Source of the DNA: a virus
Length of the DNA: 64,000 nucleotides
IMG/VR virus record: IMGVR_UViG_3300046821_000076
Span: 1 to 64,000 of that record
Strand: one strand, 5' to 3'
Part shown: positions 1 through 64,000 of the stretch, piece by piece
How positions within the stretch are numbered: position 1 is the stretch's first letter
Layout of the letters: every line of letters starts with the position of its first letter
The notes under the pieces: model-generated
Told to the model about the DNA's origin: nothing
Seen by the model: only the letters and a program-made list of their open reading frames with translations
Database searches by the model: none
Program-made: the position numbers and the translations under genes

Positions 1-45
1 GCCAAGTTGCTTGAGCGACATTTCAATAATTCTGCTGACCAGCAT
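1..45 (-). CDS. Start of a leftward gene cut by the window edge
   Basis: Reading leftward, an ATG at 45 opens a frame that stays open to the window edge (15 codons, beginning MLVSRIIEMSLK). A GGAG ribosome site lies at 52-55. An in-frame ATG at 57 overlaps that site and is the less likely start. The gene lies just beyond the terminator at 58-81, so it probably has its own transcription signal or relies on read-through. The product cannot be named from 15 residues. Confidence 0.4.
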   Translation of the reverse strand, partial: MLVSRIIEMSLKQLG

Positions 46-57
46 GTGATTCTCCAT

Positions 58-81
58 AAAAAAACCGCCCTTTCGGACGGT
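58..81 (-). terminator. Rho-independent terminator of the tail gene cluster
   Basis: On the minus strand a 7-bp stem (ACCGTCC / GGGCGGT, one G-T pair) with a GAAA loop is followed by at least six T. It lies just past the stop of the leftward gene at 98-430 and so would end the tail transcript. Confidence 0.8.
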
Positions 82-97
82 TCATGTTTAATTTGGT

Positions 98-430
98 TTA
101 TAGGGTTTCTTCCACCACGCTCAAACCGAGCTCAGCCAGTACAGCTTGCCAATTCTCTCGGGCATCACCATCAAGCACTAATCGTTCATACAGAAACTCA
201 AGCGCAGGTTGTAACTCGGTAGGGACTACCTGCTGTCGTAACCCAGCATCACTGAACACTGCATAATCTTCGGGCTTCCACCACGAATGACAGCCCCAAT
301 ATATTGCACCGTTGCTGTCAATTAACTCTACAGATAGATTGTTATCACCACAGCCATAAGCTCCAGCAATCTGGTTAATCGCATCTTTGTGAGCATCAGG
401 GACGATGTTTACTACAGATAATTTAAACAC
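98..430 (-). CDS. Small tail-cluster protein, function unknown
   Basis: A 110-residue protein with no family I recognise. It is acidic and rich in Trp and Leu, with a helical C-terminal half. The start is a GTG at 430 that overlaps the stop of the upstream tail protein gene (stop at 423-425), which suggests translational coupling. Being the last gene before the terminator of a tail operon, it could be a fibre assembly chaperone or a small accessory tail protein; this rests only on position. Its codon use is less AT-rich than that of its neighbours. Confidence 0.65.
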   Translation of the reverse strand: MFKLSVVNIVPDAHKDAINQIAGAYGCGDNNLSVELIDSNGAIYWGCHSWWKPEDYAVFSDAGLRQQVVPTELQPALEFLYERLVLDGDARENWQAVLAELGLSVVEETL

Positions 431-2039
431 TGAGCGTGACCCCTATTCGTTTAGCTAGTTCTTTTTCAATAGCTAATGTTTCACTGTCTGAAGTTAATTT
501 ACCAATGCCGATTAAGCTGTATAGATGACCGTTGAACGGCAGGTATGTGCCGCCTCGTCTGCCGATGTAGAGTGGGTAGTTGCCGTAGTTGCCTATTGAT
601 GCAGCACTTGAATTGGCAGATCCTGCGGTATTTACACCATCAAATCTACCCATAATCGCTCCAAGATAGTTGGTTGCTGATGTAGTGAGTTTCAATGAAA
701 TAACATTAGAAATTGGTGCTGTGTACGTTGAATAGTCTACTGCATTGAGTGTTGAGCCGCGAACACCAACACCATAAGAGTTTCCTGTTCGGGGGGCTTG
801 TATGTTAAATGTGCCAACATTTGCTATAGATGCGCTTAATTCAACAAGAACTGATGGCGCAGCATCACTCAACCTACGCACCCCAGTAAACAAGCTCACC
901 TTGTCTGTAGCAGTGAAGTCAATATTATTCGTCTGTAGGAAGTCGTCAACACCATCAAATGCTAGGTAGTTTTGATCTGTGCGGTAGCCTGTGATTTCTT
1001 TAATACTTACATCGTCAAAAGTTAAGCTACCAGTAGGTGCTACATTACTGTGTTGGAACATAAACCTAGATGATACTTCTGTAGGTTTAAATATCAGTTT
1101 ATACTTTCCTGCTGTAGTGATAGTCACACTTGCGTAGTTTGTTATTGTGCTAGCGGGGCGAATAATTGCTGCTAATACAACATTTGTTGTATTACCTATA
1201 ACAGTAAAAGTAAGTTCATACGTTTTAGAAGTGTCTAGGGAAATAGGCTTTGTTACACCACCAAATTGAGCAGAAGAAGCCATAACAAATGAGCCATCTA
1301 TAGTTTGTAGTGTAGCATTCGTTGTTATCCAACCGTCAGTTCCATTTGATGTGTCTCCATTAACAACCAGCTCATTACCAAGTATAGGTGTCTGCTGCAA
1401 GATAGGTCTTGCTGCTGATGTGGTTTGGTATGCGTGGTTGCCTTTTAATTCATCAACTGAAATAGAGTCTAAAGTAAGCGTAGATGCCCCATTAATTATA
1501 AAATATATTGACGCAGAGTTTTTAAATATCTCAGCGTTATTGGAAGTTACATCGAACTCTCCAGCAGGCACATTTACCGCGCCATTAGCGTCACCGCTAT
1601 TGCGTAACGTCCATGAAACACCGCACCGACCTTTTAATCTAATACGTACAACTTTACTTATCAACCCACTCAAGTTTCTATAGCATCCACCTGAACCGTT
1701 TACTGTAAATGAATTTTTAGATTTTGCTGTAACGCTTGCTGTACTAGACCAACCAATAGTGAAATCTAACGTAGCAGTATTTAGGTAGTTAGCACCTAAA
1801 GCTAAACCTTTACTCTTATCCAGTACCAACCCCACTGGTTGCCCCACAGCCGTCACAGGAGTAGTACCTGCTGCATCCTGATACATCGTGCTTAGATCGT
1901 TTGGGTCGTAGAAGAAGCCTTGTTCGTTATTACGAAATATCCCTCTGATTAAGGCTGTTAAACCTCTAGCACCAGTACCAAGCATAGGAATTCCACCCAT
2001 ACCTCTAATACCTCTACCTACCCACATTGCATTACGCAT
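423..2039 (-). CDS. Tail fibre/appendage protein with carbohydrate-binding-like domains
   Basis: About 538 residues. The start at 2039 is preferred over an upstream in-frame ATG at 2066 because it has AAGG eight bases upstream. The N-terminus carries a Gly-rich stretch and then the motif FYDPNDLSTMYQDAAGTTPV, common in phage tail proteins just before sugar-binding or LamG-like modules. The rest is beta-rich, with two repeats of a 'thing-LTLDSISVDELKG' type (TLTLDSISVDEL, SLTFDDVSIKEI) typical of carbohydrate-binding folds. The C-terminus includes GRRGGTYLPFNGHLYSLIG, the usual ending of concanavalin-like domains. It probably forms part of the receptor-binding apparatus. The exact family is inferred, not established. 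Confidence 0.75.
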   Translation of the reverse strand: MRNAMWVGRGIRGMGGIPMLGTGARGLTALIRGIFRNNEQGFFYDPNDLSTMYQDAAGTTPVTAVGQPVGLVLDKSKGLALGANYLNTATLDFTIGWSSTASVTAKSKNSFTVNGSGGCYRNLSGLISKVVRIRLKGRCGVSWTLRNSGDANGAVNVPAGEFDVTSNNAEIFKNSASIYFIINGASTLTLDSISVDELKGNHAYQTTSAARPILQQTPILGNELVVNGDTSNGTDGWITTNATLQTIDGSFVMASSAQFGGVTKPISLDTSKTYELTFTVIGNTTNVVLAAIIRPASTITNYASVTITTAGKYKLIFKPTEVSSRFMFQHSNVAPTGSLTFDDVSIKEITGYRTDQNYLAFDGVDDFLQTNNIDFTATDKVSLFTGVRRLSDAAPSVLVELSASIANVGTFNIQAPRTGNSYGVGVRGSTLNAVDYSTYTAPISNVISLKLTTSATNYLGAIMGRFDGVNTAGSANSSAASIGNYGNYPLYIGRRGGTYLPFNGHLYSLIGIGKLTSDSETLAIEKELAKRIGVTLSV

Positions 2040-2088
2040 GTTTAATACCTTAGTTATATAAAACATGTAGAATAATAACAGATAAAGT

Positions 2089-2116
2089 AAAGCCCCTGTA
2101 TGGGGCTTTTTATTTT
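2089..2116. terminator. Bidirectional hairpin terminator
   Basis: An 8-bp perfect stem, AAAGCCCC (2089-2096) and GGGGCTTT (2102-2109), has T-rich tails on both strands. It lies between the end of the leftward gene at 2142 and the start of the next leftward gene at 2039, so it would reduce transcription into the fibre gene. Confidence 0.7.
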
Positions 2117-2141
2117 GATGTGCAACGAGATAATTAACCTA

Positions 2142-2399
2142 TCACGGTGTAAGTAATCTACCCAAAGCAACTGGCTGTAATATGTAGATACCGCTCGGAA
2201 GATTAGTACTAGAATGTAGTGAGAGATTAGCACCACCCGGAGTATGTCTAATCTTTATGATACTTGATGTGCCAAATTCCGCGTTACTAGCTTGTATTTG
2301 CATATCCCCTGTAATAGCTACAGCAGCGTTTGCATCCTCATCAAATAACTCTAAAGGGTATTCAAAATCAGCACCTGTTTTAAAATATTGTTCAGCCAT
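2142..2399 (-). CDS. Small baseplate/tail protein (BppU-like N-terminal pattern)
   Basis: 85 residues. The ATG at 2399 is preferred over the GTG at 2408 because AGGTGA lies just upstream. The pattern 'DFEYPLELFDEDANAAVAITGDMQIQ' (shown here as FEYPLELFDED and AVAITGDM) resembles the start of BppU/DUF2479-type baseplate domains, in which a polarised N-terminal beta sheet precedes a fibre. The protein ends soon after that domain, so it may act as a stand-alone plug or adaptor. The assignment rests on pattern resemblance and on its position in a tail cluster. Confidence 0.6.
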   Translation of the reverse strand: MAEQYFKTGADFEYPLELFDEDANAAVAITGDMQIQASNAEFGTSSIIKIRHTPGGANLSLHSSTNLPSGIYILQPVALGRLLTP

Positions 2400-2437
2400 C
2401 TGTATCACCTATATCTGTGTAATGTGTAGAGTTCTCT

Positions 2438-3130
2438 TTACTGAGGTAAAAAACTACAATCAACCACAGTGAACTCATAAGTATTTAATGTACTATCTGT
2501 AAGACTGGTAGTTGTTGCAGGGGTGTCTGCAGCATTTGTTGTTGTATATGCAGTTTTAAAATCTACTCTAGCATATCCATTACTTAACGCAGTAAAAAAT
2601 AGACATCGTTGATAAAAATTAGGGGACTGGAGTCCACTGCACTGTAACTGCCTAGATACACAAAAACCCACTCTTTTACCATAATTTTTTTCTAATATAT
2701 TTACTACAGTATTACTATCAATTTGAGCACTACTGAGAGTGCCTTTAATATGGTCTAATACTTTAAAGGGTAGGAATGTACTGTCATAAACCAGTTCACT
2801 ATTTGCATTCCATACCCTAAATCCATATTCCATGTTTGAGGGGGTAGGAATAAAACCAAAGACATGTATGTTACATGCTCGATTTACTTTTACAGTTTTC
2901 TTAAAACCGCCTATAGTAGTATATGAATCTAAGAATGGGGTAGCACGTGTAGAGTCAAACATTAGCGGTTCGATAACATACCATTTAAAGTCTTCAATCT
3001 CTACTTCTGCCCAACCAGCAGTTAAATCGGTAATATAGATGGTGCTTATATATCCAATATTTCTATAATTAGAATCTATTTGCACGCTGCCTTGGGTATT
3101 CCAAATTTTAATACCATATTCGTCTGTCAT
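2438..3130 (-). CDS. Tail protein with repeated YGIKxW motif
   Basis: 230 residues. It begins YGIKIWNTQGSVQIDSN and carries a second copy of the same element (YGFRVWNANSELVYDS) near residue 100. The element is a short beta-hairpin signature seen in phage tail/fibre proteins of unknown fold. The next gene (3130-3552) starts with the same element, and the 532-residue tail-tip protein ends with a related one. The stop of the neighbour and this ATG overlap at 3130. The role is most likely a distal tail or fibre component. Confidence 0.65.
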   Translation of the reverse strand: MTDEYGIKIWNTQGSVQIDSNYRNIGYISTIYITDLTAGWAEVEIEDFKWYVIEPLMFDSTRATPFLDSYTTIGGFKKTVKVNRACNIHVFGFIPTPSNMEYGFRVWNANSELVYDSTFLPFKVLDHIKGTLSSAQIDSNTVVNILEKNYGKRVGFCVSRQLQCSGLQSPNFYQRCLFFTALSNGYARVDFKTAYTTTNAADTPATTTSLTDSTLNTYEFTVVDCSFLPQ

Positions 3131-3552
3131 TAGTAAATACCTACCATTACTGTTACCGGAACATTGTTATATCTTGAGTAAATATCAGCCTGAGACCACC
3201 CAGGGGAGAATATGGTATAAAGAATCCACATCTTAGTAGGGCTTAACATTGTCCAATGTACTGCTTGACGTATTCCTGCCATCTGCTGTGTACCTGATGC
3301 AGTATACTTACCATTATGGTCATGGTACATAACATAAGGAGTACCTTGTAAGAAGGCATCCGATTCAACTACTAGATGGCGCGTAGCATTATTAAAATTG
3401 TTAAGTGACATATTGGGCCAGTTAGGTCCAGTAGATACATCATTCGGAAAAGCTATAGTACCTGACCAAATAATACTAGTGATCTTATCAGAAGAATCTA
3501 GGAGCAACTTATTATTTGCATCCCAGACTTTAATACCGTAAATATCTGCCAT
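3130..3552 (-). CDS. Tail protein, paralogue of the downstream gene at its N-terminus
   Basis: 140 residues, starting YGIKVWDANNKLLLDSSD. It is aligned by eye with the start of the adjacent 230-residue protein. The remainder is beta-rich and Trp-rich, with no catalytic motif. It overlaps the genes on both sides by one base, an arrangement expected of a translationally coupled tail operon. Function beyond 'tail component' cannot be read from sequence. Confidence 0.65.
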   Translation of the reverse strand: MADIYGIKVWDANNKLLLDSSDKITSIIWSGTIAFPNDVSTGPNWPNMSLNNFNNATRHLVVESDAFLQGTPYVMYHDHNGKYTASGTQQMAGIRQAVHWTMLSPTKMWILYTIFSPGWSQADIYSRYNNVPVTVMVGIY

Positions 3553-5150
3553 TAGTTCAGCTTACCTATTTTAACCCTTAATTTATTACTAGCATCGTAG
3601 ATCGTAATACCAGTACCTCGTTGCTCAATACGAGCACCCCCTGCAGTGCCTGTAGTGAATGTACCAAAGTTACCTGTAATAGCACTTAACTCATTAACAT
3701 TCATTTTATCTACAGTAATGGAACCTGCACCTATACGATCTGCATTGATTATACCTGCAGTGATCTTAGCAGCATCAATGTTAGCGATCTTAGCGTTAGT
3801 GATAGCAGCATCAGCAATGTGAGCAGTACCAATAGTTGCATTAGCAATGATAGCTGAATTAATCCAAGTACCTGCAGGAAAATCAACACCATCAATATTA
3901 GTAGGTACAGTAGTGACTACAAAAGGTTTTACTGCATCTGTTGGTTTACCAATATAAAAAGTATCTGCATTAACACCAAAAGCTGATTTAACGACTCCAT
4001 TCTCTAATTCAGAGATTAAACCATATCCTGCAACTACTCCATTAAGGTCTACACTTACAGTACTCAATGCTTTAATGGATGACAGTCCTGCTTGGATTTC
4101 ATTAGTGATATCTAACTGTGCAATGTTGTCGTTAACAATAGCAAGCAATTCATCCGACTTACTTACCAATGCAGTATTTAAATTAGCATACGAAACATAA
4201 TCAGTAAGAATGGTAGCAATAGTTCCATCTACTTGAGCGCTGTACGTATTTAACGCTGTAGTGATGGCTTCATCAGTCCCCGCAATTGTACTGTAGTCTT
4301 GAAGGATGCCTGCTACAGCAGTCTCTGTGCTTGTTTTAATAGCAAGTACTTGTGTGGCTATAGCTTCTTGCCCTTCATAACGTAGTTGAGCTTCTGTTGT
4401 AATACCGTCTTCTAATTCCTGGAATAAACTGGTACGTATAGCAGCTTCCTCTGCAATTTTACCTATCTGCTCAGAAATTAAATCATTGAACGTAAGCGTT
4501 AATTGATCAAAGGTTTCACCATTCTGTTCTGCTAAAGCAATAGCATCTGCATATTGTTTTGCTTTAAGTGTTTCATGCGCTAAACGTAAATCACTTAAAC
4601 TAGTAGACGTACCACTAAGAGCTGCACCTAGATCACGTATTAACGGACTATCTGTTAATGCTCCGATAATATTACTAATATACTGATTACCTGTAGATAG
4701 GCTTTCAAGAACACTATCGGAAACATCAGCTACCAATTCACCTTTATACTCAGCACTTTTGATCTGATCGCTTAACTTTGTAATTTCTTTACGTAGCAAG
4801 TAATCCCAGTAAGATGCCTGAGCTAATATATTCCATCCAGTAAAATTTACTTCATCAGTATCCATAGTGAATTCATTTGAATCCATAGTGATATCTTGAA
4901 GCATCTGCTCATATCTCCGTACCCGTGTAAGTAACGCTTGGTACTGAGTATTTAGATCAGCTTCTGAATCCCTAACCTGGTCTAACAAAGCATTCGTATT
5001 GCTAGAATAACTAGCTAAGTGCATTTCCCAAGCAAGCATCAAATCTTGAGGTACATATATTGGTCTCAAAGTTTCTGCTAGTAATTCGGACGAAGTCTTA
5101 TTACTATTGTCACCCTCTTCTGATGGGTACTTTGAAGTGTAATCAGACAT
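3552..5150 (-). CDS. Central tail-tip/fibre protein (phage tail protein J C-terminal type)
   Basis: 532 residues. Residues from about 60 to 330 are helical and coiled-coil rich. The segment VNADTFYIGK ... PFVVTT ... VDFPAGTWINSAII followed by ANATIGTAHIADAAITNAKI is the characteristic ending of tail-tip J and related central fibre proteins. The last 20 residues repeat the GI(T/K)xxDAxNKL element found in the next two genes. A GGAG ribosome site precedes the ATG at 5150. As the first gene of the leftward operon it faces the thyX operon across a short divergent gap. Confidence 0.75.
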   Translation of the reverse strand: MSDYTSKYPSEEGDNSNKTSSELLAETLRPIYVPQDLMLAWEMHLASYSSNTNALLDQVRDSEADLNTQYQALLTRVRRYEQMLQDITMDSNEFTMDTDEVNFTGWNILAQASYWDYLLRKEITKLSDQIKSAEYKGELVADVSDSVLESLSTGNQYISNIIGALTDSPLIRDLGAALSGTSTSLSDLRLAHETLKAKQYADAIALAEQNGETFDQLTLTFNDLISEQIGKIAEEAAIRTSLFQELEDGITTEAQLRYEGQEAIATQVLAIKTSTETAVAGILQDYSTIAGTDEAITTALNTYSAQVDGTIATILTDYVSYANLNTALVSKSDELLAIVNDNIAQLDITNEIQAGLSSIKALSTVSVDLNGVVAGYGLISELENGVVKSAFGVNADTFYIGKPTDAVKPFVVTTVPTNIDGVDFPAGTWINSAIIANATIGTAHIADAAITNAKIANIDAAKITAGIINADRIGAGSITVDKMNVNELSAITGNFGTFTTGTAGGARIEQRGTGITIYDASNKLRVKIGKLN

Positions 5151-5190
5151 TCGAGTCTCCTATTAAATTTAGCTAAGTATAGAATATTTT

Positions 5191-5205
5191 GGTCGCTTTG
5201 CGACC
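5191..5205. promoter_or_regulatory. TTT-triloop hairpin in a divergent gap
   Basis: GGTCGC TTT GCGACC is a perfect 6-bp stem with a three-base loop, between two divergent genes (starts at 5150 and 5237). A terminator has no purpose in such a place. The geometry (short perfect stem, 3-base loop) matches that of N4 virion RNA polymerase promoters, but an operator is equally possible. See the triloop finding for the other copies. Confidence 0.5.
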
Positions 5206-5236
5206 TAGTTTGATGAGTACGTACGAGGATTATTAT

Positions 5237-5998
5237 ATGAACGACATCCGTGTAAAATACATTACACATGCAGGGACAGATAAACTTGTTGCAGACGTTG
5301 CTAGAGTATCGTTTGCCAACACGCAATTTGACCCACTGACCGAAGCGTCTCAAAAGGATGTGGGATTAATTAACTATCTAGCACGAGGACTTAAAACATC
5401 AGAATATGATGATATGCTAACTAGCTTGCAAGAAGCTACAGACCGTACTCTAGTAGCTAAGCTTTACGATCAAATCCGTAATACTGCTACACACTTCACC
5501 CCCTTCTGTCATACAGCTATCACAGTGCAGTGTACTGCTCCATTACCTATCAGAACACAAGCTTTTAAGCATAAGGTTGGCTTCGTTGAGAACGAAGAAT
5601 CAAGACGCTACATCACAACCACTCCTGAACTTTACTTGCCTGAAAGCATTCGTGCTAAAGCAGTAGATGTTAAGCAAGGTAGTGCAGGTAAGCATCCAAA
5701 TTCTAGGTATTGGCTTAATGTTTATACCAGACAATGTGAAGAAGCTATCGCACTATATGAAGAAATGATTGCAAACCAAGTATGTCCTGAACAGGCTCGA
5801 TTAGTACTGCCTCAAGGCTGTATGGTGAACTGGGTATGGACAGGTAATGTAATGTCTTTTGCAAATATGTTTAACAAACGTATTGACCCTCACGCACAAA
5901 AAGAAGTACAAGACTTAGCCTTAGCTATTCAAGAAGTAGTAGAACCTTTATTCCCTATTTCATGGAAAGCATTAACTAGAAAAGACTTAGGTGCATAA
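5237..5998 (+). CDS. thyX: FAD-dependent thymidylate synthase ThyX
   Basis: 253 residues. ThyX makes dTMP from dUMP with methylene-tetrahydrofolate and FAD/NADPH. The signature is present in a variant form at residues 111-125 (KHKVGFVENEESRRY) in place of the usual RHRxxSxNExSxRY. The C-terminal block has LPQGCMVNWVWTGN and FANMFNKRIDPHAQ, matching the ThyX substrate-binding end. The start at 5237 has GAGGAT seven bases upstream; the in-frame start at 5189 has no ribosome site. Its stop overlaps the nrdA ATG (TAATG), so thyX, nrdA and nrdB form one dNTP-supply operon. Confidence 0.93.
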   Translation: MNDIRVKYITHAGTDKLVADVARVSFANTQFDPLTEASQKDVGLINYLARGLKTSEYDDMLTSLQEATDRTLVAKLYDQIRNTATHFTPFCHTAITVQCTAPLPIRTQAFKHKVGFVENEESRRYITTTPELYLPESIRAKAVDVKQGSAGKHPNSRYWLNVYTRQCEEAIALYEEMIANQVCPEQARLVLPQGCMVNWVWTGNVMSFANMFNKRIDPHAQKEVQDLALAIQEVVEPLFPISWKALTRKDLGA

Positions 5999-7971
5999 TG
6001 ATACGTCCCCAATTAAACATCCCTCTAGATAAACCATTACTCTCAGAACACATTAACTATGATGCAGATAAGCACATGGTTGAAGCAGGTAAAGTAACAG
6101 TCATTGACCGTTACCTTATTGAAGGTGAGACTTCTCCTCAACATGCTTACATGCGCTGTGCTACAGCGTTTGCTTCAGATAAGCAACATGCTTTACGTAT
6201 GTACTCTTATATGCATCGTCAATGGTTTGGTCCTGCTTCCCCGGTACTAGCTAACGCTCCAGTACGTATTAAATTCTTTGAAGATTTTGAACGTAACTTC
6301 TCGCATGAAGCCTACGTATCTGTATACGGACCATTACCTATTTCTTGCTATACAGGTTATGTGCCTGACAGTCGTGTAGGTATTGCTGACCATTACCAAG
6401 AAATGTTATGGATTGCCTCTAACGGAGGAGGTTACGCATCTGACTGGTCTCCATTACGTCAAGGCGGAGCTATAACGTCTACAGGAGGAGTATCAGGAGG
6501 ATTAGTACCATTCTTCCACGTAACAGACTCTCTCGTAACAGCAGCTCACCAAGGTAGTAATAGACGTGCTGTATACGGCGGTAACATTCGTTGTGACCAT
6601 CCAGAAGTGATTGAGTTTATTGAGTCACGTAAAATGTCTGGTGATCCTAACAAACGTAGCCGTAACGTATTCCAAGCACTCAAATGCTCAGATAAGTTTA
6701 TGTATGCTGTACTTCAAAATAAACCATGGGACTTAGTAGATAACAAAGGTACGGTTGTAGAAACCATCCAAGCTCGTGACCTATGGGAACTTGCTATGGA
6801 GCTTATGTTTGAAACTGGAGGTCCATTTATTGTATTTGAAGATACATGTAAACGTATGCTCCCTGAAGAACAGAAAGAGCTAGGGTTAGACTTTAACAAC
6901 GTCAATATCTGTACTGAGATCACATTGGCTAATAATGAAGAACGTACAGCAGTTTGCTGCCTGTCTTCATACAACATGCTTAAACATGATGAATGGAAAG
7001 ATAACGAACAGTTTATATTTGACTGTGTAGAGTTCTTAGATAACGTCCTTGAATACTTTATTCAGAACGCTTTGTACTCATGTACTAAAGACTTTGACTG
7101 GAGTGGTTTACGTGAAGTACTTAAAGACTTTGTAGCAGAAGATCAATTAGACGATGCTATGAAAACTTTAGTAGAGAAACGCTTTATGGGTTTACGTAAA
7201 GCAGTCTACTCAGCAAAATCAGAACGAGCTATTGGCTTAGGTTCTATGGGTTGGGACTCTTACTTTAAAACCAAGATGCTACCTTATGAATCTACTGAAG
7301 CTTTAGACATTACGTATACAGTAACTAAATGGGTTAAAGAGACTGCTGTTAAAGCAAGCTTCCATCTAGGTGCTGAACGTGGTCATGCTCCTGACATGTT
7401 CCGTAGTAAGCGTAGAAACTCTCACTTACTTGCTGATGCTCCAACAGCTACCAACAGTTTAATCTGTGGTGGTGTTACTCCTAGTCGTGAACCTCGCTTC
7501 CAGAATATCTATCCACAACAATGTACGTCTGCGACATTCCAAATGGTAGAGCCTGAATTGGCTAAGATACTCGATAAGTATAATAAAAATACTTATGAAG
7601 TCCGTAAGTCTATTGAGGATATGGATGGTTCAGTACAACACTTAGACTTCTTAGATGAATTAGAGAAGAAAGTATTCCGTACTGCTTATGAAGTAGATCA
7701 GTTATGGATTGTAGAACATGTAGCTGCTGCACAGCAGTTTGTATGTCAAGCAATCTCTACTAACTTATTCTTCCGTCCTGATGTGCCACGTAAGTATGTG
7801 AACGCTGTTCACTTCCAGATGTGGAAGAAAGGATGTAAGTCCCGCTACTATATTCGTAGTAAAGCGTTGGCTACATCTAATGCTCTAGCGAAGAAGGTAG
7901 ACTCTTCTATCATGACTATTGACTATAACCGTGCAGACATCTTCCAAGTATGTCTATCATGTGAGGGCTAA
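5998..7971 (+). CDS. nrdA: Ribonucleotide reductase, large (alpha) subunit, class I
   Basis: 657 residues. It reduces ribonucleoside diphosphates to deoxy forms with the NrdB radical subunit. The N-x-C-x-E active-site motif is N303, C305, E307. The redox pair partners are C117 (PISCYTGY) and C320/C321, and the C-terminal shuttle pair is CLSC at residues 652-655. The protein is shorter than cellular NrdA and has no recognisable N-terminal ATP-cone, so it probably lacks dATP shut-off, as is common in phage enzymes. It is coupled to thyX by a one-base overlap, and nrdB follows after three bases. Confidence 0.95.
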   Translation: MIRPQLNIPLDKPLLSEHINYDADKHMVEAGKVTVIDRYLIEGETSPQHAYMRCATAFASDKQHALRMYSYMHRQWFGPASPVLANAPVRIKFFEDFERNFSHEAYVSVYGPLPISCYTGYVPDSRVGIADHYQEMLWIASNGGGYASDWSPLRQGGAITSTGGVSGGLVPFFHVTDSLVTAAHQGSNRRAVYGGNIRCDHPEVIEFIESRKMSGDPNKRSRNVFQALKCSDKFMYAVLQNKPWDLVDNKGTVVETIQARDLWELAMELMFETGGPFIVFEDTCKRMLPEEQKELGLDFNNVNICTEITLANNEERTAVCCLSSYNMLKHDEWKDNEQFIFDCVEFLDNVLEYFIQNALYSCTKDFDWSGLREVLKDFVAEDQLDDAMKTLVEKRFMGLRKAVYSAKSERAIGLGSMGWDSYFKTKMLPYESTEALDITYTVTKWVKETAVKASFHLGAERGHAPDMFRSKRRNSHLLADAPTATNSLICGGVTPSREPRFQNIYPQQCTSATFQMVEPELAKILDKYNKNTYEVRKSIEDMDGSVQHLDFLDELEKKVFRTAYEVDQLWIVEHVAAAQQFVCQAISTNLFFRPDVPRKYVNAVHFQMWKKGCKSRYYIRSKALATSNALAKKVDSSIMTIDYNRADIFQVCLSCEG

Positions 7972-7974
7972 TGA

Positions 7975-9021
7975 ATGGCTTTTAATTTAAACCAACATGA
8001 ACATCTACGACTTACAGATACCCGTGCTTATTGGAAGCCTATGCGATACCCTGCTCTATTCGAGTTGGGTGAGACACATCGTAAGATGAACTGGACCATT
8101 AACGAAGTACGTAAACTTTCTCAAGACATTAAGGACTGGAAAGAGCTAGACGAGAAGACTAAGGCTACATATAAGTTCTTATTACTTTACTTTACTCAAG
8201 CTGACGTAGACGTAGCAGGCTCTTACTTTGAGAACTTATCTAAGTGGTACAAGCAACCTGAACAACGATACTGGTTAGCTCGTGTTATTGACCGAGAAGC
8301 TACCCACGTTCAATGTTATGACATGCTTCCTGAACAGTTTGGTATCAATAAGGAAGAGTACTGTGACATGCTTGATATTGATGTGATCTATGATCAGCGT
8401 CAGTTCATGATTGCACATGCTCAAGCAGATAGCTTTGAAGATCGTGTGTATACTTTAGTTAAGCACATCTGTGGAGAAGGTATTGGTATCTACGGTATCT
8501 TCTTAATGCTCATTAACGCTCAACGCTTTGGGCAGATGATGGCTCTAGGGCAAGAAGTAGTACAGTGGTCTGCACGTGATGAGAACCAACACGTAGAAGG
8601 TCTTACATGGCTGTTAAACCAAGAACTTCATGAGAATGCTAATCTCGTTACAGAGAAGCTAATTACAGATATTAAGTTTATGTTTGAGCTTGCTGTACAG
8701 CGTGGTATTGCATTAGCTAAACGTGCTTATCAAGAAGGTGATCTACATGATTTAACTATCAATCAGATTGCTAACTTCTTAAAGCAATTAGCAAATGCTC
8801 GTATTAATGCTATTGATATCTCAGTAGATAAAATCTTTACTGAAGTATCTGAAGAAGTATTACCTCAAGTAGGTTTACTGTTTACAGGCTCTAGCTTAGT
8901 TAACTTCTTTGAAGCAGCAAACACTAACTACGCTGTAGGTACTCTTACAGGTGATTGGGAATATCCACCAGTATTCTTTAAAACAGACTATGATACTGAA
9001 CAAGAGATTCTCAATGGTTGA
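7975..9021 (+). CDS. nrdB: Ribonucleotide reductase, small (beta) radical subunit
   Basis: 348 residues with a ferritin-like four-helix fold. Metal and radical residues are visible: D77, E108 and H111 with Y115 four residues later (EATHVQCY, the usual E-x-x-H-x-x-x-Y spacing), then CGEGIGIYG and DENQHVEG for the second metal pair. The tyrosine is retained, so a tyrosyl-radical class I enzyme is expected. It starts three bases after nrdA stops and is the last gene before the terminator at 9043. Confidence 0.95.
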   Translation: MAFNLNQHEHLRLTDTRAYWKPMRYPALFELGETHRKMNWTINEVRKLSQDIKDWKELDEKTKATYKFLLLYFTQADVDVAGSYFENLSKWYKQPEQRYWLARVIDREATHVQCYDMLPEQFGINKEEYCDMLDIDVIYDQRQFMIAHAQADSFEDRVYTLVKHICGEGIGIYGIFLMLINAQRFGQMMALGQEVVQWSARDENQHVEGLTWLLNQELHENANLVTEKLITDIKFMFELAVQRGIALAKRAYQEGDLHDLTINQIANFLKQLANARINAIDISVDKIFTEVSEEVLPQVGLLFTGSSLVNFFEAANTNYAVGTLTGDWEYPPVFFKTDYDTEQEILNG

Positions 9022-9042
9022 GGGTTGTGATCTATAACCAAG

Positions 9043-9069
9043 GCAGAGCTTAGGCTCTGCTTTTTATTT
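9043..9069 (+). terminator. Rho-independent terminator after nrdB
   Basis: GCAGAGC (9043-9049), loop TTAG and GCTCTGC (9054-9060) are followed by TTTTTATTT. It separates the nucleotide metabolism operon from the replication genes. Confidence 0.9.
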
Positions 9070-9080
9070 AAGGTGACACG

Positions 9081-9368
9081 ATGAATAAAGAAAGAGAAGC
9101 GTTTGAAGCATGGCTATTTAAATACTACCCAAAGGCAGAAGAACTTGGGCTTGTTTATAGACCTAATGAAAACCTATATGAACACCGTCAAACTCAAATA
9201 CGATGGATAGTATGGCAAGCAGCCAAAGCCCAAGCAGTGCCCGAAATACAACAATCCAAACAAGCTGAAATTGACGATCTCAAAGCTCAACTCAAAGCTG
9301 TGCATGAAAGCAGAGCTGATTTTGTTGAGTATTGCAGAATGGTCGAAGCACAGGAGAACAAAGGATGA
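9081..9368 (+). CDS. Small protein with C-terminal coiled coil, unknown
   Basis: 95 residues. The N-terminal half resembles short phage proteins of the form 'REAFEAWLFKYYPKAEEL ... WQAAKAQ', a pattern often annotated only as phage protein. The C-terminal half (about 60-85) is a predicted coiled coil (EIDDLKAQLKAVHE). Base use is more GC-rich than that of its neighbours, which may mean recent acquisition. Its stop overlaps the next ATG (AAAGGATGA). Confidence 0.7.
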   Translation: MNKEREAFEAWLFKYYPKAEELGLVYRPNENLYEHRQTQIRWIVWQAAKAQAVPEIQQSKQAEIDDLKAQLKAVHESRADFVEYCRMVEAQENKG

Positions 9369-9520
9369 CCCAGCAACAACGTATAGACACAATCGTACTG
9401 CATATTTATTTAGGTAAAAAGCAGGGGCTTGATGTGGCCTATTTAGTTGAGTTACAACAACAACGGTATCTGCAATCGTGGGATATATACATACCAATAC
9501 CACTTAACGAAATAGGATAG
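9365..9520 (+). CDS. Short unknown protein
   Basis: 51 residues beginning MTQQQRIDTIVLHIYL. The start at 9365 overlaps the previous stop and uses the AAAGG just upstream. No family is recognised. The gene continues the operon toward the nuclease gene, four bases downstream. Confidence 0.55.
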   Translation: MTQQQRIDTIVLHIYLGKKQGLDVAYLVELQQQRYLQSWDIYIPIPLNEIG

Positions 9521-9523
9521 CTT

Positions 9524-10492
9524 ATGTATTCAAACCAAACTAACTTACCTACAGCTATAGCTGTATGGCTTGCACACGATACGTATGATAGAGCTGAAGC
9601 AGGCCTATCTGCTACAAGCTTACTTAAACCAATAAGACAGGTACTACTCTCTCAGCGTGTTCCTGAAGGTGAAGGTATTACTGACGTTAGTGGTTTAATT
9701 AAGTCACGTATTGGTACTGCAATCCATGATGCTATTGAACGTGCCTGGCTGAGTGATCGCTTAGAAGCTACTCTTAAAAGTCTAGGTGCTTCAGATAAAA
9801 CAGTATCAAGAGTTAAGATTAATCCTGAAACTATTGAAGGTCCTTGTTACCCTATCTATCTTGAGCTTAGAACAAGCAAAGATATTTTAGGTGTAAAGGT
9901 TACAGGTAAGTTTGACTTCATTGATAATGGCAAACTGATTGACTTTAAAACTACAAGTACCTTTGCATACACTTCAGGTAATAAAGATGAAGACTACATT
10001 ATGCAAGGTAGTATTTATCGTTGGCTTAATCCTGAAATCATTACAGATGAGTTCATGGATATTTGCTTCATCTTTACTGATTGGCAGAAGAACAGATATT
10101 TGAGTGCTCCTCAAAGCTACCCTTCAAGTCAGATTATCTCTCGCAGTTTTAAGCTGCATTCTGCAGCCTTTGTGCAGTCATACGTTGAAGAACGTGTTCG
10201 TACTTTAATTAAACTGCAGGACGTTCATGAAGTAGATTTACCCTTATGTACTGATAAAGACCTATGGCGTAAACCAGATACTTTTAAGTATTATAAGAAC
10301 CCCCAAAAACAAAGCAAATCAACTGCTAACTTTGACAACCTTAGTGATGCTAACAGACGCTTCTTAGATGATGGCGCTGTAGGCTTAGTTAAGACAGTTA
10401 AAGGAGGAGTTTCCGCGTGTCTGTACTGTAGCGCATTCACCGTATGTACTCAGAAAGACAGACTTATTGAGTCAGGTGAGTTAAAGATTTAA
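9524..10492 (+). CDS. PD-(D/E)XK exonuclease, Cas4/RecB-like
   Basis: 322 residues. Motifs in order are IGTAIHDAIE (His motif), GKFDFIDNG and LIDFKTTS (the D...D-x-K core), and MQGSIYRWL (motif QxxxY, typical of RecB-type nucleases). Near the C-terminus is a Cys cluster (CLYCSAFTVC) that could hold an Fe-S cluster as in Cas4/AddB. It lies just upstream of the primase-helicase. N4-like phages carry a nuclease gene of this type in the same block, and a role in replication, recombination or host DNA degradation is inferred. Confidence 0.8.
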   Translation: MYSNQTNLPTAIAVWLAHDTYDRAEAGLSATSLLKPIRQVLLSQRVPEGEGITDVSGLIKSRIGTAIHDAIERAWLSDRLEATLKSLGASDKTVSRVKINPETIEGPCYPIYLELRTSKDILGVKVTGKFDFIDNGKLIDFKTTSTFAYTSGNKDEDYIMQGSIYRWLNPEIITDEFMDICFIFTDWQKNRYLSAPQSYPSSQIISRSFKLHSAAFVQSYVEERVRTLIKLQDVHEVDLPLCTDKDLWRKPDTFKYYKNPQKQSKSTANFDNLSDANRRFLDDGAVGLVKTVKGGVSACLYCSAFTVCTQKDRLIESGELKI

Positions 10493-10525
10493 ATCCTTTA
10501 CTTACATATACCATGGTAAATACTT

Positions 10526-10742
10526 ATGAAAAGTTTTGATCAAATGCCCTATCATCCAATGACAGAGCAGATCGTAGACATCTTATGCGAGCGTTCTCAG
10601 AACAAACAGAGAATGTTCTTTCGCATTGCATGTCAATATTATTGGGGAGTACTCGCTTCCCAGATGCATACGAAGGTAGTAGGTTGGGGTAGCACTCCAA
10701 TTCCACTGAATATTTACGCATTAAACCTAGCAGTATCAGGGT
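10526..10742 (+). CDS. Primase-helicase, exon 1 (interrupted by group I intron)
   Basis: The first 72 codons of the replication primase-helicase, ending in LNLAVSG plus the first base of the next codon. The unspliced reading frame stops two bases later at 10744. Joining T10742 to T11694 restores SG-F-GKG, a P-loop, in frame with 641 more codons (713 residues in all). The ribosome site is weak. A palindrome, TACCATGGTA, lies at 10510-10519 just upstream. The splice point is inferred from reading frame, the U/G rule for group I introns and the restored motif. Confidence 0.8.
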
Positions 10743-11693
10743 AAACAACCATGCCCCTATAGGTAGTGATACCTATTAGCAAACCTCCCTAATTCGGTGA
10801 AACTCTGACCATTAAGTTGAAGACAATACCGAGCAAGGCATTAGCCGTGTGTAACGACTATCGAAAAGCAGCTTAGCTGAACTGAGTAGAGTAAGACCCA
10901 AGTGGGTTTGAAATGGGAGGATGCTTATTTACTTACCACAACGTTAGTGCTATATTTAAATCTAGCTATAACATTGAGGAAAGTGCAATGACAGTTTGGA
11001 AAGATATTTTAGGGTATGAAGGTTTATACCAAGTAAGTGATGAAGGTTCTGTAAAGGCACTAGCCAGATCAGTAACCAACAAGAACGGTAGACTACAACA
11101 GTATCCTGAAAGGGTTTTAAAAACGGATAAAAGTGTAATGAGTAATTCTACATACCATAGAGTTACTTTATGTAAGAACCACGTTACTTCTAGATTTTTA
11201 GTACATCGTTTAGTAGCAGAAGCTTTTATACCTAATCCGTTAAATAAACCAATGATTAACCACATAGATAATGATGCAGAGAATAATCAGGTGTCTAACA
11301 TAGAATGGGTAACTCATTCAGAGAATATGATACATGCCCAAAAACAGGGTAGATTATTTCACGCACAGTCTAAGGCAGGTAAGGTAGCAGGTGCTATAAG
11401 CACAGCTAATTTACATAAACTAGCTCAAGACAGCGTAGGCTTATTATTTAATTCCTGGCAAGTTATTGATCCAGACTTATCCTATAGAGCAGGTAAAGCA
11501 TACATACTTTGTAAGTGTGTTTGCGGTAAACAGGCTCAAATAGATTTTGCAAGATTACGTAGATTAGATGCTACGTCATGTAAGTCATGCGCTAAGAAGT
11601 AAATAAGTATAAGAGTTAGTCTGATCCCTGTAGAAATACAGGGCGGGTGCTTTAACGTACCGCATACGCATAACGAACGTATGGGACAATATG
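10743..11693 (+). ncRNA. Group I self-splicing intron (951 bases) with internal HNH gene
   Basis: The core is visible after 10790: AATTCGGTGAAACTC ... GACAATACCGAGC (P4-P6 type pairing of GGT with ACC), then a stretch containing TGTAACGACTATCGAAAA and GAGTAGAGTAAGACC (P3/P8/P7-like). The 5' exon ends in T and the intron ends in G (11693), as group I introns require. CAGGGT at the exon end can pair with the GCCCCT in the intron start (imperfect P1). After the endonuclease gene the RNA resumes with a GAAA-capped stem, CCCTGTA/TACAGGG, at 11626-11643 (P9-type). The subtype is likely IA. The exact helices need folding. Confidence 0.85.
10988..11602 (+). CDS. HNH homing endonuclease inside the intron (NUMOD4-HNH)
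   Basis: 204 residues. The NUMOD4 DNA-contact motif is at residues 3-22 (W-K-D-I-x-G-Y-E-G-L-Y-Q-V-S). An HNH_3 core follows (HRLVAEAFIPNP ... INHIDNDAENNQVSNIEW). The C-terminus has a CxCxC...CxxC zinc-like element that also appears in the free-standing endonuclease at 56626. The start at 10988 has GAGGAAAG upstream; the longer frame from 10913 lies in the ribozyme core. It would cut intronless alleles of the primase-helicase gene and spread the intron. Confidence 0.88.
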   Translation: MTVWKDILGYEGLYQVSDEGSVKALARSVTNKNGRLQQYPERVLKTDKSVMSNSTYHRVTLCKNHVTSRFLVHRLVAEAFIPNPLNKPMINHIDNDAENNQVSNIEWVTHSENMIHAQKQGRLFHAQSKAGKVAGAISTANLHKLAQDSVGLLFNSWQVIDPDLSYRAGKAYILCKCVCGKQAQIDFARLRRLDATSCKSCAKK

Positions 11694-13618
11694 TCGGTAA
11701 AGGTTTCTCTACAGGGCTTATTGAATCAGAAGTTATTAATAAGTTTCGTGCTAACTTCATGGATAACACTTTCCATCTACAAGCAGAAACCAATATCAAT
11801 GCACTAGCTAAACATAAAGCTCTACATAAAGGCACAGACGTTACAGATGAAACTGAGCGCCTGATTAAAGAGTTTAATGCAGCAGGTTCGCTAATGTTCT
11901 CATTTGATGATGCAACTATGGCAGCAGTTAAACAGATGCGCCATAAGCTTATCATTGCAGGTTCAGGTGCGGTTAACTTGCAGGTAGATGAAGTAGGTAC
12001 AAAGCTTGTAAACCAAGAAGATGTACTAGCAGGTTTCTTAGAACTGTATGACACAGGTAAGATGAAAGATAAGCTCATTAAGAATGGGCAAGAAAATCAA
12101 CGTGTAGAACGTATTGAGGGACAGACTCCAGCAAACATGCTTCTATTTGGTACACCAAGTAAGGTAATGGATGGAGGTAAAACTCAAGCGTATCTCGAAG
12201 CTATGCTAGAGATGGGATATGCAAGACGTTGTCTATTTGGGTACTCAACCCATTTAGGAAAAGATACTACTTCTGATGCACAAACATTAGTGCAGTTACT
12301 TACTAATAGTAAGTCAGATGCAGTACTAAACAACATTGCTACTCATCTTGAACAGTTAGCTGATTATCCTAACCTGTCTAAAGAAATCACAATCCAAGAA
12401 GCTGAAGCAGTTTACTTAATGGAATATAAAATTAACTGTTCAGAACGAGCAGAGCATTTTAAAGACCATGAGTTTAGTCTTAAAGCTGAGATGGACCATC
12501 GCTACTTTAAAGTACTCAAACTAGCAGGTTGCTACGCATTCTTAGACTACAGTCCAGTTATCACTGTTGATCACTTGGATTACGCTATACGTATCGTAGA
12601 AGATTCAGGCGAAGACTTTAAACGTCTAATGACCCCTGAATACAACTATGAAAAGTTAGCAAAGTATTTAGCTGCTTTAAACCAACCAGTTACTCTACCT
12701 GATCTTGAGTATGCTCTACCTTACTTCCGTGGAAGCAGACAACAGAAAGAGTATTTGATTGAGTACGCTACTGCTTGGGGATATAAAAACAATGTTGTCA
12801 TTAAGAAATCTTTTGACAATAACATTATGTTCTTAGCTGCAGACAGCTTAAAGCAAACCAATATAGATGAGATGATTATGTCTATCTCTACTCGTCTGTC
12901 TGAAGGTTACGAAGCTAAACGCGTACCATTTGATCAGCTACACTTACTTGCTACAAACAATGAGTATCATTGGTGTAGTCACCACTTCCAAGGAGATATT
13001 CGTAGAGCTGAAAACGCATTACCTCTATTCAATATGATTGTTCTAGATATTGATGGGACAATGCCACTTGGCGTAGCTCAAGACTTACTTAAACAGTATC
13101 GAGCATTCTTCTATACAACGAAGTCTCATACTGAAGAAGTACATCGCTATCGTATTATCTTACCGATCAACTACGAAGTAGAAATGGATCGTGAAGAATA
13201 CAATGCGTGTATGGATGCAGTACTTCAAACCTTACCGTTTGAATGTGATCCAGCAACTAAAGATATTGCACGTAAGTGGATGTGTAACGAAGGAGAGTAC
13301 TTCTACCAAGAAGGCGAGCTATTCGATATCTTACCGTTCATTCCAAATACTTCTCGAAGTGATGAACGTCAGCAAGCATTTCAAAACCAATCAGACTTAG
13401 ACAATCTTGAGCGTTGGGTTCTAAACCATACAGGCGCAGGAAATCGTAACGATCAGATTTATAAGTATGCAATGGTACTTGCAGATGCAGGTAAATCATT
13501 AGAGCAGATTGGAGAGTTAGCACGTAACTTAAACAATAAGCTAAGTGATCGTCTTTCTGATGAAGAGATAATGAACACAGTACTCAAATCTGTAAGTAAT
13601 AAGATGAATCGAAAATAG
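11694..13618 (+). CDS. Primase-helicase, exon 2
   Basis: Continues exon 1 in frame to 13618. Spliced numbering puts the P-loop-like GKG at about 74-76, followed by a DUF3987-type ATPase region (DDATMAAVKQM, MLLFGTPSKV). The C-terminal part carries an archaeo-eukaryotic primase-like core: VLDIDG with D524 and D526, then HRYRIILP with H556. It probably primes and unwinds DNA for replication, as N4-like primase/helicase proteins are thought to do. An ATG at 11681 opens this frame within the intron end and could be mistaken for the gene start. A RecA-like ATPase follows after 61 bases. Confidence 0.82.
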
Positions 13619-13619
13619 T

Positions 13620-13638
13620 CCAAACGTTGTTTGGTTTT
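13620..13638 (+). terminator. Triloop hairpin with T-run after the primase-helicase
   Basis: CCAAAC GTT GTTTGG followed by TTTT, starting two bases after the stop codon. A second small stem, GGGGA GCAA TCCCC, follows at 13650-13663, ahead of the next gene. It could be a terminator or attenuator, or belong to the triloop set discussed in the findings. Confidence 0.55.
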
Positions 13639-13679
13639 ATGAGTAATCGGGGAGCAATCCCCACTTAGAGGTAAACAAG

Positions 13680-14411
13680 ATGTTAGACCAACAAAATGAC
13701 TTTATGGTTTTAATTGGAGGAGAATCAGGTGCAGGTAAGACAACCTCATTGATGAATATCCGAGACCCTGAAGGTGTCTTATATCTTAATTGCGATGCAG
13801 GGAAACGCATCACTTTTAGACATAAGTTTAATACTGTAACAGTTACTCATCCTATGCAAGTACTTGAAGGTATCAAAGCAGCTAATGGTTCTGAAAAGAT
13901 TCATACAGTCATCATTGATACTTTATCGTTCTTGATGGAGATGTACGAAACTCAGATTGTATTACGTGCAGATGATACTCGATCAGCTTGGGGAGATTAC
14001 GCACAGTACCTCAAGACATTGATGCAAGAGTACATTGCAGCAAGCACTAAGAACATTATTATCTTATCTCACATTGCAGACTACATTGATGAGTCTGCAG
14101 GGACTAAGAAAGTTCAAGTACCTCTTAAAGGGGCTTCAGCTAAAGTAGGTGTAGAAGCTTACTTATCTGTAGTAGTGAACGCTAAGAAAGTACCTATTGT
14201 TGAACTTGAGAAATACCCTTCAGAGTATTTACATATTACGGAAGAAGAACGTATTCAAGGATTCAAACACGTATTCCAAACCAAGGTTACAGCTAAGACA
14301 ACTTCTGAGCGTATCCGTGGTCCAATTGGAATGTTTAAAGCAAATGAAGTATATATGGATAATGACGTACAGTTGTTATTGGATATTCTTCATGAGTACT
14401 ACGAAGCGTAA
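13680..14411 (+). CDS. RecA-like ATPase (Sak4/AAA_24 type)
   Basis: 243 residues. The Walker A motif is GGESGAGKTT at residues 12-21, Walker B is VIIDTLSF at about 80, and a sensor-like IILSHIAD lies near 120. This architecture is that of phage nucleotide-binding proteins (AAA_24, Sak4), which act as single-strand annealing or strand-exchange ATPases with a partner SSB. A putative SSB gene does follow, after an inserted endonuclease gene. The N4 counterpart is probably gp44 (from memory). Confidence 0.8.
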   Translation: MLDQQNDFMVLIGGESGAGKTTSLMNIRDPEGVLYLNCDAGKRITFRHKFNTVTVTHPMQVLEGIKAANGSEKIHTVIIDTLSFLMEMYETQIVLRADDTRSAWGDYAQYLKTLMQEYIAASTKNIIILSHIADYIDESAGTKKVQVPLKGASAKVGVEAYLSVVVNAKKVPIVELEKYPSEYLHITEEERIQGFKHVFQTKVTAKTTSERIRGPIGMFKANEVYMDNDVQLLLDILHEYYEA

Positions 14412-14922
14412 GCGCAAAGACTTTACCTGGGCAGATTTAGATGAACTGCTCAGGTATGATCCTCACACCGGTAAGCTTATTTGGCGAACCAACAAACACT
14501 CTAAATCGGTAGTACCTAACTCCATAGCTGGATGTATTAACAAAGCTACAGGATATAGAACAATTACTATTTTTGGGGTATCTTATGCGGCTCACCATGT
14601 AGCATGGTTTCTTCATTACAAGAAGTGGTCTGAACACCAATTAGACCATATAAACCATATACGTAGTGATAACCGTATCGCTAATCTACGTGAAGTGTCT
14701 ATAGCTGAGAATGCTAGAAACAGGAAGCGTAGAGATAAAACCACAACAGGCGAGCATGGGATATGGTATGACAAGCAACGTAATAAATACGTAGCTGAGA
14801 TTTCTATGGACCGTAAGCGCGTTTACTTGAAACGCTTTGATGATATCGAACAGGCAGTAGCTGAAAGAGAGTCAAAGTTAATTGAATTAGGATTCCATGA
14901 AAACCATGGGTCTAAACATTAA
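14392..14922 (+). CDS. Free-standing HNH endonuclease with AP2-like tail
   Basis: 176 residues. The ATG at 14392 overlaps the end of the ATPase gene by 20 bases. The N-terminus reads LLRYDPHTGKLIWR, the usual opening of HNH_3 homing enzymes. The core has HHVAWFLHYKKW, QLDHINHIRSDNRIANLRE and AENARNR. An AP2-like beta sheet follows (GIWYDKQRNKYVAEI, RVYLKRFDDIEQA). It sits between two genes that normally work together, so it is most likely a mobile gene inserted at a neutral junction. Confidence 0.88.
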   Translation: MSTTKRKRKDFTWADLDELLRYDPHTGKLIWRTNKHSKSVVPNSIAGCINKATGYRTITIFGVSYAAHHVAWFLHYKKWSEHQLDHINHIRSDNRIANLREVSIAENARNRKRRDKTTTGEHGIWYDKQRNKYVAEISMDRKRVYLKRFDDIEQAVAERESKLIELGFHENHGSKH

Positions 14923-14934
14923 GGAATACATTTC

Positions 14935-15636
14935 ATGTCATTATTTGGTCAAGGCTACAACGATAAAGCAATCCCAGTAACTGATAAACAAAAACGTACA
15001 GTAGATTCAGGTGTATACCAAGGCACTGTTAAAAATGCGTTTATTGGTAAGTCATCAGGAGGTGCTACTTCAGTATCGTTAGAAGTTAAACTGGATTCAG
15101 GCAAAACTATCTTTGAAACCATTTACGTTACTAACAAGCAAGGTAGTAACACTTACGAAAAAGAGGGTGTTATTGGTTACTTACCAGGTTTCTTAACTGT
15201 AAACCAAATTGCTCTATTCGCTACAGGTAAAGACTTGTACGAATTAGAACCTGAACTAGAAGAACGTATTGTTAAACAGTATGATTCTAAAGCAGGTAAG
15301 CAAGTAGACAAGCCTGCTATGGTTATCGTACCTCTATTAGAACAGCCTATCCTGGTAGCTATTAAAGAAGTACGTGAAAACAAAACCAAAGCAGGTGATG
15401 GTGCTAAGCGTATTACGCTTGCAGAAGATCGTGTATATAACATGATTGATAAAGTATTCCATCCTTCTACTCTCCATACACAAGCAGAGCTTGAACAAGG
15501 TAAAGAAGCTGCTTACCTTGAATCATGGAAAAAAGATAACGATGGTAAGTTAGATGACCGCTACAAATCACTAGAGTCTACTAACTCAACAACAGTATCT
15601 GCTCCATCATCATCTGGTTTATTCAAAGGTCTTTAA
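14935..15636 (+). CDS. Putative single-stranded DNA-binding protein (N4 gp45-like position)
   Basis: 233 residues. Residues 22-110 are beta-rich (SGVYQGTVKNAFIGKS ... KTIFETIYVT), consistent with an OB fold. The C-terminal 30 residues are Ser-rich and end in SSGLFKGL, reminiscent of the flexible tails of SSBs. No enzyme motif is present. The position after the RecA-like ATPase matches the SSB in N4-like genomes, where the SSB is needed for replication, recombination and middle transcription by the second RNA polymerase. The identification is by context and fold pattern. AAGGAA precedes the ATG. Confidence 0.65.
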   Translation: MSLFGQGYNDKAIPVTDKQKRTVDSGVYQGTVKNAFIGKSSGGATSVSLEVKLDSGKTIFETIYVTNKQGSNTYEKEGVIGYLPGFLTVNQIALFATGKDLYELEPELEERIVKQYDSKAGKQVDKPAMVIVPLLEQPILVAIKEVRENKTKAGDGAKRITLAEDRVYNMIDKVFHPSTLHTQAELEQGKEAAYLESWKKDNDGKLDDRYKSLESTNSTTVSAPSSSGLFKGL

Positions 15637-15658
15637 TAGATCAGTCTAGTTTTACCTA

Positions 15659-15685
15659 GGGACTCATTAGAGTCCCTTCTACTTT
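15659..15685 (+). terminator. Hairpin terminator after the SSB-like gene
   Basis: GGGACTC, loop ATTA, GAGTCCC (15659-15676), then TTCTACTTT. The stem is perfect but the T-run is weak, so termination may be partial. Confidence 0.6.
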
Positions 15686-15698
15686 AAGAGATAAAACC

Positions 15699-15968
15699 AT
15701 GCAACAAGAACAGCCAATCACAGACGTACAAGAACTAGGCAATGCAGTAATCTCTTGGCACATCCAAACATTACGTATAGTTGAACACGTATTGAATATG
15801 CCTGAAGATGCAGGTATTGATATCCCTACAGGTAACATCTTAGAAGATGGTACTCCAGAAGTTATTGATGGAAATGCTGATCATCGTGCAGGATTCTTAG
15901 CGGGTGTTAAATACGCTTTAGAGTTATTAGATACTTTCCCTATCAAAGGTGTAACTGCAGATGAGTAA
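15699..15968 (+). CDS. Small acidic protein, unknown
   Basis: 89 residues, acidic and largely helical (NAVISWHIQTLRIVEHVLNM, then FLAGVKYALELLDTF). No motif is recognised. It overlaps the next ATG (ATGAG at 15961) and therefore belongs to the rightward replication operon. Confidence 0.65.
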   Translation: MQQEQPITDVQELGNAVISWHIQTLRIVEHVLNMPEDAGIDIPTGNILEDGTPEVIDGNADHRAGFLAGVKYALELLDTFPIKGVTADE

Positions 15969-16194
15969 GCAGAATAGACTAACAGCTGTAACTACAATCA
16001 ATCATTTGATGCAGTTACGGCAGGATATTAAAGACAGTTTTAATGTTGGTTTATATAACGAGTTCCCTATTGCAGTTGTAGAAGAACTGTCTACTCTTGC
16101 ACGACAATTACAAGTATCTGCTGATAAGATTCGTACTATTACAAATAGCCGCGGTATTACAGCAAATGAAGACTTTAAAGATAGTCTCGCTTGA
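15961..16194 (+). CDS. Small helical protein, unknown
   Basis: 77 residues, predicted all-helical, with basic and hydrophobic heptads. No family is recognised. It overlaps its upstream neighbour by 8 bases and its downstream neighbour, the RuvC-like gene, by 29 bases, a dense packing that supports it as a real translated gene. Confidence 0.6.
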   Translation: MSKQNRLTAVTTINHLMQLRQDIKDSFNVGLYNEFPIAVVEELSTLARQLQVSADKIRTITNSRGITANEDFKDSLA

Positions 16195-16702
16195 TCCTAG
16201 CTTTAGACATCTAGGTATAGCTATTGGTACTATGGATTGTGATACAGGGATACTCACAGTAAACCATATCGATACAGTCCATACCGTACCTAACCCAAAC
16301 AAGAAAGTCCCAAACTCTACATGGGATATTTCGCAAGCAAAACTTTTATACACAGCTATTCAGGAATATACACTTGACGCTGATGTGGTGTGTATAGAAG
16401 TTCCTTATGGAAGCCAAGATGTTAAGGCAGCAGTAGGTAGGGGAATCTGTCTAGGTCTAATATCTACCATCCAATGTCCTAACATTTTCTTGGTCACTCC
16501 TCAGTCAGTAAAGAAAGTACTAGGCAATCCTAAAGCTACTAAGAAAGACTCAGTAGCTTGGGCTAGTACCACCCACCCAGAAGCTTCTTGGCATAAGCAA
16601 AGAGGTCGCGTAACTACAGAAGCTAATGAACATTCTGCAGACGCCTTGGCAGCTATATATGCAGCAGCTTCACAACATAACTTTAAATCTCTAAAGGAAT
16701 AA
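16166..16702 (+). CDS. RuvC-like Holliday junction resolvase
   Basis: 178 residues from the ATG at 16166, which places the catalytic fold at the N-terminus. The RNase H-fold motifs are VSLDPSFRHLGIAIG (D near residue 10), VVCIEVPYGS (E near 75) and EHSADALAAIYAA (final acidic residue). The upstream in-frame ATG at 16097 would add 23 unrelated residues that overlap the previous gene. It probably resolves branched replication intermediates before packaging. Confidence 0.82.
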   Translation: MKTLKIVSLDPSFRHLGIAIGTMDCDTGILTVNHIDTVHTVPNPNKKVPNSTWDISQAKLLYTAIQEYTLDADVVCIEVPYGSQDVKAAVGRGICLGLISTIQCPNIFLVTPQSVKKVLGNPKATKKDSVAWASTTHPEASWHKQRGRVTTEANEHSADALAAIYAAASQHNFKSLKE

Positions 16703-16706
16703 TCCT

Positions 16707-17117
16707 ATGCAAATTAAAACTCAATTAGATATCGAACTAAACGAATCAGACATCAAAGCAGCTATTGCTCTATATCTAGCACAGAACAGCGTATTAGTTA
16801 GCGATGAAGAATTAAGTGCAATTAAGTTTGTTAACTCACGTAATGATGGTATCAAAGCAAACCTAACAGTAAGTAATGAGAAGTCTACAGCCCCTGAAGA
16901 ACACCTTGTAGAAGCACCAGTATTACACTCTGTAGGGACTTTTCAAGAAGAAGCTACAAACACTGCTGCTGAAACTGAAGAAGCCTCAGAAGAGGTGCTA
17001 GAGCCTCATACAGTAGAAGATGTTATGCCTTCTATTGATGAGATTGCAGAACAGCAGCAAGCAGCTACACCGGGTAAACCAGTCTTCCCTAATAAATCAT
17101 TATTTGGTACTAAGTAA
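16707..17117 (+). CDS. Acidic protein, unknown
   Basis: 136 residues. The first 60 look folded (KTQLDIELNESDIKAAIALYL). The rest is a Glu-rich, low-complexity linker ending in NKSLFGTK, a tail similar in kind to the LFKGL end of the SSB-like protein. Acidic linker plus hydrophobic tip suggests a protein-protein contact tail, but nothing more can be said. Confidence 0.6.
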   Translation: MQIKTQLDIELNESDIKAAIALYLAQNSVLVSDEELSAIKFVNSRNDGIKANLTVSNEKSTAPEEHLVEAPVLHSVGTFQEEATNTAAETEEASEEVLEPHTVEDVMPSIDEIAEQQQAATPGKPVFPNKSLFGTK

Positions 17118-17296
17118 TGGAGTTTCTAGTAGGAGTACTTAAGCTGTGTTTTATAGCCTTATTACTTATACTGGGATACTTAGTTATTAAAACAGCAGTG
17201 GTAATCTTAGCTGTTATCTTAGCTGTTGCAGTAGCTATATTAATTGCTTACCTAATATATGTTGAGGTGAAGAAACCAAATGAACCTTCGGAATGA
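17117..17296 (+). CDS. 59-residue membrane protein
   Basis: It starts inside the preceding stop (TAATG) and ends 17 bases into the next gene. Residues 3-50 are almost entirely hydrophobic (ALLLILGYLVIK, AVVILAVILAVAVAILIAYL), giving two transmembrane segments or one hairpin, with a short charged tail (VEVKKPNEPSE). It could be a holin-like or inner-membrane accessory protein; there is no lysis gene beside it to support that. Confidence 0.55.
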   Translation: MEFLVGVLKLCFIALLLILGYLVIKTAVVILAVILAVAVAILIAYLIYVEVKKPNEPSE

Positions 17297-17480
17297 ACTT
17301 GCACTGATGTACCGTGGAGGCTCTAAAGAGTTCTTCCACAACAACATCTTAATTAAAGTAGTCTTTGAGTCCACAGGAATATTTGATATTCATGTATGTG
17401 ATCCTGAAACCAAAGACGTCATTACACACTTCTCGTCTACATCTCTAAAAGAGTGTGTAGACTTTCTAGAACGCTTTTAA
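17280..17480 (+). CDS. Small unknown protein, last gene of the rightward operon
   Basis: 66 residues with alternating strand and helix and no recognised family. GAGGTGAAG lies upstream of the ATG inside the preceding gene. It ends just before the bidirectional terminator that faces the late operon. Confidence 0.6.
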   Translation: MNLRNELALMYRGGSKEFFHNNILIKVVFESTGIFDIHVCDPETKDVITHFSSTSLKECVDFLERF

Positions 17481-17484
17481 AAAG

Positions 17485-17510
17485 AAACCCTCCACTTAGG
17501 AGGGTTTTTT
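17485..17510. terminator. Bidirectional terminator between converging operons
   Basis: AAACCCTCC (17485-17493) pairs with GGAGGGTTT (17499-17507), and T-runs occur on both strands. It separates the rightward replication block from the leftward late operon, whose last stop is at 17522. Confidence 0.85.
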
Positions 17511-17521
17511 AACATCAGTTC

Positions 17522-20500
17522 TTACAGCATGGACGTTGCCATATTCATTGTGATTGGCTCATCAATCACTGAAGGGAATGCAAGTGCACCTTCACGGAAT
17601 GGGATACCCATCTGATTCCAGATAATAGGATCAATACCATAAGGAATATCTGTACCGTTATGCATTACTAATGCTTGTAGTAAAGCTCTTGCAGGCTTAC
17701 GTTCTAAGAGTCTAAACAGTGCTTTCTGAATACGTAAGTTGTATTTAGAGAACATGATAATACCCATGTCGTTTAAGTACTGCATACCTTTACTTGTAGG
17801 CATGTCATAGTTAATGAAGGTATCACTGGCTATTTGAATAGCTGCGTCATGGTCTAAACGTTCTTTCTTCGGTGCGTTGTTACGGTAGTAGTTATACATT
17901 ACGTACTTCGCAGTGAAGTCAGACAACTGAGTAGTGTTGTTCAAGAACTGATACAGAGGGGTTGTTGGAGAAACCAATAACCAATCTGCTGTTGAGCGTA
18001 CTCCCGCAGGAATCTTACTCAGTTGTTTTTCAAACTTACGTTCTAAAGCAGATTTGAAGCTAAACGCATCATCTTGGTTTAGAGCTACATCGTCTACAAT
18101 ACTAGGCATCATACCTTCATTGATAAACTCTGCTAGAGGATTGTTAGCAATAGCTTGCTCTAAACGTAACACCTCTTGCTCTAACTCCTTTTTATTACCC
18201 AAGCCTGTATACAACATCTGACGCTTAGCTGTAAGTAAAGCATTGTCTTTACGATGCTGCATAGCTGCACGTAATGCGTAAACAGTATCCTTTACGATAG
18301 CTGTCATACTAATACCATGAGCTTGCAGTAAGAAGGCATTAGAGATGATATTCATAGATAGTGTACGTAGGTTACGAATAACGATGAAGTTCTTTGTAAG
18401 AGCTACTGCTGACTGCATAGCACGTTCAGTACGAGCACCATATACACGAGCGTTATTTCCAAACACTGCTTTAAACAATGCTACGTATACTTTCTCGTAA
18501 AGATTACGTTCACTTCTTGGTTTATCAAAACCTTGAGTAGCTGAATACTTTTGGTATCCAAATACAGGAAGTAATACTTCTTTAGGTACATACAGTACAC
18601 TCTTACCAGTAACCTCTCGAACATAGTCTCTAGTATCTTGAGGCAATAAGTCCCAGAGCTTAGCTAACTCTTTATCACGTACGTTAAACCCTACAGCGAT
18701 AAAGCTATCAGGATGACTATCATAGTTTTCTTGCTTCTCTTTAACTAGAGCATCAACAACCATACGGTTATTAAATGGAACATTCATCTTGTTAAAGTTA
18801 GTAGCAGCGTACTGACCTAGGATATTAGCAAAGTCATTATCTCTACCTAACAAGTTATCACGCTCATAGCTAGACATCTCATAACGATATCCAATGACAT
18901 TACCATCCAGATCATACTTAGGAATCAACGCACTAGTACCATTACCTTTGTAAGGGTCATAGCCTGTATTAGCATGTAAGCTACGTTGCTTAGCTTGAGA
19001 TGCTTTAAGAACAACTGATACATCTACGTCAGCATCTGTACCACGAGGATTCTTACCAAACATTTCTAACGTACCTGAGATCATACGAGTTAAACCAGCA
19101 TCTTCAGATAAGAACATACGTACCTTGTCACCACGTGCTAATGGGTTAGGCTCAAGTACTTTAACCTCACGGAAGAATTGATCTTTAAAGTTCTTAGCTT
19201 CCTCATCAGTCTTAGCAAAGCGAATCTCATGGTTAGGGTTAGTAATCTCAGGGATATAACCTTTAGTCATGGATAACGGGTTATCTTTAAATAACTCATC
19301 TCGTGCTTCATCTGCTAAACCTTTATGGAATTTAAGGATAGCTTCAATACCATTCACATCTCCACGAGAAAGCTCTGTATCCATTACTGAACTGATCTCT
19401 GCTTTGATATCTGTAGGTGTATAGCGAATAGCGTATAACGAAACCAATGAATCAATAGCAGCTACCAAGTCAGGGTCTACATCTTTAAGTGCCATCTTAT
19501 TAGCAGTACATGCACCCATAGCAATCAACGTAGCATTTAAAGCCAAGTCATTATTCTCAGGTCCTAGGTTAGTTACCATATATCGAGCAAGGTCTTTACT
19601 GCGAGAGATTAGATGTGTACCTCGAGTATCCAATGACATCACTACACTAGCTTGCTGACTGATCACACTATTTAAGTACTCAGGGTTTTGGTACATACGA
19701 TGAATCTGCTTAGGAGTGAAAGCTCCAAGAAGTGCTGAAACGTCTGCAACCATTAAATAAGTTAGTGATTCACGAGTCTTACGTTTAAGCTTCTTACCTC
19801 CATTTTTAAACGTAGAGAGTACATTTTTAATTGTGTACTCTTTCTCTAACTCTTTAGCCTGAGAAGTCTTCTTAACATGTCGCATCATCTTTTCAATAAT
19901 GTTTTTGAAAGGAGTGTTTTCAGCCATCTCATTAACAAGCTCTCCCCAGAATTCTAACTTACCTTCTGAATTGTTAAGAAGAGTCTCACGAGTATTATTT
20001 AAGTTATCCATCAGAGTACCTTCAATAGCTGATGTAGCTACGTTACGCACTAAGGTTACTTCAGGTACTGTAGTACTATTCATTGCTGGAATCTTACTAG
20101 CAACTTTACGTCTAGCCTTTATTACTGCATCGTCAATCTTATTCTCTACTTTAGAGATACGATCATTAATCTTGTTAACAATACCTCCACGATATTTTAA
20201 ATCCACTTTAGCTACAGACTTTAAAGCAGACTTCACATACTCAGACACTGGAGCACCAGACTTAACGCCTGAGATAAGCTGAGCAAGGAACTCAATAGCT
20301 TTCATTACATAAGCTTGTACCTTCTCATTAATGTCAGCATCCTTACTAACTTTATTACCTGACTCTGTTTTCACATTCGCAAGTAAAGCATTAATTTCTG
20401 CACTGCCTGAAACCATACTAGAGAATCTAGCTAAGTGATCATTCTCTTGAGTAATCTTAAACAAGTGATCCCACTTAGATTGAGCTATAGCTTTCTCTGC

Positions 20501-23500
20501 AGTAGTAGCCTTGGACCAATCACCTTTAAATAAGTCCTTTGGCTTAATCTTACTGCGCGCTTGGCTGAATGCCTTATCTAACTCAGCATAACTAATAGAT
20601 AGTCCACGTTCTTTAGCTACAGCTTTCGTAGCTGCGTATACTGCCTCTACTGCAAAGCGTTCTAAAGGCTGTAGGATATATCCACTCAATACTGCCTTAT
20701 CAGAAGTGACTGTTGTATTAGTTGCAATAGCATCCTGCCATACAGATTCAGGATCATTACTTAAACCAATACTATCAAACAGACCTGTATCCATACGATC
20801 AAAGATAGGTAGAGCAAACTCATCCATAGTCTCTTTAAGCTGAGCATCAAAGTTTGTACCTGTACCTTGTAACTGCTCCATTAGATCAGTAAGGTTCATA
20901 GCTTTAACAGATTGCTGAGCTTTACGTAATGAAGCTCCTAGTATGCTGCTAGGAACATTAGCTAAGCTATATGCTTTGGTGTTCTCCGCTCCTTCGCTTA
21001 ATGTTAGTACGCTTCCAATTAAAGCCTCTAATCCAGTGATCTCACCTGACTCTAACTCAACAGGTTTTAAACCAAAAGCTTGAGAGATAAGCTTAGAGGT
21101 CGCTTTAACGAAGTCTTCTAGTCCACGTTTGCGTGTAGCTTTAACTTTCATCTGATTAAGTAGCATTGCTACTTCAGGACGTTCAAAGACAGTAGATACA
21201 AACTCATGATTATTCTTAATTGCATAAGCTACCCCGTCTGTTGGAGTAATGCCTTGATTAGCTAAGAACTTCACAAACTGTTCACGTAATGCAGTAATCT
21301 CTTTAGCTGCAGGAGTATCATTCTTCTCCAGTGCTAGGAAAGTAACTGCGTGCATCAATTCATGGATAGCAATAGCAGGAATAAAGTTACCGTTAGCATC
21401 TGCAGTTAGATAGATAACTGGCTTACCATCAACATTAGAATTAAACCAACCATATCTACCCTTACTCCAGTGCTCCAAAGCTCTAGGATCGGTAGCGTGT
21501 AATACACGTACTTCTAACTGCTCAGGTAAAGCTTGCTTAACTAGATTGTACATCTGCCCACTAAGTACAGTAGCTAGGTTAGGATTCACATCCTTAGTTT
21601 TGTTAGTGTCATGTGCAATAGCAAAGTTGAGTACTTTGATGTTTATAGGAGTGTCTTTAGGTACATTGCTTAGATAGAGCTGAGTTGTATTCTTATCTAC
21701 ACCAGTCTCAATCTTTTCTTCTGCAACCTTAGTTACTTCTGCAACTGGAGCATCTTGATAAATACCTTTTGCACCTACCACACCAAAGATACTATCTAAC
21801 TGTACAGCTTGTGGAACTAACTGTTTAATAGCCTCTTCACGTTTAGCTCTAACCTCTACTAGCTTCTCTTCAATACGTTTGATATCTGATTCAACAATTT
21901 TATACTCACCACCTTCTAAACCATATTGGTTTACATATGCGTACTCTAAGAGTGTATTAAGTTTTGCAATGTCTCGATCAAAGGCCGCATCCAACAATAA
22001 AGCTACTGCATCTCCAATAGAACTATTAGGAGCAAGATTACCTTTAGCGTCATACACATCATTAGCGTGAGATTTATTAATACTCTGAGCTGCCTTTTGC
22101 AATTCTGCTTTAGATGCTAGTTGTGCTTTAGAATCTAAACCAAGAAAAGCAACTAATGGTTTAAGAGACCCAGTAATCATGTTGGAGTTGAAATCTACTT
22201 CGATAAGAGCATCAGTAGTTACTTTGTTTAGCTCTTTAGCAAACTGACGTCCTTTACCTACAATAGCTGTTAAAGCATCATGGATGTTCATAGTTACCCA
22301 ATTACCTAATTGAGTATGGGCAATACCTGCATCGGTAGAGTGAACACCTTTAGGATTATTTGCTACACCTGCTGGAACAATCTCATACGTCTTAGCTTGT
22401 TGGGTTACATGGTATGTGTACTTAGATGAAGAGCTTGGTTTGAAACTTCCATCTTCGTTATTTAAACCAAGACTATTAACCTTACGTGCACCGAAGATAT
22501 AGAACTCTGATTTATCCCGAGCTTGATCGCTACGCTTAGATGCAATCTTAACTAGAGGTAGTGAAGACTCTTCTGTATTCGTACTCTTACCTGCTAGGTA
22601 TGACTTGAATGTAGGCATGTCTTTACGTAGATCAACAAGAATCTGTTCATGAGCTTCTTTAGACAGACCTTCTACCTTCTTCACATCTTCAGGTAATGCT
22701 TCAGTACGCTTAGCTACTTCTGCATCATATACCGGTTTAAATAAACCCACAGCTAGCTGTCCTGCAGAAGTAATGTCATCACGAGCTTTGATGTACTCAG
22801 GGTAAGCTTCTTTAATAAACTCAGATACCACATGCATTAGCGGTTCTTCTAAAGCTTTACTGATAGCCTTATCTTGTTGAGGAGTTAAAACCAAGTTAAG
22901 AAGATCAGCATCATCTTTAACGTGTTCGTCAGCTTTCAAACCTCCACGTTTTAACAAGTAGTTTAATTTTTCAATAAACAACTTACGTGAAACACTATCT
23001 ACAGATTCTGAACTGTACTTTTCTAAACCAGAAAGAATACTGTCTTTAATGTCTCCAATAATCCCTGCTGCTGTAGCTGGATTGCCAGAAGAGAAGTTAA
23101 TCACTGTAGTAATTGTCTTAGTACCTTTACGCTCTAGCATCTTAGGATGTAGTACTTGAACTGCTTGAAGTACTTCACGAGTAATACTCTCAGCAGGTAC
23201 ATCTGAATTCTTAGCGTAAGCTACACGTCCTGCTTTAGCAGGAGCTAATGCAATAGCATTACGTAGATGAGTAATGTTGTACTCATACATATCAGCATTA
23301 CCTAAGTCCTTATACTGAGGGACGTTAGTAATACCGTCAGATTCTTTATACATACCACCTGCTCCATACATACCAGCAGCAAGAGTATTCATAAGTACTT
23401 GGGTTAAGAACGGACCATTAGTTACACCATCCACTTCTAAAGAGATATCCACTTCAAACGCTGTATCTTTATTTGAAGTAAAAGCATTCTTGAAAGAAAT

Positions 23501-26500
23501 TAGATTTACTAACGCTTTAAGAGACTGGGCTTTCATACCTGCTTTATTAACAGCAGCTACTACTTTCTCTACCTGCTCTACAGGAACATTATCACCATTG
23601 ATCATCTTCTCTAGGATAATCAATACTTCTGTACCTGTACCATCACCTCGTAATGCCCACTCTAAATATTGTGGGGCATAGTTAAGGATTTGAGTTTTAT
23701 CAGCAGTAGTTGATACACCTTCAGGCATTAAATCTTCAGTAAGTAAAGCTACTGTCTGAATGAATTCACCTAATGGAGTGATTGTATTGGTTTGACTATC
23801 TAATAGAGCTTCAGTATTACCAGTCTTAAAGAATGCTTTGATACCATCACGTTCTACAGAAGTCATAGGGAACTTAACACGATGCTCTTTAAGCTCTACT
23901 AACCCACGGTGTAACTTACTAGCTACAGGATTAAGATCATTAGCCATGTGAGAACGTTGTTGGTTCTGTACTTCCTGTTCTAGATAGAAATCGTTATCTA
24001 AACCAAAACGAGATTTAGCTAGAGTATCTACACTTGCTTCATAGATTTGAATCTCACGTTCAATGCTTTGGTTATTAGCTTTAATACCATCACGCTTCAT
24101 TGCTTGCTTTTTGTTAATCTCTGCTTCTGTAAGCTTACCGTACATACGATCACGTAAGGCTTTCAATGCATCAGTCTCACCTAAAGCAGTGTGTAATTTG
24201 TTTAGAGCCTTATTGATACCCCACTTATACGTATGAGCATTACTTAGAGCTTCTACCTGTGCAGAAGGTATCTGAGTACCTAAACGATCTGTAGTCTTTT
24301 GAGTAACTAGCTTCTCTGCTTTAGGTTTAGATGTACGAATTGGTTTAACTCGCGGAGCTACACCAAATGCTTTAGTAAGAACAGACTCACTACCTTTAGT
24401 TTCATTAAGTACTTTAGCTGACAATCCTGTAGGTTCAAAAGTTTTAGTGCTGTGAGGCAAGTTAATGAAGGTGTATTGATTGATAGCTTTTAACTCTGCT
24501 TCATCAATATCCTGATTATTATGTTCTTTGATGCTTCGTACAATTTCACGTACTGCTGCAGGCTCAATAGTATTCTCCTCTACATAACCTGCCATTGTCA
24601 TACGATGTACTGCAAGCTGACCCAGAGCTACAGCTAACTTACTCTTACGAGTATCAGCCACATCTGACGTAAACTTGAAACCTAGCATATCAATAACTTT
24701 ATTACCGATAGTCTCTGCAGCAGTTGGTTTAGCTGAGCCTACAGCTTTAAGCATGTCATAGATATGATATGGAACAGTTAGATCATTACCTTCAATACCG
24801 AATGCTTTAGGTAAGTTATCCATACGCATTAAAGTACTACCATTCTCCATAATCCAAGAGAATGCTGCGATAGTAATAGCGTCTTCAACTTGAGGTAGTA
24901 ACTGGTCTACTTTCGCATCATTAGCTGCAGTTACTTGAGCATCAAGATCAACAAGATAGTTAGCAAAGTTATTAAACGTCTCTAACCCAGCATCTTCAAG
25001 GAATGTGGTATTTGAATAGATACCTGTAGTAATGTTAGAGAAATTGTAGAACATTCCTCCTAACACTTTCATTGCTTCGTGCTGTTGATCAGTATGGTTA
25101 GGTACTGTCTTTTCTAAGTGGTCCTTAAGTATTTCTGTATACGCAGTATTGTATCCAGATTTAACTTCTTTACTACGTAAACGAGCAGTTACTGACTTAG
25201 GCATATCACGTAACAAAGTAGGTACGATGTTCACAGCTTCACGTACTAAATCATGTTCAGCTAATGGTAAATCTTTATTAGCTTCACGTAATGCTTGAGC
25301 TTCTTTGTTAGCTGCTACTGTAGTACCAAAGTCAGGAACATATTCAGTAGTGGTATCTAAACCTCCAAACATATCTTTAAGCTCATTCTCGTTCAGAGGT
25401 ATGTCGTAGATTTCGTATGGAGTCTCTGAAGTACTAACAAAAGACTCATCAATATTACCTTCGTACTTAGGTTCGATACCCATAGCTGTTAGAGCATTTA
25501 ATGTTGCACGAGTTTCAATTGCTACTTTATCATCAGTGAGTAAAGATTCACCGTTACTGTAGTAAACAGCACGATCATTATTGTCTATGTGAGATTGCTC
25601 ATGACGAAGTAAAAACTCATTAAGTTTTCTAGGTGTATTTAGCTGCTGCTTTAAATAATCCAAAGAATATCCGTATACACCTAACTTAGCTAATACCAGT
25701 TTCTTCTGTTGAGAAGCTTGTTTAGTACGTACAGGAGCATCTTCTTGTACAACCCCTCCGAAGTAATCCCAGAACTCTTTACTGTTTTCAGCATCACGAG
25801 GATTTAACGTAATATTATTATTTTTATCTGTTCTAGCCATAGTAGGAATTGTTGAATCTACTATGTACTCGATACCATCAAACTTACGTACTTCTTGAGT
25901 AGGTAAATTATCATCAGGGGTTTCTTTCTTAATTGGTTTTTTATCTCCTCGAATTGCAGCGAGAAGAGCATCAACTTCAGGAGTTGATCCTTCAAAAGTA
26001 GCAGGAACATAAGCAGCTGTAACCCTTGGATCACTCCCCATTGTAGCTAAGATACTGTTCTGAACTTGAGTAAACAGGCTGTGCTTATCTCGATTGTTTT
26101 TCCAACTAGCATATGGATTTATGTGGAAGTTATCTCCAACTTTAGTCCACCCATCTACAGAAGTATCAAATACAAGTGTGTCTGACTTATTCGGCTTGTC
26201 AGTTAAAATTTTAATATTACGGTCTTTAATAAACGCTTTAGCACGTTCAATTACTAACGACTCGTATGAACGATCAGGGTGTACAATTTTAGCTAGACTC
26301 TCGAGTGTTAACTGCTTTTGCTTTTCCAACTCTTTAAATTGCACTGTTGTCAGACGTAAGAAAGGAGCATGGCTTTCTTCCTTGTTAGCTATACCTTTAG
26401 TCGTAAACTTAACAGTAAGGTCTAAGTCAAAAGCTATGCCATCAAGTACTTGATCAAGCATAATTTTTATAGTGGTAGGGTCTGTTTGTTTCAGTACAAG

Positions 26501-29500
26501 CCCATCATCCATCAAATAAGTTATGCTATCTTCTACTTTATGGTAATCAACAACAGACTTTCCATTAGGCGTTAGCACTGAAGTTTTAGGATCACGTATA
26601 AAGTACTTGTTATACGTTTGAGGATTAGTAGCGTCTATTTCAAATAATTCACCTTTATCTAACCACTCTTTTATTGTGGCATCAGGATTATCTGTAGTTA
26701 CACCATTGAGCTCTATTACCTTACTTGACGAAATATAAGAACCATCATCTTGTTTATTAAACTTAATAGTTAGAGGTTTCAATTCACGGTATTGTGGGGA
26801 AGTTAAACCAGTAAACTGAATGTCTCCTTTATCGTTCACCTTACGTACCATCTTAGGAGTGTTTACTACAGGAGTAGTATCAGCATTAGCATTCAGGTTA
26901 CTTAATTCTCCTTGGTTCTCTACATACGCCTGTTCTTTTAGTTGAGCTGTCTGATCGAGGAGCTTCTCATACACGTTGGTAACTTCATTAGGCATACCTA
27001 CAGTCTTGCCTATCAATTGAACCAAACGTTTGAACATAGAGGTCTTAGCTTTAGACCTATCTACAGGTACAGAGATCTTTTTAAGTTCCTGAATTGCACC
27101 ATACTCTGTAGTACCTACAGTTATGAACTCTGCATTATTGATCAGCATATACTCTAGACGCGAAAGTGTACGTGGATCCTCTTTCTCAAGACGTTCACGA
27201 TTTTGCTCAATATGATCAACAAGTCTAGGTTTGAGTACGTTGTTAATCTCATCCTGAATTTCAGATGAACTATCCAAGTTTTGCATAGTAACTGTATGGT
27301 GGATCTCATGAGCGAAAGCTTCTTGAGGGCTACTTGTTCTAGATATAAGTTCTCCACCATCACGTAGATCAATATAGATCATTGGGATATCGCCTAACTC
27401 AGGGATACGTATGTGGAAAGTTGTATGTCCATTCGAGTATCGCTCAGAATTAGCCAATACTTTTACGTAATCAAAAGGAATACTCTCTACGTCTGTGAAG
27501 ACGTGAATGCCTGCATTGCCATCCGCAGCCTCTACAAGAAAATCATATAACTCATCTAGGTAATTTAAGTCCCCAGTATTCTCCTTCTTACCCTTAATCT
27601 TAAATATAAGATCTTTAAGCTCAGGATCATGTAAGCTAAAACTTGTATTAAGGAGTTCAGTTGGTACGGTCAGATACTCGAGTTTTGTAGTCTCTTCTGA
27701 ATCCTCCTCCTCCCCCTTCTTAGGAGTATTTACTACAGGAGCGTTACTTTTTTTCTTTGGTTTCCACTCGCCAGGGGATACTTCTTCATAACCTTTAAGA
27801 GCAAGCTCTGCTGCTACCTCACGTACACCCACGTTGTCAGTACGTTTACGGTTATGTGCATCGTCAGTAATAATAATAGCACCTGCTTCAATAGCTTTAT
27901 GCAACTCTGCTTTATCAAAAGGAATACGATCTTCACGATTACTCTCAGCAGAAACAAACACTACATCATCAGAAGTATATGTACCTGTATTAGCAGACTC
28001 TCCAAAATCTTTTGCATATTGAGCAGTAGAAGATTGAGCAGAACCTTGACCAATAAACTTAGTAGCCTTGTCTGCTTTAGCTTGATGTTTAGCAAGGTAA
28101 GATGACTTACCTGTAAGAACAACACCTTTAGTCTCTGGGGTTGTTCCAGAGGGTTGAGTTGTAGTAGGTACAACAGAACCCACACCTGAGTCATCAAACT
28201 GAATCTCAGTATTAGATAAGTCTGGTTTAATACTATCTAGATCCACAGGCTCTAACTGTAAAGACGATTCATCAATACCTTCCCAGATATTCTCATCAGG
28301 ATTTACTGGAGTATTTTGAGGAGTACTCTTACCTTTTGCTTGGTTTGCTTGTGCTTGTTGCTGTCTTCCTTCATCAGCTAACTGTTGTGCTTCTAGATCA
28401 ACACCGTTGCTCGTATCTAGGCTATCAGCCATTTGCTGCATACGTTCCATAGGATCGCTAGTATCATTCGTAGAACGAGCAGCTAGAGCATCTACAGAAG
28501 CCTTAACTTTATTGATTAAGTTAGACTCCATAGAAATAGCTGATACTAGGCTTTCTGAGTGTCCATACCCCCCTGGATTGTACTTAATATTTAACGCACC
28601 ATTCTCACGAGTATTCTCAATTGTGTCACCAGTATTGATAAACCATTTATTCTCGCCTGCAACACGAGCTACTTGTACAACAGTACCTGGAGCAGCTTTA
28701 GCAGCTTCCCATGCTTGCGTTATTGTATCTGCTTTAGACTGATGACTCTTAGCAAAGCGATCTAACATTTTAGAAGTAACTTCTTGCATACGAGTATTAC
28801 CGGATGCTACTGCCTTACTCATATCATCCATATAAGACATGATTGGTTTAGAGTAGTCTGAACCATTAATAATATCTTTACTTACTCGTTTGATAGACTG
28901 AGTATCATCATATGCTTGACGTGCTTCAGACAGGGTACGAAGTACTTCACGATCAGCTTCAGCATACTTAACATCTTTAGATGCTTTAGCTAACTCTGCT
29001 GCAGTATATGAAGAAGGTGCTCCAAGAATCTTAGATGGAATAGTAGTAGGGTTATTAGATAGATCATCTGCTAGAGCTTCAGAGTTATTACGAATCTCAG
29101 TAGCTTTGTTTAATTGGTTTATTAAACCAGAGTATTCTTTCTTAACTCGATCTGCATATTCAGGATCGTTAGCATTAGCATCAATCTCTGCCATTACAGC
29201 ATCTGCGTTAGCAAGTGCTTCTTCTAACTGAGCTACTTGAGGGTTAGAAGGATCAGTATCTTTAGCACTTTGTACTTGTGCTCGGAACTCTTCTACACCT
29301 GTACGTGTACCTTCTACGTCTCCAAGAGATTCAATGATGTTCTCTAAGATATCTAAACGACTAGCAGAAGCTCGTAATACCTCTTCCTGTTTAGCTTTAA
29401 TCTCTTGCTTAGCTTCAGGGGTTTCAGCTTGAGATGCTTCCTGTGTCATACGTACAGTAGCCGCTTTAGGATTAAAGTTAGGAGAGCTAGGAGATGCAAA

Positions 29501-30982
29501 GTCTTCTGTAGGAATTGATTGATCAATCTCAGGACTATCTTCTTTAGCCTTATTCAGATTACGTTCTGCAAGTGCTGCTTTAGCTTGAAGCCCTGTACCT
29601 AAGACTGCATTAGCTGTAGCTGCCGGAGTACCGATAGCTCCTGTAATAGCTGCACCCATTGTAAAGGCTTCACCCATAGCAGCAGAATCAAGAGTGTTGT
29701 TTAGAGAACCCCAGTTAACTTCAATCTGTTGCTGTACTGCTTCTGTTACACCCTCTGCTAATGCTGATCTACCTAACTGCCCTGCAGATTGGACCACAGC
29801 TGCATTACGTATTTTATCAATAGCAGTCTTTTCAATAGCACTAGGAACTGAGCTAGATTTTAAACCAAGAGAACTGCTAAGAGATTTACCTTTTAAAACT
29901 CCTGCAGCGATAACTGATTCTGCATAGTTAGCTGCAGTATACACAGCAGTCATTCCTAGGATACCTAGAGACTCTCCAGCAGTAGGTGCTCGTAATTCAC
30001 GATCAACAAACGCATCATAAGAATCGTTTTGTACTCGTGTAGCATCTACAACTATAGCAGGCATACGGGTATATGGTAATAAATACGGAGTCATGGCTGC
30101 AGCTTCTTCTAGAAGATATGCAGGATTTTCACTTAATGCATTTGCGGACTCTTTAGCAGATTTAGCAAACGTACCTAAATGTTTAGTTGCCCAACCAAAG
30201 TAATCACCTTGATCATAAGCATCACGAGCTTCACGTTGAGCTAGTGCAGTCTCTTTTGGAGAAGTACCATTGTATTTCTTATGAGCTTGATATGCTTTCT
30301 CTCCAGTATGGTCATACCAGTTACGTGCATTAAAAGAACCTGCAATACCTTTCTCACGATCACCTGTTACTCGCTTTCCATAATCTTCTGCAGCATTGCT
30401 CCAATTAAGACGTTGCTTAGCCTCAGTCTCAGAACCGTCTGGATTATATAGTAAAGCTTGTTCTTCAGGCGTTAATTGGTTTTGTTGCAAACGGTTTGTT
30501 AAGTAAGCTTTACGTTCAGTAGCCTCGCGTAAATCTAAATAACCCCCTAAAGCCACAGCCTTAGCAGGATCGTCTAATACTGCTAACTCTTCTTGATACT
30601 TAGGATTATTCTTTTGATCTTGTAGTTTATAGAAAGCTGTTTCAGCATTCTTATCTAAACCAATAGTATTAGCAGCACCTATGCCATTAACAATAGCTCC
30701 ACTAGCTTGTTCAAATAATTCACCAAACGCTCCTGCAGTTCTACGCCCTACGTTTAGAGCTTTTGAACCTATATTACGATTATCAAATTGATCACCGTAG
30801 TCTGCGTACTGTTGCAGTAATTCAGTAGCATTTACTCGTGGAGCATAGTCTTGGGTATTAACCTGTGAGCGTGCTCCAATGGTTTCCTCATACGGAGTTA
30901 CCTTAGGTTGCTGCTTCTTACTTAACTCCTGTGCAATCCTAGCAAATGCGTTTTGAACTTGATCATCTTTATATCCTGCCAT
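17522..30982 (-). CDS. Giant virion RNA polymerase with three metallopeptidase-like motifs
   Basis: 4486 residues, one of the largest phage proteins, larger than N4 vRNAP (about 3500). Single-subunit RNA polymerase motifs occur in order. The DxxGR-type block has R2343 (QQRSHMANDLNPVASKLHRG, like T7 FNPQGNDMTKGLL). Motif A has D2518 (EVDGVTNGPFLTQ). Motif B has R2618 and K2622 with F2630 at the Tyr position. Motif C has H2901-D2902 (MNIHDALTA). The F2630-D2902 spacing (272) is close to the N4 value I recall (273). HExxH motifs occur at 1225-1229, 1794-1798 and 3207-3211; the first and third are each followed by an NN(A/H)EF element. N- and C-terminal parts are helical, as in polyvalent virion proteins. 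By analogy it is packaged, injected and transcribes early genes. It is the last gene of the late operon, as in N4. Confidence 0.9.
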   Translation of the reverse strand: MAGYKDDQVQNAFARIAQELSKKQQPKVTPYEETIGARSQVNTQDYAPRVNATELLQQYADYGDQFDNRNIGSKALNVGRRTAGAFGELFEQASGAIVNGIGAANTIGLDKNAETAFYKLQDQKNNPKYQEELAVLDDPAKAVALGGYLDLREATERKAYLTNRLQQNQLTPEEQALLYNPDGSETEAKQRLNWSNAAEDYGKRVTGDREKGIAGSFNARNWYDHTGEKAYQAHKKYNGTSPKETALAQREARDAYDQGDYFGWATKHLGTFAKSAKESANALSENPAYLLEEAAAMTPYLLPYTRMPAIVVDATRVQNDSYDAFVDRELRAPTAGESLGILGMTAVYTAANYAESVIAAGVLKGKSLSSSLGLKSSSVPSAIEKTAIDKIRNAAVVQSAGQLGRSALAEGVTEAVQQQIEVNWGSLNNTLDSAAMGEAFTMGAAITGAIGTPAATANAVLGTGLQAKAALAERNLNKAKEDSPEIDQSIPTEDFASPSSPNFNPKAATVRMTQEASQAETPEAKQEIKAKQEEVLRASASRLDILENIIESLGDVEGTRTGVEEFRAQVQSAKDTDPSNPQVAQLEEALANADAVMAEIDANANDPEYADRVKKEYSGLINQLNKATEIRNNSEALADDLSNNPTTIPSKILGAPSSYTAAELAKASKDVKYAEADREVLRTLSEARQAYDDTQSIKRVSKDIINGSDYSKPIMSYMDDMSKAVASGNTRMQEVTSKMLDRFAKSHQSKADTITQAWEAAKAAPGTVVQVARVAGENKWFINTGDTIENTRENGALNIKYNPGGYGHSESLVSAISMESNLINKVKASVDALAARSTNDTSDPMERMQQMADSLDTSNGVDLEAQQLADEGRQQQAQANQAKGKSTPQNTPVNPDENIWEGIDESSLQLEPVDLDSIKPDLSNTEIQFDDSGVGSVVPTTTQPSGTTPETKGVVLTGKSSYLAKHQAKADKATKFIGQGSAQSSTAQYAKDFGESANTGTYTSDDVVFVSAESNREDRIPFDKAELHKAIEAGAIIITDDAHNRKRTDNVGVREVAAELALKGYEEVSPGEWKPKKKSNAPVVNTPKKGEEEDSEETTKLEYLTVPTELLNTSFSLHDPELKDLIFKIKGKKENTGDLNYLDELYDFLVEAADGNAGIHVFTDVESIPFDYVKVLANSERYSNGHTTFHIRIPELGDIPMIYIDLRDGGELISRTSSPQEAFAHEIHHTVTMQNLDSSSEIQDEINNVLKPRLVDHIEQNRERLEKEDPRTLSRLEYMLINNAEFITVGTTEYGAIQELKKISVPVDRSKAKTSMFKRLVQLIGKTVGMPNEVTNVYEKLLDQTAQLKEQAYVENQGELSNLNANADTTPVVNTPKMVRKVNDKGDIQFTGLTSPQYRELKPLTIKFNKQDDGSYISSSKVIELNGVTTDNPDATIKEWLDKGELFEIDATNPQTYNKYFIRDPKTSVLTPNGKSVVDYHKVEDSITYLMDDGLVLKQTDPTTIKIMLDQVLDGIAFDLDLTVKFTTKGIANKEESHAPFLRLTTVQFKELEKQKQLTLESLAKIVHPDRSYESLVIERAKAFIKDRNIKILTDKPNKSDTLVFDTSVDGWTKVGDNFHINPYASWKNNRDKHSLFTQVQNSILATMGSDPRVTAAYVPATFEGSTPEVDALLAAIRGDKKPIKKETPDDNLPTQEVRKFDGIEYIVDSTIPTMARTDKNNNITLNPRDAENSKEFWDYFGGVVQEDAPVRTKQASQQKKLVLAKLGVYGYSLDYLKQQLNTPRKLNEFLLRHEQSHIDNNDRAVYYSNGESLLTDDKVAIETRATLNALTAMGIEPKYEGNIDESFVSTSETPYEIYDIPLNENELKDMFGGLDTTTEYVPDFGTTVAANKEAQALREANKDLPLAEHDLVREAVNIVPTLLRDMPKSVTARLRSKEVKSGYNTAYTEILKDHLEKTVPNHTDQQHEAMKVLGGMFYNFSNITTGIYSNTTFLEDAGLETFNNFANYLVDLDAQVTAANDAKVDQLLPQVEDAITIAAFSWIMENGSTLMRMDNLPKAFGIEGNDLTVPYHIYDMLKAVGSAKPTAAETIGNKVIDMLGFKFTSDVADTRKSKLAVALGQLAVHRMTMAGYVEENTIEPAAVREIVRSIKEHNNQDIDEAELKAINQYTFINLPHSTKTFEPTGLSAKVLNETKGSESVLTKAFGVAPRVKPIRTSKPKAEKLVTQKTTDRLGTQIPSAQVEALSNAHTYKWGINKALNKLHTALGETDALKALRDRMYGKLTEAEINKKQAMKRDGIKANNQSIEREIQIYEASVDTLAKSRFGLDNDFYLEQEVQNQQRSHMANDLNPVASKLHRGLVELKEHRVKFPMTSVERDGIKAFFKTGNTEALLDSQTNTITPLGEFIQTVALLTEDLMPEGVSTTADKTQILNYAPQYLEWALRGDGTGTEVLIILEKMINGDNVPVEQVEKVVAAVNKAGMKAQSLKALVNLISFKNAFTSNKDTAFEVDISLEVDGVTNGPFLTQVLMNTLAAGMYGAGGMYKESDGITNVPQYKDLGNADMYEYNITHLRNAIALAPAKAGRVAYAKNSDVPAESITREVLQAVQVLHPKMLERKGTKTITTVINFSSGNPATAAGIIGDIKDSILSGLEKYSSESVDSVSRKLFIEKLNYLLKRGGLKADEHVKDDADLLNLVLTPQQDKAISKALEEPLMHVVSEFIKEAYPEYIKARDDITSAGQLAVGLFKPVYDAEVAKRTEALPEDVKKVEGLSKEAHEQILVDLRKDMPTFKSYLAGKSTNTEESSLPLVKIASKRSDQARDKSEFYIFGARKVNSLGLNNEDGSFKPSSSSKYTYHVTQQAKTYEIVPAGVANNPKGVHSTDAGIAHTQLGNWVTMNIHDALTAIVGKGRQFAKELNKVTTDALIEVDFNSNMITGSLKPLVAFLGLDSKAQLASKAELQKAAQSINKSHANDVYDAKGNLAPNSSIGDAVALLLDAAFDRDIAKLNTLLEYAYVNQYGLEGGEYKIVESDIKRIEEKLVEVRAKREEAIKQLVPQAVQLDSIFGVVGAKGIYQDAPVAEVTKVAEEKIETGVDKNTTQLYLSNVPKDTPINIKVLNFAIAHDTNKTKDVNPNLATVLSGQMYNLVKQALPEQLEVRVLHATDPRALEHWSKGRYGWFNSNVDGKPVIYLTADANGNFIPAIAIHELMHAVTFLALEKNDTPAAKEITALREQFVKFLANQGITPTDGVAYAIKNNHEFVSTVFERPEVAMLLNQMKVKATRKRGLEDFVKATSKLISQAFGLKPVELESGEITGLEALIGSVLTLSEGAENTKAYSLANVPSSILGASLRKAQQSVKAMNLTDLMEQLQGTGTNFDAQLKETMDEFALPIFDRMDTGLFDSIGLSNDPESVWQDAIATNTTVTSDKAVLSGYILQPLERFAVEAVYAATKAVAKERGLSISYAELDKAFSQARSKIKPKDLFKGDWSKATTAEKAIAQSKWDHLFKITQENDHLARFSSMVSGSAEINALLANVKTESGNKVSKDADINEKVQAYVMKAIEFLAQLISGVKSGAPVSEYVKSALKSVAKVDLKYRGGIVNKINDRISKVENKIDDAVIKARRKVASKIPAMNSTTVPEVTLVRNVATSAIEGTLMDNLNNTRETLLNNSEGKLEFWGELVNEMAENTPFKNIIEKMMRHVKKTSQAKELEKEYTIKNVLSTFKNGGKKLKRKTRESLTYLMVADVSALLGAFTPKQIHRMYQNPEYLNSVISQQASVVMSLDTRGTHLISRSKDLARYMVTNLGPENNDLALNATLIAMGACTANKMALKDVDPDLVAAIDSLVSLYAIRYTPTDIKAEISSVMDTELSRGDVNGIEAILKFHKGLADEARDELFKDNPLSMTKGYIPEITNPNHEIRFAKTDEEAKNFKDQFFREVKVLEPNPLARGDKVRMFLSEDAGLTRMISGTLEMFGKNPRGTDADVDVSVVLKASQAKQRSLHANTGYDPYKGNGTSALIPKYDLDGNVIGYRYEMSSYERDNLLGRDNDFANILGQYAATNFNKMNVPFNNRMVVDALVKEKQENYDSHPDSFIAVGFNVRDKELAKLWDLLPQDTRDYVREVTGKSVLYVPKEVLLPVFGYQKYSATQGFDKPRSERNLYEKVYVALFKAVFGNNARVYGARTERAMQSAVALTKNFIVIRNLRTLSMNIISNAFLLQAHGISMTAIVKDTVYALRAAMQHRKDNALLTAKRQMLYTGLGNKKELEQEVLRLEQAIANNPLAEFINEGMMPSIVDDVALNQDDAFSFKSALERKFEKQLSKIPAGVRSTADWLLVSPTTPLYQFLNNTTQLSDFTAKYVMYNYYRNNAPKKERLDHDAAIQIASDTFINYDMPTSKGMQYLNDMGIIMFSKYNLRIQKALFRLLERKPARALLQALVMHNGTDIPYGIDPIIWNQMGIPFREGALAFPSVIDEPITMNMATSML

Positions 30983-30999
30983 TGTATTTACCTTTAAAA

Positions 31000-31024
31000 G
31001 AAATAAGCACGTATATCTACGTGC
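31000..31024 (-). terminator. Hairpin terminator upstream of the giant gene
   Basis: On the minus strand GCACGTA, GATA loop, TACGTGC is followed by TTATTTCTTTT. It lies between the transglycosylase gene and the vRNAP gene and may lower vRNAP expression relative to the abundant structural proteins. Confidence 0.65.
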
Positions 31025-31087
31025 CTATCCTAGCAGAAGTGTATCTATAGCTAAACTAAAGATTGATACCACAAACATTCAAGATGT

Positions 31088-33343
31088 TTATTTAGTATTG
31101 AAACGTTTTCTCATCTCCTCATTACCTGCTTTGATAGCGTTTGTGTAGGTAGCCTCAAACTTCTTTTGTTGATCGCTTTTTTGCTTAGCTTTTTCAATAC
31201 GTTCATTAGCTAGTTTAAGACGTTCCTTAGCTATACGTTGCTTTTCACGCTCTGCAGCGGCTATACGTATTTTTTCACGTGCTGCAAGTTGACTAGCTTT
31301 CTTAGCTTCTTTATCAGCCTTCTCCTTAGCCTCTATAGCTTTAAGACGTTCAGTAGCTTCTTTTTGCGCTTGTCTAATTAAGTCTCGATTTTTATCCCTT
31401 ACTTTACTATCTGGAGTACCGAATAAATTTCCAGGTATAACATTATCAACCTTACCTCGCTTAACATAAAAATCCACAATGGCTTGCTTAGTAGGTGTAG
31501 GTGTAGGGTTCTTAGCCTGCACAGGAGTAGTAGAGGTGGGGACTGAGGTTTTAGTAGGCGTAGTCTTAGTAGCTGCAGGTGTACCTTTACCTTTACTAGC
31601 TGGAGGTGGAGTTGTAGCAGCAGCTTTATCTACCTTCTTATCAAGAGCTTCTTGAACTTTTACAGTAGGCTTACCATAAAGAGATTGGTAACGAGCAGGA
31701 TCAATATGCAGTAAAGCTTCTTTAGCAGATATGGATACACCCTCAGCTTCAAACTCTTGTTGAATCTTCTGAACATAGGTATTACTAGGATGGGAAGCTT
31801 TAGCTACATGCTTCTTACGTTTAGCATCAATACTAATTTCCCCTTTGATAAGGTTATCAATACTCTTCTTTAAACCAGCAGCAGAGTTGTAAACTTCAAA
31901 AAACCCTCCTGGCTGAGACTGCCAAGCTTTAGCCCTGTTATATACATTGGTAATACCCTCTGCAGATAACCCTGCAAGTTGTGGGTTAGCTTGCATAGCC
32001 TTAGCAATATCGAAAGCATCTTGAGTAACTTTAGAACCTTCCTCCTTGGCTGTAAGCCCTGCAAGAACATTACCTACATTAACAGGCTGATCTTTGAGAG
32101 CTAAGCCCTCGTTGTACTTGAGCATAGCATCTTGGTATTCACCTCGAATCTTCTGCTGTACCTTACGATCAATACCTGCCAATGGAACATTTGCTGGAGT
32201 GTTACCTGCTACCCCAGACCCTCCATTAGAATATTCAGCCATTGCCTTGTTCACACGAGGTACATAGTCACGTGTCTCTTTAGGCAAATAAGAAAGCCAA
32301 TTACCTCCTGATTTTTTCGCTTTCTTAACTGCCTGCTCAACATTACCTCCCCCAGCATTAAATGCAGCAGTTGCTTGGTCCTCAGTAAATCCATGTTGTT
32401 TCTGCACACGTGATCTATATTCCATACCCCATCTGATTTGTTCTTCAGGAGTAGAGTTTTTAAGATCAATAGGAGGCATACCGTATCCAGGGTCTGCCGC
32501 AGTCGCAGGCATAATCTGAATAATACCTTGAGCACCTGCAGGAGATACCGCATTAGGATTACCTTTACTTTCAGTATGAATCATACCTGCTGCTAAAGGT
32601 CCAAACACACTAGCGTACCTAGCAATAGCAGCTCCTCCTCCACCTCCAGTAGTATATTCTGTACCATCAGGAGCTACCCGTACACTGCCAGCTCCTGAAT
32701 CTTGATCTGCTTTATAGAGCACTTCGCCCCTTCTCAACGCACTTTCTTGCTCTGCAAGCGTAGCCGTACGGTTGTACTGATCAGCATCTTGGTTTAGCTT
32801 TTGTAACTCCCAATAGTTTTTATTGGTAAAGTCACGAGCATTAGTTAAGTACTGACCAACTTTAGTTGAAATATCTGTGATATCTACACCTGTATCAGCT
32901 ATAGCTTGAATTTGTGCAAGCTCCTCTGGTGTAGCATCTAAAGCCGCTAACTGTTTCCCATAGATTGCAGCTACTTGAGGACGTGCAGCTATGTTAGCCT
33001 TCTTATCCTTGAAATCCATTTCAGTAGATTGACGTTGCATAAGTGTTGCAGGACGTTCATCCATAGCAGTACGTACAGCATCCATGTCGTAGCCTGATCC
33101 CCAACGTTGTTGCATTGCAGCAATATTTGCTTGAGCAATTGCTAACTCTTCAGGATTCTTTGCTTGGTTTAAAGCAGTGAGCATGTCATTAGTATTCTGC
33201 TTCTTAAGATTATCTTGATAACCTTTGTAAGCAGTACCTATTTGCTCTACTCCTGCTACTGATTGAGCTTGAGCCTTTTGAATAGCATCTAAGTATTTAG
33301 ATGTATCAATAGGGTCCATATTCTCCCACGTTAATTGACTCAT
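31088..33343 (-). CDS. Internal virion protein with lytic transglycosylase domain
   Basis: 751 residues. An SLT domain spans about 240-390: IHTESKGNPNAVSPAGAQGI with catalytic E258, IIQIMPATA, then AAFNAGGGNV and YVPRVNKAM. The first 230 residues and the last 150 are helical; the C-terminus is Lys/Glu coiled coil, and a Pro/Thr-rich linker lies near 590. It would locally open peptidoglycan during DNA ejection. Its place next to vRNAP suggests both are ejected together. Confidence 0.88.
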   Translation of the reverse strand: MSQLTWENMDPIDTSKYLDAIQKAQAQSVAGVEQIGTAYKGYQDNLKKQNTNDMLTALNQAKNPEELAIAQANIAAMQQRWGSGYDMDAVRTAMDERPATLMQRQSTEMDFKDKKANIAARPQVAAIYGKQLAALDATPEELAQIQAIADTGVDITDISTKVGQYLTNARDFTNKNYWELQKLNQDADQYNRTATLAEQESALRRGEVLYKADQDSGAGSVRVAPDGTEYTTGGGGGAAIARYASVFGPLAAGMIHTESKGNPNAVSPAGAQGIIQIMPATAADPGYGMPPIDLKNSTPEEQIRWGMEYRSRVQKQHGFTEDQATAAFNAGGGNVEQAVKKAKKSGGNWLSYLPKETRDYVPRVNKAMAEYSNGGSGVAGNTPANVPLAGIDRKVQQKIRGEYQDAMLKYNEGLALKDQPVNVGNVLAGLTAKEEGSKVTQDAFDIAKAMQANPQLAGLSAEGITNVYNRAKAWQSQPGGFFEVYNSAAGLKKSIDNLIKGEISIDAKRKKHVAKASHPSNTYVQKIQQEFEAEGVSISAKEALLHIDPARYQSLYGKPTVKVQEALDKKVDKAAATTPPPASKGKGTPAATKTTPTKTSVPTSTTPVQAKNPTPTPTKQAIVDFYVKRGKVDNVIPGNLFGTPDSKVRDKNRDLIRQAQKEATERLKAIEAKEKADKEAKKASQLAAREKIRIAAAEREKQRIAKERLKLANERIEKAKQKSDQQKKFEATYTNAIKAGNEEMRKRFNTK

Positions 33344-33354
33344 ATATACTATCC

Positions 33355-33786
33355 TTATTTAAGACGGTTCTTAGCCATGTATGAATCAACATCTTGTTGA
33401 TTAGCACCTTGAGCTGCTACACGAGCACTCTGACGATCTTCAAGATGAGTGTTATAAGCCGTTACTTGGTTAGCATAGTTCTTATTCCACTGGTTTAAAG
33501 AGTTAGCCATTTGTTGCTTAATTAACTTAGTTTGTTGCATACCGTTGTATGCTCCCCATAAGCCAGCAGCTCCTTGTAGACCTCCCGTAATGGTAGAACC
33601 ATATTGAGAGTTAATGTCACGAAGCTTATCTCCAAGTCCAGGTTTGCCTTGTAATGTATCTGCCCATACTACGTTAGATTTTGCTAAAGCAGGGGACAAC
33701 GCCTCCATACCTGGGTTTTTATAGTTTCCACCAAACAGCACAAGATTGTTTGGGTTATATGTATTACCATCAAGTTCAAACGACAT
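33355..33786 (-). CDS. Internal virion/structural protein, unknown
   Basis: 143 residues. A Gly-rich helix-prone middle (TGGLQGAAGLWGAYNGMQ) is followed by a helical C-terminus with many Gln and Asn. The hydrophobic Gly-rich segment could insert into a membrane during ejection. It starts 11 bases inside the preceding gene end. Confidence 0.65.
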   Translation of the reverse strand: MSFELDGNTYNPNNLVLFGGNYKNPGMEALSPALAKSNVVWADTLQGKPGLGDKLRDINSQYGSTITGGLQGAAGLWGAYNGMQQTKLIKQQMANSLNQWNKNYANQVTAYNTHLEDRQSARVAAQGANQQDVDSYMAKNRLK

Positions 33787-36103
33787 AGCGTGTATTCTCC
33801 AAGTTAATAGTGAGTGTGTTTAAATCAGGTAGTAGTGTATTGATGTCTACATAAGACTCAACGTAATCATACACGTAAGTACCTACATTTACATTATGGA
33901 TAGACTTCTCATAATAGTCTTCAGGTTCTTCTCCTAATCTAATATCAAGACTTACAGGAGGAAGGAATATCATTACATCAGGGGTAGGTACTTGAAGTAA
34001 ACCAAGAGCTTCTACCTTCTCTTTAAGCGTTTCATCTCTAGCTTGCAAGTCTAGTACTGACTGTTGGTATTGATCCATAGCTTTGCCTAATGCTGATTGG
34101 TTTCCTGCATTAGCCATAGCAAATGCTGCATTACTTGCAAGCATTACATTAGAAGCTGTCATACCTGCCATACCTGTAGTATTCGTATATCCAAGGTATC
34201 CGCCATATACAGCAGCTACTACAGCAAGGATAACCATAATTACTTGGAATACTGTAGAACTAAGTCCAAGAGATATGACAAGTTTTTGCAGTAGCCTTAT
34301 GGCTACTGATATGGCAATAGACATACCTATACCTACTGCTACTAGTGCCGTAGCACTTAAAGTTGCTAGCCCTGCAGGAGGGAAAAACACAGTAATAACT
34401 ACAGCAACAATAACCATGACAACTTTAAAGATACCTGTTTGATACCATTTCTTTTTAACCGTTTGAGAGGTGTTAACAACTAATTGCATAGCCATTGCAT
34501 AAAGCTTCTCAAGCTCTACTGAGGATAATTTAGCAGTAATGGCTAAATCGAGAGGTACTATTAAATCTTCTGAATCCCCTGAAGGAGTAAACCAGTTATT
34601 GTTATCCATCTTATCTATGCTGGCTAGGTTATATACCGATAACGCTGTATAAGTATTTTCAGTTTCTTGGTAGTAGTACGTATGTACTCTAGAGGTGTAA
34701 GTGGAAGTATACTTACCTACTTCTGTAATAGTACCTTGAAGAGTTCGTTTAGCTATAGCGTCAAAAGCAATACCAGAAGTATGTAATGAATCTTTTAGAT
34801 GAATAGTTGTACCTTGCTTAGCACCTGTAGGTAGAGCTAGCTTAGTCTTCCAGAGTCTACTTTGAACAGTGTAGCTGCTAATATATTTATTAGGTAATCC
34901 ACGATAAGCAGTATCAAAATAATGATAGAGATACTGATGTATAAGTTTATTCTTACTATTTGCTTCAAGCCCGAAAGTTAAGAAGATTTCACGTACGTAC
35001 TGTAATCCGCTCATATTCTCGTGAACTTCTTCTACCCAGTCCTTCCACTTAATTCCTAACAGCTTTCCAAACCTATTCATTGATTTGTATTCTTCAGTAT
35101 CTTCTGTGTACTTAACGTAGTTAGTACCTTTCATGCGAGCATACAAGCGTGGAGGGTATATACCTGTTTTCTCAACAGACTCTACTACTTCTTCTAACTT
35201 AGCGATTAAGTTAGTACCTGTACGGTAGGTAAAGTACTCAGCATACTTTTTATCATTACGGATATACGTATAGTAAGCCATAACATAATCAGCATCAGTA
35301 GTAGGAGCAGGAATACTTGGGGCTATCACATCTGGGTCAAACTCTAACTCTGTATTCTCATCAATACTTCCAACAGGAGCTTCGTTAGGCGATACGTAAT
35401 TAAAGTACTCCATAGTGACGTTATACGAGACTTCCTCGCCTAAGTCATCTGCATAACAAAGTACAAAGGTACATTTAGAATCAGGTACAGCACTTGTTAT
35501 CTGAATCTGACTATGAGGTCTAGGAAGTGCTAACCTGAATGGGGTATATCCAGAAGTAGCTGAAGGTCCTTGAAACACTAACTGAATATGATCACTTGAA
35601 TCCACAGTATCTTGGTTTAACTCAATAACAATATCTTTTAGGTAGACCTGCTTACCAATACGATCAGACTCATTTAAGACTTCATTAGTTATAGGATTGT
35701 ACCCGTAAGACTCTTGTAGCGTGTACTTAGCAATATGGTAGTAATTAGCCTTACCAAACTCTTGATAAATAATATCAGGAGTAAAACCAAGGATCGTATC
35801 TAGCGTTGATACTAACTGGGTATTTAATCTTTCTTTAGTTGGTTTGAATTCATAACTGCCTTTAACCTCTCCCATGGCATAGGTATCAGATTTAGACATT
35901 CTATGTGCTCGATTAAGCTTAGCTATAATAGTACTTTGTCTACCTTCTACTAAATAGTCTGCCAAACTTCGTGTAGATGTTTTAGTAGAAGCACTATCAG
36001 TAGAGCGTAAATAAGCCAATACAACAGACTTAGACATTGGTTGTATCTGATCGTCATCAATCATCCTAGATACATTATGTGATGTATACGTCTTTGATCC
36101 CAT
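33776..36103 (-). CDS. Large virion protein with membrane segments
   Basis: 775 residues. The first 500 are soluble and beta/alpha mixed. Residues about 550-650 contain three hydrophobic segments (FKVVMVIVAVVITVFF, ALVAVGIGMSIAISVA, VIMVILAVVAAVYGGY) and then a Met/Ala/Asn-rich helix. A virion protein with a block of membrane spans is most simply an ejection-channel or internal core protein that enters the cell envelope with the DNA. It occupies the slot of N4 gp52/53 (from memory). No enzyme motif is seen. Confidence 0.7.
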   Translation of the reverse strand: MGSKTYTSHNVSRMIDDDQIQPMSKSVVLAYLRSTDSASTKTSTRSLADYLVEGRQSTIIAKLNRAHRMSKSDTYAMGEVKGSYEFKPTKERLNTQLVSTLDTILGFTPDIIYQEFGKANYYHIAKYTLQESYGYNPITNEVLNESDRIGKQVYLKDIVIELNQDTVDSSDHIQLVFQGPSATSGYTPFRLALPRPHSQIQITSAVPDSKCTFVLCYADDLGEEVSYNVTMEYFNYVSPNEAPVGSIDENTELEFDPDVIAPSIPAPTTDADYVMAYYTYIRNDKKYAEYFTYRTGTNLIAKLEEVVESVEKTGIYPPRLYARMKGTNYVKYTEDTEEYKSMNRFGKLLGIKWKDWVEEVHENMSGLQYVREIFLTFGLEANSKNKLIHQYLYHYFDTAYRGLPNKYISSYTVQSRLWKTKLALPTGAKQGTTIHLKDSLHTSGIAFDAIAKRTLQGTITEVGKYTSTYTSRVHTYYYQETENTYTALSVYNLASIDKMDNNNWFTPSGDSEDLIVPLDLAITAKLSSVELEKLYAMAMQLVVNTSQTVKKKWYQTGIFKVVMVIVAVVITVFFPPAGLATLSATALVAVGIGMSIAISVAIRLLQKLVISLGLSSTVFQVIMVILAVVAAVYGGYLGYTNTTGMAGMTASNVMLASNAAFAMANAGNQSALGKAMDQYQQSVLDLQARDETLKEKVEALGLLQVPTPDVMIFLPPVSLDIRLGEEPEDYYEKSIHNVNVGTYVYDYVESYVDINTLLPDLNTLTINLENTRYVV

Positions 36104-36114
36104 GGATTCCTCGC

Positions 36115-36139
36115 AATAAAAAAGGGAGCTATTGCTCCC
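36115..36139 (-). terminator. Rho-independent terminator within the late operon
   Basis: On the minus strand GGGAGC, AATA, GCTCCC is followed by TTTTTT. It lies after the coiled-coil protein gene (ends at 36163) and before the membrane-segment virion gene (starts at 36103), so it probably sets expression steps within the operon. Confidence 0.8.
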
Positions 36140-36162
36140 TAGTTTATATTATCACTACTTGC

Positions 36163-37287
36163 TTAGATACCAGCCCCAGCAAGCATAGCACTCACAGCTC
36201 TACCAATACTTGTATCGTATAGAAGGTTTGCAGCGTTAGCTTTAATAGAATCATCTGTATTACGTTGTACGTTCCAAGCATCTACAAGAATCTTAGCAGC
36301 TTTCTGTTCTGCATCTCGTGCATAACCTGCAGCTTGTGCTCGTAGTACTGCAATGTTTGAACCCAATACAGAGTTAGGATGAGCAGCATCCATAGTCTGA
36401 GCATTCTCTGTAAGAACTTTAGCAGCGTATAGTTGAGCTTGTGCTTGAGCAGATTCTACTTCTGCACGCTTAACGTCTAGCTCTAATACGCGTACTTGTA
36501 ACTCTGCATCCGCTAATAAGATTTGTTTGTCCTGAAGTGTAAGACTACTAATCTTAATCTCTAACTCTTTCTCTAAGATATCAGATTGACGAGTCATATT
36601 AGCAATCTCAGCTTGGATACGCTCAATGTTATAAGGGATTAATCTATTCTCCTCAGTAATTTTAACAACTTGAGCTTCAGTCAATGCAATCTGACTTTGA
36701 GCATTATCTGTTTGAGCTTGTAGTAGCTCTACTTCAACAGGAGTTTTATTTGCAAGGTTATATACCGCAATATCTTTCTCTGTCTCTGCTAAGCCTACCT
36801 GAGCAATACGAAGGTCTTTCTCTACACTAGCAAGCTCTAAGTTACTGCGGAGAACTGAAATCTCTACAGGAATCTTATGAGCTTCAGCTTCAGCAGATTT
36901 TACTTGCTGTTCTGTTAGTTCTGTTTGAGCTTGAGTTTGAGCAATCTGTGCAAACTTTAATTGAGCATCTTTAATAGCAATCTCTGCTTGATGGTCAAGT
37001 AATACACCTTGCTTGCCTAAGTTATCTAACTCAAAACCAAGAGTCTTAGCTCGAAGTAAGTAATCAACGCTTTGAGCCATAGTACTTTGAAGAGCTTCTA
37101 GATATACAGTCGCATACTCTTTACCAGTAATGCGACTCTTAGCGTGCTCTTCTTGTATGTGGTTTTTAACTGACCGTAAGAGAACGTCAAATACACCTGT
37201 ACCTGCAATCTCTGCTGTAGTCAGCTCTGTTACGTTTAAAGGTTCATCAAGCTGAGCAAGCTTCAGGGTTACGTTCTCAATAGTCAT
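36163..37287 (-). CDS. Long coiled-coil virion protein
   Basis: 374 residues. About 100-310 is uninterrupted coiled coil with repeats of the form (A/E)QxxLxxAQ(T/V) (for example LLQAQTDNAQSQIALTEAQV). This composition matches N4 gp54-like internal virion proteins. Its place directly after the 188-residue protein and the capsid gene supports a structural role. There are no catalytic motifs. Confidence 0.75.
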   Translation of the reverse strand: MTIENVTLKLAQLDEPLNVTELTTAEIAGTGVFDVLLRSVKNHIQEEHAKSRITGKEYATVYLEALQSTMAQSVDYLLRAKTLGFELDNLGKQGVLLDHQAEIAIKDAQLKFAQIAQTQAQTELTEQQVKSAEAEAHKIPVEISVLRSNLELASVEKDLRIAQVGLAETEKDIAVYNLANKTPVEVELLQAQTDNAQSQIALTEAQVVKITEENRLIPYNIERIQAEIANMTRQSDILEKELEIKISSLTLQDKQILLADAELQVRVLELDVKRAEVESAQAQAQLYAAKVLTENAQTMDAAHPNSVLGSNIAVLRAQAAGYARDAEQKAAKILVDAWNVQRNTDDSIKANAANLLYDTSIGRAVSAMLAGAGI

Positions 37288-37290
37288 GGA

Positions 37291-37857
37291 TTATTCATCC
37301 TCTAGTGCGTTAGTACGTGTCTGTAAGTCAGCAAGGTCTTTAAGCTCTTGCTCTGTTAGTGCCTGTAGTTCTACAACGCTATAAGCAGGTACACTACGCT
37401 TAGTTACTGTATCAGCTCCCTGGGCATTCTTTTTAGTAGTGAACTGCTGGTAAGTCTTTTCTTTAATAGCATTTACCAGAATCTGCTCTACATGCCATGG
37501 ACGACCAAAAGGAATATTACGAGTAATATTACCTACTACTGAGTTACCTGCAGTAAAGTAGTCACAATCATAATTAGTAGCTTTATTTGTATCCAATGGG
37601 GTGATCTGTACACGTACTAACTGCATAGCTTGTTTATATACTGAATCAGCCTTATCTTCTTGATCTGTACTTGATGCTTTAGCATCAGGAGCATCTAAAG
37701 ATTCACCTTCTTGAGCTAGTTGGATTTTCGCTTTAAGTGTTGTGAGTGAGATGTTGGCTTTATATGAAATACCCATCCGATCTGCTTGAGCTTTAAGGAT
37801 GTCAAGCTCAGTCTTTCCATTAACTGTAGGTGCTTCTTGAGTTGTTTCATTAGACAT
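37291..37857 (-). CDS. Virion-associated protein with N-terminal SAP-like helices
   Basis: 188 residues. Residues 15-50 (ELDILKAQADRMGISYKANI, TLKAKI) resemble the small helix-extended-loop-helix found at the start of many phage head-completion proteins. The central part (about 75-160) is beta-rich and conserved-looking (VRVQITPLDTNKATNYDCDYF, GRPWHVEQILVNAI). It lies between the capsid and internal virion proteins and overlaps neither. Confidence 0.7.
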   Translation of the reverse strand: MSNETTQEAPTVNGKTELDILKAQADRMGISYKANISLTTLKAKIQLAQEGESLDAPDAKASSTDQEDKADSVYKQAMQLVRVQITPLDTNKATNYDCDYFTAGNSVVGNITRNIPFGRPWHVEQILVNAIKEKTYQQFTTKKNAQGADTVTKRSVPAYSVVELQALTEQELKDLADLQTRTNALEDE

Positions 37858-37894
37858 GTGATTACCTATGGGTTGATTGTTATATAGATGAGAA

Positions 37895-37911
37895 GGGGAG
37901 CAATGCTCCCC
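37895..37911 (-). terminator. Hairpin after the capsid gene
   Basis: A perfect 7-bp stem, GGGGAGC/GCTCCCC, has a three-base loop (ATT on the coding strand) followed by TTCTCATCT. The T-run is poor, so it is a partial terminator or an mRNA-stabilising structure for the abundant capsid transcript. Confidence 0.5.
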
Positions 37912-37924
37912 CTTTAGTTACTGC

Positions 37925-39094
37925 TTAGAGTTTAGCAGCAGTTTTGATTACTGCAAGGCGTTCTGCACGTAGTACCATGAAACCGTACCACCACTGCACA
38001 GACATGAAGCCTTTCTTACCGTATGGGTCACGATCAGATGCAGTCTCAATACCAGGCTTCTTGTGAATGATCTTGAACTTCACTGACTTAGCATCTGATT
38101 GGAAACCAATAGTAGTGAATGATTCAGAACCTACAACAAGTAACGGATAAACGTTTACTTTACCACCTGAAGTATGAACACCATCAGCATTAATACCTGC
38201 AGCACCTGAACCTTCCCAAGCCATCATTTGAGGGTTGATGACAATACGGAATTCATCAATCTGACCAATCTCACCTTTAAGTGGAGTTTGTCCTGAAGCA
38301 TATTGATGCGTAGGGATAAATGCAGGATTACCAAAGAAGTCAACCATCTTACGGAACGTATTCTTCATAGATGGACCAGCATACAAGATACGAGCAGCAG
38401 GTAACGTCTTAGTATCTACCATAGTAGAACCAGTATTAATCTTAGTATCTTTTGGAGTACGGTTGTTATCCAAAGTAGTAGCTAAGTTAACAAGAGTTGC
38501 ATAATCAACTACATCAGTTTTACCAATAGTTGCTGTAGTAGTAGCAGCGCCTGCAAAGATGTTTACACCTGCGTTAGAGATCAAATCTACTTGAAGTAAA
38601 TCTTCAGTGATTTGGTTCGCACCAATAAGCATCTCACGGTTAATGTGGGTCATTAGCTCAGCGTCTGTATCGAAGTTTACAGAATCTTCTGTGTAGTCAG
38701 AGAAGATACCGTAGTTCTGGAAAGTACCTTCAATAGTTTTACGAGTATAACCAGCACGGTTAACACGACCACCAGATTCAGAAATTACAGGCATCTTACC
38801 TATGATCTTACCAACATCTCGGCTAGAACCGTATAAGTTACCATTTACGGTAGTTGCACCTTGAGCATCTAAGCCTTCATCGTTTACGTTACGATCATCA
38901 AGTAAAGGTACATACACATAACGTACGATACGCTTACCATAATGCATTGGCATATCAGTAGTTGAAGCCAATGGAGTGAAGAACTGTTCGTGAGCAATCT
39001 CTGTTAACGCTTTACGTGCGTAGTAGAAATCTTGAAGTTGAGTACCTGCTGAAGACGGTTGTGCATTAGCAGGGTTGTTATATTGCTGAGTCAT
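37925..39094 (-). CDS. Major capsid protein, N4-gp56 family
   Basis: 389 residues. Recognised from the family pattern: AREALT-type N-terminal helix (FYYARKALTEIAHEQFFTPL), GKRIVRYVYVPLLDDRNVN, the G-rich GNLYGSSRDVGKI, and C-terminal DPYGKKGFMSVQWWYGFMVL with ERLAVIK at the end. This is the HK97-fold capsid of N4-like phages. It follows the scaffold gene by 11 bases and is followed by a stem-loop. Confidence 0.92.
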   Translation of the reverse strand: MTQQYNNPANAQPSSAGTQLQDFYYARKALTEIAHEQFFTPLASTTDMPMHYGKRIVRYVYVPLLDDRNVNDEGLDAQGATTVNGNLYGSSRDVGKIIGKMPVISESGGRVNRAGYTRKTIEGTFQNYGIFSDYTEDSVNFDTDAELMTHINREMLIGANQITEDLLQVDLISNAGVNIFAGAATTTATIGKTDVVDYATLVNLATTLDNNRTPKDTKINTGSTMVDTKTLPAARILYAGPSMKNTFRKMVDFFGNPAFIPTHQYASGQTPLKGEIGQIDEFRIVINPQMMAWEGSGAAGINADGVHTSGGKVNVYPLLVVGSESFTTIGFQSDAKSVKFKIIHKKPGIETASDRDPYGKKGFMSVQWWYGFMVLRAERLAVIKTAAKL

Positions 39095-39105
39095 GGGCTA
39101 TTACC

Positions 39106-40281
39106 TTATAAAAAGTTAGGATCAATCTTAGAGAATTCTTCATCACTCATAGTAAACAAGTCATGCGGTGTAGGCTTAGGCTTAGCACCTGGTTTAGCAG
39201 CATTAGATGGAGCTGCTGCTGCACGTCTAGCAGTATTACTTTGAGGTTGTTGTGCAGGTCGTTGAACAGGTCTAGCAATAGGTTGTTGTACCTGTGGGTT
39301 TACTCGAGGTTGTTCTTGGCTTGGAGTTGGCTCTCCTCCAAACATTTGAGAACCAATAGCATGATATGCTTGCAATGGAGTCATACCTTGAGGTAATCGT
39401 CCTAAATGCTGTAGCTTATCAACTTCTGCCATAACCTTATCAAAGATACCTAGCTGAGCATGTTCTACAAGTGATTTAAGAATTTGAGGTTGTGAGTACA
39501 CTTCCTGTTTGTCCGCTACAGTGCTGTTAGCAACGAATTGCATAACATCAGCATAGCGAGGTGAAGCACTAATACTTGAGATTACGTTTTGGAATTCATA
39601 TTCCTCATCAGTAATCTGAGCATCAGTAGGAGCGTAGCGATCAACAGAATCTTCATCTACAGAGTAGAGATCAATATCTGCTTGCTTCACTAAACTCGCA
39701 ATTGCTTCTGGCTTACGATTGTGAATATCAATCAATAAACCAAGGTCTTCTTGAGTAATCCCATGAGCTTCTAAAGCCTTTACCATCTTAAGAGCAGGTT
39801 TAAGCGTTGACATCTTAATATTGTAATCAATGCCTTTTTGCATAAGAGAGACTACATCATCAGCATTGTCTACTTGGAACTCTTTACCGCTTGCATTGAA
39901 CTTGGCTGTGACTTTGGTATAGAAGTCTGCAGCTGCAGTTGTGTCTTGGGTTGTTGGAGGAGTATCTTCAGCACTCTCTGCGTTAGGTGCTTCGCTTTGC
40001 TTAGCACTAACTTGAGGTGCTTCAGCTACTTCCTCTACGTGTGGTTTAGTAGGTTGCTGATAAAGGTTATCTTCTTCTTGTGCAGGAGGTTGAGAGATCG
40101 GGTCTGCTTCAGTATTTTCTTCAAGGTCTTCATCGCTGCCTTGCGCTACTAACTGTTCAGAAGTAGTTTCAAACGATCCATTGGTAAACTCAGGAAGTTT
40201 ACTTGGATCAATTCTATTAAACTCTTCATCAGTCATTTTACTTAACGCTTCAGGAGTTAAAGCCGAGTAGTCAATTGTCAT
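39106..40281 (-). CDS. Capsid scaffolding protein (N4 gp57-like position)
   Basis: 391 residues, acidic, with long low-complexity stretches (Gln/Pro/Ala/Arg-rich near 320-370) and helical middle segments, as in scaffolds. Both ends carry the same short element: MTDEEFNRIDPSKL near residue 16 and MSDEEFSKIDPNFL at the C-terminus. A C-terminal capsid-binding element is usual for scaffolds; having it at both ends is not. It lies directly before the capsid gene. Confidence 0.8.
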   Translation of the reverse strand: MTIDYSALTPEALSKMTDEEFNRIDPSKLPEFTNGSFETTSEQLVAQGSDEDLEENTEADPISQPPAQEEDNLYQQPTKPHVEEVAEAPQVSAKQSEAPNAESAEDTPPTTQDTTAAADFYTKVTAKFNASGKEFQVDNADDVVSLMQKGIDYNIKMSTLKPALKMVKALEAHGITQEDLGLLIDIHNRKPEAIASLVKQADIDLYSVDEDSVDRYAPTDAQITDEEYEFQNVISSISASPRYADVMQFVANSTVADKQEVYSQPQILKSLVEHAQLGIFDKVMAEVDKLQHLGRLPQGMTPLQAYHAIGSQMFGGEPTPSQEQPRVNPQVQQPIARPVQRPAQQPQSNTARRAAAAPSNAAKPGAKPKPTPHDLFTMSDEEFSKIDPNFL

Positions 40282-40289
40282 GTGTATTC

Positions 40290-40616
40290 CTAGAGTGTGA
40301 TTTGCTGTAGTGACTGAGATGCATCAGCTAATCTAACGTCAACAGTATCTACCAGATTTTCCATTTCTTTTAGAAAGCGGGAGAATGTAGCAATACTATT
40401 TAGCCTGTGCTCTAACAATGATTGTTGTTCCACTGTCATTGCTGGATTAGCTTTTGCTAGGACTAAGGATACCGCATAAGAGTTCAAGTAATAGTTTTCA
40501 ACTACTTTTCTAAAATCAGGATTAATACTCAATCTTTTAAAGGATTCAGCTAAATCTTTTTGAAGTCGTAATTCTCTTACTTCTTCTGCTAATTTACGCT
40601 CTTCTACGATATCCAT
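40290..40616 (-). CDS. Small helical protein between portal and scaffold
   Basis: 108 residues, almost wholly helical and charged (ERKLAEEVRELRLQKDLAES, then helices ending near LRLADASQSL). No catalytic motif is seen. The location suggests an assembly cofactor (N4 gp58-like position). It is separated from both neighbours by about 10 bases. Confidence 0.65.
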   Translation of the reverse strand: MDIVEERKLAEEVRELRLQKDLAESFKRLSINPDFRKVVENYYLNSYAVSLVLAKANPAMTVEQQSLLEHRLNSIATFSRFLKEMENLVDTVDVRLADASQSLQQITL

Positions 40617-40627
40617 AAGTTATTTAC

Positions 40628-42841
40628 TTACTCATAAGCACTACGTTGAGTTTTCTGCAAATTAGCTTTAATTTGTTCTTTAGTCAAGTCTGTTTGATTC
40701 TTTAAGAGATTTTGACTAAATAAGCTATCTTGCTTCAGCTGCTCTTTCTGTAAAGCTGCTTGTGATTGCTGACGAGATTGCTCTAAAGATTCTTCGTGTT
40801 TGATGCCTTCGGCATCCTTATAGAAGTCTAAATTGTTCTTGTCAGTGGTTGACTGCATATTAGCTGCACGAGCACCTTCAACATTAATCTTAGCTGCATT
40901 AAGTTGTGCTTTAGCTTCTGCTTCCATAGCTTGTGCCATAAGAAGTTTTGCTTCTGCTTGAGCTTTCTGTAACTCAGCTTCTTGCATAGCTTGTTGCATA
41001 GGATCAGGTTGTGGGTTGAAATTCTCTACAGCGTGAGCCAAGTCAGGAATCTTATATAGACGAGAAATCTTAGCAAGCAGCATCTTAGTAAATGACTGAT
41101 CTAAAGTATTACCAATAGTTTGAGTCATCATGCTGAGTACTTGAGCTTTTTGAGAATCTTCTTCAGGAGTAGATAAGTTAATACGTAGATCGAACTCTCC
41201 ACGTAAATCATCTCGCTTAATTGGAATAAAATTCTCATTAGTTACTCGTACAATTTCTTCTTCTTCTAAGAACACAGCATTCATTGCTAGGAACTTACGA
41301 GCTACTTCAACTAAACCATTACCTAATCTACGTACAATACCCATCTCTCGTTTAGAGGCAGCATCTAGTGCTCCACGTACAGCTTCAGCAGTCTGTCCCA
41401 TATTCACACCTGAAATACCAGACTGAGAGAATGCACGTACACCTGTTAAAGACTCAGCGTCTGAATTAACTAAGTTCATTAAGAAAGGTACTGTCTCAGG
41501 GATGTTAGGGAAGTTTTGAGTAAAGACTGTATTACGAATATCCCCAGCATTAGGGTTAAACTCGAAGTCGTCACCATTACGGAATTTATTAAAGTTAGTC
41601 GTATCCAAAGCACCTTTAGCAAAACCAGTCTGTCCTGCTGAGTTCTTAGCTACTAGGTCTATTACAGCTCGTAATACAGCACCTTGGATACGTTGATTAT
41701 CAATTAATAACTCTGCATCAGGTTCCCCGTATAATGAATCTTTTACGGGCATAAAAGGGATGAATACAAAAGGAAACTTCTTATCGGGGTATGGATTTTC
41801 TTCCATACGGATAATAGTGTCACCTACCCATGTACATACGATAGGGCGAGCAATACCATCAGAATTAATATCATAATATCCCCAATACTCGTAACAGAAT
41901 AGTTTCTGCCTAGCTTCGTCTTTAAATTTGAAGTTACTTGCTGTTGAGGTTCTCTGATATTCCGATGCATTATCTGCAGGTGTTGTTGTTGCGTTTTGTA
42001 CATTGATGTTCTCCAAGTTAGTGTAGATACCTGCGCGTTTCAAATCAGACATTGAAGTTTCAAACTTGTAGATAACAAAACTTGCCTTATTTAAATCACC
42101 ATTACAGGTGGGGTCTACATATACATCATCAAAATGACATACATCAACTGTAGGATGATTTCGGATAACTTTCATTGTAGTTTGCGTTTCAGTTCCGTCT
42201 TCATAAACACGAACTGGTTGCTGAGCTTCTTGGCTTAACTGAATACTCATCTTCTCTGCTTCAGTCAATTCTGCTTCAAGTGCAGGATTTGCTTGAAGTT
42301 CTTGCATCAACCCTTGAAGTTCTTCCATATAAGTAGGATCAATGACCTGCATATACTTTGGTACTTCTTCTGTAACCTCTTCTTCTACAGTATTCCAACC
42401 TGTACGTAAGATTGCAGTACCTTCATCAACTAAAGCACGTACCATAGTATCTACAAAACGTATCTTATCAATCTGAGTATCAAACTGTTTATTAATAATA
42501 AGCTCATTCTGGTAAGCTGATTTCGTATCTTCCCACGATGTAGGACTAATATTATATAAATCTGTTGAAGCCAGTAACACTTCAGTCAGTGCAGAATACC
42601 TCCACTCATTCTGTTTACGAATAAGCTTTGGAGCAATAGTACTTTTATTAGGTATTTTGAGGGGTGCGTGTTTTCCGCGTAAATGAAGAGCATCAAGCCA
42701 ATTAGTTATCTTAGCCGTCTGTGTTTTATGATACTCGTCTGCTGCACTAAGATCAGCTTTAAGATTAGTAACTGCTGGGGGATTCTTCCAGTCTGTTAAC
42801 TTATCTTTCGTATCTTGAGGGGATAGATCAATATTTTCCAT
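40628..42841 (-). CDS. Portal protein (P22/N4-type)
   Basis: 737 residues. The N-terminal part contains NEWRYSALTEVLLASTDLY and DEGTAILRTGWN. The middle includes VCHFDDVYVDPTCNGDLNKA and WGYYDINSDGIARPIVCTWV, the typical clip/wing signatures of P22-type portals, with PFVFIPFMPVKDSLYGEPDA after them. The C-terminal 150 residues are Gln/Ala-rich coiled coil, the 'barrel'. The order terminase, adaptor, portal is as in N4. Confidence 0.88.
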   Translation of the reverse strand: MENIDLSPQDTKDKLTDWKNPPAVTNLKADLSAADEYHKTQTAKITNWLDALHLRGKHAPLKIPNKSTIAPKLIRKQNEWRYSALTEVLLASTDLYNISPTSWEDTKSAYQNELIINKQFDTQIDKIRFVDTMVRALVDEGTAILRTGWNTVEEEVTEEVPKYMQVIDPTYMEELQGLMQELQANPALEAELTEAEKMSIQLSQEAQQPVRVYEDGTETQTTMKVIRNHPTVDVCHFDDVYVDPTCNGDLNKASFVIYKFETSMSDLKRAGIYTNLENINVQNATTTPADNASEYQRTSTASNFKFKDEARQKLFCYEYWGYYDINSDGIARPIVCTWVGDTIIRMEENPYPDKKFPFVFIPFMPVKDSLYGEPDAELLIDNQRIQGAVLRAVIDLVAKNSAGQTGFAKGALDTTNFNKFRNGDDFEFNPNAGDIRNTVFTQNFPNIPETVPFLMNLVNSDAESLTGVRAFSQSGISGVNMGQTAEAVRGALDAASKREMGIVRRLGNGLVEVARKFLAMNAVFLEEEEIVRVTNENFIPIKRDDLRGEFDLRINLSTPEEDSQKAQVLSMMTQTIGNTLDQSFTKMLLAKISRLYKIPDLAHAVENFNPQPDPMQQAMQEAELQKAQAEAKLLMAQAMEAEAKAQLNAAKINVEGARAANMQSTTDKNNLDFYKDAEGIKHEESLEQSRQQSQAALQKEQLKQDSLFSQNLLKNQTDLTKEQIKANLQKTQRSAYE

Positions 42842-42928
42842 TAAAGTAGCCTATTGTAAATACTTCATTGGATTATAGTTGACTCTATTAATATTACTAC
42901 TTAATATTCATCTAGTGCCATCGTAACT

Positions 42929-42958
42929 ACCCCCTTACTTTCCGAGAAGTTTGGGGGT
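42929..42958. terminator. Nested stem-loop between adaptor and portal genes
   Basis: ACCCCC (42929-42934) pairs with GGGGGT (42953-42958), enclosing a small ACTT/AAGT stem. The T-run is on the plus strand (TTTTC), opposite to the genes here, so it would stop antisense transcription better than sense. It may otherwise be an mRNA processing structure. Confidence 0.4.
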
Positions 42959-42965
42959 TTTCACT

Positions 42966-43664
42966 TTATACCCAACCTCCTCGAGTAAAATTAGATACTT
43001 CGTTAAATGACTTAGCTCCTGCAAGATTCGCTTTAAGCCTATTACATTCTTCTTCGTACATTGATCTCCAGTTATTACCTTCATGGAACATACTACGTGC
43101 TACAGACTCAGCACCTGCAGGGTTATAAACCTTAGCAGCTACGTAATAACAAAGAGCATTCAAATACGTTAAAGGAAGTGGTATCTCAACCGTCTTAGGA
43201 TCAATGGTATCGATGTCATCCAAACTAATATGCGTGGCATCTCCTTTGTACACGATGTGGTATACACCTGCGCAAGGTACATGTGAGAAAAATAACTCAT
43301 TGTAAGAAGCATGACATAAAGAAGGATTGCTAGAGTGAGAAGAGACATTACCATAAGGTCCTGTTGTAGGAGTGAGAGAAGAGGTTACACTGTTTAGACT
43401 ATATACTTTACCTTCGGGTGTAGTCATCCGAAGTACTTCCAACACATCAGCACTTAAAACGTAATGCTGAACATCTTCAGTTACTTCTAAATCAAGTACA
43501 CCTTCTTTAATACTGAATCTCTGATATAGATCAGACAATCCTGAATTAATTAGAGTAGTTATCCTACGTCTATATCTAGGAAGTATATCTCCACCTTCAT
43601 CTGCCATTTCGTAGGTAAACACCTCACTAGCAGCTAAAGTTTCAAATATCTTAGAAAGCTTCAT
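42966..43664 (-). CDS. Head-tail adaptor-like protein
   Basis: 232 residues from the ATG at 43664 (a GTG at 43670 also opens the frame). The N-terminus (SKIFETLAASEVFTYEMADE) and RRRITTLINSGLSDLYQRF followed by YYVAAKVYNPAGAESVARSMF are typical of phage gp4/gp67-like adaptor proteins that cap the portal. It sits between terminase and portal, as in N4. The predicted role is a head-closure ring. Confidence 0.72.
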   Translation of the reverse strand: MKLSKIFETLAASEVFTYEMADEGGDILPRYRRRITTLINSGLSDLYQRFSIKEGVLDLEVTEDVQHYVLSADVLEVLRMTTPEGKVYSLNSVTSSLTPTTGPYGNVSSHSSNPSLCHASYNELFFSHVPCAGVYHIVYKGDATHISLDDIDTIDPKTVEIPLPLTYLNALCYYVAAKVYNPAGAESVARSMFHEGNNWRSMYEEECNRLKANLAGAKSFNEVSNFTRGGWV

Positions 43665-43670
43665 AAGCAC

Positions 43671-45287
43671 CTATACAATATAGTTTTTGAGAGCTGATTC
43701 ACTACTAGACTCCAAAGGACTTGAAGACCATAGATTAGAATCAGGGTTATAGGATAGCTCTTGTGACTGGGAAGGTACAATAATATGCATACAACCAAGC
43801 ATAGATATCGTATCTATAAAGTCATCATGTTTGGATTTTAAACCATTAGATGAAGCTAAGCGTAATTCTTCCATAGCCTCAATAAGTACAGGAGTGTCCT
43901 GTAACTCTTCAGGGAAGAACATATTACCTGCATTAAACCAAGGCACTACTACATAAAACCTCTGCAGTTTATCCACACTAGGTCTAATACCCGGCTTATT
44001 AGAGTTATTACTAGAAGCAAAGTTAAAGTAAATCTGCCTACGTACTTGCTCTTTTTTAAGCCAAGGAATAAAGCCTTCTTGTTGTCCTGATACTTCAATA
44101 CCAACACTGAGAGGTTTGTACTTACTACAGAAACCAAATAAATCCTCTACATTCTTATCCATAGTCTGACGCTTACAGACACCATCAACATAGTAGAATT
44201 GATTCAGATGGTTTACTGCCCACACAGATATTACTGAGTAATCTGCAGACTGCTTCTCAGAGGTAGCAAAGTCAGTAGTAATATAATAATTATATGTAGA
44301 CTTATTCTTCAATAGATCATTACGACTATACCAATTCACATCTGCTTCAGATACCAACCTGTCCTCATCAGACATAATACGTAGCATAAGTTCTTGGTTA
44401 AAACCTTTAAGTCTTCCTAAGTTCTTAGCTTCTTCATATTTACGTCTTACATGCGCATAGGTAAAACGATTCTCCCAAGCACCTTTAAATTCTTCTTCAG
44501 TGCAAGGAAACTTCTCACATACTGGATAGCAGTTAACAGCCCACGAACCAGACTCGATAGCTTCATACAGTGGATCACTAGCATTGAAGGGTGTACCGGA
44601 CCAGATTGTTTTACTACCCATTGGGTGCATTGCGTGGTCAATAGCGTTATGGACTGTATCTTTAATCTTATCAATACACGTCTGAGAGCGAGCATCTTCG
44701 TCTGAAACCACGTCATCAATGATAGCTAGTTGAGGACGTACACCCATCTCTTTAACACCACGTACACCGGTCTGACCGCCATAACCTTTAACAATAAAAC
44801 GATTACCTGACGCGTTATTAAACTCCCAACGAATGTCAGTAAACTTAGCATGAGGAATAGCCTTCATTAAGAAAGATGAGTTCTCTCTACGATATTCTAA
44901 GTTTTTACGCATGTTCTTAACACCGTTCTCTACAGAGTCAGAAACATAGATTGCTAGGTTAATTTTACCGAATGTAGGTAGTTGTCCAAACACAGCCAAG
45001 TAAAGTAAAAGATATTCACCTAGTACAGTGGTCTTAGCAGCACCACGGAAAACCATATTAGCAATCTTAGGAGTGTCTAAACGGTCAATCTGATCTAGCA
45101 TTTTTAAGTGTAATACAGGAGTAGTATTTTCTTCACCACTACCACCATTAACTAGCTTAATGAAGTTAACAAAAGCCAAGGCAAAAGCACTAGGTTTATA
45201 AGTTAAATCATCACCGTAGTTAACTTGGTTTAGCCATTGATCTACAGACTGTTTAACTAAACCAAGAGAGTTGAGCTTACTCGCCAT
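43671..45287 (-). CDS. terL: Terminase large subunit
   Basis: 538 residues. The ATPase has a variant Walker A, RGAAKTT (81-87), and Walker B LAIIDD (187-192). The RNase H-fold nuclease follows, with acidic residues D339 (YITTDFATSEK), E398 (VGIEVSGQ) and D488/D489 (KHDDFIDT). It packages DNA into the prohead through the portal. The start overlaps the end of the putative small terminase gene by 11 bases. Confidence 0.93.
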   Translation of the reverse strand: MASKLNSLGLVKQSVDQWLNQVNYGDDLTYKPSAFALAFVNFIKLVNGGSGEENTTPVLHLKMLDQIDRLDTPKIANMVFRGAAKTTVLGEYLLLYLAVFGQLPTFGKINLAIYVSDSVENGVKNMRKNLEYRRENSSFLMKAIPHAKFTDIRWEFNNASGNRFIVKGYGGQTGVRGVKEMGVRPQLAIIDDVVSDEDARSQTCIDKIKDTVHNAIDHAMHPMGSKTIWSGTPFNASDPLYEAIESGSWAVNCYPVCEKFPCTEEEFKGAWENRFTYAHVRRKYEEAKNLGRLKGFNQELMLRIMSDEDRLVSEADVNWYSRNDLLKNKSTYNYYITTDFATSEKQSADYSVISVWAVNHLNQFYYVDGVCKRQTMDKNVEDLFGFCSKYKPLSVGIEVSGQQEGFIPWLKKEQVRRQIYFNFASSNNSNKPGIRPSVDKLQRFYVVVPWFNAGNMFFPEELQDTPVLIEAMEELRLASSNGLKSKHDDFIDTISMLGCMHIIVPSQSQELSYNPDSNLWSSSPLESSSESALKNYIV

Positions 45288-45960
45288 CTTCTACCTCTGC
45301 TTGAATAATACGTGATTCAGCTACTTGCTTAGCATTGCTAATATTGGAATCAATAGCATCTTTTTGAGCAGTTGCTAAGGCATATACCTGATCTTGTAAC
45401 TGCTTAATATAATCTGTCTCTTGAATACCAATATTAAGGTTAATTTGCTTATTTTCAGGCTGTTTTAGATGAGAAAGTAATGAGTTAGCAGCATCACTTC
45501 TAACCTTCTCAGAAGCTGCATTATTCATTAAATAAAACTGAGTATTGATAGCTGCTTGAAACTTATCTTGATTCAGAATATGAGTAGGTACAATTGCCTG
45601 CTCATAAACCAAGTTCACAAGCTTATTATTGTTATACCCTGCTACGTGTGCAGAAATGTCTTTAGGTGACTTACCTAGTTGTAACCACCCTTGCATCTTA
45701 GCTGGAAATACTTTTGCATATGAATCTACGTTGGAATGTCCCATCACTTTATAAGATACATACATGACAGCATTCATATAATCACTAAGTTTAAACCTAC
45801 CCTCACTCAATACTTTGTTATATGAGAGCATATTATCTCTAAACGCGTCTCGCATATCAGGATCAGTGAGCACAGCATTAAGATCATCTAGTACTTGATC
45901 GTTAATACTCTTATGTACTGTAGGAGGTAGCGCTTCTTTTAACTGTTGCTTAGTAAACAT
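45277..45960 (-). CDS. Putative terminase small subunit / packaging protein (N4 gp69 position)
   Basis: 227 residues, helical, first gene of the late leftward operon and overlapping terL. There is no clear HTH, but MQGWLQLGKSPKDISAHVAGYN followed by LVNLVYEQ could be one. The C-terminal 50 residues (IQETDYIKQLQDQVYALATA) form a helix suited to oligomerisation. The assignment rests on position beside terL. Confidence 0.6.
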   Translation of the reverse strand: MFTKQQLKEALPPTVHKSINDQVLDDLNAVLTDPDMRDAFRDNMLSYNKVLSEGRFKLSDYMNAVMYVSYKVMGHSNVDSYAKVFPAKMQGWLQLGKSPKDISAHVAGYNNNKLVNLVYEQAIVPTHILNQDKFQAAINTQFYLMNNAASEKVRSDAANSLLSHLKQPENKQINLNIGIQETDYIKQLQDQVYALATAQKDAIDSNISNAKQVAESRIIQAEVEDGE

Positions 45961-46036
45961 AGCAGTCCTTAGTAATTACTTGTAAGATACTGCAGAGTTA
46001 TACACTTTTTAACCCAATATTAAAAGGAAACTAAGT

Positions 46037-46306
46037 ATGCCCCAAAGAGTAACTGTATTAGGGGAGCATTTAAAATTAATGCTACCTGACCATGTTTACG
46101 AGTTCTTAGGAAGAGGTTCTCTATTCAGCTACCAGTCTTACGGCACCGGCACAGCAACGGTAGAAGTGTCTAATGACCTAGAGAACTGGATTACATTATT
46201 TGATGTTTCAGGGGCGGATAGTGTTGTGTTAATGCATCCCTGGAAGTACCAAAAAGTATCTAATCCTATAGACTTAGAAGTATACGTATTACAAGGGAGA
46301 CACTAA
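46037..46306 (+). CDS. Small beta-rich protein A1 (possible decoration protein)
   Basis: 89 residues. It is clearly paralogous with the protein at 46452-46712: both share YEF(L/M)GRG and GTGTATVEVSNDLENWITL. The 'VEVSNDxxNW' pattern is a short beta-sandwich signature found in phage virion proteins and head decoration proteins. AAAGGAAAC precedes the ATG. It is the first gene of a four-gene group divergent from the late operon. Confidence 0.7.
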   Translation: MPQRVTVLGEHLKLMLPDHVYEFLGRGSLFSYQSYGTGTATVEVSNDLENWITLFDVSGADSVVLMHPWKYQKVSNPIDLEVYVLQGRH

Positions 46307-46452
46307 TGATTATTGTAAACCCAAAAGCTGTGTACCCTATGCAAATGCGTCAGTTTGAAACTAATGCCCAAGCTTTAGCGGCAGGGCTTACTGTAGGTAC
46401 TTTGTACCATAACGCATTAGGTCAGGTATTTGTAGTTATGGAGGCTGTTTAA
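46306..46452 (+). CDS. 48-residue protein B1
   Basis: It starts within the preceding stop (TAATG) and ends overlapping the next ATG. It begins MIIVNPKAVYPMQMRQ and then has ALAAGLTVGTLYHNALGQVF, a motif common at the ends of phage structural proteins. The opening matches that of the gene at 46712 (MAVVNPQAV), so the two are related. Too short for a firm function. Confidence 0.65.
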   Translation: MIIVNPKAVYPMQMRQFETNAQALAAGLTVGTLYHNALGQVFVVMEAV

Positions 46453-46712
46453 TGAATCCAATCATAGCAGTTTTAGGTGAAGACACTGTAAGTTTAAAGT
46501 CTGATTTTATCTATGAGTTTATGGGTAGAGGTTTTGTATACACCTACCAAACTGTAGGTGAAGGTACTGCTACCGTAGAAGTATCAAACGATAAATCTAA
46601 CTGGATTACCTTAGCAGTATTTACTGACGCAGACTCCGCCGTACTAGCACATACCTGGGCATACCAACGCCTTACACCTACAACACTAACAATTACTGTA
46701 CGGAGAGATTAA
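46452..46712 (+). CDS. Small beta-rich protein A2, paralogue of A1
   Basis: 86 residues and about half identical by eye to the protein at 46037 over its length (VLGE, YEFMGRG, GTATVEVSND, NWITL, DADSAVLAHTWAYQ). It probably arose by tandem duplication. It is translationally coupled to both neighbours through TAATG overlaps. Confidence 0.7.
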   Translation: MNPIIAVLGEDTVSLKSDFIYEFMGRGFVYTYQTVGEGTATVEVSNDKSNWITLAVFTDADSAVLAHTWAYQRLTPTTLTITVRRD

Positions 46713-46999
46713 TGGCAGTTGTTAACCCACAAGCGGTATTAAATCCAATACCTCTAACACGTACCCAAGTATCCGTAGCTCCAGCAACGATTGCAGCAAA
46801 GGATACATTAAGAATTGCAGTTCCAGTACAAGGAACAACTACTCTACATTTTGCTAACGCTGCTCTTTCATTCAACAATGTTAACCTATCACTTGCTACA
46901 AAATCAGACGTAAACACTGTATATGTATTTATTACTAATACTAGTAATAATCCAATCAATTTAACTAGCAGTACTCTTGCAGTTGCAACGTATACCTAA
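46712..46999 (+). CDS. Beta-rich protein B2
   Basis: 95 residues. It opens like B1 (MAVVNPQAVLNPIP) and then diverges into a Thr/Asn/Val-rich beta sandwich (TTTLHFANAALSFNNVNLSL, TVYVFITNTSNNPINLTSS). It is likely a surface or fibre-tip component. It is followed by a terminator at 47020. Confidence 0.65.
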   Translation: MAVVNPQAVLNPIPLTRTQVSVAPATIAAKDTLRIAVPVQGTTTLHFANAALSFNNVNLSLATKSDVNTVYVFITNTSNNPINLTSSTLAVATYT

Positions 47000-47019
47000 A
47001 CACCTCTTAAACCAATAAG

Positions 47020-47049
47020 AATAACCTCCTACTTAGGGGGTTATTTTAT
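47020..47049 (+). terminator. Terminator of the A-B-A-B gene group
   Basis: AATAACCTCC pairs with GGGGGTTATT (10 bp, one G-T pair) around a TACTTA loop, followed by TTATA. The T-run is modest. It ends the four-gene group and begins a 340-base gene-free stretch. Confidence 0.65.
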
Positions 47050-47068
47050 ATCTACAGTATGATCACTG

Positions 47069-47085
47069 AAAAGTTTTTAACTTTT
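47069..47085 (+). promoter_or_regulatory. AAAAGTT-TTT-AACTTTT triloop hairpin
   Basis: A perfect 7-bp stem with a three-base loop. The stem has an A-rich left arm and a T-rich right arm, like those at 47185 and 50028. N4 virion RNA polymerase promoters are 5-7-bp stems with three-base loops. No start site is mapped. Confidence 0.45.
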
Positions 47086-47184
47086 TACTTATTTTTTTAT
47101 TTTGAAATTTGAGATACGTATTACTAGTATGAAGACTAAACACTAGGGAACTTTTTCACATTTTTCATTTCTTAGTACCACTGT

Positions 47185-47201
47185 AAAAGTTTTCAACTTT
47201 T
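47185..47201 (+). promoter_or_regulatory. AAAAGTT-TTC-AACTTTT triloop hairpin
   Basis: The same stem as the hairpin 116 bases upstream, with loop TTC in place of TTT. The downstream bases (TCACATTTTC) repeat those near 47155. It is a candidate early promoter pair. Confidence 0.45.
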
Positions 47202-47386
47202 TCACATTTTCTATTTTTGGGTACAGAGGTAGGGGTTACTACCACTACCCACCTACCTACCGATACTACCCCCCTATTCAAATTCTGAAAAAGGATTCTT
47301 ACCCTTACCTGGATTAATCAAATAGATTCTATTGTCTAGTGTGTGGATAATTCTGTCCAATATACGTATATAAGAGAGATATCAAA

Positions 47387-47674
47387 GTGAAATTCCTTAA
47401 AGAAGCAAATACAATGGCAGCTGAAGTGTTTGGTACTATCACCGATACTACTACCATGTTACGTGGTGCAGCCAAAGCCGGTGTAGTATATACCGAGCAA
47501 TGGGAAGACTCTGCTCGTAAGAACGTGCAGGCTGACTTGTTAGAGAAGTCATACAAAATGCGTAAGAAGGTTGATAAGCTAATGGAGCATATCGATCCAG
47601 AGATGATGACTCTTAATAAGCAAGGTTACTATGACTTAGACTTAGGTAAGCTAATCGAAGCGCATAAGAAGTAA
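47387..47674 (+). CDS. Small early protein, unknown
   Basis: 95 residues from a GTG at 47387 (AGAGAG upstream); an ATG at 47414 is an alternative start without a good ribosome site. The predicted fold is helical, with a charged C-terminal half (LEKSYKMRKKVDKLMEHIDP). No family is recognised. It is the first rightward gene after the AT-rich stretch, so probably among the first expressed. Confidence 0.6.
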   Translation: MKFLKEANTMAAEVFGTITDTTTMLRGAAKAGVVYTEQWEDSARKNVQADLLEKSYKMRKKVDKLMEHIDPEMMTLNKQGYYDLDLGKLIEAHKK

Positions 47675-47680
47675 TCCAAT

Positions 47681-47708
47681 AGAGTATATGACTTAGGTTG
47701 TGTACTCT
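47681..47708 (+). repeat. 28-base hairpin repeat, copy 1
   Basis: AGAGTATATGACTTAGG followed by TTGTGTACTCT forms a 7-bp stem (AGAGTAT/GTACTCT, one T-G pair) around a 14-base loop. It lies just after one gene and 32 bases before the next. Confidence 0.6.
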
Positions 47709-47739
47709 CATCCATTAATATAAACAAGGAACCATCACC

Positions 47740-47925
47740 ATGTACGAATCAATGTTTAATCCAACTACATTAGTTATGTCTTTCACTATCTACTCACTAC
47801 TTCTACTGTGTGTAGTATTAGCAGTTAAGCTTCTTAAAGTAGAGAAAGAGAATAGAAAGCAGATGAATTACATCCTCTATCTAAATGATCGCTTAACTAA
47901 ACTAGAAGAGAATGAAACAAAGTAA
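47740..47925 (+). CDS. Small membrane protein with coiled-coil tail
   Basis: 61 residues. One transmembrane helix spans about 10-33 (LVMSFTIYSLLLLCVVLAVK), followed by a charged helix (LLKVEKENRKQMNYI). CAAGGAACC precedes the ATG. Its layout (short N-terminus, single span, cytoplasmic coiled coil) fits an early membrane-targeted host-modifying protein; the function is unknown. Confidence 0.6.
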   Translation: MYESMFNPTTLVMSFTIYSLLLLCVVLAVKLLKVEKENRKQMNYILYLNDRLTKLEENETK

Positions 47926-47931
47926 TTACAT

Positions 47932-47959
47932 AGAGTACATGACCTAGGTTGCGTACTCT
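47932..47959 (+). repeat. 28-base hairpin repeat, copy 2
   Basis: AGAGTACATGACCTAGG followed by TTGCGTACTCT. Relative to copy 1 the T-G pair has become C-G while the stem is kept, so the difference preserves pairing. It has the same position between two small membrane-protein genes. Confidence 0.6.
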
Positions 47960-48004
47960 TATTCACTAATCAATCAATCAATCATCATCATGTTGGAGTT
48001 CCGT

Positions 48005-48199
48005 ATGTTCTCATCCTTCTTCTCTACTCAAGAATCAAAGCTACGTTGCGTGCTAACAATTATCCTGTTCATTGTCAGCCTAGTTGGTGTATTCATTCTG
48101 GATAATGATATGCATCAGGTGTATGCGTTATCTGGCCTATTCAGTGCAGTACTTATTCAGATGTTCTATTGGGCATCTGATTATGATGCTCCATTCTAA
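48005..48199 (+). CDS. Small two-span membrane protein
   Basis: 64 residues from the ATG at 48005, which has GGAG eight bases upstream; the ATG at 47990 lies before that site. There are two hydrophobic segments (CVLTIILFIVSLVGVFIL and VYALSGLFSAVLIQMFYW). It may act at the inner membrane early in infection; a holin-like role is possible but there is no lysis gene nearby. A tract of AATC/ATC repeats precedes it. Confidence 0.6.
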   Translation: MFSSFFSTQESKLRCVLTIILFIVSLVGVFILDNDMHQVYALSGLFSAVLIQMFYWASDYDAPF

Positions 48200-48202
48200 A
48201 TA

Positions 48203-48245
48203 ATATAACCAATCTCAATTAAGAGGTTGGTTATATATTTTTATT
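48203..48245 (+). terminator. Strong terminator after the membrane-protein gene
   Basis: A 14-bp stem (ATATAACCAATCTC paired with GAGGTTGGTTATAT, one G-T pair), a six-base loop, then ATTTTTATT. It starts three bases after the stop codon region. Confidence 0.85.
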
Positions 48246-48731
48246 CTGTATTACACATTACACACAATACACATTACACATAACCCTAACAGTATGTGCG
48301 CCAGACAGTAGTAAACTTATTACAAAATCTAAATATTCTGTGAATACAGATTCATATATAAACCAATAGATATACAGTAATAACTACAATTACTAATCTC
48401 TAAATACACAGTATTAGTTAGTAATTCATATAAATATGTAGATAGGTATAGGTATACATTTAATTAACTGTATTAAATATAGGTATATAGGTAGATGTAA
48501 GTAGATATACCTAATTATATTTAGTTATTAGTATGTCTATCATATCTACTATTACTACTAACCGTACTCTTATTCTTATATATACTTATTGTCTAACAAT
48601 ATAACTAAAGACTATCTCTTAGGTTGCAGCCCTTAGCTGTATTGTATCTTCAAATCTCAAACTGTCAATAGGCATATGCCTGTTTCTTGTCTTGTGTATA
48701 GATACCTTCATCTAATTCAAGGAGCAACCTA
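48246..48731. other. AT-rich gene-free region with inverted repeats
   Basis: No gene is seen over almost 490 bases. It holds ACACATTAC-type short direct repeats (48251-48285), an AATTACTAA/TTAGTAATT inverted repeat (48388 and 48418), a TAGGTATAT/ATATACCTA stem (48480-48513), and the palindrome AGGCATATGCCT (48669-48680). It is a candidate for the genome end, terminal repeat or origin. No ribosome site of note is seen before 48719. Confidence 0.5.
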
Positions 48732-48815
48732 ATGAACTTACCAGACACAATCATATACACACTACTTAGTATATGCTTAGGCTTGAGCATAAGCTTGCTA
48801 CTAGCTTACGCCTAA
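48732..48815 (+). CDS. 27-residue hydrophobic peptide (uncertain)
   Basis: AAGGAG lies seven bases before the ATG, and the 27 codons encode MNLPDTIIYTLLSICLGLSI and six more residues, a single membrane span. The second half coincides with a nested RNA stem (48776-48816), so the sequence may be constrained by structure rather than coding. Translation is plausible but unproven. Confidence 0.35.
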   Translation: MNLPDTIIYTLLSICLGLSISLLLAYA

Positions 48816-48816
48816 G
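48776..48816 (+). ncRNA. Nested stem-loop in early leader
   Basis: CTTAGGC (48776-48782) pairs with GCCTAAG (48810-48816), and inside it TAAGCT (48790-48795) pairs with AGCTTA (48803-48808). A further 13-bp perfect stem follows six bases later (48822). Together they look like a structured RNA leader. Confidence 0.45.
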
Positions 48817-48821
48817 TACTA

Positions 48822-48876
48822 AGAGCATATTTCCGTAACTAGTGGAACTAACTACTAAACCATGGAAATATGCTCT
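48822..48876 (+). ncRNA. Perfect 13-bp stem upstream of an early gene
   Basis: AGAGCATATTTCC (48822-48834) and GGAAATATGCTCT (48864-48876) are perfect complements with a 29-base loop, followed by ATTTCTA. It is too long-looped for a classic terminator. It may be an RNase processing site, attenuator or mRNA cap structure. It lies 38 bases before the ATG at 48914. Confidence 0.5.
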
Positions 48877-48913
48877 ATTTCTACTTGCTACCCTAAAGAC
48901 TAAGGATATCTAC

Positions 48914-49177
48914 ATGCTACCTTATTTTACCTACACAGAGGACATTGAGAGCTTCTGTATGCTTATGGGATTCACTATAGACACTAGGGTACCTTTTAGT
49001 AAATATGTGTGTATGTGCTCGTTGGGGTATTCTCCAATACCGCGTATTACATCCTATAATTTAAACCCCGACAATGATTCACTAATACCACCTGAAAAGG
49101 TAATACACTACCTAACATTAATACTTAACGGCTACTCTTATAAGAAAGCTGTTAATGAGTTAAATGTTGTTGGGTGA
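48914..49177 (+). CDS. Small early protein, unknown
   Basis: 87 residues from the ATG at 48914 (TAAGGAT upstream). A GTG at 48842 would extend it through the 13-bp stem and is unlikely. The last 30 residues (PEKVIHYLTLILNGYSYKKA) resemble the ends of several other early proteins here. Function unknown. Confidence 0.6.
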   Translation: MLPYFTYTEDIESFCMLMGFTIDTRVPFSKYVCMCSLGYSPIPRITSYNLNPDNDSLIPPEKVIHYLTLILNGYSYKKAVNELNVVG

Positions 49178-49281
49178 TTCGTCCTCTTTCCATTACATAA
49201 GGTAAACCACCTAGGATTCTCTTGAGTCCTTGTTGTCTTGTGTGTGGCAATAATGTCAAATTTAATCAAGGAATACATATC

Positions 49282-49596
49282 ATGGCTTTTAACAAACGTT
49301 CTACTACAGCTCCTGCTCAAACAACTTCAACTAATTCTATTGAGCGCGAAGCTCGTACGACAATTGGTTACGTTAACTTGGGCATCCCATTGACTGACGG
49401 GACTAACATCAAAATTGCAGGTGATTTAACCATTCGCCTGTACGCAGAAAATGCAGGACATGTTCAACTTGTAGATGCAATTCGTAATGGTGACATTACA
49501 TCTGAAGAGGCATCTCACATGATCGTAGCGTCAATTGCATTAGCACGTGATGCAGATTCACCAGTTGAATTAGATTGGACACGTATCGGCAAATAG
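49282..49596 (+). CDS. Small early protein, conserved-looking, unknown
   Basis: 104 residues from the ATG at 49282 with CAAGGAA upstream (an in-frame start at 49222 lacks one). The first 25 residues are Thr/Ala/Ser-rich and probably disordered. The rest is a compact alpha/beta domain (TTIGYVNLGIPLTDGTNIKI ... MIVASIALARDADSP). Codon use is less AT-biased than in its neighbours, as in highly expressed genes. Possibly an abundant early inhibitor of a host function. Confidence 0.65.
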   Translation: MAFNKRSTTAPAQTTSTNSIEREARTTIGYVNLGIPLTDGTNIKIAGDLTIRLYAENAGHVQLVDAIRNGDITSEEASHMIVASIALARDADSPVELDWTRIGK

Positions 49597-49601
49597 CAAA
49601 C

Positions 49602-49638
49602 AAATACGGATATTACCTTTAAGGTGATGTCCGTATTT
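49602..49638 (+). terminator. Long hairpin after the early gene
   Basis: AAATACGGATATTACCT pairs with AGGTGATGTCCGTATTT (17 bp with two G-T pairs) around a TTA loop. It starts six bases after the stop. No T-run follows, so it may act by RNA stability or as part of the triloop set. Confidence 0.55.
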
Positions 49639-49674
49639 AAATTCATACCCAAACACACACTCCAAGGAACACTC

Positions 49675-49917
49675 ATGACTAAACTCGTTTACACCCTCAT
49701 TGCAATAACGCTAGCGATTACTGTATTCATCTCATGCCCATACTTGTATGACCAAGCATACGCTGCTGCGTATGACTGCGACAATGGACATGCTTCTGCA
49801 TGTGATTGGTTACAAGCACACAATGCAGACGCAGATGCGCATGATACATCAAATACATGTCACGCAAGCAACACATGCTTGCCAACTAAAACAACAAACA
49901 ATCCCTTCACTCAATAG
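49675..49917 (+). CDS. Exported or membrane-anchored Cys-rich small protein
   Basis: 80 residues from the ATG at 49675 (CAAGGAAC upstream). Residues 1-22 form a signal-like hydrophobic helix (KLVYTLIAITLAITVFISC). The rest is periplasmic-type, with DC, SAC, NTC and NTC cysteines (five after the helix region begins), rich in His, Asp, Asn and Ala. A first Cys after the helix (FISCPYL) resembles but does not match a lipobox. It could be a superinfection-exclusion or envelope protein. Confidence 0.6.
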   Translation: MTKLVYTLIAITLAITVFISCPYLYDQAYAAAYDCDNGHASACDWLQAHNADADAHDTSNTCHASNTCLPTKTTNNPFTQ

Positions 49918-49976
49918 AGTGTTGGGATTCAATTTAAAGCTTTAAATATAGAACTCACTTCGTTCGTACTTATTTG

Positions 49977-49999
49977 CTAAATATACTTTGTATATTTAG
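49977..49999 (+). promoter_or_regulatory. 10-bp TTT-triloop hairpin
   Basis: CTAAATATAC TTT GTATATTTAG is a perfect 10-bp stem with a three-base loop. There is no T-run after it, so it is not a standard terminator. A second TTT-triloop stem follows 28 bases later (50028). Confidence 0.5.
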
Positions 50000-50027
50000 T
50001 GTTAAAAGCAATAACTAAACAGTATGT

Positions 50028-50048
50028 AAAAGTCCCTTTGGGACTTTT
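50028..50048 (+). promoter_or_regulatory. AAAAGTCCC-TTT-GGGACTTTT triloop hairpin
   Basis: A perfect 9-bp stem with TTT loop, then GCTG, 41 bases before an ATG. In the N4 P2 promoter, as I recall it, the stem and three-base loop are followed by TTTT and a G start 11 bases from the loop centre; here TTTT-G falls at the same place. It could equally be a terminator. Confidence 0.5.
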
Positions 50049-50089
50049 GCTGACACTGATTTATTAAACCAAACAGTATAGAGGTAGCT

Positions 50090-50407
50090 ATGTTTGACTT
50101 AGACGAAGAAGATTTATACTTCCCTAACACTAAAGTAATACGTGATCTCTTAGAAAGCTTAAACTACAAAGTTGTGCCTATAGATACTAGAGTACGCAGA
50201 AAGGATTCTGATTATAGTGCTATATGCTTTAGTGCATGGATAACGCAGTTTGATCAGATTAAGCAAACCAATAAAATGTACTACTGTATGGATGGTCCTA
50301 CTCTTACAGAAGAACAATCAATACTCGTATTTGACATACTTCATGTATGTCCTGATTACCAAACATTCAAAGAAGCGTTGGAACAGTATATAGAGAGTAA
50401 TCCTTAA
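50090..50407 (+). CDS. Small early protein, unknown
   Basis: 105 residues, acidic. GAGGTAGCT precedes the ATG. The layout, an acidic N-terminus and then a C-terminal helix (EEQSILVFDILHVCPDYQTF ... KEALEQYIES), resembles that of nearby early proteins. No family is recognised. Confidence 0.6.
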   Translation: MFDLDEEDLYFPNTKVIRDLLESLNYKVVPIDTRVRRKDSDYSAICFSAWITQFDQIKQTNKMYYCMDGPTLTEEQSILVFDILHVCPDYQTFKEALEQYIESNP

Positions 50408-50424
50408 AAATATTGGAGCATACG

Positions 50425-50733
50425 ATGAAAAACATTCTTTTATATTACGTGGCTGTGCCTTGTACAGCTGAGATAATAGACTTAATCACACTCTTTTCTA
50501 TACAGACTAGAAAATATGATCCAATGCATAGAGATATACACGGATGTGGTTTGTTTATCTACAATGCACATTTAGAACTAGAAAGTGTAGATGATGATAC
50601 AGAATGGCTTCTTGAGAATAAAGATGCAATACAGGTATTAGCATTTTATGCTAATAAAGATTTTAATGGGCTATGTGCCTATTTAAACACTATCCCTGAA
50701 AGACCTTTTAATGTCTGCACTGACTCATTTTAA
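50425..50733 (+). CDS. Small early protein, unknown
   Basis: 102 residues from the ATG at 50425, with TTGGAG upstream; the in-frame start at 50413 overlaps that site. Mixed alpha/beta with several Cys (VPCTAEIID, HGCGLF, GLCAYL, NVCTD). No metal-binding spacing is convincing. It lies 17 bases after its upstream neighbour. Confidence 0.6.
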   Translation: MKNILLYYVAVPCTAEIIDLITLFSIQTRKYDPMHRDIHGCGLFIYNAHLELESVDDDTEWLLENKDAIQVLAFYANKDFNGLCAYLNTIPERPFNVCTDSF

Positions 50734-50856
50734 ATAACTTAATTCTGTTGTGCTGTTGCTTGTTTTGTCTTCGCGTTCCGCAAACCCTCATAACTCATAG
50801 TTCTCCCTCTTGTCTCGTTATTGGGATTATCCCTAAATAAACCAAGGAATATTTAT

Positions 50857-51279
50857 ATGCGTATTTCAGTTAATCCAGAGTACTTTGATCTTATTCCATG
50901 CCGATCTATAGAATACGCTCAGGCTATAAACATTGATCAAATCAAAGGGATGGCTATTACAGCAGTAGTCTATAAAGAGTCTGATGAATCCCTACACATT
51001 CATTTAAATACTCATGTACTTGAAATGATTCATCATCAAGATTGCTGTGAAACAGTATATCTAGCAGATGTTGTAGGAGAGTTTGAAGACCTTATTGGAT
51101 ATCCGCTAATAGAGGTGTCTGAATCCACTGTAGATATAGGCAATGATGATATCTCATCTACTGCCTCCTACTATAACTTTAAAACACTTAAAGCCAGTGT
51201 ACAGCTACGATGGGTGGGTGAAAGTAACGGTTACTACTCAGAAACCATAGGCTGTTATCTATATCCTACAGGAGATTAA
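50857..51279 (+). CDS. Early protein, unknown
   Basis: 140 residues from the ATG at 50857, preceded by AAACCAAGGAAT. Beta-rich (AITAVVYKESDESLHIHL ... ETVYLADVVGEF). No motif is recognised. The 123-base gap before it contains a pyrimidine/G-rich stretch (TTGCTTGTTTTGTCTTCGCG) also seen near 55887. Confidence 0.62.
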   Translation: MRISVNPEYFDLIPCRSIEYAQAINIDQIKGMAITAVVYKESDESLHIHLNTHVLEMIHHQDCCETVYLADVVGEFEDLIGYPLIEVSESTVDIGNDDISSTASYYNFKTLKASVQLRWVGESNGYYSETIGCYLYPTGD

Positions 51280-51281
51280 CA

Positions 51282-51566
51282 ATGAGGCTTAAAAAGCTAT
51301 TTTCACACGAGTATTTAATTACTGAAGTTTCAACTGAAGTATGCGACTTAGCTTGCTTCTTAGATATTCCATTTAATATTGATGATCCAGCTGATCATTT
51401 CTACATTAAAGAACCTGATACAGACCTCTGTATCAAATCTTTCGAGTACAGACGTGATTCTGATGTACTGGTATCTTCCAAAATATTTTGCGAAATACTC
51501 ATGGACATTAAATCAGGCATGTCAGTCATAGAAGCCTACAACAAGCAAGGTTATACCTATACCTAA
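51282..51566 (+). CDS. Early protein, unknown
   Basis: 94 residues. GGAG lies eight bases before the ATG, inside the end of the upstream gene, so the two are coupled. The C-terminus (KIFCEILMDIKSGMSVIEAY NKQG) has the helix-G-helix form shared with several other early proteins. Function unknown. Confidence 0.6.
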   Translation: MRLKKLFSHEYLITEVSTEVCDLACFLDIPFNIDDPADHFYIKEPDTDLCIKSFEYRRDSDVLVSSKIFCEILMDIKSGMSVIEAYNKQGYTYT

Positions 51567-51580
51567 ACCAAGGAAATCAT

Positions 51581-52549
51581 ATGCACCTTTCACTTACAGA
51601 ACGTCAAGAGCTCATTGAAGAACAGCTATCCAAGAAGCATATCAATACTAAGGTATTGGACGAATTGACTAGCGATCTAGACATGATGGATAAGATCATT
51701 GAAGGTATTGAATTACTAGAGCTATGGTGCAATGCTCCAGGCGAATACGAGTCACAACAGGCTCGTAAAGATCACATCAAGGAGATGGCTTTAAAAGACA
51801 TTGTAGAAACGGTATACGTAACTACGTTGGCTTTAAAGAACACGACTACACTGGCTAATCTTATAGGCATCCTAGCACTTAAGCTTGAATTCGAGGAGTC
51901 ATACCAAGGATTCAAAGCAGCAGGGGAGATTATAGCTCTACTCTGTTATACAGATGTGTATGACTTAGATAAGCCAAAGAAATACGACAGTATTATCGTA
52001 AAGCCTAATTTTGATCTACCAGATGAAACCAAGGAATATATTGAGAATGCTCAGTATCTTCCTCCCTCTATCAGTGAGCCTAAATATCTAATACATAACC
52101 GTAGTAGTGGCTACAGAACTATTAAGCGAGACTCTCTCATTCTAGGTGGTGCTATTCACCATCATAACGAGGACATCTGCTTAGATGTCCTTAATCGTAT
52201 GAATGAGACAAAACTCACAATGAATCTAGATATGGTAAATATTCAGCAATTATATGAAGGAGACTTAGATGTTATTGAAGACTTTGAAGGGAGTGCTCTT
52301 GAGTATCAACGAGCAGTGTCACAACAGAAAGAGAACTGGGAGTTATTCCTCAGACGCTCAGAGCTTGCATACTCAATTGTAGAAGATAACCCATTCTATC
52401 TAACTCATAAGGTAGATAAACGTGGACGTATCTACTCACAAGGATATGCCATTAACGTACAAGGCAATAGCTTCCAAAAAGCGTGTATCGATCTAGTCAC
52501 TAAAGACTATATCGAAGTGCCTGATGATTACTTCACACCCAAGGGATAA
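51581..52549 (+). CDS. RNA polymerase II subunit 1 (N4 gp15-like, N-terminal part)
   Basis: 322 residues. The C-terminal 50 residues carry the T/DxxGR block of T7-type RNA polymerases: D279-K-R-G-R283, then IYSQGYAINVQGNSFQK, matching T7 DWRGRVY...NPQGND. The protein stops 40 residues later, before motif A, which occurs in the gene at 53973. The first 270 residues correspond to the N-terminal domain. With that gene it would form a two-chain polymerase for middle transcription. It is preceded by AAACCAAGGAAA. Confidence 0.88.
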   Translation: MHLSLTERQELIEEQLSKKHINTKVLDELTSDLDMMDKIIEGIELLELWCNAPGEYESQQARKDHIKEMALKDIVETVYVTTLALKNTTTLANLIGILALKLEFEESYQGFKAAGEIIALLCYTDVYDLDKPKKYDSIIVKPNFDLPDETKEYIENAQYLPPSISEPKYLIHNRSSGYRTIKRDSLILGGAIHHHNEDICLDVLNRMNETKLTMNLDMVNIQQLYEGDLDVIEDFEGSALEYQRAVSQQKENWELFLRRSELAYSIVEDNPFYLTHKVDKRGRIYSQGYAINVQGNSFQKACIDLVTKDYIEVPDDYFTPKG

Positions 52550-52552
52550 ATC

Positions 52553-52900
52553 ATGAGTGACATTGAATTTGGATGTATAGGGGTAGACGTTGAAGGATAC
52601 TCCCAGCAGGGCTTACGTAGATTATTTGAAGAAAACGGTCTAGACAGTTTTATTGCTAACCATAGCTTCTTAGGTGAAGACGGCCCTTACAAAGAAGGTA
52701 GATACCTCCAAGCTGAATGTAGAGGTCTATTGCGCGAGACAACCTCTCTATATGTATTAAGTGGTTATATAAGCCACACGACAGACATTGAAACCTTCCT
52801 TCTGATATTAAGGACTGCCCTACTCGATATTACTGCAGCAAATGCATTAATAAATGAGATGTACTATCAAGGGTTAATTACCCCAAAGAGGGTAATATGA
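52553..52900 (+). CDS. Small protein inserted between RNA polymerase genes
   Basis: 115 residues, alpha/beta (LRRLFEENGLDSFIANHSFL ... ETFLLILRTALLDITAANAL). It starts four bases after the polymerase subunit stop and overlaps the next gene by four bases. Unknown family. Together with the next three genes it separates the two polymerase subunits. Confidence 0.62.
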   Translation: MSDIEFGCIGVDVEGYSQQGLRRLFEENGLDSFIANHSFLGEDGPYKEGRYLQAECRGLLRETTSLYVLSGYISHTTDIETFLLILRTALLDITAANALINEMYYQGLITPKRVI

Positions 52901-53238
52901 GACATATTAACTTTAGTGAGGTAGGTGTAGTTGTTAATTCATTTGAAGAGTTAGATGAGCTAGTTACTCTGTATAACGCTTTAGACATAAAGTTTGATAC
53001 AAACAACATCGAAAATGCTAAACGAGCTAATCTGCGTAATCGGTATATCCAAATTTCAAGGGCAGATATCCAAACAAGGTTAGGTAGCAATCCTGACGTA
53101 TCCATTAGCATATTAAGTTACCCAATTACATATGTAATGGACAGTTTAGACTTTGTTGTTGCATACCACCTACTCAAATCAAACCAAGAAGATGAGCTAA
53201 TAGCTTATTTAGACAAACACTGTAAGGAATTTAAATAA
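52897..53238 (+). CDS. Small protein, unknown
   Basis: 113 residues. It has the same start context as its neighbours (ATGA overlap with the previous gene), a mostly helical C-terminus (DSLDFVVAYHLLKSNQEDEL) and no recognised motif. It overlaps the following ATG by one base (TAATG). Confidence 0.62.
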   Translation: MRHINFSEVGVVVNSFEELDELVTLYNALDIKFDTNNIENAKRANLRNRYIQISRADIQTRLGSNPDVSISILSYPITYVMDSLDFVVAYHLLKSNQEDELIAYLDKHCKEFK

Positions 53239-53606
53239 TGGCTCTTATCACTATTATGTGCAAACCACGAAATGCTGCAGAACGTAAGTTACTTATTGAT
53301 GCAGGTATTATCACACCATCTCAGAAACATCCATGGGTGTTCTTAGAACGTCTACGCTTTAGTGACCGGGTTGATGGAGTATATACTTCAATGCTGTATT
53401 GGAATGTATGCACTTACTATAGCTACCGGACACGGAGCTTACGTGTAACTGTTAAACAGTTCATCAACATCTATAATTTTATCAGTTTAATACCAGAAGC
53501 TGGTATTACGCATATTGTTCCATTTGTAGAGAGTACCTCACGTAACCGTGCAGCACTTAAATATTACTACCGTGTGGCGGACCTTATAAATGTCAAGTAT
53601 CAATAG
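53238..53606 (+). CDS. Small basic protein, unknown
   Basis: 122 residues, basic and Tyr-rich (WNVCTYYSYRTRSLRVTVKQ). No family is recognised. Its charge would allow nucleic-acid or polymerase contact, but that is only a guess. It overlaps the next gene by 17 bases. Confidence 0.62.
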   Translation: MALITIMCKPRNAAERKLLIDAGIITPSQKHPWVFLERLRFSDRVDGVYTSMLYWNVCTYYSYRTRSLRVTVKQFINIYNFISLIPEAGITHIVPFVESTSRNRAALKYYYRVADLINVKYQ

Positions 53607-53940
53607 CCGCATTAGCTATATGTACATTGAGTACTCTACAGCTTTTCATATGAAATATAAGCGTCTATTCGCAGATACTATCTACGATAGTGATCGAATA
53701 GATTCCTGCCCTTTAGTTATTACATGGGCTGCAACAGATATGTGGGTAGAAGATGGTAATGCTAAATCCTTAGCAATCTCTGCTAAAACAACTAACTACA
53801 AAGATAGTTTTAAAGTAACTGAAGAATTCTTTGAAGATGCCTTACAAGCTTACTTCCTCTTCCCTGATACAAAAGAAGATGATGATGAAGACTCTAGCAA
53901 TCTACGCTTCGAATTCGTTAAAGCACTCTTAAACAAGTAA
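53590..53940 (+). CDS. Small acidic-tailed protein, unknown
   Basis: 116 residues with an Asp/Glu-rich segment near 96-103 (KEDDDEDSS). The fold is otherwise alpha/beta. It overlaps the previous gene by 17 bases and ends 32 bases before the second polymerase subunit, completing the four-gene insertion. Confidence 0.62.
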   Translation: MSSINSRISYMYIEYSTAFHMKYKRLFADTIYDSDRIDSCPLVITWAATDMWVEDGNAKSLAISAKTTNYKDSFKVTEEFFEDALQAYFLFPDTKEDDDEDSSNLRFEFVKALLNK

Positions 53941-53972
53941 CCAACACACCTAAACAAACCAAGGAATAAACC

Positions 53973-55223
53973 ATGAAACACTTCTCAGCTTTAGACTACC
54001 TGTGTATTGATATTGCCAACAACGTTGGTAAACAAGATGGCTTCCTTGGAGACAAGGATACCTTTGAAAATCGTATCCAATGGGTTAAAGACAATGTCAA
54101 TGATCTACCTGAATACTACGTTAGAGCAGAAGATAAGTATCAATACATCAAAGGTGTATTAGCTTTAGCTGATGTCCTTGGAGGTAAGCCTACAGGTCAT
54201 ACTGTAGCTCTTGATGCAATCTGCTCAGGCATATCTATTATGTCTGCAATTACAGGTTGTCTCAAAGGCTGTAAGGCTACAGGACTTGTAGCCACAGGCT
54301 ACCGTCCTGATGCCTATACAGCCGTTACAGACGCTATGAACAGAATGCTATCTAAGCAAGGTATCCAAACAACAATCTCCCGTAAGGTAGCTAAGGAAGC
54401 AGTAATGCAAGCGAGCTATGGAAGTACTCGTAAACCAAAAGAAACTTTTGGCGAGAATACTCCTGAACTACGTGCATTTGAAGATGCTTGTATGGAGGTA
54501 GCCCCTGAAGCCTTTAAGCTTATGAGAGTATTAATTGATGCTTGGAATCCTAACGCTTTAGAACACTCTTGGTATATGCCTGATGCATTCAGCGTAAAGA
54601 TCAAAGTACTAGAACAGAAGGAAACCAAGATATACATCAAAGAATTGGACGATGCTTGTGTGACTATGATCACTAAAGAGAATAAACCAGTTAAACGTGG
54701 TGTATCTCTTTGCGCTAACATGGTTCACGCATGTGACTCGTACATACTACGCTCTATGGTACGTAGATGCTCATATGACGTATATAACATCACTGAGGTA
54801 CTAACAGTCATTAACAATGAATTAGTAGCTCCTACGAGCTATACAGTGATCCCTGATAAAATGGAAGAACTCCTAGCTCTCTACGCTGTTATGAATATTC
54901 CTGATACTCGTATCTTGGATTACATCACTCCATCTACAGTCAATGCAGTACCTAAGAAATACTTACTTCAATTGAAGAATACTATTTCTATGATGCTTCA
55001 TTACGGTAGCTTTGATATCCTTACTATTCACGACGCGTTTCGCTGTGCTCCATCTAATTGCAATGCAGTACGCTACTGGTATGCAGAGATTCTAGCTGAG
55101 CTTGCTGACTCTAATATCCTAGAGTGTATCTATGAACAAATCACAGGTACTCATCGTAAGTTTAGAAAAGCTGTACCAAACCTTTCATCTCTAATCCGTC
55201 AAGCAGATTACCAACTCTCATGA
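53973..55223 (+). CDS. RNA polymerase II subunit 2 (N4 gp16-like, catalytic part)
   Basis: 416 residues with all catalytic motifs of single-subunit RNA polymerases: motif A LDAICSGISIMSAI (D81), motif B RKVAKEAVMQASYG (R137, K141, Y149, spacing +4/+8 as in T7), and motif C LTIHDAF (H353, D354). The N-terminus begins just before motif A, so this chain alone lacks the DxxGR block that lies in the gene at 51581. It keeps the Tyr that the giant virion polymerase has lost. AAACCAAGGAAT precedes the ATG. Confidence 0.92.
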   Translation: MKHFSALDYLCIDIANNVGKQDGFLGDKDTFENRIQWVKDNVNDLPEYYVRAEDKYQYIKGVLALADVLGGKPTGHTVALDAICSGISIMSAITGCLKGCKATGLVATGYRPDAYTAVTDAMNRMLSKQGIQTTISRKVAKEAVMQASYGSTRKPKETFGENTPELRAFEDACMEVAPEAFKLMRVLIDAWNPNALEHSWYMPDAFSVKIKVLEQKETKIYIKELDDACVTMITKENKPVKRGVSLCANMVHACDSYILRSMVRRCSYDVYNITEVLTVINNELVAPTSYTVIPDKMEELLALYAVMNIPDTRILDYITPSTVNAVPKKYLLQLKNTISMMLHYGSFDILTIHDAFRCAPSNCNAVRYWYAEILAELADSNILECIYEQITGTHRKFRKAVPNLSSLIRQADYQLS

Positions 55224-55258
55224 GTTGGTTTTCTCTTTAATACCATCAAGGAATAAAC

Positions 55259-55561
55259 ATGAATCTCGTACTTGAAAATTTACCTCTAACACTTGTATTT
55301 AAAAAGTCTAGGCAGAACTTAGATTTACTATCTCAGTACTACGGGGGAGTTTTTATTAAAGCCACTAACAGTAAAAATATAGCAATACCTATTCATGAAT
55401 TACTAGATGATGTTCCTAGTAGAACTCATGGGACTTTAATACTAGGTAATGCACAAACACCTCGTAAAGTATTTAATCATGCAAATCTTAAAGAAATTCT
55501 AATACGTAAAGATATTCATCCACTATTAGCTATAGAGTACATAAAGGAGATTCTTAAATGA
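55259..55561 (+). CDS. Small early protein, unknown
   Basis: 100 residues. A beta-rich N-terminal half is followed by helices ending in LKEILIRKDIHPLLAIEYIK, a layout resembling other small early proteins here. CAAGGAAT precedes the ATG. Its stop overlaps the next ATG by four bases. Confidence 0.6.
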   Translation: MNLVLENLPLTLVFKKSRQNLDLLSQYYGGVFIKATNSKNIAIPIHELLDDVPSRTHGTLILGNAQTPRKVFNHANLKEILIRKDIHPLLAIEYIKEILK

Positions 55562-55887
55562 AAAGTCTTAATGTAATTAATTTTTATCTTACGAACCCTT
55601 TATATCAAGAACTAATTAGAGAGCATATATGGGCTAGAAGAATTCATAATCTCAACCGTAAACCAGCATATTTAAAACTGTGTTTATCCCTGCTGTATTC
55701 TAAAAGCTGTATCCCAGAATCCTACCAGAGATACAGCATAGCAACTCCTAACCCTGACGGTTTAGACCCACTACTATCAGAAGATCAAGTAATGCTACTC
55801 ATAGACTCTAGTAAACTTATTGGTTTACCTGAGTTGTCTTATCTTGCAGCAGCCTTACATCAAGAGAATAAACAGAACAAGCTCTGA
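55558..55887 (+). CDS. Small early protein, unknown
   Basis: 109 residues, basic N-terminal half (HIWARRIHNLNRKPAYLKLC), helical C-terminus (EDQVMLLIDSSKLIGLPELS). Coupled to the previous gene (ATGA). Function unknown. Confidence 0.6.
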   Translation: MKSLNVINFYLTNPLYQELIREHIWARRIHNLNRKPAYLKLCLSLLYSKSCIPESYQRYSIATPNPDGLDPLLSEDQVMLLIDSSKLIGLPELSYLAAALHQENKQNKL

Positions 55888-55934
55888 TGCTTGTTTTGTT
55901 GTTCTTCTTTCTTTTTTCTATGATTTAAACTAAT

Positions 55935-55953
55935 GTGCCCTTTGGGCACTTTT
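55935..55953 (+). promoter_or_regulatory. GTGCCC-TTT-GGGCAC triloop hairpin
   Basis: A perfect 6-bp stem with TTT loop followed by TTTTATGG, 41 bases before an ATG and 48 bases after the previous stop. It is one of the CCCTTTGGG group and could be a terminator or a virion-polymerase promoter. Confidence 0.5.
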
Positions 55954-55993
55954 ATGGTCATATGATCACGTAACTTTCAAAGGACATAAGCAA

Positions 55994-56545
55994 ATGCTTA
56001 AACTTAAAGACATTCAAACTAAACCAGTAATCTACCAAGGGCTTGAAGTAGATGTACCTGCAGATACTAACTTCATGTGGTTACGTCATAACGATAAGAA
56101 GACAGTATTATGGGCTTCTGCAAAAAAACCTGTATGGCATCGTGAGCATAAATGCTATATCCCCCCTTCAGGTGCTACTCTCGTAGCTGTACTTGAACAT
56201 GCAGACCTTACTGTAGAACAAGTAAAAGATTCATTAGAGACTGATGAAAGCTTACCTACAGCTCAAGATTTAGAACAACTAGATGTAGTTGTAAACCTTG
56301 TTAAAAATCTACGTAGATTTGCAAACAGCTTAGAACGTAACGTAACTAAAGCAAGTACTAATCCTAGCCCTGAAAGCATTCAGTCACTTCTACAACATGT
56401 ATATGCTGACGAAGGTGAATTAGATAACTTCTATAATCATGCTATTGAAGAAGCAACAAAATACGGTATTGTTGCTGAGCAGGATGAAGACTCAGACGAA
56501 GATCATGAAGCATTGCTTAAATTCATTAATGCCATCCTTAAATAA
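55994..56545 (+). CDS. Early protein, unknown
   Basis: 183 residues. The N-terminal 70 form a beta-rich domain (ADTNFMWLRHNDKKTVLWAS ... KCYIPPSGATLV); the rest is helical and acidic (ARRFANSLERN, AEQDEDSDEDHEAL). AAAGGACATAAG precedes the ATG. The tail is similar in kind to acidic DNA-mimic tails. Function unknown. Confidence 0.62.
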   Translation: MLKLKDIQTKPVIYQGLEVDVPADTNFMWLRHNDKKTVLWASAKKPVWHREHKCYIPPSGATLVAVLEHADLTVEQVKDSLETDESLPTAQDLEQLDVVVNLVKNLRRFANSLERNVTKASTNPSPESIQSLLQHVYADEGELDNFYNHAIEEATKYGIVAEQDEDSDEDHEALLKFINAILK

Positions 56546-56553
56546 TCTATTTG

Positions 56554-56577
56554 GAGGTACAGCTTATGCTGTACCTC
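56554..56577 (+). terminator. Perfect 10-bp hairpin
   Basis: GAGGTACAGC, TTAT, GCTGTACCTC (56554-56577), nine bases after the stop of the previous gene. It is followed by TTAGAGG and lacks a T-run, so it is an attenuator or weak terminator ahead of the inserted endonuclease gene. Confidence 0.5.
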
Positions 56578-56625
56578 TTAGAGGTGCTTATCAAACTGTT
56601 AACTTATACGTAGGAAAGACAAATC

Positions 56626-57336
56626 ATGGTATCGCATATTAAAGATATTACAGGTATTAAATTCGGATCGCTTACTGCTATTAAATTAGCTTATGTTAAG
56701 AACAGACGGACTTATTGGGAGTATAGCTGCGTATGCGGTAAAACTCACATTGCACGTGCTAGTACTGTAACTTATGAGGTAACTCGCAAAAACGATCCTG
56801 AATTACCATCATGCGGATGTATAGACGTAGCTAGAAAAACTAAACATGGTTTTCATAAAACTAATGATTTACACCCTGCCTATATAGCCTATAGAAATAT
56901 GATGGCTAGATGCTACAACCCTAATGACACTGGCTATAAACGGTATGGAGCAGTAGGGGTAACTGTAGCAGACTGTTGGAAAGGTAACCCTGAAGCTTTT
57001 GTTAAATGGTCTCTTGAAAATGGATGGGATAAAAACCTACACATTGATAAAGATATTAAATGTAAAGCCATGGGGATCTACCCTCATATATACAGTCCTG
57101 ATACCTGTACTTGGACTACTGCTAAACTTAATGTAGCAGAAGCCACGAATAGAACTAATTACGGCAAACGTCCTAACATCAAGCTAAGCCAAGAAGAAGT
57201 AGATGAGATTCTTCATCTCTACTCCAGTGGAGAGATTACTAACCAATCTGAGCTTGCTAGAATGTACGGAGTAACCCCAAGTTCTATATGTAGATTGATA
57301 CCACTAGAATTAAATAAACGTAACAAGCTGATTTAA
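56626..57336 (+). CDS. Homing-type endonuclease with zinc motif and HTH tail
   Basis: 236 residues. The N-terminus has a C-x-C...C-G-C zinc-like element (SCVCGKTHIA ... PSCGC), also found at the end of the intron-encoded HNH protein. The middle (YIAYRNMMARCYNPNDTGYK, RYGAVGVTVADCW, then SPDTCTWTTAKLN) is the RCxxP..YxxYGxRGI..W...NxxW pattern of a phage HNH-related endonuclease family. Residues 195-225 form a helix-turn-helix (NQSELARMYGVTPSSICRL). It is likely a free-standing mobile gene. Confidence 0.78.
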   Translation: MVSHIKDITGIKFGSLTAIKLAYVKNRRTYWEYSCVCGKTHIARASTVTYEVTRKNDPELPSCGCIDVARKTKHGFHKTNDLHPAYIAYRNMMARCYNPNDTGYKRYGAVGVTVADCWKGNPEAFVKWSLENGWDKNLHIDKDIKCKAMGIYPHIYSPDTCTWTTAKLNVAEATNRTNYGKRPNIKLSQEEVDEILHLYSSGEITNQSELARMYGVTPSSICRLIPLELNKRNKLI

Positions 57337-57340
57337 GATA

Positions 57341-57592
57341 ATGATCGATATTCTTATCGTAGACACACCTATAGATAGATTAAATAAACTAGCTACTCTG
57401 TTTAAAGGTCATTGTTATTGGTTTAAGCATAATACAGGTAAACTACTAATAAGACAGTTCTCAGCCTTTAATAGCGATACATCCACATATTCCAGCTTAT
57501 CTGAAGATGATTTAGCAACACTAGAATTCTTACCTGACTTTGACACAAGATATACATACCTGTTATCGTTGTCTCTCGGTATCAATGCCTGA
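57341..57592 (+). CDS. Small unknown protein
   Basis: 83 residues, alpha/beta, starting four bases after the endonuclease gene. No family is recognised. The last 25 residues (SEDDLATLEFLPDFDTRYTY) form an acidic helix. It ends at a 213-base stretch with several RNA stems. Confidence 0.58.
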   Translation: MIDILIVDTPIDRLNKLATLFKGHCYWFKHNTGKLLIRQFSAFNSDTSTYSSLSEDDLATLEFLPDFDTRYTYLLSLSLGINA

Positions 57593-57785
57593 CTTAGTGG
57601 CTTAAGAGTTTATGACTCTTACCACCTATGCTATTTAATTCCTTGGATAGTATGTGGTGTAACTAGGTAGCCTAGGTTTAATTTCATTTACCTACTCCTT
57701 ACGCTTCCCTCCGTATGGCGAAAGAGGGAACCCATTCAGTTTATAGCCTATAACTCTACCCCAAGATGTTATAGGTTTTTTTTTT
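57593..57785 (+). ncRNA. Structured non-coding stretch, candidate small RNA
   Basis: There is no gene here. In order: a stem with 2-base bulge, GTGG..TAAGAGT / ACTCTTA CCAC (57597-57625); an unstructured AT-rich part; a 7-bp stem TTCCCTC / GAGGGAA (57705-57730); and a CCTATAAC/GTTATAGG terminator with ten T. Stem, stem, strong terminator is the layout of a phage small RNA or a riboregulator of the gene at 57806. No tRNA features are present. Confidence 0.45.
57747..57785 (+). terminator. Strong rho-independent terminator (T10)
   Basis: CCTATAAC (57747-57754) pairs with GTTATAGG (57768-57775) around a 13-base loop and is followed by ten T. It is the clearest terminator in the early region. 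Confidence 0.85.
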
Positions 57786-57805
57786 ATCTAAACCAAGGAA
57801 CAGTA

Positions 57806-58144
57806 ATGAAAACTATATACTTGCCTCCAACCTACATAATACCTAATGGTAGTGTGATTTCCTGGAGCTTTCCTGCTACAGATTTCGATAGTGATATTCA
57901 AAAACTTATCTCAAAGCTTGACCTTATACGCATAGAAGGTGGCAACCATAACTACGCATTTAATCTCTTACCTACCCACCATGCTCCATTAGTTTTCGCA
58001 TTTCACGAGACTAATTTGCTTATGCAGTTAGTGACGGGAGAATCAGATAGCTTTTACCTCAAAGCTGCTCTACGTGAATTTATGAATGCTTTTATAGTAT
58101 TCAATTCCAAAGGTGATCGAGTGTACCCAGAGGATATTATCTAA
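57806..58144 (+). CDS. Small unknown protein
   Basis: 112 residues. A beta-rich N-terminal half is followed by a helix (SFYLKAALREFMNAFIVF). AAACCAAGGAAC precedes the ATG. Its stop overlaps the next ATG (TAATG). No family is recognised. Confidence 0.6.
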   Translation: MKTIYLPPTYIIPNGSVISWSFPATDFDSDIQKLISKLDLIRIEGGNHNYAFNLLPTHHAPLVFAFHETNLLMQLVTGESDSFYLKAALREFMNAFIVFNSKGDRVYPEDII

Positions 58145-58458
58145 TGCTTAAAGCGTATAAAACTGCGTGTAGACGAAGAAGCTTAAGAGTTGAATTAGTA
58201 TCTGATTTTTTAGATGCTAGAGCGCTTGAGGAACACCGTATCGAGTTAGACTGCGTAAGCTTATCACCGGAAATGTACATTTCACTATTCAGATCATCCA
58301 GATACCCTCTTGTTAATATAGACGAGTATTTCAATTATGCTGAGTTAATGGGCATTAATCTCGCTACAGATTCTAAAGCACGCGAAGAATCCTTCGCAAT
58401 ACTTTTAGAAATCTTAGAAACGAAATATGGCATTGAGTATGTTGAGGCTGAAAAGTAG
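58144..58458 (+). CDS. Small unknown protein
   Basis: 104 residues, basic N-terminus (KAYKTACRRRSLRVELV), then mixed helices. Coupled to the previous gene by a one-base overlap. A triloop hairpin begins on the base after its stop. Confidence 0.6.
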   Translation: MLKAYKTACRRRSLRVELVSDFLDARALEEHRIELDCVSLSPEMYISLFRSSRYPLVNIDEYFNYAELMGINLATDSKAREESFAILLEILETKYGIEYVEAEK

Positions 58459-58478
58459 AGCACCCTTTGGGTGCTTTT
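58459..58478 (+). terminator. AGCACCC-TTT-GGGTGCT hairpin with T-run
   Basis: A 7-bp perfect stem with TTT loop starts directly after the TAG stop and continues into TTTTG. Its place suits a terminator. It has the same CCCTTTGGG core and triloop as the hairpins at 50028 and 55935. Confidence 0.6.
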
Positions 58479-58529
58479 GTGGGAACTATCTAGTTCTTTC
58501 AATTAACCTCACTACTTAGGAGATAGGCA

Positions 58530-58826
58530 ATGCTTATTTCAGATTCAGACACACAATCTTTAATTGCTGATGCTGTTAATGCAAAGCAACAAGGCGTGAA
58601 GCTCACTCAAGAAGATTTAGCATTGGCTTATGGTATTAGTACTACAAGTGTAAGACGTGTTCTTGCAGAGGCTAAACTGGTTGAGTTCAAATCTCATAAA
58701 TGCCAATGGGAAGATGACCTAATCCAATGTCTTAAATCCCATGGGTTAGACAGCCTGCAAACACTAAGTAGCTTTATCGCTAAGGCTAAACAAAATGAAC
58801 ACGCAATCCAATCAGCACAAGCTTAA
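58530..58826 (+). CDS. Helix-turn-helix protein
   Basis: 98 residues. Residues 25-50 (LTQEDLALAYGISTTSVRRV) form a clear HTH. The C-terminal 45 residues are helical (DDLIQCLKSHGLDSLQTLSS). It may regulate the AAA+/VWA operon that follows or recruit a host factor to phage DNA. It overlaps the next gene by 32 bases. Confidence 0.7.
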   Translation: MLISDSDTQSLIADAVNAKQQGVKLTQEDLALAYGISTTSVRRVLAEAKLVEFKSHKCQWEDDLIQCLKSHGLDSLQTLSSFIAKAKQNEHAIQSAQA

Positions 58827-58971
58827 ACACAATCCGATGTATTCAACAGCTAATAGCTTAGATGAAGCATTAGCTGAAATTAAAACTCGATTACCTATCG
58901 AAAACAGTATTCAACTTAAAGCAGCTCTTATGCTGTACCACAACACGTTAATCAAGGAATTAAACAAATGA
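58795..58971 (+). CDS. 58-residue unknown protein
   Basis: A short gene whose ATG (58795) overlaps the end of the HTH gene and whose stop overlaps the start of the AAA+ gene by four bases (ATGA). It is helical and charged (SLDEALAEIKTRLP, then LKAALMLYHNTLIKEL). It is supported by tight coupling on both sides. Function unknown. Confidence 0.6.
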   Translation: MNTQSNQHKLKHNPMYSTANSLDEALAEIKTRLPIENSIQLKAALMLYHNTLIKELNK

Positions 58972-60023
58972 CTATTTCAAGCAACCGTGTAAACGTAACT
59001 CTTGCTGACGCTAAACCAATGGTTAAAGCGTTAATCGCATCAGGTATTCCTACTAACCTCTTATCTAGCCCTGGGCTTGGAAAGAGTGACTTGATCAAAG
59101 CAATCGCAAAAGAATTAAATCTAAAGTTGATTGATATTCGTCTATCTACTTGCGATCCTTGCGATCTATCAGGACTACCTAACATTCAGAATGGACGTTC
59201 TGTATGGAGTCCTAACCAAGCATTCCCATTACAAAACATGGATGAAGTACCTGAAGGTTACGAAGGCTGGTTACTTTTTCTTGATGAGATCACCAATGCT
59301 CCTATGGCAGTACAGGCAGCGTCATATCGTCTAATCCTAGATCGTGAAGTAGGACAGTACAAATTACATGACAAAGTATTCATCGCTTCAGCAGGTAATT
59401 TAATTACTGACGCTGCAGCAGTTACAGGTGAAATGTCTACAGCATTGAAATCTCGTATGGCTCACATCAACATTCAAGTATCAGCGGATGCTTGGTTAGA
59501 GTGGGCAGATAAACCAGAGAATAGTGTGCATTACGCAATTACTTCTTATATCCGTTTTAAACGTGAAACTGGTTTATATACATTCAATCCAGATGTAGAT
59601 GCAGATACTTATGCATGTCCTCGTTCATGGGGTATGGCAGCTAAGATCATTGATAACGTAGGTATTGATAACAACAGTATCCAAATGTTATTGGGTTCAG
59701 TGTTATCTATGGGTGTAGCTTTAGAATTCATGACATTCGTGAAGTACTACTCAAACTTACCTACATTAAAAGAAATCTTACGTGATCCGCATAATGCACG
59801 TATGCCTACAGAGCGTGGACCACTATTCGCACTATCAGGCTTAGTATCTACGTCTATGGATAAAGACAACGCAGGTACGTTATTGGAATACGTAAAACGT
59901 ATGCCTTCAGAAATGCAAGCAGCTACTGCTATTCCTGCATTCAAACGTACACCTGCAATCCTAACAGTAACTGCAGTACGTGAATGGTTACAGCCATACA
60001 TCGCTAAGTTACGTCAAGACTAA
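58968..60023 (+). CDS. MoxR-type AAA+ ATPase
   Basis: 351 residues. The Walker A motif is SSPGLGKSD at 33-41, Walker B LLFLDEITN at 102-110, and sensor 1 IASAGN near 142. This is the MoxR/dynein-related AAA+ form, which usually works with a VWA-domain partner, encoded here 69 bases downstream. N4-like phages carry the same pair (from memory gp24/gp25). The role is probably remodelling of a host or phage protein complex. A terminator follows. Confidence 0.85.
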   Translation: MTISSNRVNVTLADAKPMVKALIASGIPTNLLSSPGLGKSDLIKAIAKELNLKLIDIRLSTCDPCDLSGLPNIQNGRSVWSPNQAFPLQNMDEVPEGYEGWLLFLDEITNAPMAVQAASYRLILDREVGQYKLHDKVFIASAGNLITDAAAVTGEMSTALKSRMAHINIQVSADAWLEWADKPENSVHYAITSYIRFKRETGLYTFNPDVDADTYACPRSWGMAAKIIDNVGIDNNSIQMLLGSVLSMGVALEFMTFVKYYSNLPTLKEILRDPHNARMPTERGPLFALSGLVSTSMDKDNAGTLLEYVKRMPSEMQAATAIPAFKRTPAILTVTAVREWLQPYIAKLRQD

Positions 60024-60037
60024 TTAAACATATAAAT

Positions 60038-60064
60038 ACCTCCCTATTTAGGGAGGTTATTTAT
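60038..60064 (+). terminator. Terminator between AAA+ and VWA genes
   Basis: ACCTCCCT, ATTT, AGGGAGGT (60038-60057) then TATTTATC. It is a perfect stem but only a partial T-run, so it probably attenuates. Confidence 0.65.
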
Positions 60065-60091
60065 CTAAGCACCTCATATACAGAGATTCTT

Positions 60092-61303
60092 ATGAAACGT
60101 ATTATTCCAACACAAGAACAGCAAGAAGTTCTATCAAGAACATTGACTCATATCCTTATTCGTCCTGATAACGCTTTCTACGCATCTCTAGCATTAGGTG
60201 CTGAAACTTATTGGTCAAACGATATTCCTACAGCAGCTACCAACGGTAAAGACCTTGTCTTTAATCCTCAGTGGTTTACCTCTTTAAACAAAGAAGAACG
60301 TATTGGGTTAATTCTACATGAGTTAATGCACATGGTTTATCACCATACTATTCGTATCGGTAATCGCGATCCTGAGCTATGGAACGTAGCAGGGGATCAT
60401 GTAATTAATACCGAGCTTAAGAAGAGTGGTTACACACTTCCTAAAGGAGGTTGTTGTGATATGCGTTTTCAGGGTATGGAAACAGAAGAGGTATACAACA
60501 TCCTCTGGGACGAAGAACAACAACAACCAGGAAAACACAAAAACAACATGCCTGACTTATTACTCCCAGGAGAAGATGATTCAGATTCTCAAGGTCAATC
60601 TGCAGGAGAAAAAAGCCAAGGAGGGGATAGTGAAGGTAATATCCCAACTCCTTCTAAAGAAGAGATTGAACAGCACATCAAAGAACAATTAGTTCAAGCT
60701 GTACAATCTGCTCAACTGAAAGGACAAGCAGGAAATATCCCTGGGAACATCGTACGAGATTTACAAAAGCTATTACAGCCTAAGTTACCTTGGAAACAGA
60801 TTCTACGTAAGTTTCTATTCTCTATGAATAAGACAGATTATTCATGGACTAAACCAAACAGACGATATATCCATCAAGGGATTATCTTACCTAGTCTTCA
60901 TGGAGAATCATTAGGGCAAATTGATTTTGCTATTGATACTTCAGGCTCTGTAAGCATAGCTGACTTCAACCGTTTCATCAGTGAGATTGCTTATGTATTT
61001 AAGCAGTTTAAACCAGACGGTATAGGTGTATATCAATTCGATCACATCCTACAGTCTACAGACAAGGTAGCTACTCTTAATGACTTCATGAAATTAGAAT
61101 TCAAAGGAGGAGGGGGTACTAATATCGAACCTGTACTTGAGTACTATAAAGCTCAAAGTAAAGGTAAAGCGTTAATTGTACTTACTGATGGATACTTCCA
61201 CCACACTGCTGAAATGAATCCAAACAAACCTGTTATCTGGCTTATCTACGATAACCCTAACTGGCAACCTCCATTTGGTAAAGCAGTCTACTTTGACAAC
61301 TAA
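60092..61303 (+). CDS. VWA-domain protein with N-terminal metallopeptidase-like motif
   Basis: 403 residues. An HELMH motif at 76-80 (IGLILHELMHMVYHH) resembles the DUF2201-type zinc-binding domain. A Gln/Gly/Ser/Glu-rich linker lies near 150-200. A C-terminal VWA domain carries the MIDAS motif DTSGSVS at 282-288 and VLTDGYFHH. Such proteins partner MoxR ATPases as substrate adaptors. Whether the zinc site is a protease is uncertain; the linker suggests flexible tethering. Confidence 0.83.
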   Translation: MKRIIPTQEQQEVLSRTLTHILIRPDNAFYASLALGAETYWSNDIPTAATNGKDLVFNPQWFTSLNKEERIGLILHELMHMVYHHTIRIGNRDPELWNVAGDHVINTELKKSGYTLPKGGCCDMRFQGMETEEVYNILWDEEQQQPGKHKNNMPDLLLPGEDDSDSQGQSAGEKSQGGDSEGNIPTPSKEEIEQHIKEQLVQAVQSAQLKGQAGNIPGNIVRDLQKLLQPKLPWKQILRKFLFSMNKTDYSWTKPNRRYIHQGIILPSLHGESLGQIDFAIDTSGSVSIADFNRFISEIAYVFKQFKPDGIGVYQFDHILQSTDKVATLNDFMKLEFKGGGGTNIEPVLEYYKAQSKGKALIVLTDGYFHHTAEMNPNKPVIWLIYDNPNWQPPFGKAVYFDN

Positions 61304-61312
61304 GGTACAACC

Positions 61313-61480
61313 ATGAATTGCAGTTATTGTAATAAACCTATCATCCTTGTACCTTCTGCCAAAGAACGAGCAGCCAAGGATACTTCAGGTAAAACCGCAA
61401 AGGATTATGAACGCCTGTTTACTCAACATGCTGAATGTATCTTGAAGAGACGTCACACCACCATAAACACTCAAGCCTAG
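61313..61480 (+). CDS. 55-residue zinc-ribbon-like protein
   Basis: MNCSYCNKPI at the start and FTQHAEC near residue 37-42 give a C-x-x-C...H-x-x-C pattern, a common small phage zinc finger. The start at 61313 lies 9 bases after the VWA stop, with AAGG upstream. It may bind nucleic acid or a host protein. It is followed by a perfect hairpin. Confidence 0.62.
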   Translation: MNCSYCNKPIILVPSAKERAAKDTSGKTAKDYERLFTQHAECILKRRHTTINTQA

Positions 61481-61492
61481 ATTACTAGGCTT
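61473..61492 (+). terminator. Perfect 8-bp hairpin overlapping the stop
   Basis: AAGCCTAG, ATTA, CTAGGCTT (61473-61492) includes the TAG stop of the zinc-ribbon gene. It is followed by ACCTTC rather than a T-run. Attenuator or RNA-end structure. Confidence 0.45.
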
Positions 61493-61520
61493 ACCTTCAA
61501 ATACACATCAAGGAACTACC

Positions 61521-62081
61521 ATGACACGTTTAACTAAAACCATCAAAACAGACATTAAAGGTCTTATCCGAGATAAGGCAATTAACCCTAGAGAGTTAGC
61601 CTTAGAAGCAAAGAAACAAGATTTCTTACTTAAAGCTTTTTGGGGACAAATCTCTAAATATGAATACCAAGCATGGAAAATGCTACCTGAAGCCTTATAC
61701 AAAGCTGTAACGAATACTACATACAGATTACATGTAAAAGATCGTGCTTTAGGGAGCATAGAGGCTCCCTTTAATGAATATATCGCATACCCTCGTAATA
61801 TGACTATGTGGATGACGTACGAAGTACTACCTCCGCACTTACAGCAAGAGTTTAAAGAACTCATTAAAGAAATTGATGTTCACGATGCTTATGTTGCAGA
61901 AGTAATGTCTAACTTAGACGTAACACTTAACTCGTGTACTACTGTTAAAAAGTTACGTGAGCTTTGGGTTAACGGTGCTGAGATCATTGATAAAGCATTA
62001 GGGCAATCCCAACAGTCACCTACAGTATATATGCCTATGGTAGCTATACAAACACTAGATGCATTAGTGCCTTTACCTTAA
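61521..62081 (+). CDS. Unknown protein, possibly Nmad5-like
   Basis: 186 residues. The opening (MTRLTKTIKTDIKGLIRD) and general layout resemble phage Nmad5 proteins, a domain linked to nucleotide modification, but no catalytic residues can be named and the match is by pattern only. CAAGGAAC precedes the ATG. It ends 10 bases before the next gene. Confidence 0.55.
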   Translation: MTRLTKTIKTDIKGLIRDKAINPRELALEAKKQDFLLKAFWGQISKYEYQAWKMLPEALYKAVTNTTYRLHVKDRALGSIEAPFNEYIAYPRNMTMWMTYEVLPPHLQQEFKELIKEIDVHDAYVAEVMSNLDVTLNSCTTVKKLRELWVNGAEIIDKALGQSQQSPTVYMPMVAIQTLDALVPLP

Positions 62082-62091
62082 GGAGATTACC

Positions 62092-62439
62092 ATGGGTTAT
62101 CGTTCAGAACTGCACGCAGTAGTTGGACTCGTTGACTTACTTGAGTTTGAACGTCTGATCAAAGAAGCAGACCTAGCAGATTGTTTTGAAGAACACGACA
62201 AATCAGACTTAGCTGTAGAATTTCGAGCTTCACATTTAAAATGGTATGACGGATACGCTGATGTAGATAAGATCAATGAATTCTTTAATAACAGTAAATT
62301 CTCGATTTTATTACGTATAGGTGAAGAGTTTCCAGACAAAGAATACTACACAGGCAATTCTGATCTAGAACAGCTATTCAATCTATGTATAGATGTTGGT
62401 ACTGATATTAGCTGGTATGAAAACTGTCTTGAAGAATGA
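62092..62439 (+). CDS. Unknown small protein
   Basis: 115 residues. Starts MGYRSELHAVV, then a ferredoxin-like alpha/beta pattern (VGLVDLLEFERLIKEADL ... FSILLRIGEEF). AAGGAGATTACC precedes the ATG. An acidic C-terminus. The MGYRSxxxxxx start is common to a family of small phage proteins of unknown role. Confidence 0.62.
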   Translation: MGYRSELHAVVGLVDLLEFERLIKEADLADCFEEHDKSDLAVEFRASHLKWYDGYADVDKINEFFNNSKFSILLRIGEEFPDKEYYTGNSDLEQLFNLCIDVGTDISWYENCLEE

Positions 62440-62460
62440 GGGAACTTTGTTCCCTTTTTT
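62440..62460 (+). terminator. GGGAAC-TTT-GTTCCC hairpin with six T
   Basis: A perfect 6-bp stem with TTT loop begins on the base after the stop codon and runs into TTTTTT. It is a good terminator; it also has the triloop form of the other early hairpins and lies 33 bases before the helicase ATG. Confidence 0.7.
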
Positions 62461-62487
62461 GATGCCTTAACTTTTCAAGGAATAACC

Positions 62488-63651
62488 ATGCAACTAAACC
62501 AAGGACAACAGAAAGCTTTAGATACTCTATTAGCTGCTGTTATTGATCCAACGCAGAAGCTTATTACATTAAGTGGTCCTGCAGGTTCAGGTAAGACTAC
62601 TATCCTCAAACAGCTCGTTAAAGAGCTTAAAGACTTAGCAGTGTTAATGCCTGAGTACGTAACCACATGGCACTTTACTGCTACAACTAATAAAGCAGTA
62701 GCTGCATTATCTGATGCTATTGGGCCTATAGCAGAAGTTACTACTATCCATAGCTTGCTTGGTTTAATACCTCAACAAGGTAAGCTAAAAAAACGAAAAC
62801 CTGGAACAGTTCAACGTAAAAGTATTGTCGTTATTGACGAAGCTTCATATATCGGAGAAGAGCTTGCTGAATTCATTGTTCCAATTGTAGATCAAGTATC
62901 CTTAATTATCTTTGTAGGGGACAGATACCAACTCCCTCCAGTTAAGGATAAAATCTCAGATATCTTCGATCCTAAGATTATTCCTCAGATTGAGCTTACC
63001 CAAGTAATGCGACAAGCAGATGGCAATCCTATCCAAGAACTGTCATTAGCTTTACGTGATGTAGTCAAACACCACGGAGAACCTAATATCACATTAGATG
63101 ATGTTAATATCTCATGGCTTAACAGTGATGACTTTATCAAAGCATTCTGTAGTGACTGTATCATCTCAGCTTCAGGTACTGTACGTGCATTAGCATGGAC
63201 AAACCAAACAGCTCAACACTATAACGAACAGGCAGCTCTTGCATGTAACGGCAGAACTGAGTTTCATGCAGGAGATATTGTAGTAAACAATCATTACTTC
63301 AAGAGTAGTCAACAGTCTATTCCTACAGATGCGACAGTACATATTTATAGTACTTCGCCTTGGTATACCGAACATGGTAAAACCATGAGAAGTATAGCTA
63401 CTTCATATGGTGAGCTTACTGAGCTTCATAAAGACTCTACAGCTACTCCAGAACAAAGACTGTATTACTATCCTGATCTCCGCTATACATATGCATCTAC
63501 CATTAATAAAGCTCAAGGCAGTACTTACGATACTGTCTATATTGATCTTAATGATTTAGCTAAATGCTCTGATCGTGATCTACAGCTACGTTTATTATAT
63601 GTAGCTGTTTCAAGAGCACGCCATAAAGTAGTATTCACAGGTGACCTATGA
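62488..63651 (+). CDS. RecD/Dda-like SF1 DNA helicase
   Basis: 387 residues. The SF1 motifs occur in order: I GPAGSGKTT (30-38), Ia TATTNKAVAAL, II VVIDEAS, III VGDRYQLPP, IV QVMRQ, V YASTINKAQGSTYDT and VI LLYVAVSRARHK. The enzyme would unwind DNA 5'-3' during replication. In N4-like genomes a helicase lies upstream of DNA polymerase, whose gene is probably beyond the window end. CAAGGAAT precedes the ATG. Confidence 0.9.
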   Translation: MQLNQGQQKALDTLLAAVIDPTQKLITLSGPAGSGKTTILKQLVKELKDLAVLMPEYVTTWHFTATTNKAVAALSDAIGPIAEVTTIHSLLGLIPQQGKLKKRKPGTVQRKSIVVIDEASYIGEELAEFIVPIVDQVSLIIFVGDRYQLPPVKDKISDIFDPKIIPQIELTQVMRQADGNPIQELSLALRDVVKHHGEPNITLDDVNISWLNSDDFIKAFCSDCIISASGTVRALAWTNQTAQHYNEQAALACNGRTEFHAGDIVVNNHYFKSSQQSIPTDATVHIYSTSPWYTEHGKTMRSIATSYGELTELHKDSTATPEQRLYYYPDLRYTYASTINKAQGSTYDTVYIDLNDLAKCSDRDLQLRLLYVAVSRARHKVVFTGDL

Positions 63652-64000
63652 CAACACGATATTCAGCTAAAGATAAACGTGATTTATCTATAGCACTTTT
63701 AAAAGCAATACAAGAACCTGCTGAAGGTATTCTAAAAAAAGTAGCTTTAGAGTTTTGTAATAGACAAGCTGCATTAGACCCTAATGGAATTATGCAATTT
63801 AGATATGCAGACACGTTATATAGATATCCAGATGACCCTCCACAGCGTTTAGCTAAAACATTGCATACATCTCTTCAAGAAGAGTTTTTCCCTCACTTCC
63901 AATACTACGTATTAGATATGAATAAGCTAGTCGCTAGTGTTCGGTATTTACTCTCTGACACTACAAGACTGGCTACTTGTCATGAAGACTTGTATGCTCT
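63648..64000 (+). CDS. Rightward gene truncated by the window end
   Basis: An ATG overlapping the helicase stop (CTATGA) opens a frame with no stop to 64000 (117 codons), beginning MTTRYSAKDKRDLSIALLKA. Helical, with Arg/Tyr/Leu in the visible part. Coupled to the helicase, so probably a replication gene; it cannot be named. Confidence 0.65.
   Translation, partial: MTTRYSAKDKRDLSIALLKAIQEPAEGILKKVALEFCNRQAALDPNGIMQFRYADTLYRYPDDPPQRLAKTLHTSLQEEFFPHFQYYVLDMNKLVASVRYLLSDTTRLATCHEDLYA

Follow-up and report, generated by a model that had tools for sequence, protein, structure and literature searches.

The stretch of DNA analyzed here (the window) comprises 64,000 nt of a viral record with a total length of 72,334 bp, and 7.8% of it is noncoding. 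It belongs to an N4-like phage of the Schitoviridae, related to coliphage N4. The window encodes a giant virion RNA polymerase (vRNAP) of 4,486 aa (17522–30982, minus strand; phrog_2206, 1257 bits), as well as the small and large subunits of RNAPII, namely RNAP1 (51581–52549, plus strand; phrog_2166) and RNAP2 (53973–55223, plus strand; phrog_2051). In the alignment, this vRNAP keeps the catalytic residues R424, D559, K670, and D951 (N4 numbering), and holds Phe in place of N4 Y678, as LUZ7 does. The N4 vRNAP residue that stacks on the promoter loop is W129; the equivalent position is Glu in the protein of the window and Trp, Tyr, or Phe in N4 and eight relatives, in an alignment with only ~24% identity. 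The N4 contact residues K114, R119, D901, and R904 are not conserved in the alignment, and since they vary among the relatives too, their mapping is uninformative. No match was obtained for the RNAP domain of vRNAP in a sequence search against the PDB, nor any close relative for RNAP2 as a single query against IMG/VR, and the sole relative in the primase alignment was a 99.97% identical contig that adds no variation.

Nine stems closed by three-base loops had been listed in the original prediction, and all of them were found as described, except that the stem placed at 62440 starts at 62439 and measures 7 bp. A tenth one (50636, 9 bp, TTT loop), absent from that list, lies within coding sequence. 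Counting 3-nt-loop stems with 6 bp or more gives 50 in the 72-kb genome, compared with 26 in dinucleotide shuffles; as the excess is also present for loops of 4–6 nt, stem count alone is not diagnostic and proves little. The signal resides in the loop and the location of the stems, rather than in their number. TTT-loop stems are concentrated in the small noncoding fraction of the window, with seven of the eight having at least 6 bp being noncoding (Fisher P = 1e-4 versus other loops), including all six with a C:G closing pair (C-TTT-G). TCC-loop stems of at least 5 bp in the orientation described below are absent from the genome, and Rfam gave no match at the gathering threshold.

Six of the nine stems (5191, 13620, 50028, 55935, 58459, and 62440) have in common a C:G pair closing the loop and a TG[GA] (TGR) motif located 13 nt from the loop center, and it is only for them that the proposal of a single family holds. 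The loop is TTT in five and GTT in that at 13620, whose previously noted similarity is borne out by its closing pair and its TGA at 13 nt. Five stems measure 6, 6, 6, 7, and 7 bp, and that at 50028 consists of 5 G+C-rich bp plus A4/T4. The TGR is found at exactly 13 nt in six of the seven C-closed hairpins, regardless of stem length (6, 7, or 9 bp), and the combination of C-TTT-G with this spacing occurs five times (5191, 50028, 55935, 58459, and 62440), versus 0.017 expected from shuffled genomes. All five sites are intergenic, forward, and aimed at the next gene. Hairpins of the window lie 33–55 nt ahead of the start codon, none of them in its late region, and the template base at the loop center (−11) is A, a purine, in all six. 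A same-strand gene precedes every member other than 5191. The nearest-neighbor model gives both DNA strands the same folding energy, so a strand preference could not be shown.

All members are on the plus strand, and at four loci they are syntenic with hairpins of related phages. GGTCGC-TTT-GCGACC (5191–5205; TGA at 5211–5213) occupies a divergent gap ahead of the thymidylate synthase operon (ATG at 5237), a gap which in relatives holds ggcag-TCC-ctgcc (At2), tggcag-TCC-ctgcca (nACB1), and gggca-TTCCT-tgccc (Presley). CCAAAC-GTT-GTTTGG (13620–13634; TGA at 13640–13642), between the primase and Sak4 genes, corresponds to ccgtac-TTC-gtacgg (At2), gcgcac-TCC-gtgcgc (XC38), and ctgagc-TTC-gctcag (nACB1). 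AAAAGTCCC-TTT-GGGACTTTT (50028–50048; TGA at 50051–50053) lies upstream of the ORFs that lead up to RNAP1 and RNAP2. GTGCCC-TTT-GGGCAC (55935–55949; TGG at 55955–55957) stands ahead of the gene at 55994, and the comparable gaps of At2, XC38, and nACB1 hold C-TTC-G hairpins. AGCACCC-TTT-GGGTGCT (58459–58475; TGG at 58480–58482), ahead of the operon of gp24 (an ATPase), is syntenic with hairpins with TTC (At2, nACB1), TAC (XC38), and TCC (Presley) loops. Lastly, AGGGAAC-TTT-GTTCCCT (62439–62455; TGA at 62460–62462) precedes the helicase gene. The description of these stems as standing before early genes was too narrow, given that 5191 and 13620 precede middle genes of nucleotide metabolism and replication.

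The other three stems differ from this family. Those at 47069–47085 and 47185–47201 (plus strand) form a near-identical pair, AAAAGTT-TTY-AACTTTT, within the noncoding DNA that leads into the early region. Their loops are closed by T:A, and a TGR is missing at 12–14 nt from the loop center; they are candidate early promoters, unproven. The stem at 49977–49999 (plus strand) is AT-rich, with 10 bp and a C-TTT-G loop, and it lacks the TGR motif, its membership in the family being doubtful.

Among 80 related contigs, the intergenic counterparts of these hairpins carry C-TCC-G or C-TTC-G loops and stems of 6–7 bp, never 8 or more, with 105 in the forward and 3 in the reverse orientation; in At2, none of seven falls in the late region. 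The TGR is found at 12 nt in 17% and at 13 nt in 32% of the C-TYC-G hairpins (116 sites), and at 12 nt in 50% of the C-TAC/ATA-G hairpins (24 sites), over a background rate of 2–3%. Distance to the next ATG was considered as a placing rule and discarded, as it varies widely in these relatives and the upstream stop codon is nearer. The hairpins follow stop codons at a median of 13 nt, a terminator-like closeness that speaks against a promoter function. Stable RNA structure at the 5′ end downstream, as found in N4 P1 and P2, was no stronger than in control gaps (P = 0.19), which is a further observation against promoters.

The proven vRNAP promoters of N4, P1, P2, and P3, have TCC or TTC loops, stems in this class measuring 5–7 bp, and a search of 65 kb of N4 for C-TYC-G on a stem of 5 bp or more matched these three and nothing else. 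The hairpins of the window resemble them in the short perfect stem, the 3-nt loop, the C:G closing pair, the purine at the center of the template loop, the T-rich spacer, the start-like TGR, and the orientation into the next gene, in a phage that also encodes a vRNAP. However, their template loop is AAA instead of GGA or GAA, the TGR begins at 13 nt rather than 10 from the loop center, and they precede middle operons as well. They also lack the conserved template G at −8, which fits only 5191 among the six and is unconserved in the relatives too (0.08 bits). Neither the TTT loop nor the −8 base fits the known contacts of N4, an observation that counts against promoters of the N4 vRNAP type. 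The original prediction had linked all nine stems to N4 vRNAP promoters and placed a G at the N4 start distance in that at 50028. The link stands for the six, on account of TGR spacing, single orientation, intergenic location, and synteny with C-TYC-G hairpins, and fails for 47069, 47185, and 49977; a G at 11 nt appears only in 50028 and the doubtful 49977, the common signal being the TGR. Hairpin promoters have also been predicted in the early region of other N4-like phages, Pseudomonas phages LIT1/LUZ7 (PMC3715699) and Pectobacterium phages CB1/CB3/CB4 (PMC6027278), likewise with 3-nt loops. Those papers report three per genome (PMC3715699, PMC6027278), whereas the window has six, with another loop and a fixed-distance motif, reaching past RNAP2. 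Injection is taken to restrict the vRNAP promoters of N4 to the left end (PMC4496689); 5191 and 13620, far from it and before middle genes, depart from that view, which counts against the N4 vRNAP type.

According to these data, the six hairpins look like N4-type hairpin promoters because they combine a start-like motif at a fixed distance with a position before gene blocks. Judging from sequence, we assign a probability of about two in three to their being promoters of the N4 vRNAP type with a C-AAA-G template loop, used also before middle genes. In supercoiled DNA, the template strand would extrude a hairpin of 6–7 bp whose triloop reads C-AAA-G, the non-template strand having TTT. A single-subunit polymerase of the phage, in all likelihood the vRNAP that is injected, would bind it. 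RNA would start at a fixed downstream distance, at or beside the conserved TGR and probably at its G; this base lies 14 nt from the loop center, versus 11 in N4. The operons driven would be those of RNAP1/RNAP2, gene 55994, the gp24 ATPase, the helicase, thymidylate synthase/RNR, and Sak4/SSB.

The hairpins could instead be promoters for the heterodimeric RNAPII, or be recognized by a co-factor, with the hairpin supplying the single-stranded DNA that RNAPII prefers, which we regard as possible but rather unlikely. N4 RNAPII binds single-stranded DNA together with gp2 (PMC4496689), class members precede middle operons, and in Cbunavirus- and LIT1-like genomes the loops are ATA or TAC upstream of RNAP2 and TCC downstream. 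LIT1 itself has TAC hairpins before genes 12 and 13, where its published predictions stand (PMC3715699), and TCC hairpins also after RNAP2. Such a change of loop across RNAP2 in several lineages could mean two readers rather than one. On the other hand, C-TYC-G is the loop of the proven vRNAP promoters, and N4 RNAPII promoters are AT-rich from −7 to +2 and hairpin-free (PMC4496689). That the stems are 5′-leader RNA hairpins affecting mRNA stability or translation would agree with their position upstream of start codons; it is quite improbable, given that the TGR keeps its distance to the loop rather than to the start codon, and that the C-TYC-G preference (template C-GRA-G) fits DNA hairpin stability and N4 contacts and is not explained by any known stable RNA triloop.

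Ordinary intrinsic terminators at operon ends, with a short G+C stem and a T-run, share with the family the stem composition, the Ts that sometimes follow, and the nearby stop codons: 58459, 62440, and 13620 start 0–2 nt past a stop codon, and 4–6 T follow 13620, 55935, and 62440. Nevertheless, this explanation is unlikely, as the TGR distance is fixed whatever the stem length, the loop is specific, stems are limited to 6–7 bp, and a T-run is not required. With T counts of 4, 5, 1, 5, 4, and 5 in the 7 nt past the six stems, 5191 and 50028 have no such run, and 5191 lies between divergent genes. In the related contigs, T-runs follow 3% of the class hairpins versus 51% of the coexisting TTCG hairpins, true terminators there being 8-bp TTCG hairpins with T-runs, and the real terminators of the present genome use other loops, such as acctccct-ATTT-agggaggt after gp24. 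The suggestion that 58459 could be a terminator was not sustained, since its TGG at 13 nt places it in the family. For 62440, the same suggestion retains part of its weight: its T5–T6 tail and the 4-nt-loop terminators with a T-run that the Acinetobacter relatives At2 and nACB1 carry in this helicase gap favor it, its TGA at 13 nt does not, and it may be a promoter, a terminator, or both. Chance stems in AT-rich intergenic DNA would be in line with the general excess of stems with loops of 3–6 nt, and 47069, 47185, and 49977 may belong here; for the family, the motif frequency and the synteny make chance barely credible.

To our knowledge, in-depth studies of single-stranded hairpin promoters exist for N4 alone, which has no more than three of them, each at the end that enters first. 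Compared with them, what looks new in the sequence of the window is the change of loop from TCC/TTC to TTT, together with the apparent use before gene blocks outside the early region. More tentatively, and at somewhat less than even odds, a hairpin-promoter code may extend over the schitoviruses. Its triloop (TYC, TAC, ATA, or TTT) would differ from one lineage to another and also, inside a single genome, between gene classes (early genes and those after RNAP2), middle genes being included; polymerase and loop would have co-diverged, and the phage of the window would have switched completely to C-TTT-G and lost the loop-stacking aromatic residue. If true, the specificity code of these polymerases could be tested by exchanging loops, the confinement of hairpin promoters to the first-injected DNA would be challenged, and a C-NNN-G triloop on a 6–7-bp stem with a TGR 12–13 nt from the loop center would provide an annotation rule for hundreds of genomes.

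The original prediction pooled nine stems with three-base loops as one family of promoters of the kind used by the virion RNA polymerase (vRNAP) of phage N4. All of these stems have been found in the window, and the N4 kind of promoter is supported for six of them (named by their start positions: 5191, 13620, 50028, 55935, 58459 and 62440), but not the pooling of all nine; the arguments then drawn from T-runs and early genes are not what decided the outcome. Triloop stems of at least 6 bp occur at twice their frequency in shuffles, but loops of 4-6 nt show the same excess, so the bare stem count is weak evidence. Regarding placement, TTT-loop stems are noncoding in 7 of 8 cases and the C:G-closed ones in 6 of 6, in a window that is only 7.8% noncoding (Fisher P=1e-4).

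The evidence that carries this reading is a TG[GA] motif (TGR), which begins at exactly 13 nt from the loop centre in six of the seven C-closed hairpins of the window (the six named), regardless of whether the stem has 6, 7 or 9 bp (the binomial P is about 5e-9 with the register fixed and 3e-6 with three registers allowed). C-TTT-G stems (non-template strand) with TGR at 13 nt number five, against 0.017 expected from shuffled genomes on both strands, and all five are intergenic and on the plus strand. In N4 promoters P1-P3, TGG begins 10 nt from the loop centre and the start G lies at 11. In relatives, TG[GA] is found at 12 nt in 17% and at 13 nt in 32% of 116 C-TYC-G sites, and at 12 nt in 50% of 24 C-TAC/ATA-G sites, over a background of 2-3%.

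The distance is constant when counted from the loop, but not when counted from the end of the stem, as expected of a hairpin-binding polymerase with a set start distance, whereas terminators, the rival reading of these hairpins, would not be expected to hold a motif in this way. In 2.3 Mb of related contigs, hairpins are biased in strand (forward:reverse, TCC 88:3, TTC 17:0, ATA 14:1, TAC 9:1, TTT 6:2). C-TYC-G stems of relatives have 6 or 7 bp, none reaching 8, and are followed by a T-run in 3% of cases, while among genuine TTCG tetraloop terminators from these contigs, stem length spans 5-12 bp, with a mode of 8, and 51% are followed by a T-run; because of these differences, they represent distinct classes. 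Termination may nevertheless occur at 62440, alongside or in place of initiation, since At2 and nACB1 have terminators (4-nt loop plus T-run) in the gap before the helicase.

The proven promoters of N4 read gttgc-TTC-gcaac, aagaagc-TCC-gcttctt and aagctgc-TCC-gcagctt on the non-template strand, and C-TYC-G with at least 5 bp matches these three alone when 65 kb of the 70 kb of N4 are scanned. Intergenic triloop hairpins in 80 IMG/VR contigs around RNAP2 (an RNAPII subunit) are mostly C-TCC-G and C-TTC-G. The window belongs to a 72,334-bp record of an N4-like phage, of which it represents 64 kb, and the closest named phages are the Acinetobacter schitoviruses At2, XC38, Presley and nACB1 (RNAP2 identity 42-47%). 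In four gaps where relatives also have a hairpin (primase-Sak4, before thymidylate synthase, the gp24 operon, and before gene 55994, equated with the next genes of other phages by gene order and size), the window shows TTT or GTT versus TTC, TCC or TAC in these four phages; at two loci, the Presley hairpins have a TTCCT loop. A primase scan finds a hairpin between primase and Sak4 in many additional schitoviruses; its loop often contains TCC, and some copies have a bulge or a 4-nt loop.

The window vRNAP, encoded on the minus strand at 17522-30982 and matching phrog_2206 with 1257 bits, retains R424, D559, K670 and D951, catalytic residues of N4, and has F in place of Y678, as in LUZ7. It has 4,486 aa, about 1,000 more than the 3,500 of N4, and its RNAP domain match starts near residue 1960 versus about 1000. 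N4 W129 stacks on a loop base (PMC4496689). This position holds W, Y or F in N4 and eight relatives and E in the window, a residue that would suit the changed loop, albeit in an alignment of ~24% identity and with a purine at the centre of the template loop in both phages. The template-strand loop is C-AAA-G in the window versus C-GRA-G in N4. C:G-closed AAA triloops can reportedly form a sheared A.A pair, according to NMR work on d(GTACAAAGTAC). By analogy, such a pair, to which the nearest-neighbour folding model is blind, would be the counterpart of the sheared G.A pair described for N4 (PMC4496689). The window hairpins and the N4 vRNAP promoter would work alike, but the hairpins fail strict tests for the N4 loop, -8 and +1, and are therefore classed as a variant rather than a member; we infer both the polymerase that reads them and their exact start base.

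The pair at 47069 and 47185, AAAAGTT-TTY-AACTTTT, lacks C:G closing and TGR, unlike the family hairpins, and may represent early promoters of this phage. The noncoding early-region leader around this pair (47000-47386), which may lie close to a physical genome end, holds two near-identical AAAAGTTTTYAACTTTT elements 116 bp apart, a repeated AACTTTTTCACATTTT and a TACC-rich tract. Between the terminase and the early region lie three small plus-strand ORFs (46037-46999); 46037-46306 and 46452-46712 are similar by eye in DNA, which suggests duplication, and 46452-46712, the one searched, has no match in PHROG.

Other genes include the RNAPII subunits (starts 51581 and 53973), gp24 ATPase (58968), a gp25-like HNH protein (60092), helicase (62488), thymidylate synthase/RNR, exonuclease, primase, Sak4, SSB, capsid, portal and terminase. 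The primase gene (10526-13618) is interrupted by about 950 bp between residues 76 and 77 (At2 numbering); the insert holds a 229-aa HNH endonuclease ORF (10913-11602) and a match to a group I intron that stays below threshold (28 bits, E=6e-5), and probably represents a homing endonuclease carried on an intron, placed at the Walker A region. A second IMG/VR contig (IMGVR_UViG_3300043426_000074) is 99.97% identical over 8681-16410, so this phage has been sampled more than once.

Hairpin promoters of the middle region might already have been described in LUZ7 transcriptome work, and novelty is claimed with reserve. C-TTT-G is also present after RNAP2 in two related contigs (L062 and L071), and therefore the loop variant of the window is not unique. 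Upstream of RNAP2, loops follow lineage (TAC in LIT1-like, ATA in Cbunavirus-like and TYC in N4-like phages), while downstream they are nearly always TYC. Five genomes (L049, L051, L032, L054 and L072) combine TAC or ATA loops before RNAP2 with TCC loops after it, a sequence pattern that suggests two promoter specificities within one genome.
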